NCBI GenBank assembly: GCA_004298155.1
Contig: SCRD01000003.1
Span: forward strand, 1 to 64,000
Reading direction: 5' to 3'
DNA: 64,000 nt
From: Acidobacteriota bacterium
Lineage (GTDB): Bacteria > Acidobacteriota > Terriglobia > UBA7540
A program made the translations under genes and the position numbers. Below, piece after piece: positions 1 through 64,000 of this stretch. Position 1 is the stretch's first letter, and each line of letters opens with the position of its first letter. The notes under the pieces were generated by a model that saw only the letters and a list, made by a program, of their open reading frames with translations, was not told the origin of the DNA and searched no databases.

Positions 1-396
1 CTGCAATTTCGGCGTGATCGGCCGCGTAACAACCTGCTTCGGCAGAACCGGCTGCTTCAGCAGCGTGGGAGGGTGTTTGATAATCTCCGCCGGCGATATG
101 GGATGGAAATACAGCACCTCTTGTTTTACCGTGCTGAGCACCGGGGTGGGCGGCAGGCTCATCAGCGCCCAAAGCATGACGCCAATGGCCAGAGCCTCCA
201 GACAGGGGCTCAGCCCCAGCACCAGCCTCCGGCGTTTCCGGTCCTCTTCAGAAGGACCCAGCAGACCGAAATACGGCGGTTCGGCTGGAGAGTCTAAAGG
301 TTTTATTCTTATGGTGTTAAAGCCATCAGAGGGCGAACCATAAGGAGATATGGTCAGGCGGTCTGAGGGCCTGTTAAGCGCCAGTCTTGCTCCCAC
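1..396 (-). CDS. TonB-like energy transducer, N-terminal part (truncated by window edge)
   Basis: The minus-strand frame stays open from a GTG at 396 to the window edge, giving 132 residues. A charged, Pro-rich cytoplasmic stretch ends in EEDRKRRR and is followed by one hydrophobic segment (about residues 75-95, LEALAIGVMLWALMSL). A Pro/Lys/Gln-rich periplasmic stretch then begins (HPPTLLKQPVLPKQVV). That order of basic tail, one membrane anchor and proline-rich linker is typical of TonB-family energy transducers, which pass proton-motive force from ExbB/ExbD to outer-membrane receptors. The C-terminal TonB domain lies outside the window, so the family is inferred from the N-terminal layout. 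The GTG was chosen because a GAGG lies 9 nt upstream; the frame is open further upstream, so an earlier start is possible. The Oar-like receptor at 1.9 kb is a plausible partner. Confidence 0.6.
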   Translation of the reverse strand, partial: MGARLALNRPSDRLTISPYGSPSDGFNTIRIKPLDSPAEPPYFGLLGPSEEDRKRRRLVLGLSPCLEALAIGVMLWALMSLPPTPVLSTVKQEVLYFHPISPAEIIKHPPTLLKQPVLPKQVVTRPITPKLQ

Positions 397-994
397 TTGC
401 GTCAACCTCGCTGACTCGGTGTTCCCCTGACGCCCCGGCGTCCCCCTAGACCCCCCGTACATTAGTTTTTTATCATATTTCCGCCCGTGCTACAAGGAGT
501 AGTTTACCAGAGGGTATCGGGTGGAATCCCTCAAGGCCGCGCCTTTGCCACCCTCTCGAACTCGCCATTCTGAAGAACTAAAGGACGACGAGGAATCTGC
601 TTTCCGATTTCTTTGAAGAAGGGGGCTGGAATCAAAAACAGATTCTTCGGCCAGAAGCCGGCCTCAGGATGACGCTTCGCGAATTACCTCTGGCGAAACT
701 TCTGTCGCGAACCTGCACGTCGGCGAGTTACGCGGGCCCTCGGTTCCGGTGTTCGCGCCTCTCCTTATATTTACACGAGAGCCGCAGAGTGCAAGAGCTA
801 TGGTCCAGGCTGCCCGCTTCGGCTCAGCCGGGTCCGGGCGTTGTTGATTTGCTTGCGAGGCGTTATTCTGTGCAAGTAGCGCGGTCCCCCTGTATTGGAG
901 TCTGCGGCTCTTCCTTATCGGCACCGGCGCCGCAAACCACAAAAATGGGAGTGTGCTGCATGCCCGGCGCACTTTCGAAGAATGAGAAGGAGCG
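397..994. other. Intergenic region, about 600 bp, no convincing gene
   Basis: No frame here has a good start, a ribosome site and plausible protein composition. The longest reading frames are antisense or shadow frames that run into the next gene. The stretch separates two divergently oriented genes, so it should hold promoters for both. The only clear structure is a spaced inverted repeat at 778-911, listed separately. Confidence 0.5.
778..911. repeat. Spaced inverted repeat (11-bp arms)
   Basis: AGAGCCGCAGA at 778-788 is exactly inverted as TCTGCGGCTCT at 901-911. Between the arms are two imperfect direct repeats beginning TGCAAG and ending GGTCC (near 791 and 871). It resembles the remnant of a small palindromic intergenic element but does not match the 167-bp element found at 12.5-15.2 kb. 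Confidence 0.35.
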
Positions 995-1741
995 ATGAGA
1001 AAACCATGGTGGGTCAGAGCGATTGGGGCAATCGGTTGGGTGTGCGCGTTTCTGGCGTTCGCGTGCGGATACGCGGCGACGCGCTTTGCCGTTGGCAACA
1101 TGATCGGCGAAGGGCTATTTATCTTCGGTTTCGCCGCCGTTGCCGCCTGGATGCTTTGGGGAGTGATGAGCTTTGTGCTGTACGCGATGCGGCGGGCGGG
1201 CAGGCAGAACGCGGCCATTGTGCGTGATGTGCTTGATACGAACTTCCGACAGGCCAGGTCGGCGTCGGGGCTCGGCCCGCGTGAATCAGGAACGCTGGAC
1301 CATGTTTCACTGAACTCGCCGCCCCGCCAGGCCGCTCCTGCTCGCCAGACCGGTTCAGTGTTTGGGCTGACTCTCGGACAGCAGCCACGCGCCGGTCATC
1401 CAGCCAGGGCAGTAACGTCGGGCGCCTCGCCGCATCCGGAAATAGCGTCTGGTTTCACGGACGTTCCATTCATGGCTCCAGGCCCTTCTGGCGCGCCTGT
1501 GCCGCCCGGCCACGGCGCGGGGTCGCGCGGCGAGGAGGCGGGAGCTAAGGGCGGGCGGTCAATTTATACTTACGAGGCTCCGGGACTGCCTCTCTGCCCT
1601 AAGTGTGGGGTGCGTCCGGTGATCTTTTACTGTACGAGTCACTCACAGGCGCTTTGCCTGGAATGCGTGGTGCGTCATGACCGGGCCGGCGAATGTACCT
1701 ATGTGCCAGGCTGGCGCGGCAAGAAGCCGGTGGCTCTTTGA
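995..1741 (+). CDS. Membrane protein with C-terminal B-box-like zinc finger
   Basis: 248 residues, with AAGGAG just before the ATG. Two hydrophobic segments near the N-terminus (about residues 8-30 and 38-64) are followed by a low-complexity Pro/Gly/Ala linker (about 85-190). The compact Cys/His module at about 198-238 reads CPKC, then a Cys and His in YCTSHSQALC, then CLECVVRHDRAGEC. The spacing of Cys and His pairs resembles a B-box or related treble-clef zinc finger, which in bacteria usually sits on membrane proteins. The function is unknown. The soluble finger is probably cytoplasmic, tethered by the hairpin of membrane helices. No operon partner is seen; the next gene is about 200 bp away. 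Confidence 0.6.
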   Translation: MRKPWWVRAIGAIGWVCAFLAFACGYAATRFAVGNMIGEGLFIFGFAAVAAWMLWGVMSFVLYAMRRAGRQNAAIVRDVLDTNFRQARSASGLGPRESGTLDHVSLNSPPRQAAPARQTGSVFGLTLGQQPRAGHPARAVTSGASPHPEIASGFTDVPFMAPGPSGAPVPPGHGAGSRGEEAGAKGGRSIYTYEAPGLPLCPKCGVRPVIFYCTSHSQALCLECVVRHDRAGECTYVPGWRGKKPVAL

Positions 1742-1938
1742 GCACGTAGCGCATGCCGCCGTTATAGACCCCCTGCGGCTTTTCTTTTGGCCGGTAAAAC
1801 CCCCGAACCCCAAAACTGTGGGACCCCAAGACCGGCTACTCCAACATGTTCGTGTAATTTTCATGTTTGTCTTTCATAATAGTCTATTGGACTTCCTGAA
1901 GGCTTGCAGTTGCTCCGTAGAATGCCGGCCGCGCCACA

Positions 1939-4869
1939 ATGTACCGAATTTTACAAAAAACAGAAATTCTTCTACTGACATGGATACTGCTTTCTCCGTT
2001 GAGTCCTTTGCGGGGGCAGAGCCTCGCCAGCCTGCAGGGTCGGGTTAATGATCCCTCAGGCGCCGTCGTACCTCATGCAACGGTGCATGTGAAGGCCCAA
2101 CCGAATGGGCCGTTGCGGGTGGCAACCTCGAATGGCCAGGGGCGCTATAAGATTAGCGGGCTCGTGCCCGGCCGGTACACGGTTACGGCCACGGCTCAAG
2201 GGTTTGCACCCTCTAGCAAAAGTCTGTTATTGACAGATGGCCAAACGCTTACGCTCGACATCCACCTGACGATCGCCTTGCAGGCCCAGCAGATCGAAGT
2301 TCGAGGGCGTGCCTCTCGCCTTGAAGTTGCCCCTCAAAACAATTCCAGCGCCGTGGCTGTTTCTGGCAACAATCTGAATTCGCTGTCGAACGACCCGGAC
2401 GAGTTGCAGAGCCAGATTGGCGCTCTTGTGGGCCCTTCGGTCGGACCGGGCGCGGCCGAGATTTACATTAACGGCCTCACCGGCGGGGATATGCCCCCAA
2501 AATCCGACATTCGTGAAATTCGCGTCAATGCCAATCCCTTCTCGGCGGAAAACAATCGGCTGGGGTATGGCCGCATCGACATCACAACCAAACCGGGAAG
2601 CACAGCCTACCACGGAGACGTTTCGAGCGAATACAACGACTCCAATATGAATGCTCTGAGCCCGTTTCTGCCCGCCTCCGAAGAGAAGCCTCCTTCGTAC
2701 CACACCTGGCTCTGGGATGCAGATCTCGGTGGCCCGCTGGGCAGGAGGGCGTCCTTCTTCTTCGATTTTCAGCGCCGCAATATCAACCGCGCCAGCCTCG
2801 TCAACACGGTCGTGCTCAATCCCAGCCTGAATGTCGTGCCTTATGTTGCTTCTGTTCCCAACCCGCGCGTCCTTACGAACCTCAGCCCCCGAGCGGATTT
2901 CCAGCTCAGTCCAAACAATACGCTCAGCGTCAGCTATCGCTATTTTGAAATCGGCGAGCGCAACGACGGCGTGGACACGCAGTCGCTTCCGTCACAGGCC
3001 TATGACCGCTCGTTCCATCACCACAACATTCAGATCATCGACACTCAGATTTTAGGCTCCCGGGTGGTCAATCAAACGAGTTTCCAATACCTCCACTTCA
3101 ACAACGCGCAGACGCCGCAAGACTTTTCTCCCACGATCAACGTCCTTGGAGCCTTCACGGGGGGCGGCAGCAGTTCCGGCACCTTCAACCGCTACGAGAC
3201 CCACTACACCTTCCAGAACTATACGACCATGACCCTTGGCCACCATCTGGTTCGGTTCGGCGGCACAATGCTTGTCTTACCTCGCAGCGAGTCCACCAAT
3301 GGCGGCTTCAATGGGACTTTTACGTTCAATTCGCTTTCTGATTATCAGCAGACTCAGCAGGGCCTGCAAAATGGTATGACGATGGCGGAAATTCAGACCG
3401 CTGGTTACGGTCCCAGCCAGTTTAACATCACGGCGGGCAACCTTTGGGCTTCCATCGACCGTGTAAACGGGTGGCTCTTCGTCAATGATGATTGGAGCCT
3501 CCGGCCCCACTTCACACTCAGCTATGGCCTGCGGTTCGAGTCCGAAAATTATGTCAGCGCGCATACATTTTGGGCGCCTCGAGTAGGGATTGCCTGGGGC
3601 CTGGGCCATGGCTCAAACATCAAGACGGTGCTTCGAGCGGGCTGGGGCATCTTCTACGAGGATCTTGATGACGACCCCATGATGATCGCGGGGCGGCTGA
3701 ACGGACAAAACCAGCAGACCTACATCGTCAGCAATCCCCCCTTTTTTCCTGATGCGCCGCCCCTCAGCGTCATCAGCGGCAGTGATGTGTCGCTGCCCAC
3801 CATCTTCCGCATCGCCCCGAATATACTTCTGCCTTACGATATGGACACGGCGGTAAGCCTGGAACACCAATTGTTACGCAGCACAACAGTCTCGCTCACT
3901 TATGTGAATTCCAGCGGAGTTCACCAGTTCGTAACCAATAATATCAACGCGCCTTTCCCTGGAACGTTCGATCCCGCCAACCCTGCAAGCGGCGTGCGGC
4001 CGCTCGGCAACGCAGCCGGCAATATTTACGATTACGGGTCGGCCGGCATCTACCGGCAGACCGAATTGATCGCCAATGTCCACGTTAGTGCCAGCCGGGT
4101 CTCGCTCTTCGGCTACTACGTCTTTGATGATGCCCATAGCAACTCGGGATTAAACATGCAGACGAGTCCTGCCGGAGAATTCAGCTTCCAAACCAATCCC
4201 TGGAACCTGTCTCAGGATTACGGGCGCGCGGCCTTCGACATCCGGCATCGAGCGGTGATCGGCGGGAGCTTCGAGATGCCCCTCGGCATCCGCCTCAGCC
4301 CGATGATCATGGCGAATTCGGGACAGCCCTTCGGCATCCTTCTGCCTCAAGACCTCTACGGTACCGGGGTCCACGATGGGCGTCCGGCGTATGCGACCGC
4401 CTCGACTCCGCCGGCAAATCTGGTTGCGACGAAATACGGCAGCTTCAATATCGCTCCTGGCCCGGAGGACGCCCCAATCCCCCCTAACACCGAAACTGCT
4501 CCTGCCAATTTCATGCTGAACTTCAGGCTCAGCCGTACTTTCGGCTTTGGCCGCGAGGGCGGCGAAAAACACGGAGGGGAGGAAACTGCGCCTGGGCCAG
4601 AGGGTCGAGTTCGAGGCTTGGGCGGACGAGGACTGGGCAACGGGGGCGGTTCGAGCTTGGGCGGCGCCACGAAGCGTCGTTATGCGCTCACCCTGAGTAT
4701 TTCCGTCCTCAACGCGCTGAACAACGTTAACCTCGCTCGGCCGATCAATGTTCTTGATTCCCCGCTCTTCGGTCAGTCTATCGCCCTTGCCGGTGGCCCA
4801 TTCTCCGCCCAGGTCGGGAACCCCGTGGCTAATCGTCTCATCAACGTCGGCGCTTCCCTTAGCTTTTGA
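1939..4869 (+). CDS. Oar-like TonB-dependent outer-membrane receptor
   Basis: 976 residues. A signal peptide (about residues 1-28, hydrophobic LLLTWILLSPLSPL) leads into a carboxypeptidase-regulatory/Ig-like fold (about 32-115, LQGRVNDPSGAVVPHATV). A plug-like region follows (about 140-230), then a long beta-barrel region ending in phenylalanine (GASLSF), the usual C-terminal signature for Bam-dependent insertion. This Oar/TonB-dependent carboxypeptidase-regulatory architecture is strongly expanded in Acidobacteriota and is linked to uptake of large substrates; the substrate here is unknown. A Gly-rich low-complexity insertion (about residues 880-915) interrupts the last barrel strands. The ribosome site before the ATG is weak. 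The gene stands alone and shows no SusD-like partner. Confidence 0.85.
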   Translation: MYRILQKTEILLLTWILLSPLSPLRGQSLASLQGRVNDPSGAVVPHATVHVKAQPNGPLRVATSNGQGRYKISGLVPGRYTVTATAQGFAPSSKSLLLTDGQTLTLDIHLTIALQAQQIEVRGRASRLEVAPQNNSSAVAVSGNNLNSLSNDPDELQSQIGALVGPSVGPGAAEIYINGLTGGDMPPKSDIREIRVNANPFSAENNRLGYGRIDITTKPGSTAYHGDVSSEYNDSNMNALSPFLPASEEKPPSYHTWLWDADLGGPLGRRASFFFDFQRRNINRASLVNTVVLNPSLNVVPYVASVPNPRVLTNLSPRADFQLSPNNTLSVSYRYFEIGERNDGVDTQSLPSQAYDRSFHHHNIQIIDTQILGSRVVNQTSFQYLHFNNAQTPQDFSPTINVLGAFTGGGSSSGTFNRYETHYTFQNYTTMTLGHHLVRFGGTMLVLPRSESTNGGFNGTFTFNSLSDYQQTQQGLQNGMTMAEIQTAGYGPSQFNITAGNLWASIDRVNGWLFVNDDWSLRPHFTLSYGLRFESENYVSAHTFWAPRVGIAWGLGHGSNIKTVLRAGWGIFYEDLDDDPMMIAGRLNGQNQQTYIVSNPPFFPDAPPLSVISGSDVSLPTIFRIAPNILLPYDMDTAVSLEHQLLRSTTVSLTYVNSSGVHQFVTNNINAPFPGTFDPANPASGVRPLGNAAGNIYDYGSAGIYRQTELIANVHVSASRVSLFGYYVFDDAHSNSGLNMQTSPAGEFSFQTNPWNLSQDYGRAAFDIRHRAVIGGSFEMPLGIRLSPMIMANSGQPFGILLPQDLYGTGVHDGRPAYATASTPPANLVATKYGSFNIAPGPEDAPIPPNTETAPANFMLNFRLSRTFGFGREGGEKHGGEETAPGPEGRVRGLGGRGLGNGGGSSLGGATKRRYALTLSISVLNALNNVNLARPINVLDSPLFGQSIALAGGPFSAQVGNPVANRLINVGASLSF

Positions 4870-5085
4870 TGGTCTTCCGCTGAACCCCTCGTAGCGGTGA
4901 AGGTTTTCCAGAACAAAATCGCGGTGCGGACGTTTCTGATGATGAGATCACGTAGCGCGGTCACCGCGAGGGGATCGGCACGAGGGCGCATTGGGTGCGC
5001 TTGCAATCGCCAGTTTGTGCTATGCGCCTGGGTATTGTTGGGAACAAAAGCCGCGCACGATACGAACGACGTCCCGCGCTACCTG

Positions 5086-7323
5086 TTAACAGCTTGTCGG
5101 CAGGGTTACCCGCGCGGGAACATAATGCTCGAACGGCTTGAAGGCGTCGAGCAGGGCCTGCTGGTATTGGCGAACGTCGTAGCCGTGCCAGGCTTCCCAC
5201 AGCGTGAAGGCGCGGAAGCGGTCGTCGGGAAATTTTGCGCCGGCGTCGGTGATGATGTATCCGATGATCTCTCCCGGGCGCAGCTTGACGCCGGAACGGT
5301 CCAGTTGCCGGGCGACGACGGCGGTGGCCGTGTCTTTGCGGTAGGCCTCAGGCGCGCGGGTCAGGCGCTTGCTGATGATGAGTTCTTCCACGTCCATGCT
5401 GCCGTCCGCCAACCCGTCGAGGTAGCGGTCGAGGGTGCGGCGGGCCTCTTCGAGCTTGCGGCAGTAGCTTACAAAGTCGCGCGCCTCGGCCAGAATCTCC
5501 AGCACCTGGCGCTGCATGCGCGAAACCACGGGCGGCGTGTCATGCCGGCGGCACTCGAGCCCGCGAACTTTCAGCTCTCCGTTTTCTGCCACGGCAAAAA
5601 AGCGGTTGGGTACCGGGATTTCGGCGTTCTGCCGCGAAGGCAGAAAGACCACGTAACGATAGACAGCTTCGAGCGCCAGCGGCAGGCCGGTGAGCCGCTC
5701 GATTTCCTGCGCCAGTTGCTCGTAGTCCCGGCGCGTGGCGCCCCGCCGCTCGACGTAAAGCGAATCAACCAGGGCGTGCAGAACGCGGAAGCCTTTCAGC
5801 TCCGCGGCTTCTTTGGCCACCAGAAGTTTTTCCCGAGCCAGCGCGTTGATGGCCTCATGCGCTTCGATTTTGCCGAAGCGCGCGTTCTTGTAGCCCGTGT
5901 AGCCGAAGCAGCAGACCAGCAGCCACTTGAGCGATGACCGCCGCAGGTCGTAAGAATTACCGGCCGCGGCCGGAGGCTGCGCGGGCGCTTGCGGAGCCGC
6001 TCCGGCGGCTTTCATTCGCTGCTTGTATTCCTGGCGCTTGGCGATCAGGCGCTCCACCACGCGGCTGGTGATGCCGCGCCGCTTCTGGCACACGCGGTAG
6101 CCGAGCTCCGGGACCCGCGGGGCATCCGGACAGCAGCGGCAGTTGACGGTTTCCGGCGAGACGTTGAAGCGCGCCATGATGTTGGGGTATTCGCTCGAAA
6201 AATCGAGCTCGGCGGCGTTTTCAAAAAAACCCAGGCGCGGCGGAAACACCAATCCGCCGCGATCGGCCAGCAGCAGCTCGTCGGGATGCTTGGGAGTTTC
6301 AGGCTCGGCCTTCTGGGCAGGAATCAGCGTGCCGTCGCGGTAAGCCATTTCCATCTGCATGTAGGAAATTCCGGTGCCGGTGGTGGTGCGGGCTGAGTAC
6401 TGCACGGGGAGCTTGGTGATGCGGACCAGTTCCCACAGTCCGTCCAGCTCGCACTGGTGCGCGATGAAAGAATTGTGGAGATCGACGTGGAGGCGGCCGG
6501 CAAGCGTGGTGGAGCTTCCTTTATAAAGGACGCGCCCGTAGCTCACGTAACTGCGCGAACGGCTGCGCTCAACCGGGGCCTGGTCACGGTTGAGGCTGAG
6601 CTCAAACCCGAGCCGCCGCGCCTGCCGCATCAGGGCCGGGAGCAGCGTGGAATCGCCCCACTCGGTGACGATCAGGTCAGGATCGTGCGCGCGCAACAGC
6701 CGCTCAACGCCGCGGGCCACGGGCTCATCGGAATCCTCGAGCGCCTGCTGCTCACCGTCGATTTCCGCCTCGAGCGCACCGCGCCGGCCGTGCTGGGGAT
6801 CCACCTGCGCCAGGCCCTCGATGCGCAGTTGCAGCGTGCGGATTGGCGGCAGTTCGTAATCAATGGCCCATTCATTGTCACGGCATTCAATGGCGCCGAT
6901 GATCGCGGCGGACTGGCTCGCGGTTTCGATCTCCACCCGGGCCAGCGGAAACACGCCCTTTTGCCAGCAGTACAGCGGCGCGAGCATCAGGTCAGAATTG
7001 TAAAGCGTGAAGTGCGTGTCATAGCGGCGGACGAAGCGCGCAATCACTGCGAACTGCGCGGGATGGTGCACGGTGATCTCGAGGACCCGGATGGGCCGCC
7101 CGTCCCAGATGCTGAACTTTTCCGCGAAGGCGCAGCGGACGCGCGCGCGCGCCGCCAGCACGCGGCCCAGTTGCCGCAGGCGAGCCTCCGCTCCCTGAAC
7201 GTAAAAGCTCGGATGGAACGAGGGGTCAATCAGCCGGATCCGTTTCTGGTTCGGCTGGACCAGCCACAGCGTCATCCCCGCCGGGGAAGGGTAGAGATCG
7301 AGAATCCATCCACTGGTTTTCAA
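5086..7323 (-). CDS. Family-B DNA polymerase, exonuclease motifs apparently degraded
   Basis: 745 residues. Polymerase motif A is DFSSEYPNIM (Asp374). Motif B is Lys466 followed by FGYTGYKNARFG. Motif C is ALVDSLYV, which keeps the second catalytic Asp (Asp520) but has Leu where the first Asp of DTDS usually sits. In the N-terminal exonuclease region, the expected DxE of Exo I reads as LRIEG and the Exo II region as TEWGDSTLL, so proofreading residues seem lost. A Cys cluster (NCRCCPD, then Cys412) may bind metal. The start is TTG with GAGG 9 nt upstream, and it lies 98 bp inside the preceding gene, so translation is probably coupled. Family B is certain from the motifs. A role in damage tolerance is inferred from the missing exonuclease residues and the RecA-like neighbour. 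Confidence 0.85.
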   Translation of the reverse strand: MKTSGWILDLYPSPAGMTLWLVQPNQKRIRLIDPSFHPSFYVQGAEARLRQLGRVLAARARVRCAFAEKFSIWDGRPIRVLEITVHHPAQFAVIARFVRRYDTHFTLYNSDLMLAPLYCWQKGVFPLARVEIETASQSAAIIGAIECRDNEWAIDYELPPIRTLQLRIEGLAQVDPQHGRRGALEAEIDGEQQALEDSDEPVARGVERLLRAHDPDLIVTEWGDSTLLPALMRQARRLGFELSLNRDQAPVERSRSRSYVSYGRVLYKGSSTTLAGRLHVDLHNSFIAHQCELDGLWELVRITKLPVQYSARTTTGTGISYMQMEMAYRDGTLIPAQKAEPETPKHPDELLLADRGGLVFPPRLGFFENAAELDFSSEYPNIMARFNVSPETVNCRCCPDAPRVPELGYRVCQKRRGITSRVVERLIAKRQEYKQRMKAAGAAPQAPAQPPAAAGNSYDLRRSSLKWLLVCCFGYTGYKNARFGKIEAHEAINALAREKLLVAKEAAELKGFRVLHALVDSLYVERRGATRRDYEQLAQEIERLTGLPLALEAVYRYVVFLPSRQNAEIPVPNRFFAVAENGELKVRGLECRRHDTPPVVSRMQRQVLEILAEARDFVSYCRKLEEARRTLDRYLDGLADGSMDVEELIISKRLTRAPEAYRKDTATAVVARQLDRSGVKLRPGEIIGYIITDAGAKFPDDRFRAFTLWEAWHGYDVRQYQQALLDAFKPFEHYVPARVTLPTSC

Positions 7324-7573
7324 GGTTGATCCTCAGCAGCGCTTCAATCGAGCGCAGTCGGATTTCATGGTCGAGGCCCACGGCTACGTTGATGGCGTCC
7401 ATCGCATGCACCGGAAACTCATACGTGCAGGCCTGGGTGTAAAGCCGCACGCGGTTGAACATGGCCTCAAAGTGCGCACGCTCTTCCCGGCGCAGCGCGC
7501 GCCCGAAAACGCGCTCCCAGTTCAGCATCTCCTGTTCAATCAGGTCACGGAAGGTTGCAATCGTTCGCCCCAT
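7226..7573 (-). CDS. Small conserved-looking protein of the polymerase cassette
   Basis: 115 residues, mostly helical by composition (FRDLIEQEMLNWERVFGRAL...), with an acidic, Pro-rich tail. No known domain is recognised. It starts 8 nt after the RecA-like gene behind GAGGTGAG, and its last 98 bp overlap the polymerase start, so it is the middle gene of a three-gene operon. Its position suggests an adaptor or accessory subunit for the polymerase, but that is inference from position only. Confidence 0.6.
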   Translation of the reverse strand: MGRTIATFRDLIEQEMLNWERVFGRALRREERAHFEAMFNRVRLYTQACTYEFPVHAMDAINVAVGLDHEIRLRSIEALLRINLENQWMDSRSLPFPGGDDAVAGPAEPETDPAD

Positions 7574-7581
7574 GGCTCACC

Positions 7582-8343
7582 TCATCTCGCAATCGCCGAG
7601 GCCGGACCCGGGCAGGCGTTTGCCGGGCTGCGTTCGCAGATCAGTTTGGGCCGGCCGTCTTCGGTGAGGCTGAAGCGCCACACTTCGCCAGCCGCGCGGC
7701 AGGCGCGGGCAAAGAAATTCCTGCGGGCCGCGGAAGGCGTAAAAGTCATCGCGGCGGAAAAGACCGTAACGGTGAGCGGTTGCTGCGCAAGGCGGCTGAG
7801 GCTGGCGAGCGCCTGCTCAAACGCTATGCGCGCGTCCCAGTCGCGAACGTCCTCGTCAAAGTAAAGGTCCGGCAGTGCCGTTACCACCAGAATGTCCGCA
7901 GGGAAATCCGCCAGAAAGCGTGGCACGCGCGCAATCAGTTCCGTCAGTTGGAAGCAGGTGAAGGCGCGCGCAATCTGGACCTGGAGGTTGAATTGCTCAA
8001 AGGGAACGTTGCGCTCGCGCGCCAGCCGGGCCAGCAATCGCGGATCGGCGGAGTTGGCGCCGTCAAGGAAGAGCACGCGCTTGCCCCGGAGCAGAATCCG
8101 CGGCAGAAAGTAGTGGCTCAGCTTGGGCACGTTGCCGTGGCCATAGAAAACCGCTAGCCCCTGTTCAGGGAAGACCCATGGGGCGATTTGGCGCTGCAAC
8201 CTGGAAGCTGGCATTTGGGCTGCCGTTGAAGGTGAATCATCTGTGTCATTATTGAACATGTTTTTTTGCTGGCCATCAGGCTTATTTTTCATAAGTAAAT
8301 GATAATAAGTACTTTGATGATTTCCTGTGATTTCTGATTTCAT
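7582..8343 (-). CDS. RecA/ImuA-like P-loop protein of the polymerase cassette
   Basis: 253 residues. An N-terminal polar stretch of about 60 residues is followed by a RecA-like core: a degenerate Walker A-like loop (FYGHGNVPKLSH), a beta strand KRVLFLDGANSA, and a Walker B-like hydrophobic strand ADILVVTALPDLYF. The Walker A lacks a clear GKT, so ATP hydrolysis is doubtful. The layout recalls ImuA/SulA-type RecA relatives that accompany error-prone polymerases in the imuA-imuB-dnaE2 cassette; here the partner is a family-B polymerase instead. It is the first gene of the operon. The start at 8343 has a weak AAGG; an ATG at 8292 is the alternative. The RecA-superfamily call rests on fold-like pattern reading, not on a search. 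Confidence 0.55.
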   Translation of the reverse strand: MKSEITGNHQSTYYHLLMKNKPDGQQKNMFNNDTDDSPSTAAQMPASRLQRQIAPWVFPEQGLAVFYGHGNVPKLSHYFLPRILLRGKRVLFLDGANSADPRLLARLARERNVPFEQFNLQVQIARAFTCFQLTELIARVPRFLADFPADILVVTALPDLYFDEDVRDWDARIAFEQALASLSRLAQQPLTVTVFSAAMTFTPSAARRNFFARACRAAGEVWRFSLTEDGRPKLICERSPANACPGPASAIAR

Positions 8344-8954
8344 TGTGGTTTTAACCTTGCGAGTTCTTTACAATGCGATGTTAGGCGAATAAAAAGCGAA
8401 AGTCAAGCAAAACATAAGATTCAACCCTGTCTTTTTTCCTTTGAGACCAGCGTAAAGCAGGTTCACCAGCCCCGGCCAGCACGGAGGACAGAAATAATAA
8501 TGAAGCCGTACATCGCGTGGTGATGCCAATGGTGCTTGCCAGCGATTACTGTAAGCGGAACCGTTTCCGGGCCGCCCGCCTGACCAACTGCAGGTTAAAC
8601 TCGACTCAATACCGGGAATTTCCATGATCGCGCCTGCGACCTTTTAACAGAGAACGCCAGCCACCGCAATCTGCCATTTCCAAAAGCCTTCTTACATTGG
8701 GAGGGGCACAGGCAGCCCTCTTCTCCTGCTTTTCCAAAGCGTTTTTGATCAATGGTTGCAAAATGTTGCAGCGTTATCTGCAAATGTTTGGTTACCCGCA
8801 CCTGACGCGGACTGGATAACTATCTGGTTATCGTCAGGTAATTTACCTACCAGCATTTGAGGATTTCCATGGATTGCGCCCCCCCCAACTTTAGTTCTAT
8901 TCTCTAACCGTCTATCAGGGACATGGTTCGACTCTACTGCGGAATTCTTATCTC
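8344..8954. other. Divergent intergenic region, about 610 bp, no gene seen
   Basis: It lies between the polymerase cassette (minus) and the LuxR-type regulator (plus) and must hold both promoters. The part next to the cassette is AT-rich. It holds a nested inverted repeat at 8800-8839, an 8-C run near 8879, and two similar stretches around TTTCCATG (near 8616 and 8866). I could not identify a LexA-like box by eye. Confidence 0.45.
8800..8839. repeat. Nested inverted repeat upstream of the LuxR-type regulator
   Basis: ACCTGACG at 8800-8807 is inverted as CGTCAGGT at 8832-8839. Inside it GATAAC (8815-8820) pairs with GTTATC (8827-8832) around a 6-nt loop. It could be an operator or an RNA hairpin in the leader; it has no T-run, so it is unlikely to be a terminator. 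Confidence 0.4.
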
Positions 8955-9686
8955 ATGCTGCCGGAAAGCCACACCGTCCCTCAACTGGAGGCCATGGTGA
9001 TCGGTACTACTCAACAGAACGAGTTCTCAACACAATATTCGAAGCCGCTCGGCCATCCTGTCCGCGTTCTTGTAGCGGATGACCACCAGATTGTGTTGCA
9101 AGGGTTGAAGACCATTCTGGACCGCGAAGGTTTTGAAATTGTCGGAGAAGCGTCTGACGGCCCGCAGGCCGTTGCACAGGCCCTCGATTTGCAACCCGAC
9201 CTGGTTGTGATGGACGTCAGCATGCCCACGATGACCGGTATCGAAGCGGCTGCTCAAATTCGCAGGGCCATGCCGTCCGCAAAGCTCATTCTGCTGACGG
9301 TGCATACCGAAAACCGATACGTCCTGGAGGCACTGAGATCGGGCGTCCGGGGTTACGTTCTCAAGTCGCGGGCGGCAAGTGAGCTGGTTGAGGCGATCCG
9401 TGAGGTCCTCAACGGCAGAATGTATCTCAGTCCCGGAATCTCCCAGACGGTTGTAGAGGCTTATCTTCAGCAGAACATGGGAGAGAGCGAGTCCCTCACG
9501 CGCCGTGAGCTCCAGGTCCTTCAACTTGTGGCGGAGGGAAAGACGACCAAAGAAATTGCGGCATCGCTAGCCGTCAGCGCCAAAACCGCGGATTCTCACC
9601 GCAGCAACATCATGCACAAGCTCAACCTGCACAGTGTGGCGGACTTGGTCCGTTACGCCATTCGGCGAGGGCTTGTTCAGCCGTGA
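8955..9686 (+). CDS. NarL/FixJ-type response regulator
   Basis: 243 residues. The receiver domain (about 36-150) has the acidic pair in VADDH, phospho-acceptor Asp87 in VVMDVSMP, and Lys in YVLKSRAA. A LuxR-type helix-turn-helix follows (about 178-240, LTRRELQVLQLVAEGKTTKEIA). It should bind DNA as a phosphorylation-controlled dimer. No histidine kinase is adjacent, so it is an orphan. An in-frame ATG at 8994 with GGAGG close before it is an alternative start; the receiver would stay intact with either. Confidence 0.9.
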   Translation: MLPESHTVPQLEAMVIGTTQQNEFSTQYSKPLGHPVRVLVADDHQIVLQGLKTILDREGFEIVGEASDGPQAVAQALDLQPDLVVMDVSMPTMTGIEAAAQIRRAMPSAKLILLTVHTENRYVLEALRSGVRGYVLKSRAASELVEAIREVLNGRMYLSPGISQTVVEAYLQQNMGESESLTRRELQVLQLVAEGKTTKEIAASLAVSAKTADSHRSNIMHKLNLHSVADLVRYAIRRGLVQP

Positions 9687-9915
9687 GCTATTAACCATTT
9701 GAAACACGGGTCATTTCCTGAGTCGCTTCCATTATTTCCCCTCATTAATTACTGTGAACCCCCAATTGTAGATGTACTTGTGTGCACATATCATCATTTC
9801 AAGATGATTGCACAAAAGTTCTGACATTCCATGTTCCTGGGGAGGGGAGATGGGAGGCTTTTAGGCAATTAATGAGTTGGCCCAGAGTTGGAAGGACGAT
9901 AAGAGGAGGGGGACT
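9687..9915. other. Intergenic region between two regulators
   Basis: About 230 bp with no gene. It contains a TGTGCACA palindrome near 9780 and AT-rich sequence before the sigma-54 activator. No terminator-like hairpin with a T-run is visible after the response regulator, so the two regulators could share a transcript. Confidence 0.4.
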
Positions 9916-11043
9916 GTGACCAACGTTGTAAGATCGATTGATGGATTGGCGTATCGCGCCAAGGAGTATGGAGCGCAAACACAAACGGCAGCCGGAAACA
10001 TCGAGTCAGGTTTTGTTGCAGAAAGCTCGGTGATGAGGGACATCCTCAAACAGGTCCGCCAGATTGCTGAGTTCGACATTCCCGTGTTGCTGCTGGGCGA
10101 GAGCGGCACCGGCAAGGGCATTGTGGCAAATATGATCCACGAGTTGTCCGGCCGGTCCGCCGAGCGGTTCATGAAGATCAACTGCGCGGCGCTGCCGTCG
10201 GAACTTCTGGAAAGCGAACTTTTCGGCTACGAGGCCGGGGCTTTCACGGGGGCCATCAAGGCCAAGGCTGGCAAGTTTGAGGCCTGCCATCGCGGGACCA
10301 TCTTCCTGGACGAAATTGCCGAGATGCCGATCGGCCTTCAGGCAAAACTCCTGCACGTGCTCCAGGACGGAGAGTTCTCGCGGCTGGGCAGCCACACGCC
10401 AACCCACGTGGACGTCAGAGTTATTGCGGCCACCAACACGACCATTTCCCAGGCGATTGCCGCCGGCACTTTCCGCCGCGACCTTTATTACCGGCTGAAT
10501 GTCTACACCATCTGCCTGCCTCCGCTGAGGGAAAGGCGGGAGGACATCCCGTCGCTGCTGGGCCACTTTATTGATTACTGGTCCGGGCAGATTGACCGCC
10601 CTCCGCTGCCCGTGTCGAACATGCTGCTCGCCGCCTGCATGGAATATGCATGGCCGGGCAATATCCGTGAGCTTGAGAACTTTGTTCGCCGCTACCTGAT
10701 CATCGGCGACGAGTCCCAGGCGCTCAGACAGTTGCAGCAGGACGTCACCGTCTACAGCGCCGGTCCCGTCCCGGTCGCTCCACCCGTCGAGAGCGCGCCG
10801 CCGTCCCGGCCGGGCGACCTGAAGCAGGAAGTCCGCCGCCTGAAAGAAGGGGCGGAAAAAACGGCCATCACACGGGCGCTGGCAATGACCGGCGGCAACC
10901 GGACTGAAGCGGCCCGCATCCTGCACATCAGCGTCCGGGCACTGCAATACAAGATACGCAACTTCGGCGTCGAGAGTGCCGGGTTCCGCGGAAAGCCCGC
11001 CCCGGTGGAACAGATCGGCGCAAGCTTCGGACAGCATATCTGA
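9916..11043 (+). CDS. Sigma-54-dependent activator without an N-terminal sensor domain
   Basis: About 375 residues. The AAA+ core has a Walker A GESGTGKG, the sigma-54 contact loop GAFTGA, and a Walker B in GTIFLDEIAEMP, plus an arginine-finger region near PLRERREDIP. A Fis-type helix-turn-helix ends the protein (ALAMTGGNRTEAARILHIS). Only about 35 residues precede the core, so it lacks a receiver, GAF or PAS domain, like PspF-type activators, and must be controlled by another protein or by expression level. The GTG at 9916 was chosen because AGGAGG lies 6 nt upstream; the frame itself extends back to a TTG at 9877. No TGGCAC-N5-TTGC promoter was spotted nearby. Confidence 0.88.
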   Translation: MTNVVRSIDGLAYRAKEYGAQTQTAAGNIESGFVAESSVMRDILKQVRQIAEFDIPVLLLGESGTGKGIVANMIHELSGRSAERFMKINCAALPSELLESELFGYEAGAFTGAIKAKAGKFEACHRGTIFLDEIAEMPIGLQAKLLHVLQDGEFSRLGSHTPTHVDVRVIAATNTTISQAIAAGTFRRDLYYRLNVYTICLPPLRERREDIPSLLGHFIDYWSGQIDRPPLPVSNMLLAACMEYAWPGNIRELENFVRRYLIIGDESQALRQLQQDVTVYSAGPVPVAPPVESAPPSRPGDLKQEVRRLKEGAEKTAITRALAMTGGNRTEAARILHISVRALQYKIRNFGVESAGFRGKPAPVEQIGASFGQHI

Positions 11044-11310
11044 CTCCTCCCTCAGCAACCTGACAACCGTCATTCCCAGACCTTGCGCGAGCAGGGTTTG
11101 GGAATGGCCGGCAACCAGCGACCGCATCTATGCACGCTTTACCCACCAATTGGTAGAGTTGCGCGCCCTCAGCGCGTTACATTGCAGTTTTTTGTTTCAG
11201 ATCACATGTAGCGTGGCCCTTTATGGCCTGCGGTTCTTCGTTCCATACGGAACAGCCACAGGGCGGGTGGCGCAGATATTGATTTCTAATATCTGATGTT
11301 ATAAGGCCGT

Positions 11311-11378
11311 CGGCTCCTCGATGGGGAGAGTAAACTGGCGTTGTCAAGAGTCAGGAACTCTCAGCAAAGGAGGAGCCG
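11311..11378 (+). ncRNA. Two-helix hairpin overlapping the transposase ribosome site; possible part of an IS110 bridge RNA
   Basis: CGGCTCCTC (11311-11319) pairs exactly with GAGGAGCCG (11370-11378). Inside it GAGAGT (11326-11331) pairs with ACTCTC (11357-11362), separated by an internal loop. The outer right arm contains the AGGAGG that serves the ATG at 11383, so folding would hide the ribosome site. IS110-family recombinases are known to use a structured bridge RNA encoded in the non-coding end near the gene, with internal loops that read donor and target. That assignment here is inference; RNA-level control of the transposase is the simpler reading. Confidence 0.4.
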
Positions 11379-11382
11379 AGAC

Positions 11383-12453
11383 ATGAACATTATAGGGTGT
11401 GATTTCCATTCGCGCACTCAAGTGATTGCGATGGTGGAGACGGAGACGGGTGAAGTGATCCAGAGGCGGTTGGACCATGAGAGCGGGGAAGCGAAGGCCT
11501 TCTATGAGGGGCTGAAGGAGCCGGCGCTGGTGGGGATCGAGAGTACAGGCTACGCGCGGTGGTTCGCGGAGATGCTGGCCGGGCTGGGGCACGAACTGGT
11601 GGTGGGTGAGGCGGCGAAGATCCGGGCCCGTGAGACGCGCAAGCAGAAGCACGACCGGCGGGATGCGGAGCACATCCTGAATCTGCTGGTGAAGGGCGAT
11701 TTCCCCAAGATCTGGCTGCCGCCGGCCGAGGAGCGGGACGTGCGGGTGATCATCGAGCATCGGCATCAGTTGGTGGAGTTGCGGACCCGCGCCCAGAACG
11801 GCCTGCAGGCGATTGCGCTCGGCTATGGGCTGCGGCGCCGCCACCGCTTGTGGAGCGCAGCGGGGCAGGTAGAACTGCAAAAGCTTCCTTTAAGAGAAGG
11901 AACGGCCAGGCGTCGTCAGGACCTGGTGGCGCTGGTGCGGCAACTTAACGTCTGGATCAAGGAACTCAATCAGCGGATCGTCGAGGAAGCGGGACGCCGC
12001 GAAGATGCGCAGCGGCTGATGACTCATCCGGGGATAGGTCCGCAGACGGCGCTCGCTACGGTGCTGGTGCTGGGGCCGGTCGAGCGCTTTCCCACCGACC
12101 GCCACCTCACCAGTTATCTGGGACTGATTCCGCAAGAGGATTCCAGCGCCGGGCGGCAGCGCTTCGGCCATTTGACCAAGCAAGGCAACCGGCTGATGCG
12201 GTTCCTGCTGGTGGAAGCCGCCGGGATCGCCACCCGCTACGCCGCCGGCTTACGGCGCACCTATCGCCGCCTGGCGTTTCGCAAGGGTGCAGCAATTGCC
12301 AAAGTTGCCATCGCCCGCAAGCTGGCCATCCGGCTCTATATCATGCTGCGGGACAGGATCGATTATGAAGAGTTTTGTCGGCGAGGCCCCGTACCAGACG
12401 GTGCAGGGCGAGGTTCACATGCCGGGATGCTCGGCGATAGAACGCTGGCCTAA
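11383..12453 (+). CDS. IS110-family transposase
   Basis: 356 residues, ATG behind AAGGAGGAG. The N-terminal DEDD (RuvC-like) domain shows Asp in GCDFHSRTQV, Glu in GIESTGYARW, and Asp residues in KHDRRDAEHIL. A helical middle is followed by the C-terminal Transposase_20 domain with HPGIGPQTALATVL and the serine-containing motif QEDSSAGRQRFGHLTKQGNR, where the catalytic Ser of this family lies. It looks full length and undamaged. IS110 enzymes insert without target duplication, guided by RNA. The codons are GC-rich like the host genes. Confidence 0.93.
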   Translation: MNIIGCDFHSRTQVIAMVETETGEVIQRRLDHESGEAKAFYEGLKEPALVGIESTGYARWFAEMLAGLGHELVVGEAAKIRARETRKQKHDRRDAEHILNLLVKGDFPKIWLPPAEERDVRVIIEHRHQLVELRTRAQNGLQAIALGYGLRRRHRLWSAAGQVELQKLPLREGTARRRQDLVALVRQLNVWIKELNQRIVEEAGRREDAQRLMTHPGIGPQTALATVLVLGPVERFPTDRHLTSYLGLIPQEDSSAGRQRFGHLTKQGNRLMRFLLVEAAGIATRYAAGLRRTYRRLAFRKGAAIAKVAIARKLAIRLYIMLRDRIDYEEFCRRGPVPDGAGRGSHAGMLGDRTLA

Positions 12454-12484
12454 CCATGGCCGTGTATCTGATTGAGCTACCGGC

Positions 12485-12508
12485 CTCCCTTTGAAGCAGA
12501 AAAGGGAG
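12485..12508. repeat. Hairpin abutting palindromic element copy 1
   Basis: CTCCCTTT at 12485-12492 is exactly inverted as AAAGGGAG at 12501-12508, with an 8-nt loop. Its last bases overlap the first bases of the palindromic element. It may be the right-end structure of the IS110 element or a terminator for the transposase (no T-run follows). Confidence 0.4.
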
Positions 12509-12673
12509 CGGGTAGCGCAGAGTTGTTTTTTAACTCTGCGGGTTTTCATTTTCAAAATGATCTCACACCGCGTATCAGATTATTCCTCAACAGCCGGCCG
12601 ATTGAAGGTCCGGGCTCACCTGAGAAAAAGCCGCAGAGTAATGCGCTGGGCGCACAACTCTGCGCTACCCGCT
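12507..12673 (+). repeat. Palindromic element, copy 1 (167 bp)
   Basis: It has 19-bp perfect terminal inverted repeats, AGCGGGTAGCGCAGAGTTG at the left and its complement at the right. Each end is itself a hairpin: GCAGAGTT/AACTCTGC at the left, GCAGAGT/ACTCTGC at the right enclosing a small hairpin at 12642-12654. The centre has TCATTTTCAAAATGA and GCCGGC palindromes. It is nearly identical to copies at 13735 and 15008 and has the same orientation. There is no gene inside it, so it is a MITE- or REP-like non-autonomous element. Confidence 0.9.
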
Positions 12674-12832
12674 GGACTTGGAGGTAAAGCACTGGATTGG
12701 GCAAATGACGTTTTGGGCGGTAACCTCGGCTTGACCGGTGGCCTCCTGGGTGGTGCGTTTGGCAATTCGGCAGATGGCAACGGCAGAAGTAGAAGTGGTG
12801 GATGCAGCTTGGCCGCGAGAAAATGTCGATGA
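12674..12832 (+). pseudogene. Displaced C-terminal coding tail (possibly RHS-type) fused to the palindromic element
   Basis: The frame entering from the element reads GLGGKALDWANDVLGGN, then a Gly-rich stretch, and ends with CSLAARKC and a TGA. There is no start of its own; the upstream codons belong to the palindromic element. The composition resembles the variable tip of a large secreted protein, and the following gene could be its partner. The core that should precede it is missing. The RHS assignment is inference by analogy with the next cassette. Confidence 0.35.
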
Positions 12833-12853
12833 TCAGAGGAAGAGTGAAGTCAG

Positions 12854-13735
12854 ATGCTTAGTTTCTTAGCTGCGCTTGCGTTCACGCCGGTGCTACTGGG
12901 GCTCCTGTGGTTGTACACGTCGCCATTGCGACGCCTGGATGGGCATACCGCAGTGAAAGTGATCATCAGGATAGTGCTTTTTGTGGGTGTATTCGGAGGT
13001 TGGATGGTCCAATTGAACTTTCTCGGTCGTAGTGTGTCGTCGAATACACGTCGCTTTTATGTAATGGCTTTACTCGTAATCGAAGCTATCCCAATATTTC
13101 TTATTGGCTTCTACCACAATCCGAGCCGCCGCAAGCCCAAGTCTACGAATCGAACCGAAAACAACAAAGATTTCCATGTCGCAACGACTTCCGGAAGTCA
13201 GAAGATTCAAACGGGCTTCAGTGCTAGCGGGGTGCTGCAAGTCTTGATCGATCCGCCACGCACTCCCTATACAAAGCGCTTTATAACCTTGGTAGCGGTC
13301 ATCGGCGCCGCGGAGATTCTGGGCTTGCAGTTCATTCCGCTGCATCTAGGACATCAGCTGCATTCAAATCATATACTCGCTTTTCATGGAATGATTCTGG
13401 TTGTGCAGGCCATCACCTTATTGGCAGCGGGTTGGATCCTCGCAATAGCATGCACCGAAAGGACCAGGTTGACAGTCGATTCGGAGCGTCTGGAGGTAAC
13501 ACGCCAGGTGCTAAATCTTCCTGTAAGCAGGAGGTCTTTTGCAAACCGGGAAGTCGTGAATCTTCGGTACGAGCATTGGCAGGTCGAGGGACGCTACCGG
13601 ACGGTTGCGCGAAGCGGGCTTCGATTTGAAGCAGGGCCCAAGAGCTGTCAGATCGGGAGATGCATTTCAGAGAGCCAGGCGAATACGCTTATCAACGAGA
13701 TGCGGAAACTATATCCATATTCTGTCGTGCCATGA
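12854..13735 (+). CDS. Four-helix membrane protein of unknown function, possible immunity protein
   Basis: 293 residues. Hydrophobic segments lie at about 2-22, 34-53, 66-84, 140-160 and 177-197, followed by a soluble C-terminal domain (about 200-293) with alternating beta-like strands (RLTVDSERLEVTRQVL...) resembling a PH-like fold. The middle (about 85-130) is polar. No specific family is recognised. The stop codon TGA uses as its last base the first base of palindromic element copy 2, so the C-terminus may be set by that insertion. It lies just downstream of a displaced coding tail, the usual place for an immunity gene, but this is inference. Base composition is lower in GC than the flanking genes, in line with transfer. 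Confidence 0.55.
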   Translation: MLSFLAALAFTPVLLGLLWLYTSPLRRLDGHTAVKVIIRIVLFVGVFGGWMVQLNFLGRSVSSNTRRFYVMALLVIEAIPIFLIGFYHNPSRRKPKSTNRTENNKDFHVATTSGSQKIQTGFSASGVLQVLIDPPRTPYTKRFITLVAVIGAAEILGLQFIPLHLGHQLHSNHILAFHGMILVVQAITLLAAGWILAIACTERTRLTVDSERLEVTRQVLNLPVSRRSFANREVVNLRYEHWQVEGRYRTVARSGLRFEAGPKSCQIGRCISESQANTLINEMRKLYPYSVVP

Positions 13736-13903
13736 GCGGGTAGCGCAGAGTTGTTTTTTAACTCTGCGGGTTTTCATTTTCAAAATGATCTTGCACCGCG
13801 TATCAGATTATTCCACAACAGCCGGCCGATTGATGGTCCGGGTTCACCCGAGAAAAAGCCGCAGAGTAATCCCGCCCGGCGGGACAACTCTGCGCTACCC
13901 GCT
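13735..13903 (+). repeat. Palindromic element, copy 2 (169 bp)
   Basis: The terminal repeats and orientation match copy 1, with a few central substitutions. The small hairpin inside the right end (13870-13884) is TCCCGCCCGGCGGGA instead of TGCGCTGGGCGCA: the sequence is replaced but base-pairing is kept. Its first base completes the stop codon of the upstream membrane-protein gene. Confidence 0.9.
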
Positions 13904-14034
13904 CTTCGCAGCCTGAGTCCGGCGGCCCTCCGCAGCGCGCATGGCTGTAATAGTAGGAAGCGTAGCCGCAATTATCCGCAGGGTTCAGCCCCTCATGGAA
14001 GAGACAACAGTTCACATGCGATCCAGGGAAGAAA

Positions 14035-14460
14035 CTACTTCCTTTCAGAGGGTTTCAGCTCCGGCCAGCGCTGCAAGAGAAGTTCGATGACCGCTCTATC
14101 TTCGCTCGCGCCCTGTCGCATACAAACCTCATAGCATCTCGCGGCATAACCCTTAGCTACGTCCGAGTTGCCTTCCCGAGAAGACAGGTCGGCCAAGCTG
14201 TAGAGCGACATAGAGTCATCCGGAGACTCAGCAAGAACTCGCCCATGATACTTTTTCGCTAGTTCAATCTCCCCCGCGTGGTCGGATATCACCGCGGCAT
14301 GACGACACAGTATGCGTATCCAGGTGGCCCGGTTTTCCTGCGCCGCTCGCGCAATCAGGTCATCAAGCAATGCCAGAGCCTTCTGGTGTTGGCCGCTTTT
14401 CGACAGTTCTCCGCTCTCGTAGATTACTTGCTTCAATCGTTCCCTCTCAGGCACAGCCAT
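14035..14460 (-). CDS. TPR-like small soluble protein, possible immunity partner
   Basis: 141 residues made of paired amphipathic helices (LKQVIYESGELSKSGQHQKA, ALALLDDLIARAA, ...SLYSLADLSSREGNSDVAKGYAA), consistent with about three TPR or TPR-like repeats. There is no signal peptide, so it is cytoplasmic. It begins 4 nt after the toxin-tip-like gene and its ribosome site AGGAG overlaps that gene's end, so the two are translationally coupled. Small helical-repeat proteins encoded directly after polymorphic toxin tips are often immunity proteins; that role is inferred from position. Confidence is moderate that it is a real gene and low for its job. Confidence 0.6.
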   Translation of the reverse strand: MAVPERERLKQVIYESGELSKSGQHQKALALLDDLIARAAQENRATWIRILCRHAAVISDHAGEIELAKKYHGRVLAESPDDSMSLYSLADLSSREGNSDVAKGYAARCYEVCMRQGASEDRAVIELLLQRWPELKPSERK

Positions 14461-14464
14461 ACTC

Positions 14465-14995
14465 CTATCTGCCAGGTATCGGTGGCATCCCTTGCTTGCA
14501 CCGCTCGTAGTTTAGCTCAGCGGTTTTCATGCACGCCTCGTACTCTTCGTCGTTAACGTGTTGCTCCCCACAAGCGGCCGCCTCCGAAAGGTACAGCTCG
14601 TAACACACCTCGCCTCTTCTTGGTGTCTCTGACTGCGGCTTGCTCTGAACCGGAGCCTGCGGCACGCTCACGGCGGGCGAGGGGTTTAGGTGCTTATATA
14701 GCTGGTACCCATAGTATCCTGCCCCCGCCAGAGTAACTCCTGTCGCTACTGCGACGCAAACGGCGGGATTGAGCCCACACGTCGCAACCAACACATCAAT
14801 CAGCCCGCCATACGGGAGCGTCTGATCGATTGTTCCCGCCACTGCGCCGGGGCTGAAGCCTGTTCCGCCCCTCAGTGGTGGCTGGCCGGCGGGCGGGGCG
14901 CTGGGCGGTGCGGGTGCACCACCGCCTGCGCCGCCGATGCCCCACCACGGACCGGGATCACAGGTGCTGTAGAACGGATCGGTCGAATCACACAC
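14465..14995 (-). CDS. RHS-type C-terminal tip without its core, 5' end at a palindromic element
   Basis: 176 residues from a GTG that has no ribosome site. The beginning (CDSTDPFYSTCDPGPWWG, then a Gly/Pro-rich run) looks like the segment after the core of an RHS-repeat protein. A hydrophobic stretch follows (about 85-105, VCVAVATGVTLAGAGYYGYQL), then a Cys-patterned helical end (VCYELYLSEAAACGEQH, ACMKTAELNYERC) of the kind often seen at RHS C-termini. The in-frame sequence upstream enters palindromic element copy 3 and meets a stop there. So this is most likely a displaced tip whose RHS core has been lost, and it may not be expressed. It is coupled to the TPR-like gene. Confidence 0.5.
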   Translation of the reverse strand: MCDSTDPFYSTCDPGPWWGIGGAGGGAPAPPSAPPAGQPPLRGGTGFSPGAVAGTIDQTLPYGGLIDVLVATCGLNPAVCVAVATGVTLAGAGYYGYQLYKHLNPSPAVSVPQAPVQSKPQSETPRRGEVCYELYLSEAAACGEQHVNDEEYEACMKTAELNYERCKQGMPPIPGR

Positions 14996-15007
14996 CGGCA
15001 GGGGAGG

Positions 15008-15174
15008 AGCGGGTAGCGCAGAGTTGTTTTTTAACTCTGCGGGTTTTCATTTTCAAAATGATCTCACACCGCGTATCAGATTATTCCTCAACAGCCGGCC
15101 GATTGAAGGTCGGGGCTCACCTGAGAAAAAGCCGCAGAGTAATGCGCTGGGCGCACAACTCTGCGCTACCCGCT
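15008..15174 (+). repeat. Palindromic element, copy 3 (167 bp)
   Basis: Almost identical to copy 1, including the TGCGCTGGGCGCA hairpin (15143-15155), and in the same orientation. The left side joins the displaced toxin-tip gene and the right side lies inside an NmrA-like gene, so this copy marks an insertion or recombination junction. Confidence 0.9.
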
Positions 15175-15248
15175 TTCAGTAGTTCGTTAGCGACGACGCT
15201 GCCCGTCTTCCCGGTCGCACCCGTAACGATGATTCTTGGCTTGACCAT
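15175..15248 (-). pseudogene. NmrA-like NAD(P)-binding protein, only the first 25 codons left
   Basis: ATG at 15248 with AAGGAG 6 nt upstream begins MVKPRIIVTGATGKTGSVVA, a textbook Rossmann dinucleotide-binding loop (GATGKTG) of the NmrA/atypical SDR family. After NELLK the frame runs into palindromic element copy 3 and stops inside it. The rest of the gene is not found on the other side of the copy or elsewhere in the window. Together with the isomerase-like gene 53 bp upstream it would have formed a TetR-controlled redox or detoxification operon. Confidence 0.75.
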
Positions 15249-15301
15249 AATCTTCTCCTTCTAAGTAGTCCCTTCCTGCAGCAGCGCTATCGCGAGGAGA
15301 T

Positions 15302-15688
15302 TCACTGCTGCGCCCCCGGGCCCATCAATGCCCTCAGCGGCATCAAGGGTCCGACAGGAATGTACTGGTGATCCATCAAATGCTCCTTCGCGAGCGGCAG
15401 CGTTTCCATAAGGGCTCGTGCCTCGTCCTCGGTCTTCGCGTCGACCAGGAAGATGACGCCTTTGCCATCGCCGCGCGAATACCACTGGCGGATTTTCCCG
15501 TCGAGGTAAAGCTTCACAGTCGCCCGGATCTCTTCCGGTATGACGGCCATGATTTGGTCGGGGGTTACGCCCTTCCTGGGGGTCTGAATGACCAGCACTT
15601 CAGTGGTTTTAGGTATCGCCACGCTGGGCACGCCGGAGTCGGCCCCCGACTGTGATAACACTACGGATGGTGCGGAAAGCACTGCCAT
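15302..15688 (-). CDS. Muconolactone-isomerase-like/YciI-like small protein
   Basis: 128 residues. After a short N-terminal extension comes a ferredoxin-like alpha-beta pattern: VLVIQTPRKGVTPDQIMAVIP, EEIRATVKLYLDGKIRQWYSR, GVIFLVDAKTEDEARALMETL, then a conserved-looking PLAKEHLMDHQYIPVGPL. This pattern is typical of the muconolactone delta-isomerase superfamily, whose members include real isomerases and many proteins of unknown role. The ATG at 15688 was chosen because AAAGGAG lies 9 nt upstream. A promoter with a TetR-type operator (15734-15753) lies just before it, so it is a likely target of the upstream repressor. It would have been followed by the truncated NmrA-like gene. Confidence 0.7.
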   Translation of the reverse strand: MAVLSAPSVVLSQSGADSGVPSVAIPKTTEVLVIQTPRKGVTPDQIMAVIPEEIRATVKLYLDGKIRQWYSRGDGKGVIFLVDAKTEDEARALMETLPLAKEHLMDHQYIPVGPLMPLRALMGPGAQQ

Positions 15689-15733
15689 AGATAAAGCTCC
15701 TTTCGACTTAGTTTGGTATCGTCCCACTTGTGT

Positions 15734-15753
15734 TAGAGTACGACAGTACTCTA
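15734..15753. promoter_or_regulatory. TetR-type operator before the isomerase-like gene
   Basis: TAGAGTACGACAGTACTCTA: perfect 8-bp inverted arms around a 4-bp centre. The same arms (AGAGTAC/GTACTCT) occur before the TetR gene at 16360-16377. It lies 46 bp upstream of the isomerase-like start. Confidence 0.8.
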
Positions 15754-15768
15754 TAGGTTCAAAAAAAT

Positions 15769-16353
15769 TTACTCTTCAGCGAAGCACTTCATAAAAAACT
15801 TCCTCGCCTCCATTAACCCTTGCTCCCGCGTTTGAGGGTCTGGAATGACGCGGACCATCATCAACACCCCCGCCATGCTGGAGAACAACAACCTGATCTT
15901 CGTCAGTTTCTCTTCTCGTGTCCGACCGGGCATGAATGGCAGCAGCCGCTCACGATACGCTTCCAACGATGCCTCGATCCTTCTCCGCACAGCTGCCGGC
16001 TTCCGCGCCAGTTCCGGCCCCAGCGCGGCGCGCACGCAACCGGCTCCCGGCGAATTCGCGTGGCCCGCGCTCAGATAACGCTCGATGATGGCTCGCAGAG
16101 CCTGACCTTCGGGCGCGGACTTTGCAACCTCCACCATACGTCTACCCGTCTCGTCCAATGCCCGTGCCACCGCTTCGACGAACAGGTCGTCCTTGCTTTT
16201 AAAATGCCGGTAGAAGCCCCCTTTTTTAAGGCCTGCCTTCTTCATCACCGTTCCGATGCCGATGCTGTCCCCGCCGCGCTCCCGGAAAGAGCGGGCAGCC
16301 ATGGAAAGAATCTTCTCGTGGTTCTGCGCTTTGTGTTCCCGCGAGTATCGCAT
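15769..16353 (-). CDS. TetR/AcrR-family repressor
   Basis: 194 residues from the ATG at 16353 (MRYSREHKAQNHEKIL); the frame extends 14 codons further upstream but would then run through the operator. The N-terminal helix-turn-helix has FRERGGDSIGIGTVMKKAGL followed by GGFYRHFKSKDDLF, the classic recognition helix of TetR proteins. The C-terminal ligand domain has the layout of the NemR/YxaF branch that senses electrophiles or small phenolics (Cys in GAGCVRAALG); the ligand is unknown. It sits directly upstream of the isomerase-like gene on the same strand, and both have the same palindromic operator, so it very likely represses itself and that gene. Confidence 0.9.
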   Translation of the reverse strand: MRYSREHKAQNHEKILSMAARSFRERGGDSIGIGTVMKKAGLKKGGFYRHFKSKDDLFVEAVARALDETGRRMVEVAKSAPEGQALRAIIERYLSAGHANSPGAGCVRAALGPELARKPAAVRRRIEASLEAYRERLLPFMPGRTREEKLTKIRLLFSSMAGVLMMVRVIPDPQTREQGLMEARKFFMKCFAEE

Positions 16354-16359
16354 GGTCAA

Positions 16360-16377
16360 AGAGTACGGAAGTACTCT
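16360..16377. promoter_or_regulatory. TetR-type operator before the repressor gene
   Basis: AGAGTACGGAAGTACTCT: perfect 7-bp inverted arms with a 4-bp centre, 6 bp upstream of the repressor start. It matches the operator at 15734-15753, which supports autoregulation. Confidence 0.8.
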
Positions 16378-17150
16378 ATTTCCTGTCAAGGCCAAAATTG
16401 ATCTTTCTAACGCCCCCCGCGAATCTGATAAAAGACACAGAGTCCCTCACTGGCAGAACTCGATGCACGCTGATGAAGGGGCGGCGGGATCATCCCAGCC
16501 CCGGAGGAGCGATGGATTATAGCCCACGTCGTCAGCCGTGGGTCCGCTGCATCCCCCTCTCCCGCCCCCCCTCTCCTGCGCCGGGGAGGGGGGTGTCCTT
16601 ATCCCCAGAGCTTGCGCCCTGGGCTAAAGTCTTCCGGCCCTTCGGGCCTGACTCCGGCGGGCTGTCACAACCGCGCTGCGACAGGCTACCCCGCAATTCT
16701 GCACACGGCTACAGCGCAATTGATTCTCCGGGATAAGCGTAAAGCGCCCCGGGAAGAAATTCGGATATTTATGGACAGATTGGCATCAAAATTCCTGTTT
16801 CGTTTTTCCAGGAAAGAGCGTATTATTACCTGCGTCACAGGGAGGAGTTTGTTCTGTCAGGAGACCATGCACCGCCCTTTCGAGGCGCGGACATCTACAG
16901 GCCTTCAGTAACAATACCTCTCGAAAACACCGGGTGTTCGGGTCTGCGGCTCCGATGATTGCAGGGCCGTAGCTCGGGCTGGAAATTGTTGAATACCTCC
17001 TGAGACACTGCTCTGCACTAAAGTTGCGCTCAAGATCCTAATGCTCCTCTTCCGCCACATCACGCCGGCCGCTTGATCGTCTTTGGAAGACGATTAATTA
17101 TCAAAAAAACCTGAATGGAGCTCCGGAGAGGCCGGAGTAGGGAGGAATCT
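16378..17150. other. Intergenic region, about 770 bp, no convincing gene
   Basis: The reading frames here have no ribosome sites or domain-like composition. It contains a strong GC hairpin (16566-16593) and a GGCCC-TTC-GGGCC hairpin near 16637. The last 100 bp before the beta-helix gene are AT-rich. Confidence 0.5.
16566..16593. repeat. GC-rich hairpin
   Basis: CCCCCCTCTCC pairs with GGGGAGGGGGG (one G-T pair) around a 6-nt loop, 11 bp in all. No T-run follows, so this is more likely an intergenic palindrome than a terminator. Confidence 0.4.
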
Positions 17151-18305
17151 GTGTACCTATCGAGACGAGATTGTGCATGTGCCAGCGCTTTGCCAGCAGT
17201 ATGGACTTCAGCCTGTTTACTGTTGTTGTTTTCCACGTTAACGCCACGCGCTCTTTGTTCAAAGGCGCCTTCTGGAACCACCACTACTACCACCACGACG
17301 ACATCAACCAATCCCTGGATAACTGTTTCGGACGCTTCGCAGCTTCAGACGGCGCTCAATGCGCTGCCGGCTTCTGGCGGAACTTTGCTCCTGCAAGGCC
17401 TCATAGCGTCCGGGCTTGGCCCAGTCTCGATCTCCCAAAGCCATGTGACCATTAATTTTGTGAACTGCCAGCTCGGGTATGCCGGGAACGGAATCACGAT
17501 CACTGGCACGGATGATGCGCTCGTCGGAGACGACAGCACCACGGTCACCGCCGGGGGCGTGGCCGTTACTCTGGACAATGCAACCTCCGCCAGGGTCGAG
17601 CACCTGCGTGTCGCGCAGTCAGGCTATTCAGCTTTTATGGTCCTGGGAACGACGTCGGGCGCTCGCTTTGTTGATGACTACGCGGTGAACTACAACGGCA
17701 TGAATGTGGTAGGCCATGCGGGCTTTTTTATCTTCGGGCCGGCTGCGCACATTTTGTTTGAACACTGCTCCGCGTCGAACGGCAACGGGCAGGGATTCCG
17801 CATGGATAGCACTACGTCTCTGCCGATGCACGTCCGTGTCGTCGATTGTGAAGTAATCGGAACCGGCGGCCGTTCGGCGGAGGGTATCGGTCCTGCGGGC
17901 ACGGATATCTGGGTTGTTCACTGCCGTGTCTATAAGACTGGCGCTACGGGCATTCTCCTCTTCAACGGACGCGCCGGCATGGTGTTCCGCAACATCTATA
18001 TCGTCGGAAATTCCATCGGCGATTCGTCTCAGGTCGCTGCCGGCAATGCCGCCATCCAGATCAACCCCACGGCCAACGGGATTCAGGGCGTTGTGGTCTC
18101 AAATAACATCGCCTGGGACGATCAGTCCAGCCCGACCTCGGAGGTGATGCTTTCGCTCACCAACGGCGGCCAGGGCGGGACCATTGATTCGCTTACCATC
18201 ACAGGCAATCTGTCAATCAACCAGCGGAACTCCGCAGGGATTTCCAATTCGATGCCAGTTGCCAACGTGACAAATTCCAGTGTCGGGCTGTCAACTGCGT
18301 TTTAG
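17151..18305 (+). CDS. Secreted right-handed parallel beta-helix protein
   Basis: About 384 residues from the GTG at 17151, which has GGGAGG 5 nt upstream; the frame is open from an ATG at 17115. A signal peptide (about 1-36, LPAVWTSACLLLLF) is followed by a run of nine threonines (TTTTTTTTT), a probable flexible linker. The rest has pectate-lyase-like coils rich in Asn, Gly and short hydrophobic strands (VTINFVNCQ, ITITGTDDAL, HILFEHCSASNGNGQGFRM, VRVVDCEVIGTGGRS), typical of a beta-helix (NosD/pectate-lyase superfamily). Enzymatic function, probably on a polysaccharide, cannot be read from the sequence. It is a single gene. Confidence 0.75.
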   Translation: MYLSRRDCACASALPAVWTSACLLLLFSTLTPRALCSKAPSGTTTTTTTTTSTNPWITVSDASQLQTALNALPASGGTLLLQGLIASGLGPVSISQSHVTINFVNCQLGYAGNGITITGTDDALVGDDSTTVTAGGVAVTLDNATSARVEHLRVAQSGYSAFMVLGTTSGARFVDDYAVNYNGMNVVGHAGFFIFGPAAHILFEHCSASNGNGQGFRMDSTTSLPMHVRVVDCEVIGTGGRSAEGIGPAGTDIWVVHCRVYKTGATGILLFNGRAGMVFRNIYIVGNSIGDSSQVAAGNAAIQINPTANGIQGVVVSNNIAWDDQSSPTSEVMLSLTNGGQGGTIDSLTITGNLSINQRNSAGISNSMPVANVTNSSVGLSTAF

Positions 18306-18514
18306 GCCAGACAAAGCCAATCGGGCGGCTCAAGCAGATGCAGCGTGGTCCGCCATGCGTGCGGATTTGCAGGCGGAGCCCCGACTGCGGATGCTCCGCG
18401 CCTGCCTGTAGTTTCAATGGCTGCATTTTGCGAGGATTGGCCTGGCGGCCTTTCGGACGCGGCGCCGGGGCCATGATGCGCCCACTTTCCACGAAAGATT
18501 TTCTCGTATTGTTT

Positions 18515-18540
18515 CATATTTCTAATATAATAGAAGTATG
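18515..18540. promoter_or_regulatory. Putative ArsR operator covering the arsR start codon
   Basis: CATATTTCTA and TAGAAGTATG form 10-bp inverted arms (one mismatch) around a 6-bp AT-only centre. The right arm ends with the ATG of arsR. AT-rich imperfect palindromes at the promoter are usual for ArsR-family autorepression. Confidence 0.6.
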
Positions 18541-18918
18541 AAGCCGATCAAGGCCGCCGAACAGATAGCCCGCTATGCGGATATGTTTGCCGCCATGGGC
18601 GCCGGGCCTCGCCTGCGCATCGTGCAACTTCTTCTCACGGCCCACCCTCAGGGGCTCAACGCCGGCGACATCCAGGACGAGCTCGCGGTCCCTGCATCCA
18701 CTTTGTCTCACCATCTCGACAAGCTCAGGAACGAAGGGCTGATCAACGTGCGCAGAGAGGGCACTTACTTGTGGTACACGGCCAGCACAGAGGCGCTCCA
18801 GGAAATCATCAGCTTCCTGTACGCCGAGTGCTGCACCCGCAACCAGGCCATCAAGCCCGCTGAAGTCATGGGGATTGGGCAGGCATTACAACGCGGCCCG
18901 GAAAGGAAAAGCAAATGA
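18538..18918 (+). CDS. arsR: ArsR-family arsenic-sensing repressor
   Basis: 126 residues. The winged helix has AGDIQDELAVPASTLSHHLDKLRNEGLINVRREGTYLWY, the standard ArsR DNA-binding helix and wing. Near the C-terminus is a Cys pair in YAECCTRNQ. There is no ELCVCDL motif in the DNA-binding helix, so As(III) would be sensed by the C-terminal cysteines, as in the CgArsR/AfArsR type. It overlaps arsM by 4 bp and has a palindrome over its own start codon. It most likely represses the arsR-arsM operon until arsenite binds. Confidence 0.88.
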   Translation: MKPIKAAEQIARYADMFAAMGAGPRLRIVQLLLTAHPQGLNAGDIQDELAVPASTLSHHLDKLRNEGLINVRREGTYLWYTASTEALQEIISFLYAECCTRNQAIKPAEVMGIGQALQRGPERKSK

Positions 18919-19736
18919 GCACCCAGAACATCAAGGAAGTCGTGAAGGAAAAGTACGGCCAGGCTGCTTTGCGTTTGATCAAGGGGGGGAGCCGCTGCTG
19001 CGGAGCCGGGCCTGAAGAGGAAGGGCGCCTGGACCCTGTTACTGCGAACCTCTACGACGGCGGCGATGCCAGCCAGGTCCCGGAAGAGGCCCTGCTGGCC
19101 TCCTTCGGTTGTGGAAACCCCACGGCCCTTGCCGAGTTGAAGCCGGGCGAAACTGTCCTGGATTTGGGCTCAGGCGGGGGCATTGATGTCCTGCTCTCGG
19201 CCAGGCGCGTAGGCCCCTCCGGGAAGGCGTACGGGCTGGACATGACGGATGAGATGCTGGCCCTGGCGCGTGAAAACCAGCGCAAGGCCGGAATTGAAAA
19301 CGCCGAATTCCTGCAAGGTGAAATTGAGAACATCCCGCTGCCTGACCATTCGGTTGACGTCGTGATTTCCAACTGCGTCATTAATTTGTCGGCGGACAAG
19401 GGCCGCGTGCTGCAAGAAGCGTTTCGGGTGTTGAAACCCGGCGGGCGCTTTGCAGTTTCTGACATTGTGGTTCGCGGCGAAGTTCCGAAGAGCATTCGGA
19501 AAAACGTGGAACTTTGGGCCGGCTGCCTCGCGGGAGCACTGGAGGAAAACGAATACATTTCAAAGCTAACTCAAGCTGGCTTTGAAGCCATCAACATTGA
19601 GGTGACGCGGGTTTACCGCGCTGCGGATGCCCGTGAATTGCTCGCGAGCAAGGGGACCGATATCGACGAGATCGCTCCCCTGGTGGACGGAAAGTTTGTA
19701 AGCGCCTTCGTTCGGGCCATGAAACCGCTCGGTTAA
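18915..19736 (+). CDS. arsM: Arsenite S-adenosylmethionine methyltransferase
   Basis: 273 residues. The class I SAM fold has motif I VLDLGSGGGIDVLLSA, followed by GLDMTDEML and ISNCVINLS. Cysteines at the positions expected for As(III) binding are seen: a Cys pair near residue 28 (SRCCGAG), one in SNCVIN and one in WAGCLAGAL. ArsM converts arsenite to methylated, partly volatile species in the cytoplasm. The overlap with arsR shows an As(III)-inducible operon. No arsenite pump (ArsB/Acr3) or arsenate reductase is nearby, so methylation may be the main local defence. Confidence 0.93.
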   Translation: MSTQNIKEVVKEKYGQAALRLIKGGSRCCGAGPEEEGRLDPVTANLYDGGDASQVPEEALLASFGCGNPTALAELKPGETVLDLGSGGGIDVLLSARRVGPSGKAYGLDMTDEMLALARENQRKAGIENAEFLQGEIENIPLPDHSVDVVISNCVINLSADKGRVLQEAFRVLKPGGRFAVSDIVVRGEVPKSIRKNVELWAGCLAGALEENEYISKLTQAGFEAINIEVTRVYRAADARELLASKGTDIDEIAPLVDGKFVSAFVRAMKPLG

Positions 19737-19904
19737 AAGTGGGTGAACCACTTTAGCTCAGATGGAAAATCGCGGGCGCGCATTCCGACCGGGCGCGAAG
19801 GATTTACCGGAGCTCTGCAGCAGGCGATTTATCAGGATGCGCAGGGGTGAGTTCAAACGATAAAATGAGTATTCCGCTTCCCGAGACAAAAAGGATGCAG
19901 AGCC
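19737..19904. other. Short intergenic region after arsM
   Basis: 168 bp with no gene and no clear terminator. It should contain the promoter of the cytochrome gene. Confidence 0.4.
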
Positions 19905-20693
19905 ATGATGCTTAAGATATGCGGCGGGTGCTGGGTACGTGGCAGGCTTGCCTTATCAATCTCCATGCTGGTGATCGTTCTCGGGAGTTGCACGGCCGAC
20001 AAAAAGCCATCGAAGGTTGAGGCCACGCTGGCCAACATGGCCAAAGATGTTGTTATTCCCATCGAAGCCGAAAACATGAAAAATCCCCTGCCCACCAGCG
20101 AGGCCGGCGTGGATGAAGGAAAGGAAATGTATCTGCAATCCTGCGCAATCTGCCACGGAACGGACGGGCACGGCCACACAGAGATTGGGCGCGGCATGTA
20201 CCCGCCGGCCATGGACCTGACGTCGCCTCACGTCCAGCACTGGACTGACGCCGAGCTCTTCTGGATCATCCAGAACGGCGTGCGGCTGACGGGAATGCCA
20301 TCCTGGAAATCATCCATCAGCGAACCAGACACCTGGAAGCTTGTAAATTTTATTCACAGCCTGCCGGGAGCTGATATGCAGGCCGCCTTGTCCGGCACTT
20401 CACCCGGACCAGGACCAGAGGAATCCAGGGAAAATATGATTGAATATGGCCAGACCCTCTACCGGCAGGAAGGCTGCTTCATGTGCCACCGCCTGAACGG
20501 CGAGGGTGGCAAAGTGGGCCCAGACCTGACGATAGAGGAGACGCGCGGCAGGACCACCCAATGGCTGATCGGCCATTTCAAAGACCCGCCAGCTTACACT
20601 CCCGGGTCCATCATGCCAGCCTTCAAGAATCTTACGGATGAGCAGTTGAAGGCGCTCACCACCTTTCTGCTAAGCAAGAAGGAGAAGAAATAG
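19905..20693 (+). CDS. Diheme cytochrome c lipoprotein
   Basis: 262 residues. A lipoprotein signal peptide ends at LGSC29. The first heme site is CAICH (Cys80, Cys83, His84) with a Met in the GMPSWK region as likely axial ligand. The second is CFMCH (about residue 190) with the Met of IMPAFK. The two domains look like tandem class I cytochromes c. The protein should sit in the periplasm, anchored in a membrane, passing electrons. The redox partner is unknown, but a cupredoxin and another cytochrome domain are encoded nearby. AGGA lies 9 nt before the ATG. Confidence 0.88.
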   Translation: MMLKICGGCWVRGRLALSISMLVIVLGSCTADKKPSKVEATLANMAKDVVIPIEAENMKNPLPTSEAGVDEGKEMYLQSCAICHGTDGHGHTEIGRGMYPPAMDLTSPHVQHWTDAELFWIIQNGVRLTGMPSWKSSISEPDTWKLVNFIHSLPGADMQAALSGTSPGPGPEESRENMIEYGQTLYRQEGCFMCHRLNGEGGKVGPDLTIEETRGRTTQWLIGHFKDPPAYTPGSIMPAFKNLTDEQLKALTTFLLSKKEKK

Positions 20694-20795
20694 ATGCCAG
20701 CGTGTCCACGCTTGCGCTGACCAAGGAAGGGATGCGGGCAAGAAATAAAAAATCAGACGGAGGGGGCCAACCCGGCTTGCCAGCTTCGGGGGCCC

Positions 20796-21536
20796 TCAGG
20801 GCAGGGAGTAAATAGGGCTGGAGAACACTTGCGGGTCGTACTGTTTACCGTACTTATTGGCATGAATCATGACTAATTCCCTTGACTGTTCCAGGCGGAT
20901 TGTTCCGAGGGAGGATGCATCCGCGCCAATGGTAACTTCGCGGGAGGCTGCTTTCAAATTCTCAGGCGAAGAGTGTTCTTCCCACAATTGCAGCCTGTAT
21001 TGCCCGGGAGGAACGCCAGGAATCACGACGTCACCCTGCCTGTTTGAGACGGCAAAATACGGAGTGTCAACTACCACCACCACTGCGCTCATTTGAGGAT
21101 GAATGTTGCAGAAGATGTAGCAAATGCCTGCACGGTCAAAATGGACGCTACGAGTCGATCCCGCTTCATAAAGCCCCAGGTCAAACCGCTTGCCGTTGAA
21201 AAGGGAAAAGACATTGTGAAAAAACGGGTCATGATTCGGGAAATCCACCACGGAGCCGGCTTCCACGGCTATCACGTGCGGAACGAACTGCTTATTCTTC
21301 TGAACAAGTTGTGACCGCGCTGCCGAGTGTTGCGGGGTGTGCAGTGGGCCCGCCGAGTCCGTGACCTGGCTGAGCCATAAGACCACGCTTAAATCCCGTG
21401 GTGGAGCATGCGGGCCCTGCCTGGGGTTCACAAACGTGACATGCGCTTTAACAGCCGCACCCTGCGCAGTTGCTCCTGCAAATCCGCAGAACATGGCCGC
21501 TGCCAATAGAACGTATCCTGGTCTTGCGACTGACAC
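20796..21536 (-). CDS. Periplasmic cupredoxin with C-terminal carboxypeptidase-regulatory-like domain
   Basis: 246 residues with a signal peptide (about 1-25). The blue-copper-like part (about 60-155) contains a His in NHDPFFHNVFS and the ligand loop CNIHPQMS, so Cys, His and Met ligands are all in place. The following part (GVPPGQYRLQLWEEHS) is a small Ig-like/CarboxypepD-type strand pattern. This combination is seen in methylamine-utilisation-like plastocyanin proteins. It starts 19 bp after the outer-membrane barrel gene on the same strand, so the two likely act together at the outer membrane or periplasm. Copper binding is strongly suggested; the electron partner is not known. Confidence 0.8.
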   Translation of the reverse strand: MSVARPGYVLLAAAMFCGFAGATAQGAAVKAHVTFVNPRQGPHAPPRDLSVVLWLSQVTDSAGPLHTPQHSAARSQLVQKNKQFVPHVIAVEAGSVVDFPNHDPFFHNVFSLFNGKRFDLGLYEAGSTRSVHFDRAGICYIFCNIHPQMSAVVVVVDTPYFAVSNRQGDVVIPGVPPGQYRLQLWEEHSSPENLKAASREVTIGADASSLGTIRLEQSRELVMIHANKYGKQYDPQVFSSPIYSLP

Positions 21537-21555
21537 AATTCTGCTCCTGAAGGCC

Positions 21556-23160
21556 CTAAAACAGGACTCCGACTCCCAGGTTTAAGTGTCCGGCAGTGTA
21601 TCTGTCGCCGTCGATCTCCGATGTATATATGTGGCGATATTCCAGTGAGAAAATCAAGTCTGTGCGGGGCCGGTAAATCACATTGAACATCTCACTCTGG
21701 TTCCTGGAGATCAGTGAATAAGCATAGCTGTATGGCCTGTTAAAGAGCCGCAAATCACTGTTGAAAGGGTCATCTTCTCCGTAAGCAGCATTGAATTCCA
21801 CCGCCCCTGTGAGCTTGAACTTCAACTGTGTCCACCCGCCCACGGTATTCAGGCCCACGAGCGATGAAGCGGGGTCCGCAAGAGGCCCGCTGAACAGAAC
21901 GCTGCGGCCTGTCGCGCCACCCAGACCGCCAAGCGCTCTTCCCCGATAAAACTCTCCGGTAAGGCCCAGATGGTTACCCATCGGAACACTCAAGTCCGCC
22001 GTGCCCGCCCAGGCATCCATGCTCCGTCCAATCCCGTAATTTTGCCGGCTGTAATAGCTGCCGATTCCAAGCACCAGCGCCCGATCGTTTTGGCCGTGGC
22101 TCCACGCGATGCGCGATGCATAGGCTGGCTGGCGCGATCTTTCACCCGCCTGAGGAGTTCGATATACATCCGCCGGCGGAGGCTCGCCCGAGAGCGGATC
22201 AAGAAATCCCCCCTGGAGGATGATGCCATTCGAATTCGAAAGATCAAACCGATGCTCCACCCGGGCCTGCGGAGTCCATGTCCAAAGGTTCCCCGAGTAA
22301 GAAAATGCCGGGTAGCCGAGCGAGGCAATGGAAGTTGGCGAGAGAGGAGAGAAGAAAGGAGCGTCCTGGCCCACAACGATCGATGTGCGGTCCCAATCCA
22401 TGCGCACCGTGGCGGTTCGCAGACGCATCAACCCTTCCGTTGCCCCGTTTGAGGTATATGGGAATCCCCCGAAGAAGTCCATGTGCAGGTCGGCGCTGGT
22501 CCTGGCGCCGGCTAATGTCGGGCCATACATTTCAAAACCCAGCTCCGACTGCCGGGCTGTGGCGCCAAAACTGCCCGCGGTATCAAACGTTCCGCGTCCG
22601 AGGGCGAGGGCTGGAACATCCTGATTATCAACGCGGCCGCTGTTTTCAAAAGCGTTTAACAGAGCTATGCCGGAAAGCTTCAAGCGATACTTGGATGCGC
22701 TTTCCACTTTGGTTTGGTACTGGTCATCGACCTTCGCTCCGAGGAATTCCTGATTTTCCTCCAGCTTCGATACGCGCTCCTTCAATTCCGGTAGCTCAGG
22801 CGTTTGGTTCACCGCGGACTGCTGTGGCGGGACCTGTGCTGGCTGTTTCGCCATTGAAGTTTCCTTTTGCGGGGCAGCGCTTTCGACGAGGGCCAGTTTG
22901 TCGAGAGCGCCCTCGAGTTCATGGCGCAGTTCACGCGTTTCCTGGCGGGAGCTGGAAACTTCATTCTGCAACTGCGAGATGGTGGCGCTGAGCTGCTGGA
23001 CCTGCTCGGCCAGCGTCCTTACAGATTGTTCAAGGGATGAGGCGGACCCCTCGTTTCCCCCAGCAGCCACTACTTGTGCAGCAGCGGGAATGCCTGTCAG
23101 GAATAACGCCAGGATTGCGCCTCCAGCAATTCCGTAAGGCCGTGCATTACGAGATACCAT
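21556..23160 (-). CDS. Outer-membrane beta-barrel protein with N-terminal coiled coil
   Basis: 534 residues. The signal peptide (about 1-28) is followed by a coiled coil (about 40-90, LEQSVRTLAEQVQQLSATIS...), a Pro/Gln-rich linker and a second short coiled coil (LPELKERVSKLEENQEFL). About 16 amphipathic strands then run to the C-terminal phenylalanine (LNLGVGVLF). The coiled coil plus barrel layout resembles porins that trimerise through a periplasmic stalk. The cargo is unknown. The cupredoxin gene follows 19 bp downstream. A 140-bp gap separates it from the radical SAM operon, so it probably has its own promoter. Confidence 0.75.
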   Translation of the reverse strand: MVSRNARPYGIAGGAILALFLTGIPAAAQVVAAGGNEGSASSLEQSVRTLAEQVQQLSATISQLQNEVSSSRQETRELRHELEGALDKLALVESAAPQKETSMAKQPAQVPPQQSAVNQTPELPELKERVSKLEENQEFLGAKVDDQYQTKVESASKYRLKLSGIALLNAFENSGRVDNQDVPALALGRGTFDTAGSFGATARQSELGFEMYGPTLAGARTSADLHMDFFGGFPYTSNGATEGLMRLRTATVRMDWDRTSIVVGQDAPFFSPLSPTSIASLGYPAFSYSGNLWTWTPQARVEHRFDLSNSNGIILQGGFLDPLSGEPPPADVYRTPQAGERSRQPAYASRIAWSHGQNDRALVLGIGSYYSRQNYGIGRSMDAWAGTADLSVPMGNHLGLTGEFYRGRALGGLGGATGRSVLFSGPLADPASSLVGLNTVGGWTQLKFKLTGAVEFNAAYGEDDPFNSDLRLFNRPYSYAYSLISRNQSEMFNVIYRPRTDLIFSLEYRHIYTSEIDGDRYTAGHLNLGVGVLF

Positions 23161-23301
23161 AAATTACCCCTCCGTATGCTTAACCCTGCCGCTCTCTCAT
23201 CAGTGCGGCGAGACCTTGATTGAGAGGATATAAGACGTAGCCCGTTTCTCCCCTTTCCGTAAATTCTACCCCTCAATCTTGCGGAGGAATCAGGTATTTC
23301 G

Positions 23302-24354
23302 TCAGGGCACAGGGGCCTCCTCTGCCAGGTAAAGTGAACAGACGCACTTTTGACATACGGGATCTCTTGCCACATCGAGTTCCCGGCGAAACCTCAAGGC
23401 CTGCTCGCCGTTCAGGACGTCGCGCAAGCTCGCCTCGCGGATGTTGCCGATGGCACGGTGAAAAAAGCATGGACGGACCGTCCCATCCGCTTCGACTACA
23501 GCGGAGACCCAAGGTGCATTGCAGCGAGGGGATACATTCTGCGTCTGCCCGAGGCTTGCCCGATAATGCAAGACAATTCGGCGGAGTTTATCGGGGTTTT
23601 CAGAAATAAACCCCGATTCGATTTCCCTTTGGCACTCCCGTATCAACGCGTTGATCTCCACGTCGAGCCCTCCGACTTCCGTCGCATCCAGGGCGATGCT
23701 TTCCTGGCGCGCGGACGGCCAGCCGAGCGGGCGGTTAAAGGCTTCAGAAGTGGTATCGGCAGCCAGAAACGAAATCGAATTCAGTCCCAGCGCGTGGGCT
23801 GTGCGCACAGTGTCGCGAAGATGCCGGAAGTTCCTTTTTTGGACCGTGCAGCGGCCATGGACCGGCATCTGAGGGCTCAGGCGCCGGACTTCGCGGATTC
23901 CTGCGGAGAGGCGCGTGAACGCTCCGGGGACAGACCGAATAGCATCGTGCACGCCAGGCGGGCCGTCGATTGAGATGATCACGTCGTCCATCCACCGGGT
24001 CACGTTTCCGGCCTGCCTTTTAAGCAGCAAACCCGCCGTGAGAAGCGTCATGCGGATCCCTTCGTCCCGGCAAAGCTGGACGAGTGATTCGAGGTCCGAA
24101 TGCATCAACGGTTCGCCGCCGGAAAAGACAATCCATCTGACCCTGAGCTCGCGAAGACTCTCCAGGTGCGGCCTAAGGTCCTCAGCGGTGATTTCTCGCG
24201 CCTGCCGAATCTTCCAGATGTCGCACATCAGGCAGCGGCAATTGCAGCGGTTGTGCGGGAATAGGACCAGGATCGGCAGTTCGTGGATGCGATGATCGCG
24301 GACCTCATCTTCCAACGCGCTATTGGGAATCACCGCCTCAACGCGTTCACTCAT
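23302..24354 (-). CDS. Radical SAM/SPASM-type enzyme
   Basis: 350 residues. The radical SAM cluster motif is C37-x3-C41-x2-C44 (NRCNCRCLMCDIW), followed by FSGGEPLMH, the SAM-binding GGE. A SPASM-like C-terminal region has several Cys residues (SPRCNAPW, RPCFFH, DPVCQKCVCS) that would hold auxiliary Fe-S clusters. SPASM enzymes modify peptides, proteins or small molecules by radical chemistry. It overlaps the amidohydrolase by 4 bp and is the last gene of the long operon. No precursor peptide is next to it, so the substrate is unknown. Confidence 0.88.
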   Translation of the reverse strand: MSERVEAVIPNSALEDEVRDHRIHELPILVLFPHNRCNCRCLMCDIWKIRQAREITAEDLRPHLESLRELRVRWIVFSGGEPLMHSDLESLVQLCRDEGIRMTLLTAGLLLKRQAGNVTRWMDDVIISIDGPPGVHDAIRSVPGAFTRLSAGIREVRRLSPQMPVHGRCTVQKRNFRHLRDTVRTAHALGLNSISFLAADTTSEAFNRPLGWPSARQESIALDATEVGGLDVEINALIRECQREIESGFISENPDKLRRIVLHYRASLGQTQNVSPRCNAPWVSAVVEADGTVRPCFFHRAIGNIREASLRDVLNGEQALRFRRELDVARDPVCQKCVCSLYLAEEAPVP

Positions 24355-25631
24355 GCGCTCACCCGCTTTCCAGCCAGCCGCACATTTGTTCCCAGGTGTG
24401 CGTGAGGTTCGTTCAGCAATTGCCTTACCGGAGCCCGGACAAAGCAGGATGTCCCCTCGATATGGATTTCCTCTAAACCATCTAAGAGGGTAGGGGGGCA
24501 GCGGAGGGCCATCCTGGCCGAGACCAGGTGAGGTTTGCCGGAGACCATGACCATCTCGATGGCGTCAAGCCGCGTGCTGACCAGCAGGTCCGCAGGGCTT
24601 AAGTCCATCTGCTTCACCACGAGCAGGTCAGCATTCGCCCCCGGCTGCAACTTCCCCTCGCCGTTTTGAAGCCGCAGGACATCAGCCGCACGGCCTGTGA
24701 CCATGGAATAAATCTGCCTCGGGTCCACACCTTCATGGTGCGCCGCCCTGATTTCGTCGAGCAGATCTCCCTCAGCAGTGAGGGCCGAGTCGCTTCCTAG
24801 TGAAATGCGGTCCTGCCCGTCCAGAGCGGCCGCACCAAGCGTGGCTCCAAGGGTGAAGCGATTGGAAGTCGGGCACCACACCAGCGCCGCGCCGCGCTGG
24901 CGTCGAAGCTCATGCCCACGATCCGTCATTCCGACTCCGTGGACGATGACGGTCCGCGAGTCGAGCGCCCCGAGGCGGTCGAGCTCAAAGATTTCATCTC
25001 CACTCTGTTTGTCTGAGCCCTCCGCGAGATGAATGATGAATGGCGCCTCCGGCGGCGTTGACAGGAACGCCTCTTTCACGTTCTTTCCGAAGCGCAGCGA
25101 GTGGGCCCAGCCGTACTGCTTGACGACGCGGACGGGAAAATCAGCGCCGAAGACGGCTTCTTCGTACGCATTGTGATGGCAGACGGTGGTAACACCGGAT
25201 AGCAGATTCTTAAGTCCTCCCCACCACAGCCTCACCGGTTTGGGCACTGAAAGATGCTCGCGAAGGGGCGAACTCTCCGGGTGGAAGATATCGTCTGCCC
25301 ATTTTTCGAAATTAGGGTAAGGGCCACGGCCCAGTCTCGGGAAAAGATTGAATTCCAGATGATCGTGCGAATTGACAAGCCCAGGCAGAACCAGACATCC
25401 TTCCAGAGAAATTTCGGTGCAACCGCTTTTGGAACCTGAGTTTTCTCTGCCGTGCCCTTTTCCCAGCCGATCGATCAGTTGCGAGATGCGCCCGCCGGCA
25501 ATTCCCAGATCTGCCCGGACACTCGTCGAAGCATCGAGCGCTACCCACCCTGCCGAAAGCAGCAGAGAAGATGAATCATGCGAGCTCAGTTCGCGGTGAG
25601 GATGGCTTGAACTTTTGAGAGTGCACATCAT
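24351..25631 (-). CDS. Amidohydrolase-superfamily enzyme (deaminase/chlorohydrolase-like)
   Basis: 426 residues. The metal-binding HxH appears in PGLVNSHDHLEFN, with further likely ligands in IIHLAEGS, TVIVHGVGM and the final Asp in SLGSDSALTAEG. This set matches the SsnA/AtzC/cytosine-deaminase branch, which hydrolyses C-N bonds of purines, pyrimidines or guanidino-type compounds. It is flanked with 4-bp overlaps by a methyltransferase and a SPASM enzyme. In this context it could tailor a nucleoside- or amide-containing intermediate. The role in the pathway is inferred from the operon only. Confidence 0.82.
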   Translation of the reverse strand: MMCTLKSSSHPHRELSSHDSSSLLLSAGWVALDASTSVRADLGIAGGRISQLIDRLGKGHGRENSGSKSGCTEISLEGCLVLPGLVNSHDHLEFNLFPRLGRGPYPNFEKWADDIFHPESSPLREHLSVPKPVRLWWGGLKNLLSGVTTVCHHNAYEEAVFGADFPVRVVKQYGWAHSLRFGKNVKEAFLSTPPEAPFIIHLAEGSDKQSGDEIFELDRLGALDSRTVIVHGVGMTDRGHELRRQRGAALVWCPTSNRFTLGATLGAAALDGQDRISLGSDSALTAEGDLLDEIRAAHHEGVDPRQIYSMVTGRAADVLRLQNGEGKLQPGANADLLVVKQMDLSPADLLVSTRLDAIEMVMVSGKPHLVSARMALRCPPTLLDGLEEIHIEGTSCFVRAPVRQLLNEPHAHLGTNVRLAGKRVSA

Positions 25632-26383
25632 CTGTTGCCCGGCAGGTCAGTGCTGGCAAGCCTGAAGGAGCTGATAAAAATTGCCGGTCCGGCCTGTGAT
25701 TGCTCTAAAAGGCGCTCTTTACCGCATCTTCTGAAAATAGGCCTTTCTGCTTCACCAAAACTGGGGCAGATCATTTGGTCAAGCTCGAACCGCTGTTCCC
25801 GGAACGTCCGGCAGAGTTGATCAAGCGAGAACTTGAAATTAACGATTTCAACCACCTCTCCGTTGTAGCGAAAGGTGCGGCGCCAGCCTCTCTCCAAACC
25901 TGAAGGATGAAAGTCCGTCAGAATCAGGCGCCCCCCCTTTTTCAGGACGCGTGAAAGTTCACAGCTAAGAAGACTGAGGTCTGCCACATAACTTGCCGCG
26001 AAAGAGCAGATCGCCAGATCGGTAACGCCGGTTGCAACTGGAATGGCCGTGCAATCGGCGCGCAGGAGACTCTCCCGGAGCGCCTGTTTTCGCCGTGCCT
26101 GGCCGAGCATCTCGTGAGACAGATCGAACCCGACTCCGTGGCGTGCTCCCCGAGCCAGCAATAAGTTGAGCCACCGTCCCGTTCCGCACGCTATGTCCAG
26201 CACAAACGCCCCTTCGAGGCGTGGAAGCAGTGGGAGCAGTTCCCTTTCTTCCAACGCGAGGAGCGGGTTGGGATCGCTATCATAAGTTTGCGCCCACAGC
26301 GCGTAGGCGTCAGCGGGCGGGAGACAGCCGCCCGGCGGACTGATTTTCACGTCGGTTTCGATCGTCTCCTTTCTTCCCGGCAT
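25628..26383 (-). CDS. Class I SAM-dependent methyltransferase
   Basis: 251 residues from the ATG at 26383, chosen for an AGGGA 5 nt upstream and because the longer frame would run 160 bp into the preceding gene. Motif I is FVLDIACGTGRWLNLL, then VGFDLSHEML, ADCTAIPVATGVTDLAI and VLKKGGRLILTDFHP, the usual UbiE/Methyltransf_11 order. The stop overlaps the amidohydrolase start. Methyl acceptor unknown. Confidence 0.85.
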   Translation of the reverse strand: MPGRKETIETDVKISPPGGCLPPADAYALWAQTYDSDPNPLLALEERELLPLLPRLEGAFVLDIACGTGRWLNLLLARGARHGVGFDLSHEMLGQARRKQALRESLLRADCTAIPVATGVTDLAICSFAASYVADLSLLSCELSRVLKKGGRLILTDFHPSGLERGWRRTFRYNGEVVEIVNFKFSLDQLCRTFREQRFELDQMICPSFGEAERPIFRRCGKERLLEQSQAGPAIFISSFRLASTDLPGNR

Positions 26384-26391
26384 GATGTTCC

Positions 26392-27855
26392 CTAAAGGCT
26401 TTCTGCCTCCGGTTTTCGGAGATTGATCAGCCGCTGCGTTGCTCGCAGTTCGTAAGGATAAGAATAAAAACGCAGGCGGTACCGCCATGCGCTTAGAAAT
26501 CGCAGCAGACGCCGTCCCCAGTTCGGAAGCCGAATATCCTGCACCGTAGGCCATCGGGAACTTACCACCAGCCGGAAGTTGTCAATCCTGCGTTTGGTGG
26601 TGGGCTTCATCCAGGGTGTGGCAGGATCTTTCCGGATGGTGAAGTTATACCAGCGCTCGGTTGCCCACTCTTCCGGCGTGGACGGGAAGGCAATCTGGCC
26701 CTCGACGTCACCGTACATCCGTTCGCGCTGCGGGACCGGTGTGTAGTGATAAATGATAATTTCCGAAACGGGGTTTAACTGCTTGACCCTGCGGATGAAG
26801 CCAAGGCATTCGCGCGTGTCGCGTTCCGGGTCTTTTGGGTTGCCAATCACGAACGAGAATTCCGGAATAATGCCGAATTGGCGGATGCGCTGCGCGAGCT
26901 CAATTGTCTGCTCCGACTTCAGCTTCTTGTTCATATCTTTCAGGACCCAGTCGGATCCCGACTCGGCCCCAAAGAAAATCATGCGACAACCCGACCTGCG
27001 AATCGCATCAAACGTCGCATCCGAGTAACGGAGCATGATGTCGATTCGCGCTTCACACCACCAGCCGAGTTTGAGCGGCGCCAGGCGGTCGGCAAGCTCC
27101 CGGGCATGGTCTTCCCGCAGGAAAAAATTCATGTCATAAAACTGCACTGAGTCCACGTTGTATGTGCGCGTGAGATGGCGCAAAATGGCTTCCGTCCGCT
27201 CCGGTGATTCCATCTTCTCGATGGTTCCGTAGGCAGGAACTACCCCGCAAAAGCTGCAGTTGAACGGGCACCCGATGCTCGCATGGTGCGCTGCCGTTCT
27301 GCGACCGAAAAACGACGGGCGAATGTACTCTTTGACCGGAAGGCGGTGATAGGGATACCACGGAAAAGCATCCGGGCCTTTCATCCGCCGCTCGGGGTTG
27401 TGGTGATGGTTCCCGAAGTCATCCTTGTATGAAAGGCCCCGAATATCTTCCAGCGGCCGCTGGCCACGCAGTGCATCCAGCAATTCAAGGAGAGTTTCCT
27501 CGCCCTGGCCGCGAACGGCAAAATCAACGTAGTTTGCGTTCAAGGCTGCATTAGCGTAAATCGAAGGGAAATAGCCGCCCCAGACGATTGGGATGCGCGG
27601 AAACGCGTGGCGGGCCTCGCGACACGCCTCAACGGCCGGAGCCAACTGTGGGCCCGGCATCACTGTGACCGCCAGAAGATCGACGCGGTACCGGGCCAGA
27701 AGTTCCATCAAGGTCTGTAGAGGGTAAGGATCGAGGTTGCCGTCCACGATGGTGTATTCTTCGCGCCTTTCAAGGACGGCCGCGAGCGCCAGAATCGAAA
27801 GCGGAAATCGCCGGTTCTTCGGCTTCGTCGCGCGTGGATTATAGAAGACGATCAT
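26392..27855 (-). CDS. B12-binding-type radical SAM enzyme (paralogue 5 of the operon)
   Basis: 487 residues. The N-terminal Rossmann-like part (about 1-150) contains VDGNLDPYPLQTLMELL and WGGYFPSIYANAAL, matching the cobalamin-binding-like domain of BchE/HpnJ-type enzymes without a clear DxHxxG. The radical SAM cluster motif is CPFNCSFC, with FFGAESGS and EFSFVIGNP following. Members of this large class do methylations, ring closures and C-C bond formation, including on lipids. It lies between two methyltransferase genes with 4-bp and 8-bp junctions. The reaction is unknown. Confidence 0.88.
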   Translation of the reverse strand: MIVFYNPRATKPKNRRFPLSILALAAVLERREEYTIVDGNLDPYPLQTLMELLARYRVDLLAVTVMPGPQLAPAVEACREARHAFPRIPIVWGGYFPSIYANAALNANYVDFAVRGQGEETLLELLDALRGQRPLEDIRGLSYKDDFGNHHHNPERRMKGPDAFPWYPYHRLPVKEYIRPSFFGRRTAAHHASIGCPFNCSFCGVVPAYGTIEKMESPERTEAILRHLTRTYNVDSVQFYDMNFFLREDHARELADRLAPLKLGWWCEARIDIMLRYSDATFDAIRRSGCRMIFFGAESGSDWVLKDMNKKLKSEQTIELAQRIRQFGIIPEFSFVIGNPKDPERDTRECLGFIRRVKQLNPVSEIIIYHYTPVPQRERMYGDVEGQIAFPSTPEEWATERWYNFTIRKDPATPWMKPTTKRRIDNFRLVVSSRWPTVQDIRLPNWGRRLLRFLSAWRYRLRFYSYPYELRATQRLINLRKPEAESL

Positions 27856-28871
27856 GAGTTACCCAGCCTGGCCCAAAGAACGTAAAACCTGGCAGGCTCG
27901 CGCCGCCGCAGCAGGCGGGCTTTTAGCGGGCGCAGGGCCCACCTCGCGCCGTACCAGGGTTCAAACTGTTTCCATTCCAGGCCATGCTCGCGGGCGAGTT
28001 CATCGAGCGTGTCCGGCGTCAAAAATTCCTGGCCGCGGATGCTATCCGAAGGAAAGCCGTATTCGCTTTGGAATTTCAGGTGTTTTTCTTCGAGCATTTT
28101 TCGTCCGCTTTCCTCGTTCCGGTAAAAAGGTGAATCGATAATCAGCACGTGGCCGGGCCGCCGCAGGCACCGCAAAGTCTCCTGCAATGTCCGGGCATAG
28201 TTTTCCGAATAGTGGAAGGAAGCATTGAAGACCGCAACGTCAAATTGGGCGCGATCAAAAGGCAGCCGATCCATCTCTGCCTGGAACAAATCAAATGGCC
28301 GGGACAGGAAATCGTTGTAATGGTGGGCGGCACTGAGGCCATCGAGCGCATTGGTGAGCAAATCTACAGCGATGGGACGGTGCCCCCGAAGGGCGAGTCG
28401 ATAGCTCAACCAGCAGTTTCCGGCGCCGATATCCAATACGTCCAGGCCACCCTGGTAGCGGTACTCGAGCCATGGCAGGATGCGCTGATAAAAAAACCGG
28501 AAACTTCGCGACCGAATTTTCCACTGCCAGCCGTTGCGGCCGGTAACATCCCGGTAGGGCAATTCAAGATAGAAGTGTGCACCTGCTGACCCTCGTCCTT
28601 CACGGAGCCTGACCGTTTCATACTCGATGATGAACTGCTGAAAGCGTTCTTCGCGCGCCGGTGTAAGCGCCTTCCAGATCCTGCCTTCCTGGACAAACGT
28701 GAATCCGCAATAAGAACACAAAGGACCTGGCAGAATTCCATACGTGATCGTCATCGAAGGGTCCGAATGGCCGCAAACGGGGCAGCGAAGGAGTATCCGG
28801 TGCGCCGTTTCAGCCTCGACCGTGATGGATCCATCCAATGTTTCCGTCGGTTGCGCCGAGTTGCCTTTCAT
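27852..28871 (-). CDS. Methyltransferase with N-terminal zinc ribbon
   Basis: 339 residues. An N-terminal zinc ribbon (CPVCGHSD at about 34, CSYCGFTF at about 55) precedes a class I methyltransferase fold: VLDIGAGNCWLSYRLALRG, then PIAVDLLTNALDG, FDVAVFNASFHYSENY and HVLIIDSPF. The zinc ribbon suggests binding of a carrier or nucleic acid, or a purely structural role. The gene starts 2 bp from the end of the next upstream methyltransferase and overlaps the radical SAM gene by 4 bp. Confidence 0.82.
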   Translation of the reverse strand: MKGNSAQPTETLDGSITVEAETAHRILLRCPVCGHSDPSMTITYGILPGPLCSYCGFTFVQEGRIWKALTPAREERFQQFIIEYETVRLREGRGSAGAHFYLELPYRDVTGRNGWQWKIRSRSFRFFYQRILPWLEYRYQGGLDVLDIGAGNCWLSYRLALRGHRPIAVDLLTNALDGLSAAHHYNDFLSRPFDLFQAEMDRLPFDRAQFDVAVFNASFHYSENYARTLQETLRCLRRPGHVLIIDSPFYRNEESGRKMLEEKHLKFQSEYGFPSDSIRGQEFLTPDTLDELAREHGLEWKQFEPWYGARWALRPLKARLLRRREPARFYVLWARLGNS

Positions 28872-28873
28872 GT

Positions 28874-29692
28874 TCAGGTCCTCTCAAACGTTAGAAGCAT
28901 ATGGTCAGCCATCGCGCGAAACGCAGGACAGTTGCCAAGCCAGGGATCGATTTGGGAAGCAAGATGAAACGACTGCGGGTAACGAGTTGCCAGGAAATCG
29001 AGATAGGAAGGCGGGACGGTGATCCCCACACCTTTCCATCTCAACAGCCGGAAATGCGGGGCAAAAGCCTTCTTCAACTTTCGCACGGAATGGTACCAGA
29101 CGTTGGTTTTGGAGCGGGCGGAAAGTGCGGCCGAGCTTCCCTCCTGCGCAAACCGCCGCGTTGCCTTGCGGATATTCCCCCGCGAGAGATACCAGAAGGT
29201 TTCCCAGATGCAGAAACGACCGAACAGGCACAGAACCATACTGCTCGGTTCCTTCACCAGCTGTGCCAGGTCATCAGCTAAGAAAGAAAGGTCGGGAATG
29301 CAGTTAAGTCCGGAGAAGTTTGAAAGGATCCCATCAAAGGGTCCTTCGCTATGCAGAGTTTCGATCTGTTCATTGGCCAGGACTCTGAAATCAACAGTGG
29401 GTGAAATTACGGCGAGGCCCGCCCGCTGGCGCGCAAGCGCAATCATCCGAGGAGATGAATCGCACGCGGTCACATGGACTCCCTGGCTGGCCAGGTGCAA
29501 GGCGTCCACTCCAGTTCCACAGTTAATTTCAAGCACCCGCTGCCTGGCTGTGAAATTCCGGTCGACCTCTTTCCAGACCGCCTTGCGCTGCGCCCACCCG
29601 ATGGCTGAATCCGTAAAACTCGCATCATAGGTCTCAGCGATTTCGTCGAATGCGTTTGGCGCGGTCATTATTGTTCCGGAACGCAAAGTCAT
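28874..29692 (-). CDS. Class I SAM-dependent methyltransferase
   Basis: 272 residues. The pattern is IAETYDASFTDSAIG, motif I VLEINCGTGVDALHLASQG, VTACDSSPRMIALAR and FDGILSNFSGLNCI. AAGGAG is only 2 nt before the ATG at 29692, so an in-frame ATG 8 codons later (29668, MTAPNAFDE) may be the true start. It lies 6 bp after the previous radical SAM gene. Acceptor unknown; its position suggests methylation of the same product as the neighbouring enzymes. Confidence 0.82.
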   Translation of the reverse strand: MTLRSGTIMTAPNAFDEIAETYDASFTDSAIGWAQRKAVWKEVDRNFTARQRVLEINCGTGVDALHLASQGVHVTACDSSPRMIALARQRAGLAVISPTVDFRVLANEQIETLHSEGPFDGILSNFSGLNCIPDLSFLADDLAQLVKEPSSMVLCLFGRFCIWETFWYLSRGNIRKATRRFAQEGSSAALSARSKTNVWYHSVRKLKKAFAPHFRLLRWKGVGITVPPSYLDFLATRYPQSFHLASQIDPWLGNCPAFRAMADHMLLTFERT

Positions 29693-29698
29693 CGCTCC

Positions 29699-31105
29699 TT
29701 ACGCCTCGACCTCAGCGAATGAGATCTTCATTTCCTCGCGTGCCTTCTCGATTTGTTGTCGAAGAGCGAACAGCTCAGAAGGCGTGTCCATGGTGTCTGT
29801 GCCCGACATCCTCTGGACCTCAACTTCAGCTCGCAAGAGCTGGTTGACGCTCTGATAAAAACGACGGGAATGTCGCCCGCGGATCCTGAAATCGCGGTCG
29901 GACCCTTCCGCCCAAACCTCGAGCTCGGTTACACGGTCTGCCACTCTTTCGAAATAGGGAGTTCCACGAATCGGGTAGGCGACGGTGGTGAGAAAAACGT
30001 CAGGATTGCTCCGCTTGACATGATTAATGGTGGCTTCAATATCGGTCAACTCCTCGCCTTCATAGCCCCACATCAGGAACATGCCCGTCTGTATGCCATT
30101 GGCCTTGCACAACCGCACGACAGACTGCACCTGCTCCACTGAAACGCCCCGGCGCATCGAGTCCAGGACCCTCTGCGAACCGCTTTCCGAGCCGATCCAG
30201 ATGCGGAAACAGCCAAGCTCCGACAGAAGCGCCACGATCTGCGGATTCAGCCGGTCGGCGCGCGAGATACATTCGAAAGGAATCCTGAGACCGCGCCGCC
30301 TCATTTCCGCCGCATATTGGAACAGCCAGCCGTGATGAATGGTGAAAACATCGTCGGCCATCCAGATCATGTCCGGGCTGTAACGGCCGATAATCCATTC
30401 AAGTTCATCAACCACAGAAGAGGGTTTCCGCCGGCGGTGCGTGCGGCCATACACGGCATGGCTGCACCACTGGCACTCATAGGGGCAGCCGCGCGCGGTG
30501 ATCAGAGACACCGAGCCCGTGCCATGATTGTCACGCCAGGCCTTGAGATAGCGCTCGATCTCCACTGACTCACGGCTGGGCCAGGGTTGATCGTCAATGT
30601 TCGACATCTGCGCCCGGGGCGGCGTACGGTGGACCCTGCCGTTATCGCCTCGAAATGCGATGCCGTTGACCCGGCTCAGAAGATGGAACGAACCGCTCCG
30701 CAGAGCCGGAACCAGCTCTTCCAGGGTGACCTCGCCTTCGCCGATGACCACCACATCCGCGCCGGCCGCGAGATACTCATCAATGTAAGAAGCGGGCTCA
30801 GGCCCCCCAACTATGGTCTTCCAGCCGGCTTTTTTTGCCGCCTGGAGAATCCGGACCACGCTGGGCCGCGTCATGAGATTTGCGTAGACACCCAGGATGG
30901 CAGGCTCGCCGCTCTGTAGTACTTCCAGCAAATCTCTGCGGGAGGCAAAAGTGGTGTCAAAGACTTCGACGTCGAAGTTTCGTGAGCGCAGGTGCGAAGC
31001 AAGGTAAAGAATGCCCAGAGGAACGTAGGGCTTCATGATCGCCTGCTCTTTGGCGTCCTCCTCCAGGAAGTAGCCGTGAGTTAGAAGCAAATCCATGAGA
31101 CCCAT
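29699..31105 (-). CDS. B12-binding-type radical SAM enzyme (paralogue 4)
   Basis: 468 residues. The B12-like N-terminal domain (PLGILYLASHLRSRNFDVEVFD, IVGGPEPASYIDEYLAAGAD, VVIGEGEVTLEEL) is followed by the cluster motif CPYECQWC, then IWMADDVFTIH and IWIGSESGS. Its N-terminus (LLLTHGYFL... KPYVPLG) closely resembles the next upstream gene (LLTHPYHLYYDRKQ... QPYPPLG), so the two form a tandem paralogue pair. Reaction unknown. Confidence 0.88.
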   Translation of the reverse strand: MGLMDLLLTHGYFLEEDAKEQAIMKPYVPLGILYLASHLRSRNFDVEVFDTTFASRRDLLEVLQSGEPAILGVYANLMTRPSVVRILQAAKKAGWKTIVGGPEPASYIDEYLAAGADVVVIGEGEVTLEELVPALRSGSFHLLSRVNGIAFRGDNGRVHRTPPRAQMSNIDDQPWPSRESVEIERYLKAWRDNHGTGSVSLITARGCPYECQWCSHAVYGRTHRRRKPSSVVDELEWIIGRYSPDMIWMADDVFTIHHGWLFQYAAEMRRRGLRIPFECISRADRLNPQIVALLSELGCFRIWIGSESGSQRVLDSMRRGVSVEQVQSVVRLCKANGIQTGMFLMWGYEGEELTDIEATINHVKRSNPDVFLTTVAYPIRGTPYFERVADRVTELEVWAEGSDRDFRIRGRHSRRFYQSVNQLLRAEVEVQRMSGTDTMDTPSELFALRQQIEKAREEMKISFAEVEA

Positions 31106-31180
31106 CCGTCAAACAGCGCTAAACCTTATCTTGCAAGTATCCAAAGAACCCCGCCCACCAACCGCTGCACGTGCCGCCGG

Positions 31181-32683
31181 CTAGTCGCATCCCATGGCGG
31201 AGCAAGCCAGAACAGGCAACAGCGTCGCGTCGGAATTCCTGCAGGCTGGTTCCAATTGCTCGACTCTATTCCATAGTTCCGTGATCTTACCGGTGCCCAC
31301 GCAGGCCGCGGGCGCGGAACGGTCTCGAAGGCTGAACCGCCATGCTTCCTGCGAACTCCAGGACTCCACCTCAGCGTGGAGCGCGTCACGGAGCGCGCGG
31401 TAGAAATCGCTTGTATAGGCCCCCTTGAACATCATTGCGAGATCATCGCTATCCACCCAATTGCTCTTGGCGCCCAGTTCATCGCGCACGCGCTGGTAAA
31501 ATTTTGTTCCGGGCAAGGGATAGGAAACTGAAACGCCGATGTCATCCGGCCGAGCTTTGCGGACCATTTGAATGGTTTTCTGAATATCGTTCCAAGTCTC
31601 GCCGGGATAACCGAACTGAAGGAAGAAGCAGGCACGAATTCCGTGTTGTCTTAAATTAGCACGGGCCTTCAGGACCTGCTCGACGCGGATCCCCTTATCC
31701 ATGGCATCCAGGATTTTCTGCGACCCGGATTCCACTCCCATCCACACTTCCGCGCAGCCACAGAGGGCAAGAGCTGCGACAGTATCCTCACTGCGCATCA
31801 GGTCTGCTCTTGCCTGTATCTTGAAAGGGACGGCGGCATTCCGGCTTCTGACATGGCTGGCAAAATTCTGAATCCAGCGGCTGTTGATTCCGAAAAGATC
31901 ATCCGCAAACCAGAGATGATCTGCTCCATACCTCTCGCGGAGCTGCCGGATTTCTTCTGCCACAGTCTCAGGAGTCCGGGCATGGAAGGAGTCACCGTAT
32001 ATCGGTTTCGCACACCAGTTGCAACGATACGGACAACCACGGCTTGATACCAGGTTGAGAGAAAAGAAGCCATGCGCCTCCTGCCAGACCTGCCGGTAGA
32101 GGCCCAAGTCCACCAGATCGCGCGCCGGAAAAGGGAGCTGATCCAGGTCCCGCATCAGCGGCCTGCGGGCCGACCGAATCACCCGCCCGTTGCCGTTCGG
32201 AGAGTACGCGACGCCGGGAATACTCACAGGGTCAAGCTTCGAATCTCTAACCAGGGACCCGACGACCTCGAGCAACGTCCACTCAGCCTCGCCTTCGAGG
32301 ACATAATCCGCGCCCCTTGCCAGATACTCAGCACAGTGGTCTGAAGAATCCGATCCGTGAACGACGACCCTGGCTCCAGCCATACGGGCGGCATCGATCA
32401 TCTCAAAAGCAACTTCTCTCATGCGGCTCAGACACATTTTGGAAAGAAAGTTGAAATTGTCTTCGTAAATCACCGCGACCTTTGGATGCTGCTTCCGCAG
32501 CGCCTCTGGAAACCCCTCCGCAGGATCATTGAGCATGCTGTCAAACAAAGCGACCGAGAAGCCTTTCTGCCTGAGCAGAGCGGCGGCGTAGAGCGTGCCC
32601 AGAGGAGGGTACGGCTGCATCTTGCGGATTTGCTTGCGGTCGTAATAAAGGTGATAGGGGTGGGTCAGCAGAACGTCAGCCAA
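31181..32683 (-). CDS. B12-binding-type radical SAM enzyme (paralogue 3)
   Basis: 500 residues with a TTG start at 32683 behind AAGGAG (6-nt spacing). The B12-like domain has YLARGADYVLEGEAEWTLLE, and the cluster motif is CPYRCNWC followed by LWFADDLFGIN and VWMGVESGS. It pairs with paralogue 4 by sequence and order. It lies 75 bp upstream of that gene, and the gap shows no gene. Reaction unknown. Confidence 0.88.
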   Translation of the reverse strand: MADVLLTHPYHLYYDRKQIRKMQPYPPLGTLYAAALLRQKGFSVALFDSMLNDPAEGFPEALRKQHPKVAVIYEDNFNFLSKMCLSRMREVAFEMIDAARMAGARVVVHGSDSSDHCAEYLARGADYVLEGEAEWTLLEVVGSLVRDSKLDPVSIPGVAYSPNGNGRVIRSARRPLMRDLDQLPFPARDLVDLGLYRQVWQEAHGFFSLNLVSSRGCPYRCNWCAKPIYGDSFHARTPETVAEEIRQLRERYGADHLWFADDLFGINSRWIQNFASHVRSRNAAVPFKIQARADLMRSEDTVAALALCGCAEVWMGVESGSQKILDAMDKGIRVEQVLKARANLRQHGIRACFFLQFGYPGETWNDIQKTIQMVRKARPDDIGVSVSYPLPGTKFYQRVRDELGAKSNWVDSDDLAMMFKGAYTSDFYRALRDALHAEVESWSSQEAWRFSLRDRSAPAACVGTGKITELWNRVEQLEPACRNSDATLLPVLACSAMGCD

Positions 32684-32738
32684 AGCATTCTCCTTCCCGC
32701 AAACGATTGTCTGCGACCGATACGCGATACAGGCGCCA

Positions 32739-34235
32739 TCAGCAGACCTCCTGCATTCCGTGCCCGAGCGATTGCCCTGTCAGCAGCGACCGGCGCGTCA
32801 CCAGCCGCTCGGTGGTTCTGGCAACCCAGAGTTCCCACGGGAAACCATAGTGATGGTTCTGCAGCCGCCACCGCAAAGGAGCGCCCAACGCCTTTCGGAT
32901 TCTTCCCTGCATCCAGGGAACCCTCGCCGCCGTCCGGCGGATCTGGTTGTTGAGGAGAAAGTACTCAAGCATTCGTTTCAGGCGGTGAAGTTCCTCACCC
33001 TGCAGCCAGGGCAGGAGATTGCTGCCAAGGTCCACGTCCGCCCACTCTTCGAGTGATCTCGGCTCGTGCACCCCTTTGGCCCGGAGTTCAGGCCAGATCG
33101 GAATTCCGGGATAGGGCGTAAAAATATTTGGAGAAAAACTGACGTTCGAATATCTCCGGGCGATATCGCTCATAATGCGGAAGGTTTCCAGCCGGTCGGC
33201 TTCCGTTTCTCCCGGATATCCGAGTATGAGATTGAACGTCACTCGAATGCCGGCCAGTTCCGACTTGCGGGCGGTTTCGTACATCTCGTCAATCCTCTGA
33301 TGCTTCTTGTTCATCAGGGCGAGAACTTCCATTGACGCAGATTCCGTCCCAAAGCCCATGTGCGTCACGCCCGACTTGCCCAGCATCCGAACCTCATCAT
33401 CGCTCATGCGGCATAAAAGGTCCGTTGAAGCCTGGAACGTCCAGCGAAACCGGATTTTGGATTCGAGAAAACCCCTTGCGATCTCGATCGCTCGCCTAAT
33501 GTTCACCGGAAAGTTTGAGTCAAGGAATGCAACCTCGCTCAGGCGGTAACGGGACACCAGTTCGGTGACTTCCTGGACCACGCGGCCGGCACTATAGGCG
33601 TTGAAGCGCCGCTTGTAGAAGACCTGGTCGGTGCAATAGTTGCACGCATAGGGGCAACCCACGCTTGACGCATAGGGCAGCTTGCGAACGCCCGTTATCT
33701 TTTCGTACGCATCCAGGTTGCCCAAATCGAATGCAGGGGTCGGCAGGTCGTTGACATTTTCAACCGGACGCTCGGGATTATGATGAACGCCGTCGGCGAG
33801 CTTCAGAGAAACCCCCCGGACGTTGTCGAGCGGCTTCCCTTCGCTCAGCAGGCGGGCAATTTCAACGATTGTTCGTTCTCCCTGCGCCCTTACGACAACA
33901 TCAATGAAGTCTTCGCCGAGGGTTTGTGCCGGCAGGAGGCTGGGGTGCCATCCTCCGAAAATGATGGGAAGCCCCGGGCGAAGCTGCCGGACCAGCCGCG
34001 CGACCTCGACAGCAGAGCGGATCATCTGGCCAGTGAGCAGGGAAATTCCAAGACAGACGGCATCTTTGATCTCCTGTGCCACAATGCGTTTGAAGTCGGT
34101 CTTGATCGACCCGTCCACAATCGAGACCTGGAACCCGTCCTCAAGCAATGGCGACGCCAGGCTGAGAAGGCTCAACGGTGGCCCGAGGGGCTTGCCTGCG
34201 TAGGGCGGATAAAAAAGGACCACTTTGTTACTCAT
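32739..34235 (-). CDS. B12-binding-type radical SAM enzyme (paralogue 2)
   Basis: 498 residues. The B12-like domain contains VSIVDGSIKTDFKRIVAQE, CLGISLLTGQMIRSAVEVA, IFGGWHPSLLPAQTL and VVVRAQGERTIVE. The cluster motif is CPYACNYC, followed by VAFLDSNFPVN and MGFGTESAS. It overlaps paralogue 1 by 4 bp and shares its GGWHPSLL and LPFD-like motifs, so it is a tandem duplicate. Methylase, cyclase and lipid-coupling enzymes all have this layout. Confidence 0.88.
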   Translation of the reverse strand: MSNKVVLFYPPYAGKPLGPPLSLLSLASPLLEDGFQVSIVDGSIKTDFKRIVAQEIKDAVCLGISLLTGQMIRSAVEVARLVRQLRPGLPIIFGGWHPSLLPAQTLGEDFIDVVVRAQGERTIVEIARLLSEGKPLDNVRGVSLKLADGVHHNPERPVENVNDLPTPAFDLGNLDAYEKITGVRKLPYASSVGCPYACNYCTDQVFYKRRFNAYSAGRVVQEVTELVSRYRLSEVAFLDSNFPVNIRRAIEIARGFLESKIRFRWTFQASTDLLCRMSDDEVRMLGKSGVTHMGFGTESASMEVLALMNKKHQRIDEMYETARKSELAGIRVTFNLILGYPGETEADRLETFRIMSDIARRYSNVSFSPNIFTPYPGIPIWPELRAKGVHEPRSLEEWADVDLGSNLLPWLQGEELHRLKRMLEYFLLNNQIRRTAARVPWMQGRIRKALGAPLRWRLQNHHYGFPWELWVARTTERLVTRRSLLTGQSLGHGMQEVC

Positions 34236-35743
34236 GGACAGTTCGCTCCCACAGCAGGCTCCAGTTGCTTTGCATCAACCTTGGGTTTGGCAACGGCGAC
34301 AAACCTTTTGATCTTCCGATTGAGCCAGAGCTCAAAGGGAAGCGCGTAAAAGTCGTGGTCCAGACGCCAGCGCGCCGGGCAGGCCAGGCTGTGCTGGAAG
34401 GCTCGAATGGCTGTTCCGGCGTCCAATTTCGCGATGGGAATGCGGTCGAAGGCGATGCGAAGGTAGTCACGCATCACCTGGACGCGCCGGTGGGACCTCC
34501 CTTTCAGCCATGGGAGAATGGTGTACCGAGGGAAATAGTCAGCCCACCCTTCGAAGGAATCTGGCACTACGATGCCAAGCTCCTTGACGTGATTCATGAT
34601 GGGCGAGCCCGGATAAGGCGTAAAAATATTGGTCCAGAATTCGGCGCCCGGGAAGCGCCGGCAGACGTCCATTATGAAGCGAATGGTTTGCCTCCGTTCC
34701 ACGGCGCCTTCTCCCGGATAACCAAAAATAATATTGAAGCTGGGTCGAATTCCGGCATCCAGGCAGCGCTCAGCGGATTGATAGATCGAGTCGAAATCCT
34801 GGAAGGTCTTGTTCATCAACTTCAGGATCTTGGGCGATGCGGAATCCACTCCCTGGCAAATCTGATGGAGACCGGCCCGCCCCAGCAGGCGCAACTCATC
34901 CGTGCTCAGGCGCGCTGTCAGGTTTGTCGTGGCCTGGATACTCCAGCGGAACCTGGAACCGGCTCGAATGAGCCCCTCGGCGATTTTGAGTGCCCGCTCC
35001 AGGTCAACAAGGAAGTTGTCATCGACAATCCAGAGCATTTCCAGGCGATAGCGGACAGAGAGGTCAAAAGTTTCTTCGACAACTTGTTCTGCGGGCAGGG
35101 CGTTCCACTGGCGGCCGTAGACCCCCGCATTGGTGCAATACGAGCAGTTGAACGGACAAGCCAGACTGGAAGTGTACATAGCCCAACGCCTGCCACAGAG
35201 CCGTTCATAAGCATCGAAGTCGGCAAGCTCATAGGCCTTGGCAGGCATCTCCGCAAGCTTCTGGAGGGGTCTTGGCGGGTTCAGAATCAGCCTGCCATCC
35301 TGCTTGAAACCCACACCTTCGACGCCTTCAAGCGAGGCGTTATTCTCGATGCGCCTGACCACTTCGAGCATCGCGGCTTCACCCTGGCCGCTAACCACAA
35401 TGTCTACAAATTCTGCTTCAAGCGTCTGCATGGCGAGTAATGAAGGATGCCAGCCGCCCAGAATGATAGGGAAGTCTTTATTCCAGGATTTCACGGCCCG
35501 TCCGATCTCCGCCGTTTCACGAATCATCGGGCCAGTAACCAGCGATATTCCAAGACACAAGGCGTCCTTGACCTCATCAAGGACCCGCTGCTTTAAGTTG
35601 GGCGTGATGGTGGAGTCTATCAAGACAACCTGATATCCAGCCCTGAGCAGAGGAGTTGAAACCGCCAGGATGCCAAGCGGCGCTGTCGCCTCGCTGCTGG
35701 CAAAGGCCGGAAAGAAGAATACGATTTTCTTAGAACCCCTCAC
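34232..35743 (-). CDS. B12-binding-type radical SAM enzyme (paralogue 1)
   Basis: 503 residues with a GTG start behind AGAGG. The B12-like domain has VVLIDSTITPNLKQRVLDE, CLGISLVTGPMIRETAEIG and ILGGWHPSLLAMQTL. The cluster motif is CPFNCSYC, then LWIVDDNFLVD, ICQGVDSAS and FNIIFGYPGEG. It begins the run of enzymes and lies 17 bp after a possible 36-codon frame. It is paired with paralogue 2. Confidence 0.88.
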   Translation of the reverse strand: MRGSKKIVFFFPAFASSEATAPLGILAVSTPLLRAGYQVVLIDSTITPNLKQRVLDEVKDALCLGISLVTGPMIRETAEIGRAVKSWNKDFPIILGGWHPSLLAMQTLEAEFVDIVVSGQGEAAMLEVVRRIENNASLEGVEGVGFKQDGRLILNPPRPLQKLAEMPAKAYELADFDAYERLCGRRWAMYTSSLACPFNCSYCTNAGVYGRQWNALPAEQVVEETFDLSVRYRLEMLWIVDDNFLVDLERALKIAEGLIRAGSRFRWSIQATTNLTARLSTDELRLLGRAGLHQICQGVDSASPKILKLMNKTFQDFDSIYQSAERCLDAGIRPSFNIIFGYPGEGAVERRQTIRFIMDVCRRFPGAEFWTNIFTPYPGSPIMNHVKELGIVVPDSFEGWADYFPRYTILPWLKGRSHRRVQVMRDYLRIAFDRIPIAKLDAGTAIRAFQHSLACPARWRLDHDFYALPFELWLNRKIKRFVAVAKPKVDAKQLEPAVGANCP

Positions 35744-35760
35744 TCTGGCCTCTCCTATCC

Positions 35761-35871
35761 TTATGAAAATTCCTGTTCATGCCAAATATGCTCGAAGAAT
35801 AACAATGGCCGGTATGTGCGCGTGTCATGGCGCAATCCCTTTCCTGCAAAAAAATTGTCAAAACGCCGCAT
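35761..35871 (-). CDS. Possible 36-residue peptide gene between ligase and radical SAM genes
   Basis: An ATG at 35871 has AAGGAG only 2 nt upstream, overlaps the end of the preceding gene, and reads 36 codons to TAA at 35761. The peptide begins MRRFDNFFAGKGLRHD and ends HIWHEQEFS, with aromatic and basic residues. It fills most of the only sizeable gap before the four radical SAM genes, the place where a modified-peptide precursor could be. It has no recognisable leader or core pattern, and the ribosome spacing is short, so it may be chance. Confidence 0.25.
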   Translation of the reverse strand: MRRFDNFFAGKGLRHDTRTYRPLLFFEHIWHEQEFS

Positions 35872-37171
35872 GGCTCCTTGAACCAACAGCTTCAGAATCG
35901 GATGGCAAGACATTCCGTGTTGCAGAAGGTATCAAGGGCGCGAGAACTGCGAAGCTGAGTAAGATCAAACCGAGGGAGTGCCCATAGGTGTATTCGAAAA
36001 GGCCAGCTAATAGATAACCAATGAGGGCAAACATCGCGGTCCGCGACACGAATATTTCTTCTCTGCCTTGAGCTGCTTTTGAGGCCTTCAGGAGATCGCG
36101 GAACAGCATGGCGACGAACAGCAGAGCAGCAAGCGCAACGGGTATTCCAAACTCTGCAGCCAGTTCGACTGCATTATTGTGCAGATGGCCGTGGTAGGCC
36201 GGCACAGGGTCGCGGGATGAAAGATACGACATGTAGAGCTTGTCGATGCGTCCCGGACCAACTCCGGTGAGCGGATGTTCCTTTATCATATCCCACCCGA
36301 CCTTCAGCATTTCAATGCGTTCCAGGTTCGAATAGTAGGAAGGCTTGAACGATTGGGTTACGCGCTCGCGGATCGGGAGTGGCGCGAGGAAGAATAGAGT
36401 TAAAGGCAGAAGCGGGAGCGCCCAAATCCATCTGGAACGCCTCCGCGTCAACTCGATGCCGATGAGCGCGAGCAACGTGGCCCACACCATCCGCGTCAGG
36501 CTCACAAGGATCGCGGCCCCATTAATGACCGCGACTGGCCACCAGCGGCGCCTCTCCTCGGGATAGACCGACCAGAAGGAGAGTAAACCGGCCACCACCA
36601 GGATCTCCACCGTCCCGTATACCATCCAGTGATTGAGCAAGCCGCCGGAGCGGAGATAGAGGCCCACGTCGCCTCCGGCAGCGAGCTCGCGACGATAGTA
36701 AAAAAGGCGCGAAATAAAATCCCCAACCAGAACCAACGAACTCATGCTTGCGCCCAGGAATAGCCCCTGCCAGACAATGAGACGATCAGTAGCCTGATTG
36801 AGAGCCGGCAAGACCACAAAAAGCGCGCCGATCAGGAGCAGGTGGCGAATTTCACCCCAGCCAAGGGAGGGTTCAGGAGATAGACACCAGACAACGATTT
36901 CGAGGGCTGCCCACAGCATCCAAAAGTGAAAGACGCGCGGAAGCACAAGCCGGTCTCGGCCGCGCGCCAGCCGCACAATGCGGGCTAGTAATGCCAGGGT
37001 GAGGAAAAACTCGGAAACCGCAATGGAAATCGGAACCGCCCAAAGCCCCAGAATCAGCAGCGAACAGTCAACCGGCGTGCGTACCAATACCTTCCAGAAT
37101 CGGGTGTGCTCATCAGGCGTGACTGCCCGCTGCAAGGAGCTCGGGTGTGAAAGTGAGGCCAAGCCTTTCAA
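35858..37171 (-). CDS. O-antigen ligase/Wzy-like polytopic membrane protein
   Basis: 437 residues with about 11 hydrophobic segments and a long periplasmic loop (about 290-350) carrying GVGPGRIDKLYMSYL and GHLHNNAVELAAEFG, the HN...E-G signature of the Wzy_C family. These enzymes polymerise or ligate lipid-linked glycans on the outer face of the inner membrane. The start is TTG at 37171 with GAGG 5 nt upstream; that GAGG overlaps the stop of the cytochrome-barrel gene, so the two are coupled. A second ligase-like gene lies in the exopolysaccharide cluster on the other strand. Confidence 0.82.
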   Translation of the reverse strand: MKGLASLSHPSSLQRAVTPDEHTRFWKVLVRTPVDCSLLILGLWAVPISIAVSEFFLTLALLARIVRLARGRDRLVLPRVFHFWMLWAALEIVVWCLSPEPSLGWGEIRHLLLIGALFVVLPALNQATDRLIVWQGLFLGASMSSLVLVGDFISRLFYYRRELAAGGDVGLYLRSGGLLNHWMVYGTVEILVVAGLLSFWSVYPEERRRWWPVAVINGAAILVSLTRMVWATLLALIGIELTRRRSRWIWALPLLPLTLFFLAPLPIRERVTQSFKPSYYSNLERIEMLKVGWDMIKEHPLTGVGPGRIDKLYMSYLSSRDPVPAYHGHLHNNAVELAAEFGIPVALAALLFVAMLFRDLLKASKAAQGREEIFVSRTAMFALIGYLLAGLFEYTYGHSLGLILLSFAVLAPLIPSATRNVLPSDSEAVGSRSHAAF

Positions 37172-37178
37172 GCGAACC

Positions 37179-38651
37179 TCAATACATCTGCCGCATCAGA
37201 TCGAACCCGATGAAGAGTCCGCTCGGAGTGTCGGCCGAGGGATCGCCCAGGAACGTTGCGCGCGTTCCGGCCCGCTGTGACACGACAGTCCCGGGACTAT
37301 TCGAAAAACCGAGGGTAAACGCGTGACGCCACAAACGCTTCTGAATACCAAAGGCGTACGCCGGGCGGTGAATCCCAAGTTCCGGACCGTTTACAAGCGT
37401 AGGTATAATCTCTGCGATCACGGCTACGGTTGGGCGAATGTCGAAAGCACCGCCCACGCCCAGTGAAAAGGTATTGAATCCTGGAAGGGCCGGTGGACCG
37501 ACCGCCAGGTTGGGGGAGACCACCAGCCGGCGGTTCTGCAATGACAGTGTGGGGACAAAGTACATCTGGGCGCCCTTAAACAGGCTGCGCGAAAAGATGC
37601 CTTCGAAACTAGTGGTGAAATTCCTGGAAAAATTGTCCTGCCCGTCCACCGAGACGCGAAACGTCGCATTCAACGGATAGTCAATGTGTTCGTCCAGGAG
37701 ATGGTAGGAAGCCGTCAACTCGACGGGCCGCCCGATGATGCTGGGGGAGCGATAAGCGCCGACAGACAATTTGTCGGTGATGCCATACCGTAGGCCAAAA
37801 GATGAAACCGAAAATCCGTCGAGACCCAGCAAGACAGCGCCACGGGCCTTTCCGCTGAACGCCGGGTCAAAGACGAAGCGATGCGTAAAGTTGACGTAAA
37901 ACCCGTGCCGGTCAAGCTGCCGCCCCGTGGGAAGGCTGTAAAGATAATCATCGGCGGGAGTATAGACTTTCGCGTTTTCCTCAGCTTCAGAGGCGGCTGC
38001 GCGTTGCGGGGCAGGGTCCCCTGATCCAAGAGATTTGACGAATGAACCGGCGGCAGCAATTTCATTATCCGACAGCTTGCCCTCCCAGGCGGGCATGAGG
38101 GTCCCCTTCTTTCCGTGCCGGATGGTGTTGAGGATGACATCTTTCGTCAGGCTGGCTTGAACTTTGGGACTTGTGAAGTCAGGAGTCCCCGTCGCGGCGA
38201 TCCCCTTTCCATCCATCCCATGACACACTGAACAGTTCTGTATAAAGGTCTTCGCTCCGAGTTGCACATTTTCAGGAGTTGTTTCAGTCGAGGCCGTTTG
38301 CTGGAGATGGGTTTCTGCCGGACGGCTCAAGGGATCGAATTCCTGGACCGTATGGTTTACAAGGTCCACCACGTATTTCTTTCCATTGCGATGGACTATG
38401 ACGGAGGTGGTCGATCCGTCGATAAATTGAACTCCAACGGCATCGACGGCCGCGGAATCTGAGCCCGGTGCGGTTACGGTGACGTAGGGCGCCATATTCG
38501 AGGATGGATGCATCTTGTCAGCATGAAGCAACGAGTGTGCCGGGAAGATGAGCCCGCTTGCTATGAGGAAAACGGCCACGGGCCTATACAAGGTACCGAT
38601 CTGATGTTGAACCCGTCCTATGCAATTTGCGATTTCATTCTGTTTTTGCAT
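37179..38651 (-). CDS. Cytochrome c domain fused to an outer-membrane beta-barrel
   Basis: 490 residues from the ATG at 38651 (GAGG 4-5 nt upstream). After a signal peptide (about 22-45) comes a short domain (about 55-105). A single heme site CSVCH follows (about 140) with LMPAWEGKLSDNEI giving the Met ligand. From about residue 230 amphipathic strands form a barrel (YVNFTHRFVFDPAF... FSLGVGGAFDI... FTLGFSNS), ending in FIGFDLMRQMY. The barrel resembles the DUF5777-type family. The fusion would place a heme at the outer membrane, possibly for moving electrons across it. It is the first gene of the long minus-strand operon, facing the two-component system. Confidence 0.75.
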   Translation of the reverse strand: MQKQNEIANCIGRVQHQIGTLYRPVAVFLIASGLIFPAHSLLHADKMHPSSNMAPYVTVTAPGSDSAAVDAVGVQFIDGSTTSVIVHRNGKKYVVDLVNHTVQEFDPLSRPAETHLQQTASTETTPENVQLGAKTFIQNCSVCHGMDGKGIAATGTPDFTSPKVQASLTKDVILNTIRHGKKGTLMPAWEGKLSDNEIAAAGSFVKSLGSGDPAPQRAAASEAEENAKVYTPADDYLYSLPTGRQLDRHGFYVNFTHRFVFDPAFSGKARGAVLLGLDGFSVSSFGLRYGITDKLSVGAYRSPSIIGRPVELTASYHLLDEHIDYPLNATFRVSVDGQDNFSRNFTTSFEGIFSRSLFKGAQMYFVPTLSLQNRRLVVSPNLAVGPPALPGFNTFSLGVGGAFDIRPTVAVIAEIIPTLVNGPELGIHRPAYAFGIQKRLWRHAFTLGFSNSPGTVVSQRAGTRATFLGDPSADTPSGLFIGFDLMRQMY

Positions 38652-38856
38652 GTATCCTCTCCTCATCTCTCTGCTCTTTAAGGGGTATCACGCTTAACAA
38701 ACAGGGTCGTCAGGCAGGTGTAGTGAGTTTGTAAAGGTTGTGTTAGTCTTTTTGGAGACGCAGCGGGCGATTCGGCCGATCGAATCCATGGGAGTATTCC
38801 TCTGTGTTTGAAGGGTTCTCGAGAAGCTCAAATCTGGAGAATTCGTCAAAAATCTT
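38652..38856. promoter_or_regulatory. Divergent promoter region
   Basis: About 205 bp between the minus-strand biosynthetic operon and the plus-strand response regulator, which starts the other half of the locus. It is AT-rich in parts (AGTGAGTTTGTAAAGGTTGT). No exact operator repeat was found. As the only divergent gap between the two large operons, it is the likely site for their control, perhaps by the adjacent OmpR-type regulator. Confidence 0.4.
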
Positions 38857-39534
38857 ATGGAAAAAATCCTGATTATTGAAGATGATCGTGCACTGTACAA
38901 GGCGCTGAAACTTGCTTTTGAGGCTGAAGGTTACTCGATCGAATTCGCGTCTGATGGCGAAGCAGGCCTCCAGGCATTCCGAAGCACAAAGCCTGCCCTG
39001 GTCGTGCTTGACTTGATGCTCCCAAAGGTCCATGGACGTGAGGTTTGTCGAATTATCAGGTCAGAAGCGCCAAACGTTCCGGTGATCGTGCTCAGCGCTT
39101 CGGCCGATGAAGTAGACAAGGTGCTCTTGCTCGAGATGGGGGCCGACGATTACGTTACAAAACCCTTCAGCCCCAAGGAACTGCTGGCACGCGTGCATTC
39201 CGTTTCACGTCGGGTGCGAGGCCCCAAGCCAGTCGACCAGTACGCCTTTGATGATGTTGCGGTGGACTTCGCTAAAATGGAGTTGACGCGGGCAGGCAAC
39301 AAAATTCCCCTTACGCCGCAGGAATTCAAGATCCTCAAATACTTTGTTCGAAATCCCGAACGTGTCATTTCGCGCGATGAATTGCTGAATCAGGTGTGGG
39401 GTTATGATTGCTACCCCTCGACGAGGACAGTGGACAACCACATTATGAAGCTTCGGCAAAAGCTGGAGAAAGAACCCATGGATCCGACCCATTTCAAGAC
39501 GGTTCATGGGGCCGGATACAAGTTTGTGCCATGA
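38857..39534 (+). CDS. OmpR/PhoB-type response regulator
   Basis: 225 residues. The receiver has Asp9-Asp10, phospho-acceptor Asp52 (VVLDLMLP), a Ser near 83 and Lys in DYVTKPFSP. The winged helix-turn-helix has LTPQEFKILKYFVRNPERVISRDELL and TRTVDNHIMKLRQKLE. It should be phosphorylated by the histidine kinase encoded 68 bp downstream. Its place at the head of the exopolysaccharide cluster suggests that it controls that cluster or the divergent operon. Confidence 0.92.
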   Translation: MEKILIIEDDRALYKALKLAFEAEGYSIEFASDGEAGLQAFRSTKPALVVLDLMLPKVHGREVCRIIRSEAPNVPVIVLSASADEVDKVLLLEMGADDYVTKPFSPKELLARVHSVSRRVRGPKPVDQYAFDDVAVDFAKMELTRAGNKIPLTPQEFKILKYFVRNPERVISRDELLNQVWGYDCYPSTRTVDNHIMKLRQKLEKEPMDPTHFKTVHGAGYKFVP

Positions 39535-39602
39535 GGCCATGATGTAACGGCCTTTTTTGAGCCTTGATGACCACGCCAGAGTGAAGAGGGCAGAGTGGAA
39601 CT

Positions 39603-41354
39603 ATGGTCAAGATTCGTTTGCGAACCAAGTTCCTGGTTTCTCTGATATTCACAACCGCTGCTCTTACTTTCGCCGCACTTTACATTGTACGGTCCTACCT
39701 GAGAACCCATGCGAGGCAGGAAATTCATGAAGCACTATCCAACTCAGTCATAACCTTCCAGCATTTCGAATTGCAGCGCCAGACCACCCTGGCTCAGTCA
39801 GCGGGAGTCATTGCCGATCTTCCCAGTCTGCGAGCTCTGATGACCACCCATCACCAGCCGACGATCCAGGATGGCTCGACCGGTTTCTGGAGACTCGCCG
39901 GGTGTGACCTCCTTCTGCTCGCCGATCGATCGGGAAAAGTAATGGCGCTTCACACATCTACAGCTGGATTCGATCAAAAGGCCGCACAGGATTCTCTCGT
40001 CCGTACTTTGGCCGGCGAACTGGGCCGTGACTGGTGGGTCGGGGGCGGGCATCTCTACGAGGTTTTCCTGCAGCCCATCTTCTTTGGCTCGCCGCAGGAC
40101 AACAATCTCCTTGGCGTTCTGGCAATGGGCTTTGAGGTGGATACACGTCTTGCGGAGGTCGTGGCCCAAATCGCTTCCAGCCAGGTGGCTTTTCGTTATG
40201 GGGACGATATTGTGGTCAGCACGCTTTCTGCCGACCAGAAGACGGAACTTGCTTCACATGCGACACGATTCACCACGCCGGAATCTCTTGAGTCTGAGGA
40301 AATACAACTGGGCAGCGAGCACTTTCTCGATACCACCCTGGAGCTTGCCCCGAAGGGAAGGCAGCCGGTCAGCTTGACTGTGCTGAAATCATTCGACGCG
40401 GCAACCCTCTTCCTGCAGGACCTGAACCGGCTGCTGCTTGCCGTCGGATTCGTGGCGGTGCTAGCCGGGACAGCTCTGATCTTCCTGATCTCCCACACCT
40501 TTACAAAGCCTCTTGCAGACCTTGTCGCGGGTGTGCATGCACTCGGGAAGGGCGACTTCAACTATCCTCTGAGCGTTCACAGCAACGACGAACTGGCGGA
40601 AGTAACGACTGCCTTCGACGGGATGAGGAAATCCTTGCAGAAAAGCCAGAGGGACCTGCTCCACGCAGAACGTCTGGCCACTATCGGCCGGACGGCGAGC
40701 ACAATCTCACACGACCTCCGCCATCCCTTGACAGCGGTCCTTGCATACGCCGAACTCCTTTCGGACAGCAAGGGGGATGACCGGCAACGGAAGAGCCTTT
40801 ACCTGGAGATCCGTTCGGCTGTTACAAGAATGACGGAATTGATCTCCTCTTTACTGGAATTCTCAAGAGCCCAGGAGTCACTCCAGCTTGCTTACGGCGA
40901 TCTGTTTGATTCGCTGAAGCGGACCGCCGAGACCGTGCACCTTCGACCGGAATTCAGCAAAATCGATATCCGGCTTACCCACGAGGGACCGACTGAAGGG
41001 TGGTTTGATTTCAAGAAACTCGATCGAGCCTTTCACAACCTGTTGCTGAATGCCTGCGAAGCAGTTCCTGCCGCCACAGGGAAGATCGACGTGCGGGCGG
41101 TGCGAGTGAATGATTATGTGGAGATTGCCGTGACGGATAATGGCGCGGGCATCCCCGAGTCCGTTCGCGACGAAGTCTTTCAGCCTTTTGTGACTTACGG
41201 AAAGGATGGCGGGACGGGTCTTGGACTTGCTGTTGCACAAAAGATTGCAAGCGACCACGGCGGGAACGTGAAGATTGAATCGACCGGTCCGGGTGGGACC
41301 ACGATCAAACTCTCAGTTCCACTAACTCGTCCCCCAAAGCCATTTATTGCCTGA
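39603..41354 (+). CDS. Membrane histidine kinase with periplasmic sensor and HAMP
   Basis: 583 residues. A membrane segment (about 10-30), a periplasmic sensor domain (about 35-275, cache-like), a second membrane segment (about 278-300), and HAMP (about 300-352, KPLADLVAGVHALGKGDF) come first. The H-box is ISHDLRHPLTAVLAYAELL with the phospho-acceptor His near 368. The ATPase part has N-box NLLLNACEAVP, G1 DNGAGIP and G2 GGTGLGLAVAQ. It partners the response regulator upstream. The signal is unknown. Confidence 0.92.
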   Translation: MVKIRLRTKFLVSLIFTTAALTFAALYIVRSYLRTHARQEIHEALSNSVITFQHFELQRQTTLAQSAGVIADLPSLRALMTTHHQPTIQDGSTGFWRLAGCDLLLLADRSGKVMALHTSTAGFDQKAAQDSLVRTLAGELGRDWWVGGGHLYEVFLQPIFFGSPQDNNLLGVLAMGFEVDTRLAEVVAQIASSQVAFRYGDDIVVSTLSADQKTELASHATRFTTPESLESEEIQLGSEHFLDTTLELAPKGRQPVSLTVLKSFDAATLFLQDLNRLLLAVGFVAVLAGTALIFLISHTFTKPLADLVAGVHALGKGDFNYPLSVHSNDELAEVTTAFDGMRKSLQKSQRDLLHAERLATIGRTASTISHDLRHPLTAVLAYAELLSDSKGDDRQRKSLYLEIRSAVTRMTELISSLLEFSRAQESLQLAYGDLFDSLKRTAETVHLRPEFSKIDIRLTHEGPTEGWFDFKKLDRAFHNLLLNACEAVPAATGKIDVRAVRVNDYVEIAVTDNGAGIPESVRDEVFQPFVTYGKDGGTGLGLAVAQKIASDHGGNVKIESTGPGGTTIKLSVPLTRPPKPFIA

Positions 41355-41557
41355 CACCTCTCCGACAACATTGCGATAGGCGCCAGACGGCTTATCCTTC
41401 GATTCCAAATTTTTACAAATTCACCACAGTCGCCTGACACATTCCAGGTTATCGGAGTGGTAGGTTTGGTCTCGGAAGAAATCGAGGGAGTTCCTTGGGG
41501 CCAGGCGGGCGAGGGCTAAGCTGAAACAAAATTGACCGAATTGATGGGACTGGCGGA
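41355..41557. other. Intergenic region before the exopolysaccharide operon
   Basis: About 200 bp, AT-rich in the middle, with no gene. It separates the two-component system from the first polysaccharide gene and probably carries that operon's promoter. No clear -24/-12 sigma-54 site was seen. Confidence 0.4.
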
Positions 41558-43588
41558 ATGAAGACAATCTCCCCGGGGGATTTCTTAAGGACGAAAGTCG
41601 TTACTTCCCTCGATGGCCAGTATTGGGCGGCAGGTGTGCGATTGCGGATCACAACCAATTTTGAACCGATCCTCCACGCGGCCAAGAAAATCTTTGATGA
41701 GGGTATCCCGCTGGGCCACGATGGCGCGGCAGAAGTCCGGCTGCGGTTTTGGGTTGAAGATACAGCACCATCAGGGACTCCAAAGGTCAAACCCTATTTC
41801 CGCGGGTTGGACCACCTGGTTTTTGCCGGGCTCGATGGGCGCAATTCAGTGCTCATCAACCTCCAGGGCCGGTTTGGAATAGGCCGCTTCACGCCGGAGG
41901 TAGCGTCCGATGCAAATCTCTGGGAAACCGTATTGTTCCCGGCCCTCCTTACGATCCTTGGGCCGTCAGTGGGCCTGACACCATTGCATTGCGCATGCGT
42001 CGCGTGGAAAGGAAGTGGGTTGTTGCTGGCAGGGGAGTCGGGAGCCGGAAAATCCACTCTCTCTTTGGCGTTGGCGCAGTCTGGGTTCGATTTTCTCTCA
42101 GACGATCGCACTCTAATCGGTTCGCACCAGGGTTGCCTGCTGGCATGGGGCCTGTCAAGGCAGATGAAACAACGGGTTGAAAGCATCACGCAGTTTCCGT
42201 TTCTCTGTGAGATCGAACCGAATGGCATATTCAAGCGGACAGATGAGCTTCGATTTGACGCCAGGAGGGTTTCCGGCGTCCACCACATTCGGTGCTGCGA
42301 ACCGAGGTGGATTGTCTTCCTCGAACGTCAATCGGGGCCGTCCTTTTCGCTAAGCTCGATTCCACCCCATGAGGCCGCGTGGCGGCTGGGAAGCCAGCTT
42401 CATCGCGCGACTTCTGAGGCTCGGGAGAAACAACGAGGCGTGATAGAGGATCTTGTCAAAAGGGAATGTTACCGGCTTCTGTACGGTGGTGACCCCCGCA
42501 CGGTGGCAGGTGCGTTGCATTCCCTGGTTGTAAACGGGTGGAAGACTGAGAAGCAGCTGCCTCGTGCGCCAACGCTAAAGTTATCGCATGCCACGAGCAT
42601 CTCGGATGACCCACTTCGTCGATTCCGTGCGACTCCGCTCAGTAGCGAGGCACATCTGATGGGACGGCACATCAGTGTTGAAACCAACAGCCCCATCATC
42701 CTGAACAACGTCGAAACATTCCTGAATTGCAATGAGTGCTCCGATATCACATCTTCGCAATTTCTCTGGAAGATCGTTACTGAACCCGGCTGCGAAGCCG
42801 CCGTAACGTGGCCTCCAATGACTGCTTTTTCGGACGGCAGCATGTGGTACGTCAGCCTGGGCCAGCGTTGCTTCATTGCAGTTGACCACGGGGCGCGCCA
42901 GGCGATCGGGATAATTCCAGAACATCTTGCAAACGACGAGACAGGTTTTTCAAGTGTCTACCTCGCCAGCATGTTCTATCTCACCGCGCCTGCTCTTGGT
43001 CTGGTGGCTTTCTCCGCTGCATGCGTAGCCATGGAAGGACGAGGCCTCCTCCTCTTCGGTGTTCCGGGCAGCGGCAAAACTACCGCAAGCTATCTGAGCA
43101 CAAAATTTGGTTTGCAATTCCACGCCGACCAGGCCGTATTCCTTGAGAAGAAAGGCCGTACTTTGCGAGCCTGGGGAGAATTTTGGCCGGCAGCTTTTCG
43201 TGAAGACGCTCTGGAGTTTCTTCCCGAACTTGCAGGCCAAACGCGTCCACTCGCTTATTGCGATAGAACGTTCATGTGCGTCGGAAAGGATCGTTCACAT
43301 TCTGCCATATTTCGCAACGTGACCCCTGTCAGCTGCATTTTCCTGCAGAGGGGGGCAGGGACTTCCCCGAAGCTCATTCCTATTCGCCAGGAGGAAGCTT
43401 GTGGCCGGCTCGCTACATCTGTCCCATTTCTGGAGAACATGAGCGTCGCCGCCGAGCGTGAATCCGTTTTCAATTCGCTCGGACGGTTGCCTGCATACAG
43501 CCTGGTTTATGGGAGCGATCCCTCGGAAGCTGCAGTTTTCCTTCGTAGCATGCTGAATACGCACCATCCAGTGGAGGATCTATCTTGA
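41558..43588 (+). CDS. Tandem HPr-kinase-like P-loop protein
   Basis: 676 residues built from two similar halves. Each half has a P-loop: LLLAGESGAGKSTLS (about 158) and LLLFGVPGSGKTTAS (about 503). Each is followed by a strand resembling the HPr-kinase region (FDFLSDDRTLIG; LQFHADQAVFLE) and a Gly/Phe turn. Such HprK-like proteins occur next to nucleotidyltransferase-like genes in lasso-peptide and exopolysaccharide clusters; their substrate is not established. Two copies in one chain are unusual. The gene overlaps the next by 4 bp, so the products probably work together. Cytoplasmic, no membrane segment. Confidence 0.7.
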   Translation: MKTISPGDFLRTKVVTSLDGQYWAAGVRLRITTNFEPILHAAKKIFDEGIPLGHDGAAEVRLRFWVEDTAPSGTPKVKPYFRGLDHLVFAGLDGRNSVLINLQGRFGIGRFTPEVASDANLWETVLFPALLTILGPSVGLTPLHCACVAWKGSGLLLAGESGAGKSTLSLALAQSGFDFLSDDRTLIGSHQGCLLAWGLSRQMKQRVESITQFPFLCEIEPNGIFKRTDELRFDARRVSGVHHIRCCEPRWIVFLERQSGPSFSLSSIPPHEAAWRLGSQLHRATSEAREKQRGVIEDLVKRECYRLLYGGDPRTVAGALHSLVVNGWKTEKQLPRAPTLKLSHATSISDDPLRRFRATPLSSEAHLMGRHISVETNSPIILNNVETFLNCNECSDITSSQFLWKIVTEPGCEAAVTWPPMTAFSDGSMWYVSLGQRCFIAVDHGARQAIGIIPEHLANDETGFSSVYLASMFYLTAPALGLVAFSAACVAMEGRGLLLFGVPGSGKTTASYLSTKFGLQFHADQAVFLEKKGRTLRAWGEFWPAAFREDALEFLPELAGQTRPLAYCDRTFMCVGKDRSHSAIFRNVTPVSCIFLQRGAGTSPKLIPIRQEEACGRLATSVPFLENMSVAAERESVFNSLGRLPAYSLVYGSDPSEAAVFLRSMLNTHHPVEDLS

Positions 43589-44961
43589 ATCGTTTGCTGC
43601 GCGAGGCCGTCGTCGCCCAGCTGGCTCCCGCCGGCAGGGTTTTATTCAGCTTCGGATTTTGGAATTCTTTCGATGAATCCGATTGGAGCCGCGCGCTTGA
43701 CTGGCTGGATGAGAGTGGATTGGCCCTGTACTTCTTGCACAACGTGAAAGCGGTCAAGATGTTTGCGGGCCTGCCATCTTACGTACGGACACGGCTGGCC
43801 CGGAGTCTCGAAGAGAACTGCTTACGCGTCGATTCCATCAGGAAAGAGTCTGCCATCCTCAACAGTTTGTTCGATGATGCAGGCGTGCAATATGCGATTT
43901 TGAAGGGCCTTGCGCTGGTGCCCGATTACTGCCCAGATCCAACCCTCCGAACGCAATATGACCATGACTATCTTATCCGGCTGGACGCACTCGCGCGGGC
44001 CGAAGCAGCCCTGTTAGAGGCGGGGTATCAGCCAAGGGTTTCCAGGGAAGGCCATCACATTGGGTACTACCGGTCAGTGCCTGAGGTCATTTATCACACA
44101 AAAACAATCGGACTCTATTCGGCGATGTTACAAAGGCCGGTCGAGTTGCACGTCAGGCTTTGGGAAAACACAGAAGACAGGATCGACATTGCTCTCCCGG
44201 ATGATTTCATGCACCGCCTGCGCAATCGCTCGGTGTTGGGTTTGGAGTATCCGGCCTTGTGTGACGAAGATGGACTTATTTTTCAGGTCTTGCATGCCTT
44301 CCGGCACATTCTGCGCAACTGGTGCCGGCTGGCGGTCTTTTTTGAAATCTCTTATTTCCTGCAGCAACGAGCGTTGGACTCTGATTTCTGGGCGCGCTAC
44401 CAGGAACGGGCAGCGAACCTGCGCTGGGTGCCGGAAGCCTCCTCCGTCGTGTTCGGCCTCACGCGAAAGCTGTTCGGGGCCAGCATCCCGGCTAAACTTA
44501 AGACACAGATTAACCCGAAGTTCTCGGCGACGGTTGACAGGTGGATCGAACTCTATGGGTTGCCGGGAGCGCTTGCAAATTTCCGAAACAACAAGAACAG
44601 CCTGTTTCTACACCGGCAGTTTGTAGAAGACCAGTCCATATGGGCCGAGGTTCGGCGGCGACGGTTAATTCCTTTCCGCTGGCCTCATCGGGTTCCAGGG
44701 GTGTTGATTCATCGCGGAACCAGCAACTTGGCGAGAAGGCTGACCCAATATCTCCATTGCATTCGAAGGCTAAAATTTCACGCTGTCTCGGCCATCCGCT
44801 ATGCATGGGAATGTCCGCGGTGGCAAATCCTTCGAAAGATGCGCACCCCTGACGAGCTCGAGCAGGGCAGCGCGAGAGTTGGCACTGGAAGTCGTAATTC
44901 CGAGCTGTCACTGGAGCCTGTGGTTACACAGTTCAGGAAGATATCGGTATTCAGGGATTGA
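43585..44961 (+). CDS. Nucleotidyltransferase-family protein
   Basis: 458 residues. The core has ILKGLALVPDYCPDPTL and then DHDYLIRLDALARAEAALLE, consistent with the uncharacterised nucleotidyltransferase family (PF14907-like), in which Gly-x and Asp-x-Asp positions bind nucleotide. The rest is helical. It overlaps both the HprK-like gene and the initiating sugar transferase by 4 bp. In related clusters the pair probably modifies a sugar or carrier, but the chemistry is not known. An N-terminal extension of about 80 residues precedes the core. Confidence 0.65.
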   Translation: MNRLLREAVVAQLAPAGRVLFSFGFWNSFDESDWSRALDWLDESGLALYFLHNVKAVKMFAGLPSYVRTRLARSLEENCLRVDSIRKESAILNSLFDDAGVQYAILKGLALVPDYCPDPTLRTQYDHDYLIRLDALARAEAALLEAGYQPRVSREGHHIGYYRSVPEVIYHTKTIGLYSAMLQRPVELHVRLWENTEDRIDIALPDDFMHRLRNRSVLGLEYPALCDEDGLIFQVLHAFRHILRNWCRLAVFFEISYFLQQRALDSDFWARYQERAANLRWVPEASSVVFGLTRKLFGASIPAKLKTQINPKFSATVDRWIELYGLPGALANFRNNKNSLFLHRQFVEDQSIWAEVRRRRLIPFRWPHRVPGVLIHRGTSNLARRLTQYLHCIRRLKFHAVSAIRYAWECPRWQILRKMRTPDELEQGSARVGTGSRNSELSLEPVVTQFRKISVFRD

Positions 44962-46349
44962 ATATGTTCCCTTTTCGAGCATATCTGATACAGGCATATC
45001 TCGTTTGTTTCGATTTAGCAGTGATCGGCGCCTGTTGTGTCGTAGCCTGGCTGGAATTTGCGAGTACTGAAACGGGCATCCTTCCAGGCCCTCTGGTGAA
45101 CGGCAGCCACGTCGAAGCTCTTGTACCCATCCTTGTCCTTTGGCTTGCCTTCTCATTCTACTTCGGTATGTACCATTCCCGGCGTCTCGACCAGCCCTTC
45201 GCAGACCTCGTCATCATTGCCAAGGTCTCGATTGCCAGCCTGATTGTCCTTGAATCCGTCGGCCATTTGGCGCCAGCGTCTGAGTTGCCTCACACGTTCC
45301 TGGCCTGGTTTATGGCAATCAGCTTCTTCTCTCTGGCCGTGGCCAGGGTGATATTGCGACTAACCACTCGCTCCCTGCGGCGGCGGGGCCATAACGTGAA
45401 AACTCTGGTTCTTATCACCTCTCCCCCGATAGGGAGTAGGTTAGCGGCGAAAATCGACCGGCATGCCCATTATGGATACCGTGTCTTATGCCATTTTCTG
45501 TACTTTGCGTCTGGCCGGGACGAGGAGGATTCCCTTATTGATTCTGTCCGCCGCTACCTTCATGAACATTCCGTCGATGACGTAATTCTTGCCCTGCCGT
45601 CGAAAGCCAACGATCTTGCAACACAGTTGATTTTGCACTGTGAAAACCAGGGAATCAACGTCAGGATCGTCCCCGATCTTTTCCCACTGATACAAACTGA
45701 TACCGAGGTCCACGACCTTGACGGAATTCCACTGATAAATGTCCGCCATTACCCGGCGGAAAATTTCAGATATGCCGTATTGAAACGATTATTTGATGTT
45801 GCGCTGTCGCTCGCGGCCTTGGTACTTTTCTCGCCGTTGTTCCTACTGATAGCTATTTTTATCAAACTCACATCTACAGGCCCCGTATTTTTCACTCAAG
45901 AGCGCGTTGGCTTGAATGGCAAGCCCTTCAGGATGCTGAAGTTCCGTACCATGCGGCAAGACCCCGCACTCAATTCCGGCAATCACTGGACAGCTCGTGA
46001 TGACCCCTACGTGACCCCAATTGGCTGGTGGCTTCGCCGCAGCAACCTGGACGAGCTCCCTCAATTTCTGAACGTGCTCAAAGGTGATATGAGCGTTGTC
46101 GGACCGCGGCCTGAACGCCGGTTTTTCCTGGAACGGTTCCGGCAGGAAGTTCCCGATTACATGTCGCGCCACTATGTCAAATGTGGGATTACCGGCTGGG
46201 CGCAGGTGAATGGATGGCGGGGCGACACCTCCATTGCCCAGCGCGTTGCGCACGATCTTTACTACATCAGAAACTGGGCCATGGGACTTGATATCAAGAT
46301 TCTTCTCCTGACCCTGACCCGGACGTTTTTCCACCGGAACGCTTATTGA
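44958..46349 (+). CDS. Undecaprenyl-phosphate sugar-1-phosphate transferase (WcaJ/PssY type)
   Basis: 463 residues. About five membrane segments are followed by a cytoplasmic Rossmann-like part (about 140-260) and the catalytic bacterial sugar transferase domain. The latter shows RVGLNGKPFRMLKFRTM, RSNLDELPQFLNVLKGDMS and VGPRPERRFF, with conserved Asp-Glu and the PRP turn. It transfers hexose-1-phosphate from UDP-sugar onto undecaprenyl phosphate, the first step of polysaccharide repeat assembly. The sugar (glucose or galactose) cannot be told. It heads the assembly genes of the operon. Confidence 0.92.
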   Translation: MNMFPFRAYLIQAYLVCFDLAVIGACCVVAWLEFASTETGILPGPLVNGSHVEALVPILVLWLAFSFYFGMYHSRRLDQPFADLVIIAKVSIASLIVLESVGHLAPASELPHTFLAWFMAISFFSLAVARVILRLTTRSLRRRGHNVKTLVLITSPPIGSRLAAKIDRHAHYGYRVLCHFLYFASGRDEEDSLIDSVRRYLHEHSVDDVILALPSKANDLATQLILHCENQGINVRIVPDLFPLIQTDTEVHDLDGIPLINVRHYPAENFRYAVLKRLFDVALSLAALVLFSPLFLLIAIFIKLTSTGPVFFTQERVGLNGKPFRMLKFRTMRQDPALNSGNHWTARDDPYVTPIGWWLRRSNLDELPQFLNVLKGDMSVVGPRPERRFFLERFRQEVPDYMSRHYVKCGITGWAQVNGWRGDTSIAQRVAHDLYYIRNWAMGLDIKILLLTLTRTFFHRNAY

Positions 46350-46373
46350 ATCGAGCGGCCGAAAGGTAAAATT

Positions 46374-47651
46374 ATGATGGACTATCAAGCAGACCGGCGG
46401 TTGATCTCGAGGATCCGCAAATTGCGCCGCCGCTGGCCTTGGATCGTAGTGGGTGCGGGTGTGTGCGCAGGCGCTGCGCTCGTCGTGAGCCTGTTTTCAC
46501 CCAGGATCTACCGGGCAACAACTTACATTCTGGTTTCGGAATCCAAGATTGGATCCGGGTCAGGAGATACGCCCTGGCAACAGATGGCAACGCTCCCTAC
46601 TTTCTTTCCCCTTGTCGATAACGACGCCATCATTCAAGAATCGCTTAAGAAATTCAATCTGGATGGCTCCCCATACAATTTGACTGCCGAACAATTTCGC
46701 CGCAGAGGCTATCTGGATGTCCAAATTCCAAAATCTACACGGCTCCTTGAACTCGATATTGAATTCCCAGACGCAGAGATGGCCGCGGGCCTTGCCAATG
46801 ATATTGCACAACGGGCCGTCCAGTTCAATGACCGGATGAACGCCGCTGATGCATCCTCGACGCGAAACTTTCTGAAGAAACAGCTGGAGGAAGCCGCCGC
46901 GCGATTGGCGCAGGCTTCCGCTCAGCGTTTGAATATCCAACAGGAAGCGCATTTGGAAGACCAGGAAAAGGAGCTCGGAATTCTGCTGGAAGAGAAGGGG
47001 CGGCTGTCTACTCACCTTGAACAATTGCAGCTTGCCCTGGCCCAGGATGAGAGCCGGGCCAGAACGTTAAAGCAGGCCCTGGCGGGGCAACCGCGAACTT
47101 ACGAGCTAAAGAAAAGCGTTACGGCAGATCGATTTCTTGAACGAGCTGCCGAGAAGATGGGCCCATCGGGCGCGCCACTTTCCATGACTGAAGAATCGCT
47201 CAACATGACGCATGAAGCCATCCAGCAGGATCTAGTCAAGGCGAATGTCGACGCTGCTGCTGAATTGGCGGGGTCTAATGAGGCGGAAAACAGGCTTGGC
47301 CAGGTGAGCAAGCAGATCTCGCGCCTGCTGACCCGGATCACCACATTGCGAAATAAGACAGAAAATGTTGACCAAAACTACAAGTTGGCGTCTGAAGCAG
47401 TCACTACGGCCAGTCATGAATACCAAAACGCCTCGGTAACTGTCACCTCAAAATCACAAGACCTGAAGCAAGTGGCTCCTGCCATTGTTCCTGAGCGTCC
47501 GGTCCGCCCCAGGATCGTCTTGAATACACTGCTGGGTTTCCTGTTGGGTGCGATGATGTTCGCATCATCAGCGCTTGTTATTGAGAACTTTCGCGAGATG
47601 CGCCACTTGGACCGCTTATCTGATGAAGTTGAGCACGTTGCCGCAAAGTAA
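46374..47651 (+). CDS. Wzz/GumC-like chain-length or export protein
   Basis: 425 residues. One membrane segment near the N-terminus (about 22-43) and one near the C-terminus (about 385-405, NTLLGFLLGAMMFASSALVI) enclose a long periplasmic coiled-coil (about 130-300, LKKQLEEAAARLAQASAQRL...). This is the polysaccharide co-polymerase layout. There is no Walker motif, so it is not a Wzc-type kinase. It sets chain length together with the ligase/polymerase genes. Confidence 0.85.
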   Translation: MMDYQADRRLISRIRKLRRRWPWIVVGAGVCAGAALVVSLFSPRIYRATTYILVSESKIGSGSGDTPWQQMATLPTFFPLVDNDAIIQESLKKFNLDGSPYNLTAEQFRRRGYLDVQIPKSTRLLELDIEFPDAEMAAGLANDIAQRAVQFNDRMNAADASSTRNFLKKQLEEAAARLAQASAQRLNIQQEAHLEDQEKELGILLEEKGRLSTHLEQLQLALAQDESRARTLKQALAGQPRTYELKKSVTADRFLERAAEKMGPSGAPLSMTEESLNMTHEAIQQDLVKANVDAAAELAGSNEAENRLGQVSKQISRLLTRITTLRNKTENVDQNYKLASEAVTTASHEYQNASVTVTSKSQDLKQVAPAIVPERPVRPRIVLNTLLGFLLGAMMFASSALVIENFREMRHLDRLSDEVEHVAAK

Positions 47652-47667
47652 GGATTGAAAGACACAT

Positions 47668-49116
47668 ATGTCTGTCATCCCTCAAGCATTCCCTCGGCGG
47701 CTATTCCTTAACAGTGCAGCAATATTCGGCGGCGAAGCTGTAGCGCGTTGTGCAACCCTTCTCATGGCCATAATGATCGCCCGCTGTTTCGGGCCGGTGG
47801 CACTGGGAGAGTATGGATATGCATTGGCGTTTGCAAGCGTCCTGTTGCTGGTTCCTGACTTCGGGACGCACCTTTTTGCGATACGAGAACTTTCAATCGA
47901 CCCTGAACGACTACAGGATATTTTCTGGAATGTCCACTGGCTGAAGCTCTTCCTTACTGGTGCCGTCATCCTTTTTGTCATTCTCTCTGGCACATGGTTG
48001 ATATCCGACGTGGAAAGCCGCCTTCTATTCTATTTGCTGGCGGGAAAGGTGCTGCTACAAACCTACTCCCAGGCTTCTATGGCGGTATTTAAGGCATTTG
48101 AGCGGATGCATTTTGTCGCCTTGCAGCAGAGCGTCAACTCGCTCGTCGTTGTGGGTTGGGTCGGAGCTGCATTGTTGTTCAAGGCCGGCCTGTGGGTGGT
48201 TGTGTCCGCGCTTATAGCCGGCCAGGCGGCAGAGGCCTGCCTCGGCTGGCAATTCATCAGGGCAAACTTTTCTCCAGGGCGCCCTGCCTGTGTGGAACGC
48301 ACACTCCTGTGGGCAATCATAGTCTCAAGCTTCCCAATCGGGATTACAACAATGCTACAGGCACTCAATCTTCGGATTGACGTCCTGGTGCTGGGGCGAT
48401 ACGTTTCAAATCAAGTGCTTGGTCAATTTCAGGCAGTGGCCTGGTTTCCAGTGGGAATCTTCCTGCTCACTTCACTTCTGATGACCATTCTGTTTCCCAG
48501 GCTCTCGCGCCTATTGCGCAGTGGCTCTGTTCACAGCAGCGCTTTTTTAAGAGGCCTTCTGAAGAATGGTTTGTTGGCCGCCACCCTGGCGTCACTTATT
48601 CTGTGGTTTTGCGCCCCCTCGCTGTTGGTCTGGATCTTTGGGGAAGCTCTGGCGCCCTCGGCGCCCACGCTGCGGCTCCTGGCTCCCATGCTTCCCCTGG
48701 TGTTTCTCAACACAGTCCTTTTCTATGTTTTTATTGCCGCGCAGCGCCGTGGGGTATATATGGGTACCCTCGGTCTCGGAGTTATGCTCGGTCTCGCCTT
48801 GAGCCCTTTTCTTTCGGCCCGCTATGGGGTTGTGGGTTGCGCGGTCGCGGACGTGGTCCGTGAATTCACGATGTGCTCTGTTTATCTTTATTTTCTGATA
48901 CGGGAGAGCTACGCGCGCGTGGCAGGGTGGGGCGTTTTGAAGGTTTTTCTGCCAGCAACCCTGTTTGTCGGCATGGGAGCCATCGTTACTGCATCGCCTG
49001 GAGAAAGCGGCCAGTGGCCGGCAGTCTGGATATTGCTGGTTCTCGCAGGAACACTGACAACTCTGGGCTTTCCCCGACGTATTGAGTGGCAGCTTCTTGC
49101 AGACGAGACCTTATGA
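47668..49116 (+). CDS. Lipid-linked oligosaccharide flippase (Wzx-like)
   Basis: 482 residues with about 12-14 membrane segments in the polysaccharide-biosynthesis (MATE/MOP) pattern, starting FGGEAVARCATLLMAIMIARC and containing charged residues within helices (GPVALGEYGYALAFASVLLL). It moves lipid-linked repeats to the periplasmic side. It overlaps the next gene by 4 bp (ATGA). The specificity cannot be seen. Confidence 0.88.
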   Translation: MSVIPQAFPRRLFLNSAAIFGGEAVARCATLLMAIMIARCFGPVALGEYGYALAFASVLLLVPDFGTHLFAIRELSIDPERLQDIFWNVHWLKLFLTGAVILFVILSGTWLISDVESRLLFYLLAGKVLLQTYSQASMAVFKAFERMHFVALQQSVNSLVVVGWVGAALLFKAGLWVVVSALIAGQAAEACLGWQFIRANFSPGRPACVERTLLWAIIVSSFPIGITTMLQALNLRIDVLVLGRYVSNQVLGQFQAVAWFPVGIFLLTSLLMTILFPRLSRLLRSGSVHSSAFLRGLLKNGLLAATLASLILWFCAPSLLVWIFGEALAPSAPTLRLLAPMLPLVFLNTVLFYVFIAAQRRGVYMGTLGLGVMLGLALSPFLSARYGVVGCAVADVVREFTMCSVYLYFLIRESYARVAGWGVLKVFLPATLFVGMGAIVTASPGESGQWPAVWILLVLAGTLTTLGFPRRIEWQLLADETL

Positions 49117-50609
49117 GTGAGCGAGTCAACTCCGTTTCAACGCATCTCAGCGGCAGCTTGATCGCATACCTGATAGCGACTGTCACTTTCGGAGGCTTGC
49201 TTGCTCTCACAGGTTCGACGCCGCGATGGTCGCTTCTGCTCGCGGGAAGTTTCGCTTATTTGTCGCTTGGAGCCATCTCGGTTAAAGAGCCTCTGATTTT
49301 TGTTGTTACGTTTCTCGTGGTGTTAGAGGTTTTCCCACCTTTCTTTTTTACGCAAACAGGCGGCACGCCGGTTTTTCTTTCATTTTTCCTCCTCCCTATC
49401 GGAGGTGCGATTATCGTCTCTCGCCTTCGAGACCTTCGCTTCGGCGGAGATTCTATTGCAAGCGGCCTGGAGATTTTTCTGGTGGCGACGGCCCTTTCGA
49501 TTCCTTTTGCCTGGTGGTCCTCGGGCGTCAGGGCCGGCACGGAGAGCTTTTCCCATTGGCTGCTCCTATCACAAATGATTCTTATTTATTACCTCATCCG
49601 TGGCGGCGCTCGAGTGAGAGAAACTCCCTGCGAGCGATGGGCTTTCAGGGTCCTTCTGGCGGGGGCGTTGATATCGGCCACTTACGGCATTATTGACTTC
49701 GTATGGCCCGTCCCATTTCCGCACCCTGCTGCGGATCAATTCATCTGGCTTGGGAGTGTAATCTTACGCCGGGCACAGGGCGTGTTCTACGAGTCCTCGA
49801 ATTTTGCAAACTTCTGCGGTTTATTCCTGGTCGTAACTTCAGCAGCGTTGCTGGGACAAAAAGAAAAGTCACTGGGCATTCAGCGGCCAGTACTTACCGC
49901 TTTGGTCGCAATTTTCGGTCTGGCTGTCCTGGTATCTTTTTCGCGAAGTACGTGGGCTGCCGTGTTTGTAGCTCTGATTGTGTTCGCTTCCATCACAGGA
50001 AACGTGAAGGTTCGACGTGGCGCTGTATTCTTGCTGGTCCTTGCAATTCCACTCTTCTTGCTCTGGAAATTTTCACCTGAGCTTTGGACGTATCTCCTCG
50101 ATGCAAGGGTGGGGAAACTCGCGGAAATATTTGTCAGCCCGGATGCAGCCACCAGCGGCAGGTTCGACACCTGGCGTCATGTTCTTTCCATCGTCATAGA
50201 AAATCCGCAATACCTTGTTTTTGGGGTTGGTTATAAGACCCTCTCGTTAACCCGGTTGTTCCATGGAGAGATCATAGTTGATAACGGTTATCTCAGCCTT
50301 TTGTTGGAAACGGGCCTTGTGGGTCTGGGTGGCTTCCTGTACTTTTCCTGGACAATTCTGAGAACATTTTTCACACTGGCGCGCGCAAGGGACCAGAGAG
50401 TGGCTTTCTGGTCGACCGTTCTGTTTTCCTTCTGGTGCGGTCAACTGGTCCAACTGTTGGCTGTGGATGCCTACACTTTTTGGCGCAACATGGCAATCTT
50501 TGCGGCTCTCGCAGCCTTCACGCTGAACCGCGCAGCAAGAACGGCGTCACTGGAAAAAAATGACAATTCAGCTTATCGGACGATTATGTCTGCCGAGAGC
50601 TTCAGATGA
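49113..50609 (+). CDS. O-antigen ligase/polymerase-like membrane protein
   Basis: 498 residues from the ATG at 49113, which overlaps the flippase stop (the frame is open back to 49086). About 12 membrane segments, with the long loop containing GRFDTWRHVLSIVIENPQYLVFGVG and DNGYLSLLLETGLVG, typical of Wzy_C proteins. It probably polymerises or attaches the repeats on the outer face of the inner membrane. It is the second such gene in the window. Confidence 0.85.
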   Translation: MSERVNSVSTHLSGSLIAYLIATVTFGGLLALTGSTPRWSLLLAGSFAYLSLGAISVKEPLIFVVTFLVVLEVFPPFFFTQTGGTPVFLSFFLLPIGGAIIVSRLRDLRFGGDSIASGLEIFLVATALSIPFAWWSSGVRAGTESFSHWLLLSQMILIYYLIRGGARVRETPCERWAFRVLLAGALISATYGIIDFVWPVPFPHPAADQFIWLGSVILRRAQGVFYESSNFANFCGLFLVVTSAALLGQKEKSLGIQRPVLTALVAIFGLAVLVSFSRSTWAAVFVALIVFASITGNVKVRRGAVFLLVLAIPLFLLWKFSPELWTYLLDARVGKLAEIFVSPDAATSGRFDTWRHVLSIVIENPQYLVFGVGYKTLSLTRLFHGEIIVDNGYLSLLLETGLVGLGGFLYFSWTILRTFFTLARARDQRVAFWSTVLFSFWCGQLVQLLAVDAYTFWRNMAIFAALAAFTLNRAARTASLEKNDNSAYRTIMSAESFR

Positions 50610-51820
50610 AAAAAAAGATACTCTTTCTCGAACAGCAGAGTTGGTTGAGCGGTGCGCAACGGGTGCTCGAGTCTGTATTGGAGGCCACCGCCGAAGAATA
50701 TGATCCGATCGTGGCATTTCCGGACGAGGGTCCGTTCCAAAGGGCCCTTGCTGACCGCAAGATCCAGACCCTCACCTATCCGCTTGGCTCTTATCAAACG
50801 GGGCAGAAATCCCGTGCAGAAATGCTGGATTTTGCCGGACGAAGCCTGCTGTGTTCGTTCAAACTGGCCACGTTGATTCGGAGGGAGGAGGTAGGGCTTG
50901 TCTACATCAACGGACCCCGATGCATGCCTGCAGGGGTTCTGGCTGCGCAGCTTACGAGGCGGCCCGCACTGTTTCATTTGCATTTAACACTGGTGCGCAA
51001 GCCGGAGATTCTACTTGTTGCTGGTCTGGGGCGCTACGTTTCAACCATCGTGTCATGTTCGCGGGCAGCCGCAGCAGGTATTGTCAGCGCTAATCGCTGT
51101 TTGGCCACGAAGACCCATATCCTCTACAATCCTGTTGCCGGCCGTGCCGATGCTACGAAAGTACTGGCCACACCTCAACCACCAGCCGGCAACTCTTCAG
51201 TTCTGACCATTGGCGTGGTAGGGCGAATCACCAAACCCAAAGGGCAACGGATCCTGCTGAACGCAGTCGGGAGGCTGAGCGCGAAGAACAAAGCCATGGT
51301 TCGTGTAATTTTTGTCGGCGCACCTTCGCCGGGCAACGGAGAGGACCTGGCGTATGACCAACGCCTCAAAGAGTGCGCAGCTCAGTTCTGTCTAGAGACA
51401 AAAACCAGCTGGGCTGGTTACCAGGCAGTCGTTGGCCCGTTCTATCGTGCAATGGATGTGCTTGTTCAACCCTCGCTGGTAGATTCGGGTGAATCGATGC
51501 CGCTGGCTGTACTGGAAGCCTTGCAGCATGGAGTACCGGTGATTGCGTCCTGGACAGGAGGGATCCCAGAGGTCATTCGTCACGGATCGAACGGCCTGCT
51601 GGTTCCGCCAGGGGACGAAGTTGCGCTCGCCAGAACTTTGGAGCGCTTCATTCAGGATGCCTCGCTCCGCGCGCGCCTCTGCGCCGGGGCCCAATCAGGC
51701 TTTGATGAGCGATTTTCGCTTGAAGCCTTTAAGTCGAGAATTCGGGGTCTGATATGGAAGCTTTGCACCGCGCAACATATGGGGAATACCAAGACAATTC
51801 ACGAGGAATCCGTCGCCTAG
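50606..51820 (+). CDS. GT4-family glycosyltransferase
   Basis: 404 residues, two Rossmann domains. The N-terminal domain starts KILFLEQQSWLSGAQRVLES. The C-terminal donor domain has IGVVGRITKPKGQRILLNA and SGESMPLAVLEALQHGVPVI, with the E-x7-E motif binding the nucleotide sugar. There are no membrane segments, so it acts at the cytoplasmic face on a lipid-linked acceptor. It overlaps the ligase gene by 4 bp. Confidence 0.88.
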   Translation: MKKKILFLEQQSWLSGAQRVLESVLEATAEEYDPIVAFPDEGPFQRALADRKIQTLTYPLGSYQTGQKSRAEMLDFAGRSLLCSFKLATLIRREEVGLVYINGPRCMPAGVLAAQLTRRPALFHLHLTLVRKPEILLVAGLGRYVSTIVSCSRAAAAGIVSANRCLATKTHILYNPVAGRADATKVLATPQPPAGNSSVLTIGVVGRITKPKGQRILLNAVGRLSAKNKAMVRVIFVGAPSPGNGEDLAYDQRLKECAAQFCLETKTSWAGYQAVVGPFYRAMDVLVQPSLVDSGESMPLAVLEALQHGVPVIASWTGGIPEVIRHGSNGLLVPPGDEVALARTLERFIQDASLRARLCAGAQSGFDERFSLEAFKSRIRGLIWKLCTAQHMGNTKTIHEESVA

Positions 51821-51840
51821 AGCCTGGTTATGTTTCCGGT

Positions 51841-52986
51841 ATGCGAATAGCCCTTGTCCATCACTGGCTGGTTACCATGCGAGGAGGCGAGCGTGTTCTT
51901 GAATCGCTGGCCAAACTGTTTCCGTCGGCTGACCTCTTTACTCTCGTTTGCGATCGGTTGATACTGCCGTTATCTCTCAGCCGGTTGAGAATTCAAGCCT
52001 CGTTCCTGCAAAGCCTTCCGCAATCTACAAAATGGTACCGTTACTATCTTCCACTCTTCCCGTTAGCGACACGGCAGCTTGACCTCAGAGGTTATGACCT
52101 GGTTATCAGTTCTGATGCAGCAATCATAAAAGGAGTTCGCACGGGTGCCAATGCCGTGCACATCTGTTATTGCCATACGCCGATGCGTTGCCTCTGGAGC
52201 GGCTATGAAGTCTATCGCCAGTCTGCTAACCCAATGGTGCGTTTCACTCTTTCAGCTCTTCGGGATCGCCTGTGCCGATGGGATTACGAAGCCGCCCAGC
52301 ACGTGAATCTCTTCGCCGCGAATTCTGAAAACGTCCAGGCCCGAATTCAGAAATTTTATGGCAGGGAGAGTGTGGTAATCCATCCGCCGGTTGATACCCA
52401 GCGATTTGTTGTCAACTCGCCCCCGGCCCAACGCGACGATTTCTTCCTGGTAGTTTCGCAGTTAGTTCCTTATAAGAGGATTGAACTGATTGTCGATGCT
52501 TTTACCCGTTGCAAGCGCCCACTCGTGATTATTGGCGATGGGCCGGAGCGGTCGAAGCTCGAGCGGCGGGCTGGAAAAAATATTCATTTTGAAGGCTCGC
52601 TGCCGCAAAAGAAGGTTATCGAGGCCATGCAACGATGCAAGGCCTTTGTATTTGCAGGTGAGGAGGATTTCGGCATTGTCATGGCTGAAGCCCAGGCCTG
52701 TGGCACGCCCGTGGTTGCCTTCGGAAAAGGTGGTGCGCTGGAAATTGTTGAAGATAGCTTAACCGGCATCTTGTTCAACGAAGAGTCCGTGGATTCGCTT
52801 CTGGAAGCGCTTGGCCGGCTTGACCATGCTTCATTTGACGCAAACGTGGTTCGTGCCTCTGCAATGAGATTCACGCGCCAGCGATTTCTGGATGAATTTT
52901 CCGGCCTGATACGACGGTGCATGGGCGATGACGAGTCAGATTCTGCAAGCTCGCAATTAGCATCCGAATGGGTCTCATCCGGCTGA
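51841..52986 (+). CDS. GT4-family glycosyltransferase
   Basis: 381 residues from the ATG at 51841 (MRIALVHHWLV), 20 bp after the previous stop; the frame also extends back to 51754 within the preceding gene. N-terminal MRGGERVLESLAKLFP and C-terminal YKRIELIVDAFTRCKRPLVI, then FAGEEDFGIVMAEAQACGTPV, give the family signature. The acceptor and donor sugars are unknown. It closes the operon; a hairpin follows 77 bp on. Confidence 0.88.
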   Translation: MRIALVHHWLVTMRGGERVLESLAKLFPSADLFTLVCDRLILPLSLSRLRIQASFLQSLPQSTKWYRYYLPLFPLATRQLDLRGYDLVISSDAAIIKGVRTGANAVHICYCHTPMRCLWSGYEVYRQSANPMVRFTLSALRDRLCRWDYEAAQHVNLFAANSENVQARIQKFYGRESVVIHPPVDTQRFVVNSPPAQRDDFFLVVSQLVPYKRIELIVDAFTRCKRPLVIIGDGPERSKLERRAGKNIHFEGSLPQKKVIEAMQRCKAFVFAGEEDFGIVMAEAQACGTPVVAFGKGGALEIVEDSLTGILFNEESVDSLLEALGRLDHASFDANVVRASAMRFTRQRFLDEFSGLIRRCMGDDESDSASSQLASEWVSSG

Positions 52987-53514
52987 TCTCCCCGGTTGCC
53001 AGCCAAAAGGGCCGCTCCCATATTGTCGGATAGCAGAAAAATGAGGATGTTACTTCGAAACTGGCATGTTTTTCATGCCGCCAGGCCTGCCAGCATTCGA
53101 AAGATGTGCAACACCATGTTGTTTCGGCAGAGAAGCTCTTCTTCACGGCAAAACCCTCCGTTTCAAGGTCTAGATCTTGCCTCAAACTGAGTCTTACTCT
53201 GGTGCAAGGAGCCGAGGTCCCTTAAAACAGGCTTCGCCTCCGCGCAGGCTGTGGATGGTATTATCGAGCCAATGGAGATTGGAGACTTTTTTGCGGGAAG
53301 GTGACCTACGAAGGTTTTGTGGGCGTTCGGTGATTGGGGAGACGAAGCAGGAAGAAATAGCGGCGCCACGATGCATCCTGGTCACACGCCAAGCCGCCAC
53401 GCTTGAGCCAGTAGACGTTTATTTGGGTGCTTCGTATTCGAGAGCAGGCACGCAGCAGCACCCTTGTGTTACGGGCCTTAGCACAAGAACCCAGGATGTG
53501 AAAGGAGCAGAGAA
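52987..53514. other. Intergenic region, about 530 bp
   Basis: No gene is convincing; the frames here lack ribosome sites and conserved composition. It contains a hairpin near its start (listed separately) and presumably the promoter of pgi. Confidence 0.5.
53063..53079 (+). terminator. Possible hairpin terminator of the exopolysaccharide operon
   Basis: GGCATG-TTTTT-CATGCC: a 6-bp stem with a 5-T loop, 77 bp after the last glycosyltransferase. No T-run follows the stem, so intrinsic termination is uncertain. Confidence 0.3.
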
Positions 53515-55185
53515 ATGTCAAAGCCGGTACGAAAAAGCCTTCAAAGCAAGAGCATCGGGCTGCTGACAAACCGAAGCGCCTGGAAGGCTCTCAGGAGGCA
53601 CTATAGGGAGGCGCGAGGGTTACATCTGCGCGATCTCTTTGCGAATAATCCCGAGCGCGGCAGGCGGCTAACGGCCGAGGCGGTGGGTATTTTTCTGGAT
53701 TATTCCAAGAACCGAATCACCGACGAAACCCTCAGGCTGCTGGTTGACCTGGCAGATGGATCGGGCCTGCGATCGCGAATCGACGCCATGTTTCGAGGGG
53801 AGAAGATCAATATTACGGAGAAGCGGGCGGCCCTGCATGTGGCCCTGCGCGCCCCTAAGGGAGCTTCCATCATGGTGGACGGCGAGGATGTCGTACCCTG
53901 GGTCCACGAAGTTCTAAATAAGATGGCTGATTTCTGCAAAAGGATCCGCAATAGTGATTGGAAGGGTTACACCGGGAAGCTCATTCGCAATGTCATTAAC
54001 ATCGGTATCGGAGGGTCGGATCTCGGACCGGTGATGGCCTATGAGGCTCTCAAGTATTATAGCGATCACTCGCTGACCTTTCGGTTCGTCTCCAATGTGG
54101 ACAGCACAGACTTTGCAGAAGCGGTCCGCGATCTCGATCCGTCTGAAACACTCTTCATTATTTCCTCAAAGACCTTTACGACTCAGGAAACAATGACAAA
54201 CGCACATACGGCACGTGCCTGGTTGTTGGCAGGCTTTGACGGTGATGAGAAGTCGGTGGCCAGACACTTTGTGGCCGTGTCTACGAACGCAACTGAAGTA
54301 GCGAAGTTCGGGATCGACACGGCCAACATGTTCGGCTTTTGGGATTGGGTTGGCGGACGTTACTCCATGGACTCGGCGATCGGACTTTCGACGATGCTGG
54401 CGATTGGCCCGGATAATTTCCAGGCCATGTTGCAGGGCTTCCACCAGATGGACGAGCACTTCCGCACTACGCCGTTTAATCGCAACCTGCCCGTGCTCAT
54501 GGGCCTTCTTTCCATCTGGTACAACGATTTCTTTGGCGCGCAGACAGTGGCCGTGCTGCCGTACGAACAGTACCTGAAGCGGTTTCCAGCGTACCTGCAG
54601 CAATTGACAATGGAGAGCAACGGCAAACATGTGATGCTGGATGGCAGGGTGGTTACTTACGCTACAGGACCTATTTACTGGGGCGAGCCGGGAACCAATG
54701 GTCAGCACTCCTTCTATCAGTTAATTCACCAGGGCACACGACTGATTCCCTGCGATTTTATTGCGTTCAATCAAGCGCTCAATCCTTTGGGCAGCCATCA
54801 TGACATACTGATGGCGAACGTCTTCGCCCAAACCGAGGCGCTTGCCTTCGGCAAAACACGCGAACAGGTGGAGGCTGAAGGTACTCCGGACTGGCTTGTT
54901 CCTCACCGCATGTTTGAAGGCGATCGGCCGTCAAACACCATTATGGCTGACCGACTAACCCCGGAAACTCTGGGCAAGCTGGTTGCATTGTATGAGCATA
55001 GTGTCTTCACGCAGGCGACGATATGGAATATCAACCCGTTCGACCAATGGGGCGTGGAATTAGGTAAAGTTCTAGCCCAGCGCATCATCCCCGAGCTAGA
55101 GAGCAGGACGGAGCCGGCACTCGGGCACGACAGTTCAACCAACAATTTGATCCGCCGCTACCGCAGCTCAAGAGGCAGCGCATAG
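53515..55185 (+). CDS. pgi: Glucose-6-phosphate isomerase
   Basis: 556 residues. Signature stretches are [72 protein letters not shown] and [17 protein letters not shown], with [15 protein letters not shown] near the end; the catalytic Glu, His and Lys lie in these motifs. It converts glucose-6-phosphate to fructose-6-phosphate in the cytoplasm. AAAGGAG lies 8 nt before the ATG. zwf follows 97 bp downstream, so the pair sets flux between glycolysis and the pentose phosphate pathway, and the position after the polysaccharide operon fits sugar-nucleotide supply. Confidence 0.97.
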
Positions 55186-55282
55186 GGACGCCGGGGGAAA
55201 CGAAAAGTCGCTCTCTGCATTTTTAATGATGGGGAACTCATAAGAACCCTACCGCCCATTAATACAGGTTAAGGAGTTATAG

Positions 55283-56680
55283 ATGACCGATTCTCATTCG
55301 GATGCCCTGGTTTTCTATGGCGCGACAGGCGATCTTGCCTACAAGAAAATCTTTCCTGCCTTGCAGGCGATGGTCAAGCGCGGTCACCTGAAGGTGCCTG
55401 TGATCGGCGTAGCCAAAGCGGGCTGGAATCTTGACCAGCTTCGAGCCCGGGCGCTCGACAGCCTGGAAAACCACGGAGGAGTTGATCCCGCAGCGTTCGA
55501 GCAATTGAGCGCTTTGCTGCACTATGTCGATGGCGATTATCGGGACCCTGCTACCTTTGAGGCGATACGGCGGACCCTGGGCTTTGCGCAAAGGCCGGCC
55601 CACTACCTGGCGATCCCGCCGGCACTTTTCGAAACGGTGGTGCAGCAACTGGAAGGGACGGGCTGCGCCTCAGGATCGGGCTGTGATATGGCCCGTGTGA
55701 TTGTGGAGAAACCCTTTGGTCATGACCTTGCCTCCGCGCAGAAGCTGAACCGCGTCCTGCACGCCGTTTTTCCTGAATCCAACATCTTTCGAATTGACCA
55801 TTATCTTGGCAAGAGGCCGGTAAACAACATGGTGGTTTTCCGCTTTGCGAACGCTTTCATGGAGCCTTTCTGGAACCGAAACTATATCGAAGGTGTGCAG
55901 ATTACCATGGCGGAATCCTTCGGGGTCCAAGGGCGCGGCGCTTTTTACGACCAGACCGGCACTATCCGCGACGTGATTCAGAACCACCTTTTTCAGATCT
56001 TATCTCATCTCGCCATGGAGCCTCCCGTCCGCACGGACAGTGAGAGCCTTCGGGACGAGAAGGTAAAAGTGTTGAAAGCGATTCCGCCGCTCGTGCCCGA
56101 CAACCTGGTTCGAGGACAGTTCCGCGGATATCGCCAGGAAAACGGGGTCGCCTCGGATTCGCAGACGGAAACCTTTGCCGCGCTTCGGCTCGAAATCGAC
56201 TCCTGGCGATGGAATGGTGTTCCGTTCTATATCCGCGCCGGAAAAAATATGCCTGTCACCTGTACGGAGGTGATCGGCCGATTTCGAAAGCCTCCGGCAG
56301 TCATCCCCGAAAGCGACCTCTATCGAAACCATTTACGGTTCCGGATAAGTCCGGAGATGACGATCGCCATCGGCACGACAGTGATGGGCCCGGCCGATGG
56401 CATGAAAGGCGAAATGGTCGAGATGGTGGCGAGCAACCATCCCTGTCCGGAAGAGATGGAAGCTTACGAGCGAGTGCTGGGCGATGCAATGGCGGGCGAC
56501 GCCAGCCACTTTGCCCGAGAGGACTACGTGGAAGAGGCGTGGCGGATCGTCGATCCGGTGTTGAAGGGCGGGACGCCGGTCTATGAATACGAGCAGGGCG
56601 CCTGGGGACCGAGCGAGGTTGACCAGAAGGTTTTGCCGCCCGCTGGATGGCACGATCCGGTCCGGGAAGACCCGGCGTGA
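55283..56680 (+). CDS. zwf: Glucose-6-phosphate 1-dehydrogenase
   Basis: 465 residues. The NADP-binding loop is [15 protein letters not shown], the substrate-binding motif [14 protein letters not shown] contains the active-site His-Tyr-Lys set, and [12 protein letters not shown] and [18 protein letters not shown] are typical. It makes 6-phosphogluconolactone and NADPH. It is somewhat shorter than the usual 480-500 residues but has all the key motifs. AAGGAG lies 7 nt before the ATG. It follows pgi on the same strand. Confidence 0.96.
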
Positions 56681-56733
56681 GGCGTTCTGGTTCCATCACC
56701 ATCGCAAAGCTTCGCTAAGCGCGACATGCGCTG

Positions 56734-56817
56734 TTACCTGTTGGAAGCGAGACCCAATGCGGCTGCCGCGATCGCGGCTAAAAAAAAGACGAATCCACTA
56801 ACGATTACTTTTCTCAT
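56734..56817 (-). CDS. 27-residue membrane peptide, downstream partner of the Cys-rich protein
   Basis: ATG at 56817 with a strong AGGAGG 9 nt upstream reads 27 residues to TAA (MRKVIVSGFVFFLAAIAAAA, then LGLASNR). It has a short basic start and one hydrophobic helix, so it should be an inner-membrane peptide or a leaderless signal-like peptide. The ribosome site overlaps the end of the Cys-rich gene, so the two are coupled. There is no known homologue I recognise. The strong ribosome site and operon position argue for a real gene. Confidence 0.55.
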   Translation of the reverse strand: MRKVIVSGFVFFLAAIAAAALGLASNR

Positions 56818-56821
56818 TTTA

Positions 56822-57130
56822 CTACGCCTCCTTTTCGACGAGTAGCTTGACTAGCAGGGATACAATATTTTCGTGAACAGTCCCGTCTGAACATTTGGTC
56901 TCGCACACCGCAGGCGTATTGCAGTTACCGTTTCTAGTCTCGACGAAAAAGCAGCTAGCGCTCGCGCAGCACTGGAGTTGGCTAATGCCGCCGCCGCAGT
57001 TTCCGCAATCTAGTGTTATCGTGAGACAGTTTTGTGCTTTCGTCGGCTGCGTGCCGGCCAAAAGCAGCGCAAATGTCCCAAGTGCCAGCCCCCCTCTTAC
57101 CAGCCCGTGCACCTTCTTTTTTGGCTTCAT
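56822..57130 (-). CDS. Small secreted cysteine-rich protein
   Basis: 102 residues with AAGGGGG before the ATG. A signal peptide (about 1-32, LVRGGLALGTFALLLAGTQ) is followed by a mature part of about 70 residues with nine cysteines: NCLTITLDCGNCGGG, QCCASASC, NGNCNTPAVCETKC. An odd number of cysteines leaves one free or shared. The rest ends in an amphipathic helix (ENIVSLLVKLLVEKEA). Function unknown; the disulfide-rich compact layout could suit an extracellular peptide. The 27-residue membrane peptide is encoded directly after it. Confidence 0.65.
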   Translation of the reverse strand: MKPKKKVHGLVRGGLALGTFALLLAGTQPTKAQNCLTITLDCGNCGGGISQLQCCASASCFFVETRNGNCNTPAVCETKCSDGTVHENIVSLLVKLLVEKEA

Positions 57131-57189
57131 TGCAACCCCCTTAAGAGATATTCAGAGGTAGATATGAGCTGCGTACTCCAAAGCTGATA

Positions 57190-57225
57190 CTCTTGTCAAG
57201 AACTTGTTTAATTTTTGTCAAGCCC
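57190..57225 (-). promoter_or_regulatory. Possible promoter region of the Cys-rich gene pair
   Basis: On the minus strand two TTGACA boxes (57199-57194 and 57221-57216) lie 22 bp apart in an AT-rich stretch, about 60-90 bp upstream of the gene. A clear -10 box was not found at ideal spacing. Confidence 0.3.
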
Positions 57226-57432
57226 TCCTGTTTAGAAATGTCCCTTGCTTAACTCATTAGAAGCGTCCCCTCTTTGGTGCTGGTATTTTTTTGACGTGCT
57301 TCCAAGGGGCATTTTTGAGCTTCGTCGCTATCATGCCTGCGCACTTGCGGAATTCAACGGAAGAGTTGTACACTCCCTGCTTTCCAGAGAGCGCAAAAAG
57401 TTGTCGATTGAATTGCCGGGGAGGATGACACT

Positions 57433-58389
57433 GTGATGAATAAAGTTTCACGTCGCAATTTTTTAAGAAATTCTGTTACCGCTGCGGCGGGAGCGGCCGG
57501 AGCGCTTACCGCCTCTGGTCTTTTCGCGCAGTCGCGAGAGCCGCATATGAAGTTTCCTGTAGCGCCGCGGGAAAGGATCGCGGTTACCACCTGGCAGTTT
57601 CGCATGTACATGGACAACCCCACAAACCGGTGGCGAGACCCCAAGCTTCCCGGAATGGCGCTGAAAGACTTCCCTGCGATGGTGGCAAAAAAATTCGGGC
57701 TGCACGACGTTGAACTTCTGTCTTATCACTTCCCCTCAACGGACGCGGCATATCTGCGGGAACTGCGCGCGGCGGTTGAAAAGGCCGGATCGCATATCAT
57801 CAATCTTCCGGTGGACGGCAGGGCAAGTGTTTACGATCCCTCTGAGGCGAAGCGCAAAGAGGCCATCGACTTTGGAAAGAAATGGATTGATATTGCGGTT
57901 GCGGTCGGGTCGCCGAGCGTCCGCCTGCACGTCGCAGGGGTGAAGGGAACCGCTCCTGACGCCGGCCGGACGGCCGAAAGCCTCAAACAAGTGGCCGCCT
58001 ACGGCGCGCAGCGCAATGTCATGGTGACGCTTGAAAACGACGACCTGGAAACGGAAGACGCGTTTTTCCTGGTGCGGGTTATCGACGAGGTCGGCAACCC
58101 CTATCTCCGCGCGCTGCCGGATTTTGCCAATTCCATGCTGAGTGGAAACGCTGATTTCAACTATGACGCCTTGGCCCTGATGTTCCGCCATGCGTACAAC
58201 ATCGCGCACATGAAGGACTCCGAAGTGGGCGACCACGATAAGCTATACACGGTGGACGTGGGCAGAATTTTCAAGATTGCCCAGGCTGTCGGCTATCGAG
58301 GTTATTATTCGCTGGAATGGGAAGGTCGTGAGGGAGCTTACGAGGGCACCAGCAAACTGCTGGAGGAGACGCTGAAGCACCTCAGGTAA
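57433..58389 (+). CDS. Tat-exported sugar-isomerase/epimerase-like TIM-barrel protein
   Basis: 318 residues. A twin-arginine signal (SRRNFLRNSVTAAAGAAGAL) heads the protein. The rest matches the xylose-isomerase-like TIM barrel (AP-endonuclease family 2 fold): HDVELLSYHFPSTDAAYLRE, SHIINLPVDG, VTLENDD, LPDFANSM, IAHMKDSEVGDHDK and YYSLEWEGREG, with Glu/Asp/His metal ligands in these stretches. It probably acts on a sugar in the periplasm. GTG at 57433 or the next codon ATG (57436) can serve as start; GGGGAGG lies upstream of both. It stands before the Oar-like receptor, which fits a sugar uptake locus. Confidence 0.8.
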   Translation: MMNKVSRRNFLRNSVTAAAGAAGALTASGLFAQSREPHMKFPVAPRERIAVTTWQFRMYMDNPTNRWRDPKLPGMALKDFPAMVAKKFGLHDVELLSYHFPSTDAAYLRELRAAVEKAGSHIINLPVDGRASVYDPSEAKRKEAIDFGKKWIDIAVAVGSPSVRLHVAGVKGTAPDAGRTAESLKQVAAYGAQRNVMVTLENDDLETEDAFFLVRVIDEVGNPYLRALPDFANSMLSGNADFNYDALALMFRHAYNIAHMKDSEVGDHDKLYTVDVGRIFKIAQAVGYRGYYSLEWEGREGAYEGTSKLLEETLKHLR

Positions 58390-58679
58390 CCAAAGGAACG
58401 ATGACTTAGCTTCCAAAACTGGACCGGACCTTCGAGATGGAGCATCTACGGAAATGATTGTGAGGACACACAAAGTCTTTGACGGATGGTTCGCGGCATA
58501 ATTTATTAGTTTCATGCAGGTATGGAAAACATCTTGACATACTAAGTTAACTTTATTAAGTTTTCCCTATCGCCAAATTTGGGGCAGTGCAATACTTCCG
58601 GGCAGAGTTAGGCGGCAATTTCCTCTTGTCCTGTTTTCCGTATTGTCGGGTGGGCCAGCAAGTTACTAAGGAGGGTAAG
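58390..58679. other. Intergenic region before the second Oar-like receptor
   Basis: About 290 bp without a gene. It contains the candidate promoter at 58534-58562 and a palindrome AAGTTAACTT (58544-58553). The reading frame of the receptor extends back to 58587 but the ribosome site favours 58680. Confidence 0.45.
58534..58562 (+). promoter_or_regulatory. Candidate sigma-70 promoter of the second Oar-like receptor
   Basis: TTGACA at 58534-58539, 17-bp spacer, then a weak -10-like TAAGTT at 58557-58562, in an AT-rich stretch. AAGTTAACTT, a perfect palindrome inside the spacer, could be an operator. Confidence 0.35.
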
Positions 58680-61600
58680 ATGTCAAGAAGGCAGCTTTCG
58701 GTATTGTTGGTAGTCCTGCTGGGTTTCGCTTTCGCCCTGATGGGTTCGCGAGTTGCGCTTGCTCAGGAGACAACCGGGAGCATACAAGGAACTGTGGCCG
58801 ACCCGAGTGGTGCCGTCATCCCAGCAGCACAGGTCGTTGTGACGAACCGACAAACGAATAACCAACGGACCACCACGACAACGAACGCCGGTCTTTTTAA
58901 CTTTACGAGTTTGCCCATCGGCGACTACGACTTGAAAGTTACCAAGGAAGGATTCAGGCAATACGTTCAAAGCAAGATCCATCTCGATGTTAACGACAAA
59001 CTAAATTTCCAAATTGGTCTCACAGTCGGTGCGGTCACACAGACCGTTACGGTCGCTGGCGCTGCGCCGCTCCTCCAGACTGCGAGTGGCGAAGTTTCTA
59101 ACCTGGTAGGAGCTTCACAGATGCAGGCGCTCCCTTTGAATGGCCGCGATTTCAATCAGTTGGTCGACCTGGCTCCAGGGGTCGCACCCGATAATGGGCG
59201 CGTGAGCAGCGGCGAAGGGTTGTTCAGTAACACAGCAGCTTCCGTCAACGGTTCGCTATCGAATTCCAATACGTTCCTTGTAAACGGAATGTATAACGAA
59301 GATAACGGTTCGAACGCTAACTTGCTGGTGACACCTTCTGTGGACTCAATCGACGAGTTCAAGATTCTGCGCAACAATTACAGCGCCGAATTCGGTACCG
59401 GCACGGGCGCGATTGTGACAATTGTGACTAAATCAGGGACCCGCGAATTTCATGGGGACGTTTACGAATTCTTGCGAAATGACGCTCTCGACGCTGCGAA
59501 CTTTTTTACGAATGCGACCAACACGTCAAAGAGCAAGCTGCGGCACAATGACTTTGGAGGCACGGTTGGGGGACCGTTCTGGATTCCAGGGTTGTATAAC
59601 CAGGACCGCAGCAAGGATTTCTTCTTCTTCTCAGAAGAGGTGCGGCGTGAAATAAGGGGCAACGTGGCTACGGATAACGTACCCAGCCAGCGCCAGCGGC
59701 AGGGTGCCCTCGACCCCACTTGCAGTTCAACTCCAGCGCCATGTACTTCTGCGGCCGCCGACCCCTTTGAGGTCCCAATCAGCGGAGAAGCCAATGTTGC
59801 TCCCGCTCAGATTGATCCTAATGCGACAGCGATTCTCGACCGTTATCCACTACCCAATGCCAATTTTGTTCAGAATGGGTTCAACTTTATAGCCAGCGAG
59901 CCGCTCGTTACCACTGTTGATGACGAGAATATAAAGTGGGATCACTACGTAGGCGAGAAGGCCCGTGTGATGGCCAATTTTATGCGGATGTCCCAGGGTC
60001 TGAACGGCATCAACAGTCAACTCTGGGGGGATGACAGCTTCCCCAGCGTGAGCAGCGACTGGAAGTGGGTAGGAAGGGTGGCAACGCTCCATCTGCTTTA
60101 CACGATCAATCCTCATATTGTGAATGACTTCCGATTTGGATACTCGCACAATCATATTACTTTTGTCACGAGTTCGATCTCTGATCCCACCCTGGCTTCG
60201 CGGTCTGGATTTACTTACACTGAGCTCTGGCCTGCCACCAGCGGGTCATTCCCGACACTAAATGCTGTTGAAAATTTTGGACATATTCAGCACACGGCCC
60301 CCTTTTACAATAAGACCGACAATTTCTTTATTGAGGATAACGTTGCGTTAACGTTCGGAAAGCACACTGTCACAACCGGTGTCGATATCGGTCTGCTCCG
60401 CAAACAGGAGCCAGCGAACGGCGGCGATAATGAAAACGCCGGGACCCTTACTTTCACTACATTCAGCGACCTCCTGCTGGGTAACATGCAGAATTACACG
60501 GAGGAGGAAACGCTTAATACTGTTCGCGATCGCTTTGAGAACTATGCAGCGTTCATTCAGGACGACTATAAGATCCGAAAAGATCTGACCCTCAATCTTG
60601 GATTACGCTGGCAATACCTGAGCCCGCTATTCACTGCTCATGATAACATCGCCAACTTCTATAACAGCCGATACGATCCATCTCAATGTTCGCCGGCCGC
60701 TTTCACGCCTGATGGCCTGATTGACCCGACTCTATGCAATACGGTGAATGGGATCGTCACCCCCGCAACATCAGGGGTAAACAGGGCACTGGTCGAGAGG
60801 CATTTTAACGACTGGGAGCCGCGCTTCGGCCTGGCCTGGGTCCCAGGACTTTTGAATAATAAATTCGTCGTCCGGGGCGGGTTTGGAATCTATCACGGCC
60901 GCGACGCCGGCTCCCAGACCAGCGCTTTGGGACGGCAGCCGCCTTTCGACCACGTAGCATCGATCAACAATATTACTTTCAGCCAACTCAGGCCATTCGA
61001 TCCGGCCTTGCCCCAGCCCCCTGTGGAGCTCTCAGCGCTGGATGCTGTTTATAACAATCCTTCGAGCTACCAGTATAGTCTTGGTATTCAGTACCAACTG
61101 GGAAGCAGTACGACTCTGGAAACGGATTACGTAGGCAGCCACCAGATTCACATGGGACAGAATCGCGACATCAATCAACCGTTGTCCCAGTATCAACTGC
61201 CCATTGTGAATGGCCTCGATGCAAACGGCGTGCGCCCCTACCTGGGCTACAGTGTCATCAACATGAACGAACGCGTTGGGACCTCGCGTTATAATTCCCT
61301 TCAGGTCTTTTTGAACCATCGCGTGGACCGCTTTGGGCTTCAGTTCCAGGTCGCCTATACCTGGTCGCGGAACTTGGCCGACACGATCAATCAGGATACT
61401 GAATCGCATGCCTCGCCCATTCAAAACGCATACAACCCGAGAGCTGAATTTGCGGTAGCCAACCAGAACACGCCCAATTCCTTCTCAGCGAACTACTTAT
61501 GGTCGATGCCCTGGTTCAAGTCCGCGAGGGGTTTCCAGGGTCAGATACTTGGTGGCTGGCAACTTGCCGGAATTGTCACTTTCCGAACCGGCCTGCCCGT

Positions 61601-62081
61601 GAATATCTGCGAAGATTCGGATTATACGGGAGCCCGCGGCGAAGCCTGTTATCGCCCCAACCTGGTGTCTAACCCCAACCTCAGCAAGGGAAATCGAACG
61701 CTGCAAAAGTTTTTTGACCCGAACGCCTATGTGCTGCAGCCTCTGGGCACCTTTGGCAATGCAGCCCGCAACCTCGTGGTCGGGCCAGGAATCAACGACA
61801 CCGACTTTTCAATTTTCAAGAATTTCGATATCCCCTGGTTTGGCCGTGGCGGGGCTAACTCATTGGGTGGTGAAACGGCGAACCTCCAGTTCCGAGCCGA
61901 GCTCTTCAACGTCTTCAATCACACTCAGTTCAGTAGCCTCAATACAACCTTCGTACCGCAGACCGATTCCAATGGAAACCCTCTGGCAGGCCTTCCTGCC
62001 GATCCATCTTCCGGACTCGGCGTTGTCACGGGTGCGCGCGATCCGCGGGAAATCCAGTTTGGATTGAAGTTCATATTCTAG
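58680..62081 (+). CDS. Oar-like TonB-dependent outer-membrane receptor
   Basis: 1133 residues from the ATG at 58680, which has AGGAGGG 4 nt upstream. A signal peptide (LLVVLLGFAFALMGSRVALAQ) leads into a carboxypeptidase-regulatory domain (about 35-115, GSIQGTVADPSGAVIPAAQV). A plug region (about 130-245, LPLNGRDFNQLVDLAPG; NGMYNEDNGSN) and a barrel end with EIQFGLKFIF. The plug motif LPLNGRDF is characteristic of acidobacterial Oar-like proteins. It would take up a bulky substrate with TonB energy. The TPR gene and ASPIC/UnbV-like gene follow on the same strand. Confidence 0.9.
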   Translation: MSRRQLSVLLVVLLGFAFALMGSRVALAQETTGSIQGTVADPSGAVIPAAQVVVTNRQTNNQRTTTTTNAGLFNFTSLPIGDYDLKVTKEGFRQYVQSKIHLDVNDKLNFQIGLTVGAVTQTVTVAGAAPLLQTASGEVSNLVGASQMQALPLNGRDFNQLVDLAPGVAPDNGRVSSGEGLFSNTAASVNGSLSNSNTFLVNGMYNEDNGSNANLLVTPSVDSIDEFKILRNNYSAEFGTGTGAIVTIVTKSGTREFHGDVYEFLRNDALDAANFFTNATNTSKSKLRHNDFGGTVGGPFWIPGLYNQDRSKDFFFFSEEVRREIRGNVATDNVPSQRQRQGALDPTCSSTPAPCTSAAADPFEVPISGEANVAPAQIDPNATAILDRYPLPNANFVQNGFNFIASEPLVTTVDDENIKWDHYVGEKARVMANFMRMSQGLNGINSQLWGDDSFPSVSSDWKWVGRVATLHLLYTINPHIVNDFRFGYSHNHITFVTSSISDPTLASRSGFTYTELWPATSGSFPTLNAVENFGHIQHTAPFYNKTDNFFIEDNVALTFGKHTVTTGVDIGLLRKQEPANGGDNENAGTLTFTTFSDLLLGNMQNYTEEETLNTVRDRFENYAAFIQDDYKIRKDLTLNLGLRWQYLSPLFTAHDNIANFYNSRYDPSQCSPAAFTPDGLIDPTLCNTVNGIVTPATSGVNRALVERHFNDWEPRFGLAWVPGLLNNKFVVRGGFGIYHGRDAGSQTSALGRQPPFDHVASINNITFSQLRPFDPALPQPPVELSALDAVYNNPSSYQYSLGIQYQLGSSTTLETDYVGSHQIHMGQNRDINQPLSQYQLPIVNGLDANGVRPYLGYSVINMNERVGTSRYNSLQVFLNHRVDRFGLQFQVAYTWSRNLADTINQDTESHASPIQNAYNPRAEFAVANQNTPNSFSANYLWSMPWFKSARGFQGQILGGWQLAGIVTFRTGLPVNICEDSDYTGARGEACYRPNLVSNPNLSKGNRTLQKFFDPNAYVLQPLGTFGNAARNLVVGPGINDTDFSIFKNFDIPWFGRGGANSLGGETANLQFRAELFNVFNHTQFSSLNTTFVPQTDSNGNPLAGLPADPSSGLGVVTGARDPREIQFGLKFIF

Positions 62082-62107
62082 AGTTGTTCCTCACCAAATT
62101 TCCGGAT

Positions 62108-62133
62108 GGGAGCGTTGCGAACGCAATGCTCCC
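62108..62133 (+). terminator. Hairpin after the Oar-like receptor
   Basis: GGGAGCGTTGCG pairs with CGCAATGCTCCC (one G-T pair), a 12-bp stem, 26 bp after the receptor stop, then CACCTTTA. The T-run is short, so it may attenuate rather than fully stop transcription into the TPR gene. Confidence 0.55.
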
Positions 62134-62190
62134 ACCTTTATCATGGTATGGGGAGCAATGGGCGCACACGTGAGCGCAGAAGACAGGCTG

Positions 62191-63744
62191 ATGGGAAAGA
62201 GGCGTTCCGGAGCCTCCGCCTGTAATCTGCGGTTTTGGATCACGCTGCTTTTTCTTCCGCTCACTTGCTTATTCGCTCTTTCCGGAATAGGCCTTGCTCA
62301 AGAGGGACTTAAGCTCGCCTATGAAAAGGCCCAGCAGCTCTTTGACCGAGGCGACCACGCCCAGGCCGCAACTGCTTTCCGTATCCTTTTAGCTCAAACT
62401 TACCGGGCTCGCGCCGGGATTTTCCAAGCCGAGGGGTTGTGGAAGGAAGCCGCAGACGATCTTACTGCGGCGTTGGGCCTGGGCACTGGCCTCGATACGA
62501 CCCGTTTTGATCTGGCGTACGTTGACTTTTGCCTTCAGCGTTACGGCGAAGCAGCTTCATTGCTTGAGCAACTGGCGCGATCATCTCCAGATGATCCCCG
62601 CATCCACGCGTTGCTGGGCAAGGCCTATTTCTCCCTAAAAAAGAATGGAGCCGCGCACCGCGAGTTGCAGATCGCGTCGCGATTGGATCCGGGTGATCAC
62701 TCTACGGCTAACGCGCTAACGCCTGCGCCGCCTGCTCCGCTTACCGAGACGCAAAAAAAGCTTTTAAGCATCTATGGCCAGGTCCTGGTGAACGGGCATA
62801 ACTATCTGGCCCGAATAGCCGTCAGCGAAGGGAAGTTTGGCGAAGCAGCCCAGCAGTTTGCACAAGTTGGGAAGCTGCAGCCAGACTACCCTGAAGTTGA
62901 TTACAGGCAGGGCCTGGCTCTGTTTAAGGCGGACCAGTTTGCGCAAGCCGAGAAGCCACTGGAAAATGCATTGGCCCGAAACCCCATCGACGCACCAACC
63001 CAAAAATATCTTGGACTTACGTACTTCGAACTGGGGAAATATGACGATGCTATCAAACTGCTTCGGCAGGCTCGGAGTTCTTTAGTAGACGATCCTGAAG
63101 TTCTGCTGGCATTGGGGGGTGCGCTGGCGCGTACCCATCACGATCAGGATGCCCAGCAGGTTTTTGCGGACCTGATGAAATCGCATCCAGACTCTGCAGG
63201 AGTTCATATTCTACTGGGGAAAGCATACGCAGCCCAGGGTCAGATGCCGCAAGCGGAGCAGGAATTCCGTCGGGCGTTGGAACTCAGTCCTGAAGCGCCT
63301 ACGGCTCATCTCTACCTGGGGTTATTAAAAATGCAGGAGGGACAAATGGGGGAGGCCGGTAAAGAGTTCAAGTCTGAACTCCAGGTCAATCCGGCTGATG
63401 TCGAAGCACGATACAATCTTGCCTTCGTGCTGCTGAAACAACAAAAGGCGGCGGAAGCAGTCCCTCTGCTTCGGCAAGTAATTCGTGAAAAGCCCGCGTA
63501 TGCGGAGGCCCACTACAGCCTGGGCAAAACCCTTTTAGAGCAAGGTGACACTGAAGAAGCCATTTCAGAGCTCAGAAAGGCTGTCCAGCTAGATCCCCAG
63601 AAGGCATATTCGCATTACCAGCTAGGCCGGGCTTATATGCTTGTGGGGCAACGAGGAGAGGCCCAAAAGGAATTTGAACTTACTCGAAATCTAAAGGACC
63701 AGCAATTGAAATTTCAAAATACTCAACCTGGCAAGACCCCGTGA
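62191..63744 (+). CDS. Secreted or periplasmic TPR-repeat protein
   Basis: 517 residues from the ATG at 62191, chosen because the signal peptide MGKRRSGASACNLRFWITLL then begins directly; in-frame ATGs at 62143 and 62158 are alternatives. After the signal come about ten TPR units (GLKLAYEKAQQLFDRGDHAQ; YPEVDYRQGLALFKADQFAQ; PTAHLYLGLLKMQEGQMGEA; AHYSLGKTLLEQGDTEEAIS). TPR units mediate protein contacts. It lies between an Oar-like receptor and an ASPIC/UnbV-like gene, and its stop overlaps a possible GTG of that gene, so the proteins probably act together. Confidence 0.85.
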   Translation: MGKRRSGASACNLRFWITLLFLPLTCLFALSGIGLAQEGLKLAYEKAQQLFDRGDHAQAATAFRILLAQTYRARAGIFQAEGLWKEAADDLTAALGLGTGLDTTRFDLAYVDFCLQRYGEAASLLEQLARSSPDDPRIHALLGKAYFSLKKNGAAHRELQIASRLDPGDHSTANALTPAPPAPLTETQKKLLSIYGQVLVNGHNYLARIAVSEGKFGEAAQQFAQVGKLQPDYPEVDYRQGLALFKADQFAQAEKPLENALARNPIDAPTQKYLGLTYFELGKYDDAIKLLRQARSSLVDDPEVLLALGGALARTHHDQDAQQVFADLMKSHPDSAGVHILLGKAYAAQGQMPQAEQEFRRALELSPEAPTAHLYLGLLKMQEGQMGEAGKEFKSELQVNPADVEARYNLAFVLLKQQKAAEAVPLLRQVIREKPAYAEAHYSLGKTLLEQGDTEEAISELRKAVQLDPQKAYSHYQLGRAYMLVGQRGEAQKEFELTRNLKDQQLKFQNTQPGKTP

Positions 63745-63773
63745 CCAGAGAACAGAACGAAGGCTGGGATCAG

Positions 63774-64000
63774 ATGCGTCTCGGCCCGGCCAGAATGCAA
63801 AACTTATCGCGTCGACAAATCCTTAAGAATCTCTCTTTCCTGGCCATGGGTGCGTTGCCAATTCCTCTCATTGCGGCAGGATTTGAACGGCCCGATCCTT
63901 CCGTTCAATTCACGGACATTACTGATTCGGCAGGAATCACCTTCCAGCATATTTCTGCGCCTGAAAAGAAATATATCGTGGAGTCTATGAGTGGCGGCGT
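63774..64000 (+). CDS. ASPIC/UnbV (CRTAC1)-like secreted protein, N-terminal part
   Basis: 76 codons to the window edge. A Tat-like signal (LSRRQILKNLSFLAMGALPI) is followed by VQFTDITDSAGITFQHISAP, the start typical of ASPIC/UnbV and FG-GAP (VCBS) proteins of Acidobacteriota and Bacteroidota. A GTG at 63741 overlapping the TPR stop, or an ATG at 63795, are alternative starts. The C-terminus lies outside the window. Confidence 0.7.
   Translation, partial: MRLGPARMQNLSRRQILKNLSFLAMGALPIPLIAAGFERPDPSVQFTDITDSAGITFQHISAPEKKYIVESMSGG

What the first reader, a model, noticed from the sequence alone, without database searches (positions are those of the whole stretch)
23302..38651. Long minus-strand operon with six radical SAM enzymes, three methyltransferases and an amidohydrolase: product unknown
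Twelve same-strand genes (a possible 36-codon frame lies between the second and third), many overlapping by 4 bp or separated by less than 20 bp, encode five B12-type radical SAM enzymes, one SPASM radical SAM enzyme, three methyltransferases, an amidohydrolase, a ligase-like membrane protein and a cytochrome/barrel fusion. Seen directly: the cluster motifs, gene order and overlaps. Known: B12-type radical SAM enzymes methylate unactivated carbons, close rings and couple lipid chains (the membrane-spanning-lipid and GDGT-ring enzymes belong to this class). Inferred: one multi-step pathway making a small molecule or modified lipid that is exported or attached at the envelope. No known pathway with this exact gene set is recognised.
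Basis: partly seen in the sequence, partly recalled or inferred. Interest (0 to 1): 0.8.

Follow-up and report, generated by a model that had tools for sequence, protein, structure and literature searches.

The report
Radical-SAM operon paired with polysaccharide genes
Soil Acidobacteriota carry a conserved, jointly regulated set of genes in which six radical-SAM enzymes, three methyltransferases and a deaminase-like enzyme sit beside the machinery for making and exporting a surface polysaccharide, so these bacteria probably build an unusual, heavily modified component of their surface coat whose chemistry is still unknown.

Summary
Twelve minus-strand genes (23302-38666) encode five B12-binding radical SAM proteins, one SPASM radical SAM protein, three methyltransferases, an amidohydrolase, a Wzy_C membrane protein and a cytochrome c/DUF5777 barrel. 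The order J-(I)-H-G-F-E-D-C-B-A recurs in dozens of Acidobacteriota contigs, including the cultured Edaphobacter modestus DSM 18101, E. aggregans DSM 19364 and Terriglobus albidus DSM 26559. The unit is larger than reported. A divergent plus-strand operon encodes a PhoB-like regulator, histidine kinase, HprK-related kinase, NTP_transf_5 protein, undecaprenyl-phosphate glucose phosphotransferase, Wzz, Wzx, Wzy and two glycosyltransferases. A DcaP-like porin and a type-1 cupredoxin lie downstream. A 27-bp box of PhoB-type 11-bp repeats occurs exactly twice in the 5.2-Mb genome, both times in this locus; similar boxes mark sister clusters. None of the operon's enzymes reaches a curated NCBIfam equivalog cut-off. 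The 36-codon frame is not conserved. Best reading: one regulon that makes a multiply methylated, phospho-linked substituent for an exported polysaccharide. The polysaccharide link is well supported; the chemistry is inferred. A core membrane lipid is unlikely. A peptide or a diffusible GTP-derived redox metabolite remains possible.

The parts
23302..24354 (-). gene A: radical SAM/SPASM protein
   Evidence: Pfam Radical_SAM and SPASM; weak NCBIfam hits to PTO1314, ScmE and BlsE, all far below cut-off; CNCRCLMC motif
24351..25631 (-). gene B: amidohydrolase of the COG0402 deaminase clade; often fused to C in relatives
   Evidence: Pfam Amidohydro_1; invariant HxH, H201xxE204, H231 and D281; closest solved structures include adenosine-type (MTA/SAH) deaminases; fused to C in about 22 loci
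25628..26383 (-). gene C: class I SAM methyltransferase (longest ORF runs to 26554; probable start near 26383)
   Evidence: Methyltransf_11 and Methyltransf_25; start inferred from relatives
26392..27855 (-). gene D: B12-binding radical SAM protein, most conserved member
   Evidence: PF02310 + PF04055; 65-91% identity in 12 relatives
27852..28871 (-). gene E: methyltransferase with an N-terminal Cys4 zinc-ribbon-like segment
   Evidence: Pfam; sequence inspection
28874..29692 (-). gene F: methyltransferase
   Evidence: Pfam
29699..31105 (-). gene G: B12-binding radical SAM protein (36% identical to H)
31181..32683 (-). gene H: B12-binding radical SAM protein; the only B12-rSAM recognised in the minimal cluster variants
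32739..34235 (-). gene I: B12-binding radical SAM protein (41% identical to J; absent from some loci)
34232..35743 (-). gene J: B12-binding radical SAM protein
35858..37171 (-). gene K: Wzy_C (O-antigen ligase/polymerase family) membrane protein
   Evidence: PF04932 61 bits
37179..38666 (-). gene L: c-type cytochrome fused to a DUF5777 outer-membrane barrel
   Evidence: PF13442 and PF19089
20796..21536 (-). y1: secreted cupredoxin with a C-terminal CarboxypepD_reg-like domain; type-1 copper ligands H107, C143, H146, M149 invariant in 7 homologues
21556..23160 (-). y2: coiled coil followed by a 16-stranded porin, DcaP-like (low-confidence model)
   Evidence: AlphaFold2 model with 16 strands; Foldseek top hit DcaP 6eus, E 2e-14
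38709..38735 (+). PhoB-type operator box 1 (GTCAGGCAGGTGTAGTGAGTTTGTAAA) in the divergent L/M promoter
41412..41438 (-). PhoB-type operator box 2 (GTCAGGCGACTGTGGTGAATTTGTAAA) upstream of O
38857..39534 (+). gene M: PhoB/OmpR-family response regulator
   Evidence: 219 bits to the PhoB model, below its 296 cut-off
39603..41354 (+). gene N: membrane sensor histidine kinase (HAMP, HisKA, HATPase)
41558..43588 (+). gene O: tandem HprK-related kinase with two P-loops
   Evidence: PF07475; HprK_rel_A/B and ScmC below cut-off; P-loops GESGAGKST and GVPGSGKTT
43585..44961 (+). gene P: NTP_transf_5 nucleotidyltransferase-fold protein
   Evidence: PF14907 133.6 bits
44958..46349 (+). gene Q: undecaprenyl-phosphate glucose phosphotransferase
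   Evidence: TIGR03023 438.6 bits, above its 410.75 cut-off
46374..47651 (+). gene R: Wzz-type chain-length determinant
47668..49116 (+). gene S: Wzx flippase
   Evidence: PF01943
49086..50609 (+). gene T: Wzy_C polymerase
   Evidence: PF04932
50606..51820 (+). gene U: GT4-family glycosyltransferase
51754..52986 (+). gene V: GT4-family glycosyltransferase

Best explanation
The two divergent operons form one regulon dedicated to an exported, chemically unusual polysaccharide. SHOWN: the radical-SAM operon, an HprK-related kinase, an NTP_transf_5 protein, the M/N two-component system, the y2/y1 porin-cupredoxin pair and polysaccharide assembly and export genes travel together across several genera, and share an operator box. 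INFERRED: (1) Q starts a repeat unit on undecaprenyl phosphate, U and V extend it, S flips it, T polymerises and R sets the length. (2) In the cytoplasm the B12-rSAM enzymes H, G, D and I/J install methyl groups, or make C-C bonds, at unactivated carbons of a precursor; SAM methyltransferases E, F and C cap it; the SPASM enzyme A performs a further oxidation or decarboxylation. (3) B, a zinc deaminase often fused to methyltransferase C, either deaminates a heteroaromatic (purine- or pyrimidine-type) part of the precursor or removes adenosyl by-products (5'-deoxyadenosine, S-adenosylhomocysteine) that would inhibit nine SAM-using enzymes. (4) The HprK-like kinase O phosphorylates the precursor or carrier and P transfers a sugar to that phosphate, as their homologues do in phosphoglycosylated lasso peptides. 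(5) K joins the product to the polysaccharide or envelope; the DcaP-like porin y2, cupredoxin y1 and cytochrome L act on or with it outside the inner membrane. M/N switch both operons on together.
For: Conserved gene order in named and unnamed Acidobacteriota genomes. Linkage of rSAM genes to HprK, NTP_transf_5, SLBB export, Wzz, GTs, sugar transferase, M/N and y2/y1 in clusters of another family. B-D co-occurrence 23 of 28 versus 12 of 368, Fisher p 6e-24, not corrected for phylogeny. Operator box twice and nowhere else in 5.2 Mb at zero mismatch, reversed-pattern control 0, window expectation 0.02; 23 matches to the related TGT-N8-TGT-N8-TGTAA array in 2.46 Mb of cluster DNA (some records duplicated) versus 1 after shuffling. 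Q is above its curated cut-off for undecaprenyl-phosphate glucose phosphotransferase. HprK/NTP precedent in lasso peptides (PMC8498205). B keeps the full deaminase signature and its best structural neighbours are adenosine deaminases of the MTA/SAH type. Distance matrices of the operon genes correlate at 0.56-0.91.
Against: No enzyme has a characterised close relative, so substrate and product are guesses. In some lineages the wider polysaccharide set lies 10-25 kb away or was not seen because the contig ends. The y2/y1 and M/N module also occurs in genomes without gene D (38 of 55 y2-positive genomes lack D), so it may serve a second purpose. Cupredoxins and cytochromes are not needed for an ordinary polysaccharide. 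Tree correlations do not separate co-function from shared vertical descent.
Confidence: 0.45

Rival explanations
1. The operon makes a diffusible small molecule, possibly a GTP-derived pyrimidine/pteridine or nucleoside-like redox or metal-binding compound, and the polysaccharide genes are functionally separate neighbours. B deaminates the base, the methyltransferases and B12-rSAMs decorate it, and cupredoxin, cytochromes and porin are its partners.
For: A stand-alone GTP cyclohydrolase II lies between F and H in minimal clusters and beside the cluster in several others; B is a COG0402 deaminase; cytochrome P450, cupredoxin, RoxA-like and multihaem cytochromes recur next to the operon; SPASM protein A weakly resembles cytosylglucuronate decarboxylase BlsE.
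Against: GTP cyclohydrolase II was not found in most loci including the window; the polysaccharide genes share the operator and travel with the cassette; no dedicated small-molecule exporter was recognised.
Confidence: 0.22
2. The product is a ribosomal peptide matured by the radical SAM enzymes and phospho-glycosylated by HprK and NTP_transf_5, as in pseudomycoidin.
For: HprK plus NTP_transf_5-type enzymes act on lasso peptides; a short protein that resembles the middle of gene O by eye sits next to HprK in Edaphobacter; B12-rSAM RiPP models such as ApyD give sub-threshold hits.
Against: No conserved short ORF was found inside or beside the operon across about 100 loci: the recurrent short frames are cupredoxins, regulators, or the operator box read as protein; the 36-codon frame is not conserved; no lasso protease/cyclase or peptidase-ABC exporter was recognised among the proteins annotated; the short protein has no family match.
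Confidence: 0.15
3. The operon makes a modified or cross-linked membrane lipid.
For: B12-rSAM enzymes include lipid-active members; G and H have sub-threshold hits to HpnJ and the ladderane-type model.
Against: All such hits are far below cut-off; no acyl-chain, ether-lipid or hopanoid genes were recognised among the annotated genes of the cluster; patchy distribution, 35 of 396 genomes.
Confidence: 0.1

Closest known systems
Wzx/Wzy-dependent exopolysaccharide gene clusters
   Same: Undecaprenyl-phosphate glucose phosphotransferase, Wzz, Wzx, Wzy, GT4 enzymes; SLBB-like export protein and Wzi in relatives
   Different: Ten extra rSAM/methyltransferase/deaminase genes, an HprK/NTP_transf_5 pair, a cupredoxin, cytochromes and a PhoB-type two-component regulator in one regulon
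Phosphoglycosylated lasso peptide clusters (paeninodin, pseudomycoidin)
   Same: HPr-kinase homologue plus nucleotidyltransferase in one cluster (PMC8498205)
   Different: No precursor peptide or lasso protease/cyclase recognised; kinase here is a two-P-loop tandem; five B12-rSAM enzymes instead
SynChlorMet cassette (NCBIfam Scm models)
   Same: SPASM radical SAM protein and HprK-related protein occur together; A matches ScmE over most of its length and O matches part of ScmC
   Different: Scores 81 and 36 bits against cut-offs of 400 and 125; the B12-rSAM set and polysaccharide genes are extra
BchE/HpnJ/ladderane-type B12 radical SAM enzymes
   Same: B12-binding domain followed by radical SAM core; among the best sub-threshold models for D, G, H, I, J
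   Different: At most 135 bits against cut-offs of 360-578; genomic setting is a polysaccharide cluster
5'-methylthioadenosine/S-adenosylhomocysteine deaminases (4dyk, 4gbd, 4f0r, TM0936)
   Same: B shares HxH, HxxE, H and D zinc-deaminase residues; top Foldseek and profile hits
   Different: About 20% identity; nucleoside-binding residues not established; often fused to a methyltransferase

Membership tests
Wzx/Wzy-type exopolysaccharide locus | initiating polyisoprenyl-phosphate sugar transferase | tested here: met
   TIGR03023 438.6 bits over cut-off 410.75
Wzx/Wzy-type exopolysaccharide locus | flippase, polymerase, chain-length regulator and glycosyltransferases | tested here: met
   Wzx, Wzy_C, Wzz and two GT4 genes over Pfam cut-offs
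Wzx/Wzy-type exopolysaccharide locus | a polysaccharide is actually made | not testable with these tools
   needs a cultured carrier
B12-binding radical SAM enzymes (general class) | PF02310 domain, PF04055 core and CxxxCxxC motif in D, G, H, I, J | tested here: met
   H's B12 domain is just below the Pfam cut-off (30.3 vs 32.1 bits)
Ladderane/hopanoid/BchE radical SAM equivalogs | score above the curated equivalog cut-off | tested here: not met
   best 135 bits vs 481 (BchE), 125 vs 578 (HpnJ), 115 vs 360 (TIGR04072)
SynChlorMet cassette | ScmC and ScmE above cut-off | tested here: not met
   35.9 vs 125 and 81.5 vs 400 bits
RiPP cluster | conserved precursor peptide gene | tested here: not met
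   no conserved short ORF across about 100 loci; 36-codon frame not conserved
COG0402-type zinc deaminase | HxH, HxxE, H and D catalytic residues | tested here: met
   H89, H91, H201, E204, H231, D281 invariant in 21 sequences
MTA/SAH/5'-deoxyadenosine deaminase | activity on SAM-derived adenosyl nucleosides | not testable with these tools
   best structural neighbours only; needs an enzyme assay
PhoB-type regulon | 11-bp direct TGT repeats upstream of a PhoB-family regulator and its targets | tested here: met
   binding itself not tested
Phosphate PhoB itself | regulator above the PhoB equivalog cut-off | tested here: not met
   219.2 vs 296.2 bits

The most novel reading that the evidence does not exclude
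The B12-rSAM/methyltransferase/deaminase ensemble builds a hypermethylated, GTP-derived heteroaromatic group that is phospho-linked to an exported polysaccharide, giving the cell a covalently displayed redox-active or copper-binding matrix that works with the co-encoded cupredoxin, c-type cytochromes and porin.
Probability: 0.08. Interest if true: 0.93.

Novelty: new variant of a known kind. Interest (0 to 1): 0.68.

Why it matters
Five B12-dependent radical SAM enzymes dedicated to one polysaccharide-linked pathway would extend carbon-methylation chemistry from antibiotics and lipids to a bacterial surface coat. The cluster occurs in cultured Edaphobacter, Terriglobus, Granulicella and Silvibacterium strains, so the question is directly testable. 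A literature search of the held library found no paper that mentions cobalamin-dependent radical SAM enzymes and Acidobacteria together. The minimal variants (H, E, F, B with HprK, NTP_transf_5 and GTP cyclohydrolase II) suggest an order of steps and a possible starting substrate.

Tried and rejected
Short precursor peptide: small-ORF conservation search found only cupredoxins, regulators and the operator box read as protein, and the 36-codon frame is broken in the sister genome. A conserved 29-codon frame upstream of HprK in Edaphobacter turned out to be the TGT-repeat operator. Core membrane lipid: rejected on gene content and patchiness. First genome-collection search with the window's B protein found nothing; the alignment of D succeeded. 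Plasmid search with D gave listed hits of only 23-27% identity. Literature searches for the cassette, for SynChlorMet and for rSAM-polysaccharide links found nothing on point. Third operator-like site (1 mismatch, G000:C23:113192) falls inside an ORF near RND efflux genes and is treated as chance. Laying the whole genome in the Python box was not available.
Full report
OBSERVATION. ORF calling and Pfam scans confirm the twelve genes at 23302-38666 on the minus strand: A SPASM radical SAM, B amidohydrolase, C/E/F methyltransferases, D/G/H/I/J B12-binding radical SAM proteins, K Wzy_C protein, L cytochrome c + DUF5777 barrel. The cluster motif CxxxCxxC is intact in all six radical SAM proteins. 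The genome has 40 PF04055 matches in 5.2 Mb; six in twelve consecutive genes has a hypergeometric chance of 3e-10 with an assumed 4500 genes. I and J are 41% identical and G and H 36%, so part of the set arose by duplication; D is 25-28% from the others. The reported 36-codon frame between K and J is broken in the sister genome while the flanking DNA is conserved. C's longest ORF overlaps D by 163 bp; relatives suggest a start near 26383.

SURROUNDINGS. Downstream on the same strand lie y2, a coiled coil plus predicted 16-strand porin whose best PDB neighbour is DcaP (mean pLDDT only 55), and y1, a cupredoxin whose four type-1 copper ligands are invariant in seven homologues. Divergently, on the plus strand, lie a PhoB-like response regulator, a histidine kinase, a tandem HprK-related kinase, an NTP_transf_5 protein, and an exopolysaccharide set: undecaprenyl-phosphate glucose phosphotransferase (the only protein of those scanned here above an NCBIfam equivalog cut-off), Wzz, Wzx, Wzy and two GT4 enzymes.

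CONSERVATION. Gene D was found in 14 of 39 genomes of the same family, the window's own included, and the order J-(I)-H-G-F-E-D-C-B-A is kept in most, with variants that lack I or B or split the operon. An alignment of D found 289 encoding contigs in named genomes; the best 80 all carry Acidobacteriota taxon names, including cultured Terriglobus albidus, Edaphobacter lichenicola, E. modestus, E. aggregans, Granulicella mallensis, Silvibacterium bohemicum and KBS strains. Within the flanks of up to 10 kb, C was seen in 75, G in 69, F in 66, H in 61, A in 60, and E, J and B in 58 of 80 loci, many of which are cut by contig ends. In a sample of 396 Acidobacteriota genomes D occurs in 35 at E<=1e-60 and B in 28 at E<=1e-40; 23 have both (Fisher p 6e-24, phylogeny not corrected). 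Pairwise distances of the genes correlate at 0.56-0.91, which fits co-inheritance but does not prove co-function.

WIDER UNIT. In the 36-60 kb regions fetched from the Acidobacteriaceae, most carry an HprK-related kinase, NTP_transf_5, an SLBB-like export protein, Wzz, glycosyltransferases, a small cupredoxin, a cytochrome c, the M/N regulators and y2/y1 near the rSAM operon. In others (G299, G409) the extra genes were not recognised near it. Three genomes (G108, G189, G416) have a minimal version with F, H, E and B but none of D, G, I, J or A recognised, together with NTP_transf_5, HprK, GTP cyclohydrolase II, a UDPGT-type glycosyltransferase and polysaccharide genes. GTP cyclohydrolase II also sits near the cluster in two E. 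lichenicola strains and one Bryobacterales contig. Fusions of C with B in about 22 loci and of E with D in one indicate that these act together.

REGULATION. Comparison of divergent promoters showed an array of TGT repeats at 11-bp spacing, the layout of PhoB-type boxes (established knowledge). The 27-bp pattern taken from the two window sites occurs at zero mismatch only at those two sites in the whole genome, with none for the reversed pattern; expectation in the window is 0.02. A looser array pattern occurs 23 times in 2.46 Mb of cluster DNA versus once after shuffling, at J/HprK/O promoters where the genes could be placed. Some of these sites were seen before the pattern was written and some records are duplicated, so the count is descriptive; sites such as G299, G427, G062 and L083 were not used to define it.

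ENZYME CLUES. No radical SAM protein reaches a curated cut-off: best are BchE 135 of 481 bits, HpnJ 125 of 578, ApyD 127 of 750, TIGR04072 115 of 360. By sequence the closest solved B12-type relatives are AprD4, a recent radical SAM entry (9ccb), OxsB, TokK and CysS. B keeps all zinc-deaminase residues, folds confidently (pLDDT 89), and its best structural neighbours are adenosine-type deaminases of Pseudomonas and Xanthomonas, including one with bound methylthio-coformycin. That permits two readings: clearance of 5'-deoxyadenosine/SAH made by nine SAM enzymes, or deamination of a purine/pyrimidine intermediate. HprK-like kinase plus nucleotidyltransferase is the pair that phosphorylates and then glycosylates pseudomycoidin (PMC8498205). 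The genome also has a CobS match, consistent with late cobalamin assembly.

INTERPRETATION. Shown: a conserved, jointly regulated gene set that couples an uncharacterised rSAM/methyltransferase/deaminase cassette with polysaccharide assembly, a two-component system and redox envelope proteins. Inferred: the cassette makes a methylated substituent for the polysaccharide, phospho-linked by O and P. The redox proteins are unexplained by a plain polysaccharide and motivate the novel case. A membrane lipid is unlikely; a peptide lacks a precursor; a diffusible GTP-derived metabolite is the strongest rival.

LIMITS. Distribution outside Acidobacteriota was not tested beyond plasmids and the 80 best contigs. 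Many relatives are metagenome assemblies cut by contig ends. Function rests on homology and context only.

Noticed in passing
window 41412-41438 and 38709-38735: PhoB-type 11-bp repeat boxes unique to this locus in the genome; a 1-mismatch copy lies at G000:C23:113192 inside an ORF near RND efflux genes.
   Followed up: yes
window 20796-23160: DcaP-like porin plus cupredoxin pair; y2 also occurs in 38 sampled Acidobacteriota genomes without the rSAM gene D, so it may be an independent module.
   Followed up: partly
L190:11341-11988, L103:17591-18202: Stand-alone GTP cyclohydrolase II inside or beside the cluster in several lineages.
   Followed up: partly
L119:14128-15213, L062:1777-3414, L106:14323-15282: Multihaem cytochrome, RoxA-like cytochrome and cytochrome P450 genes beside or within the operon in relatives.
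   Followed up: partly
window 41558-43588: HprK-related kinase is a tandem fusion with two P-loops; relatives encode one or two separate shorter HprK genes.
   Followed up: partly
window 18538-19736: ArsR-like regulator frame followed by a methyltransferase (Methyltransf_31), next to a dihaem cytochrome c.
   Followed up: no
window 11341-12453: IS110/IS116-family transposase gene about 8 kb before y1.
   Followed up: no
window 53515-56680: Phosphoglucose isomerase and glucose-6-phosphate dehydrogenase genes directly after the polysaccharide operon, conserved in the sister genome.
   Followed up: no
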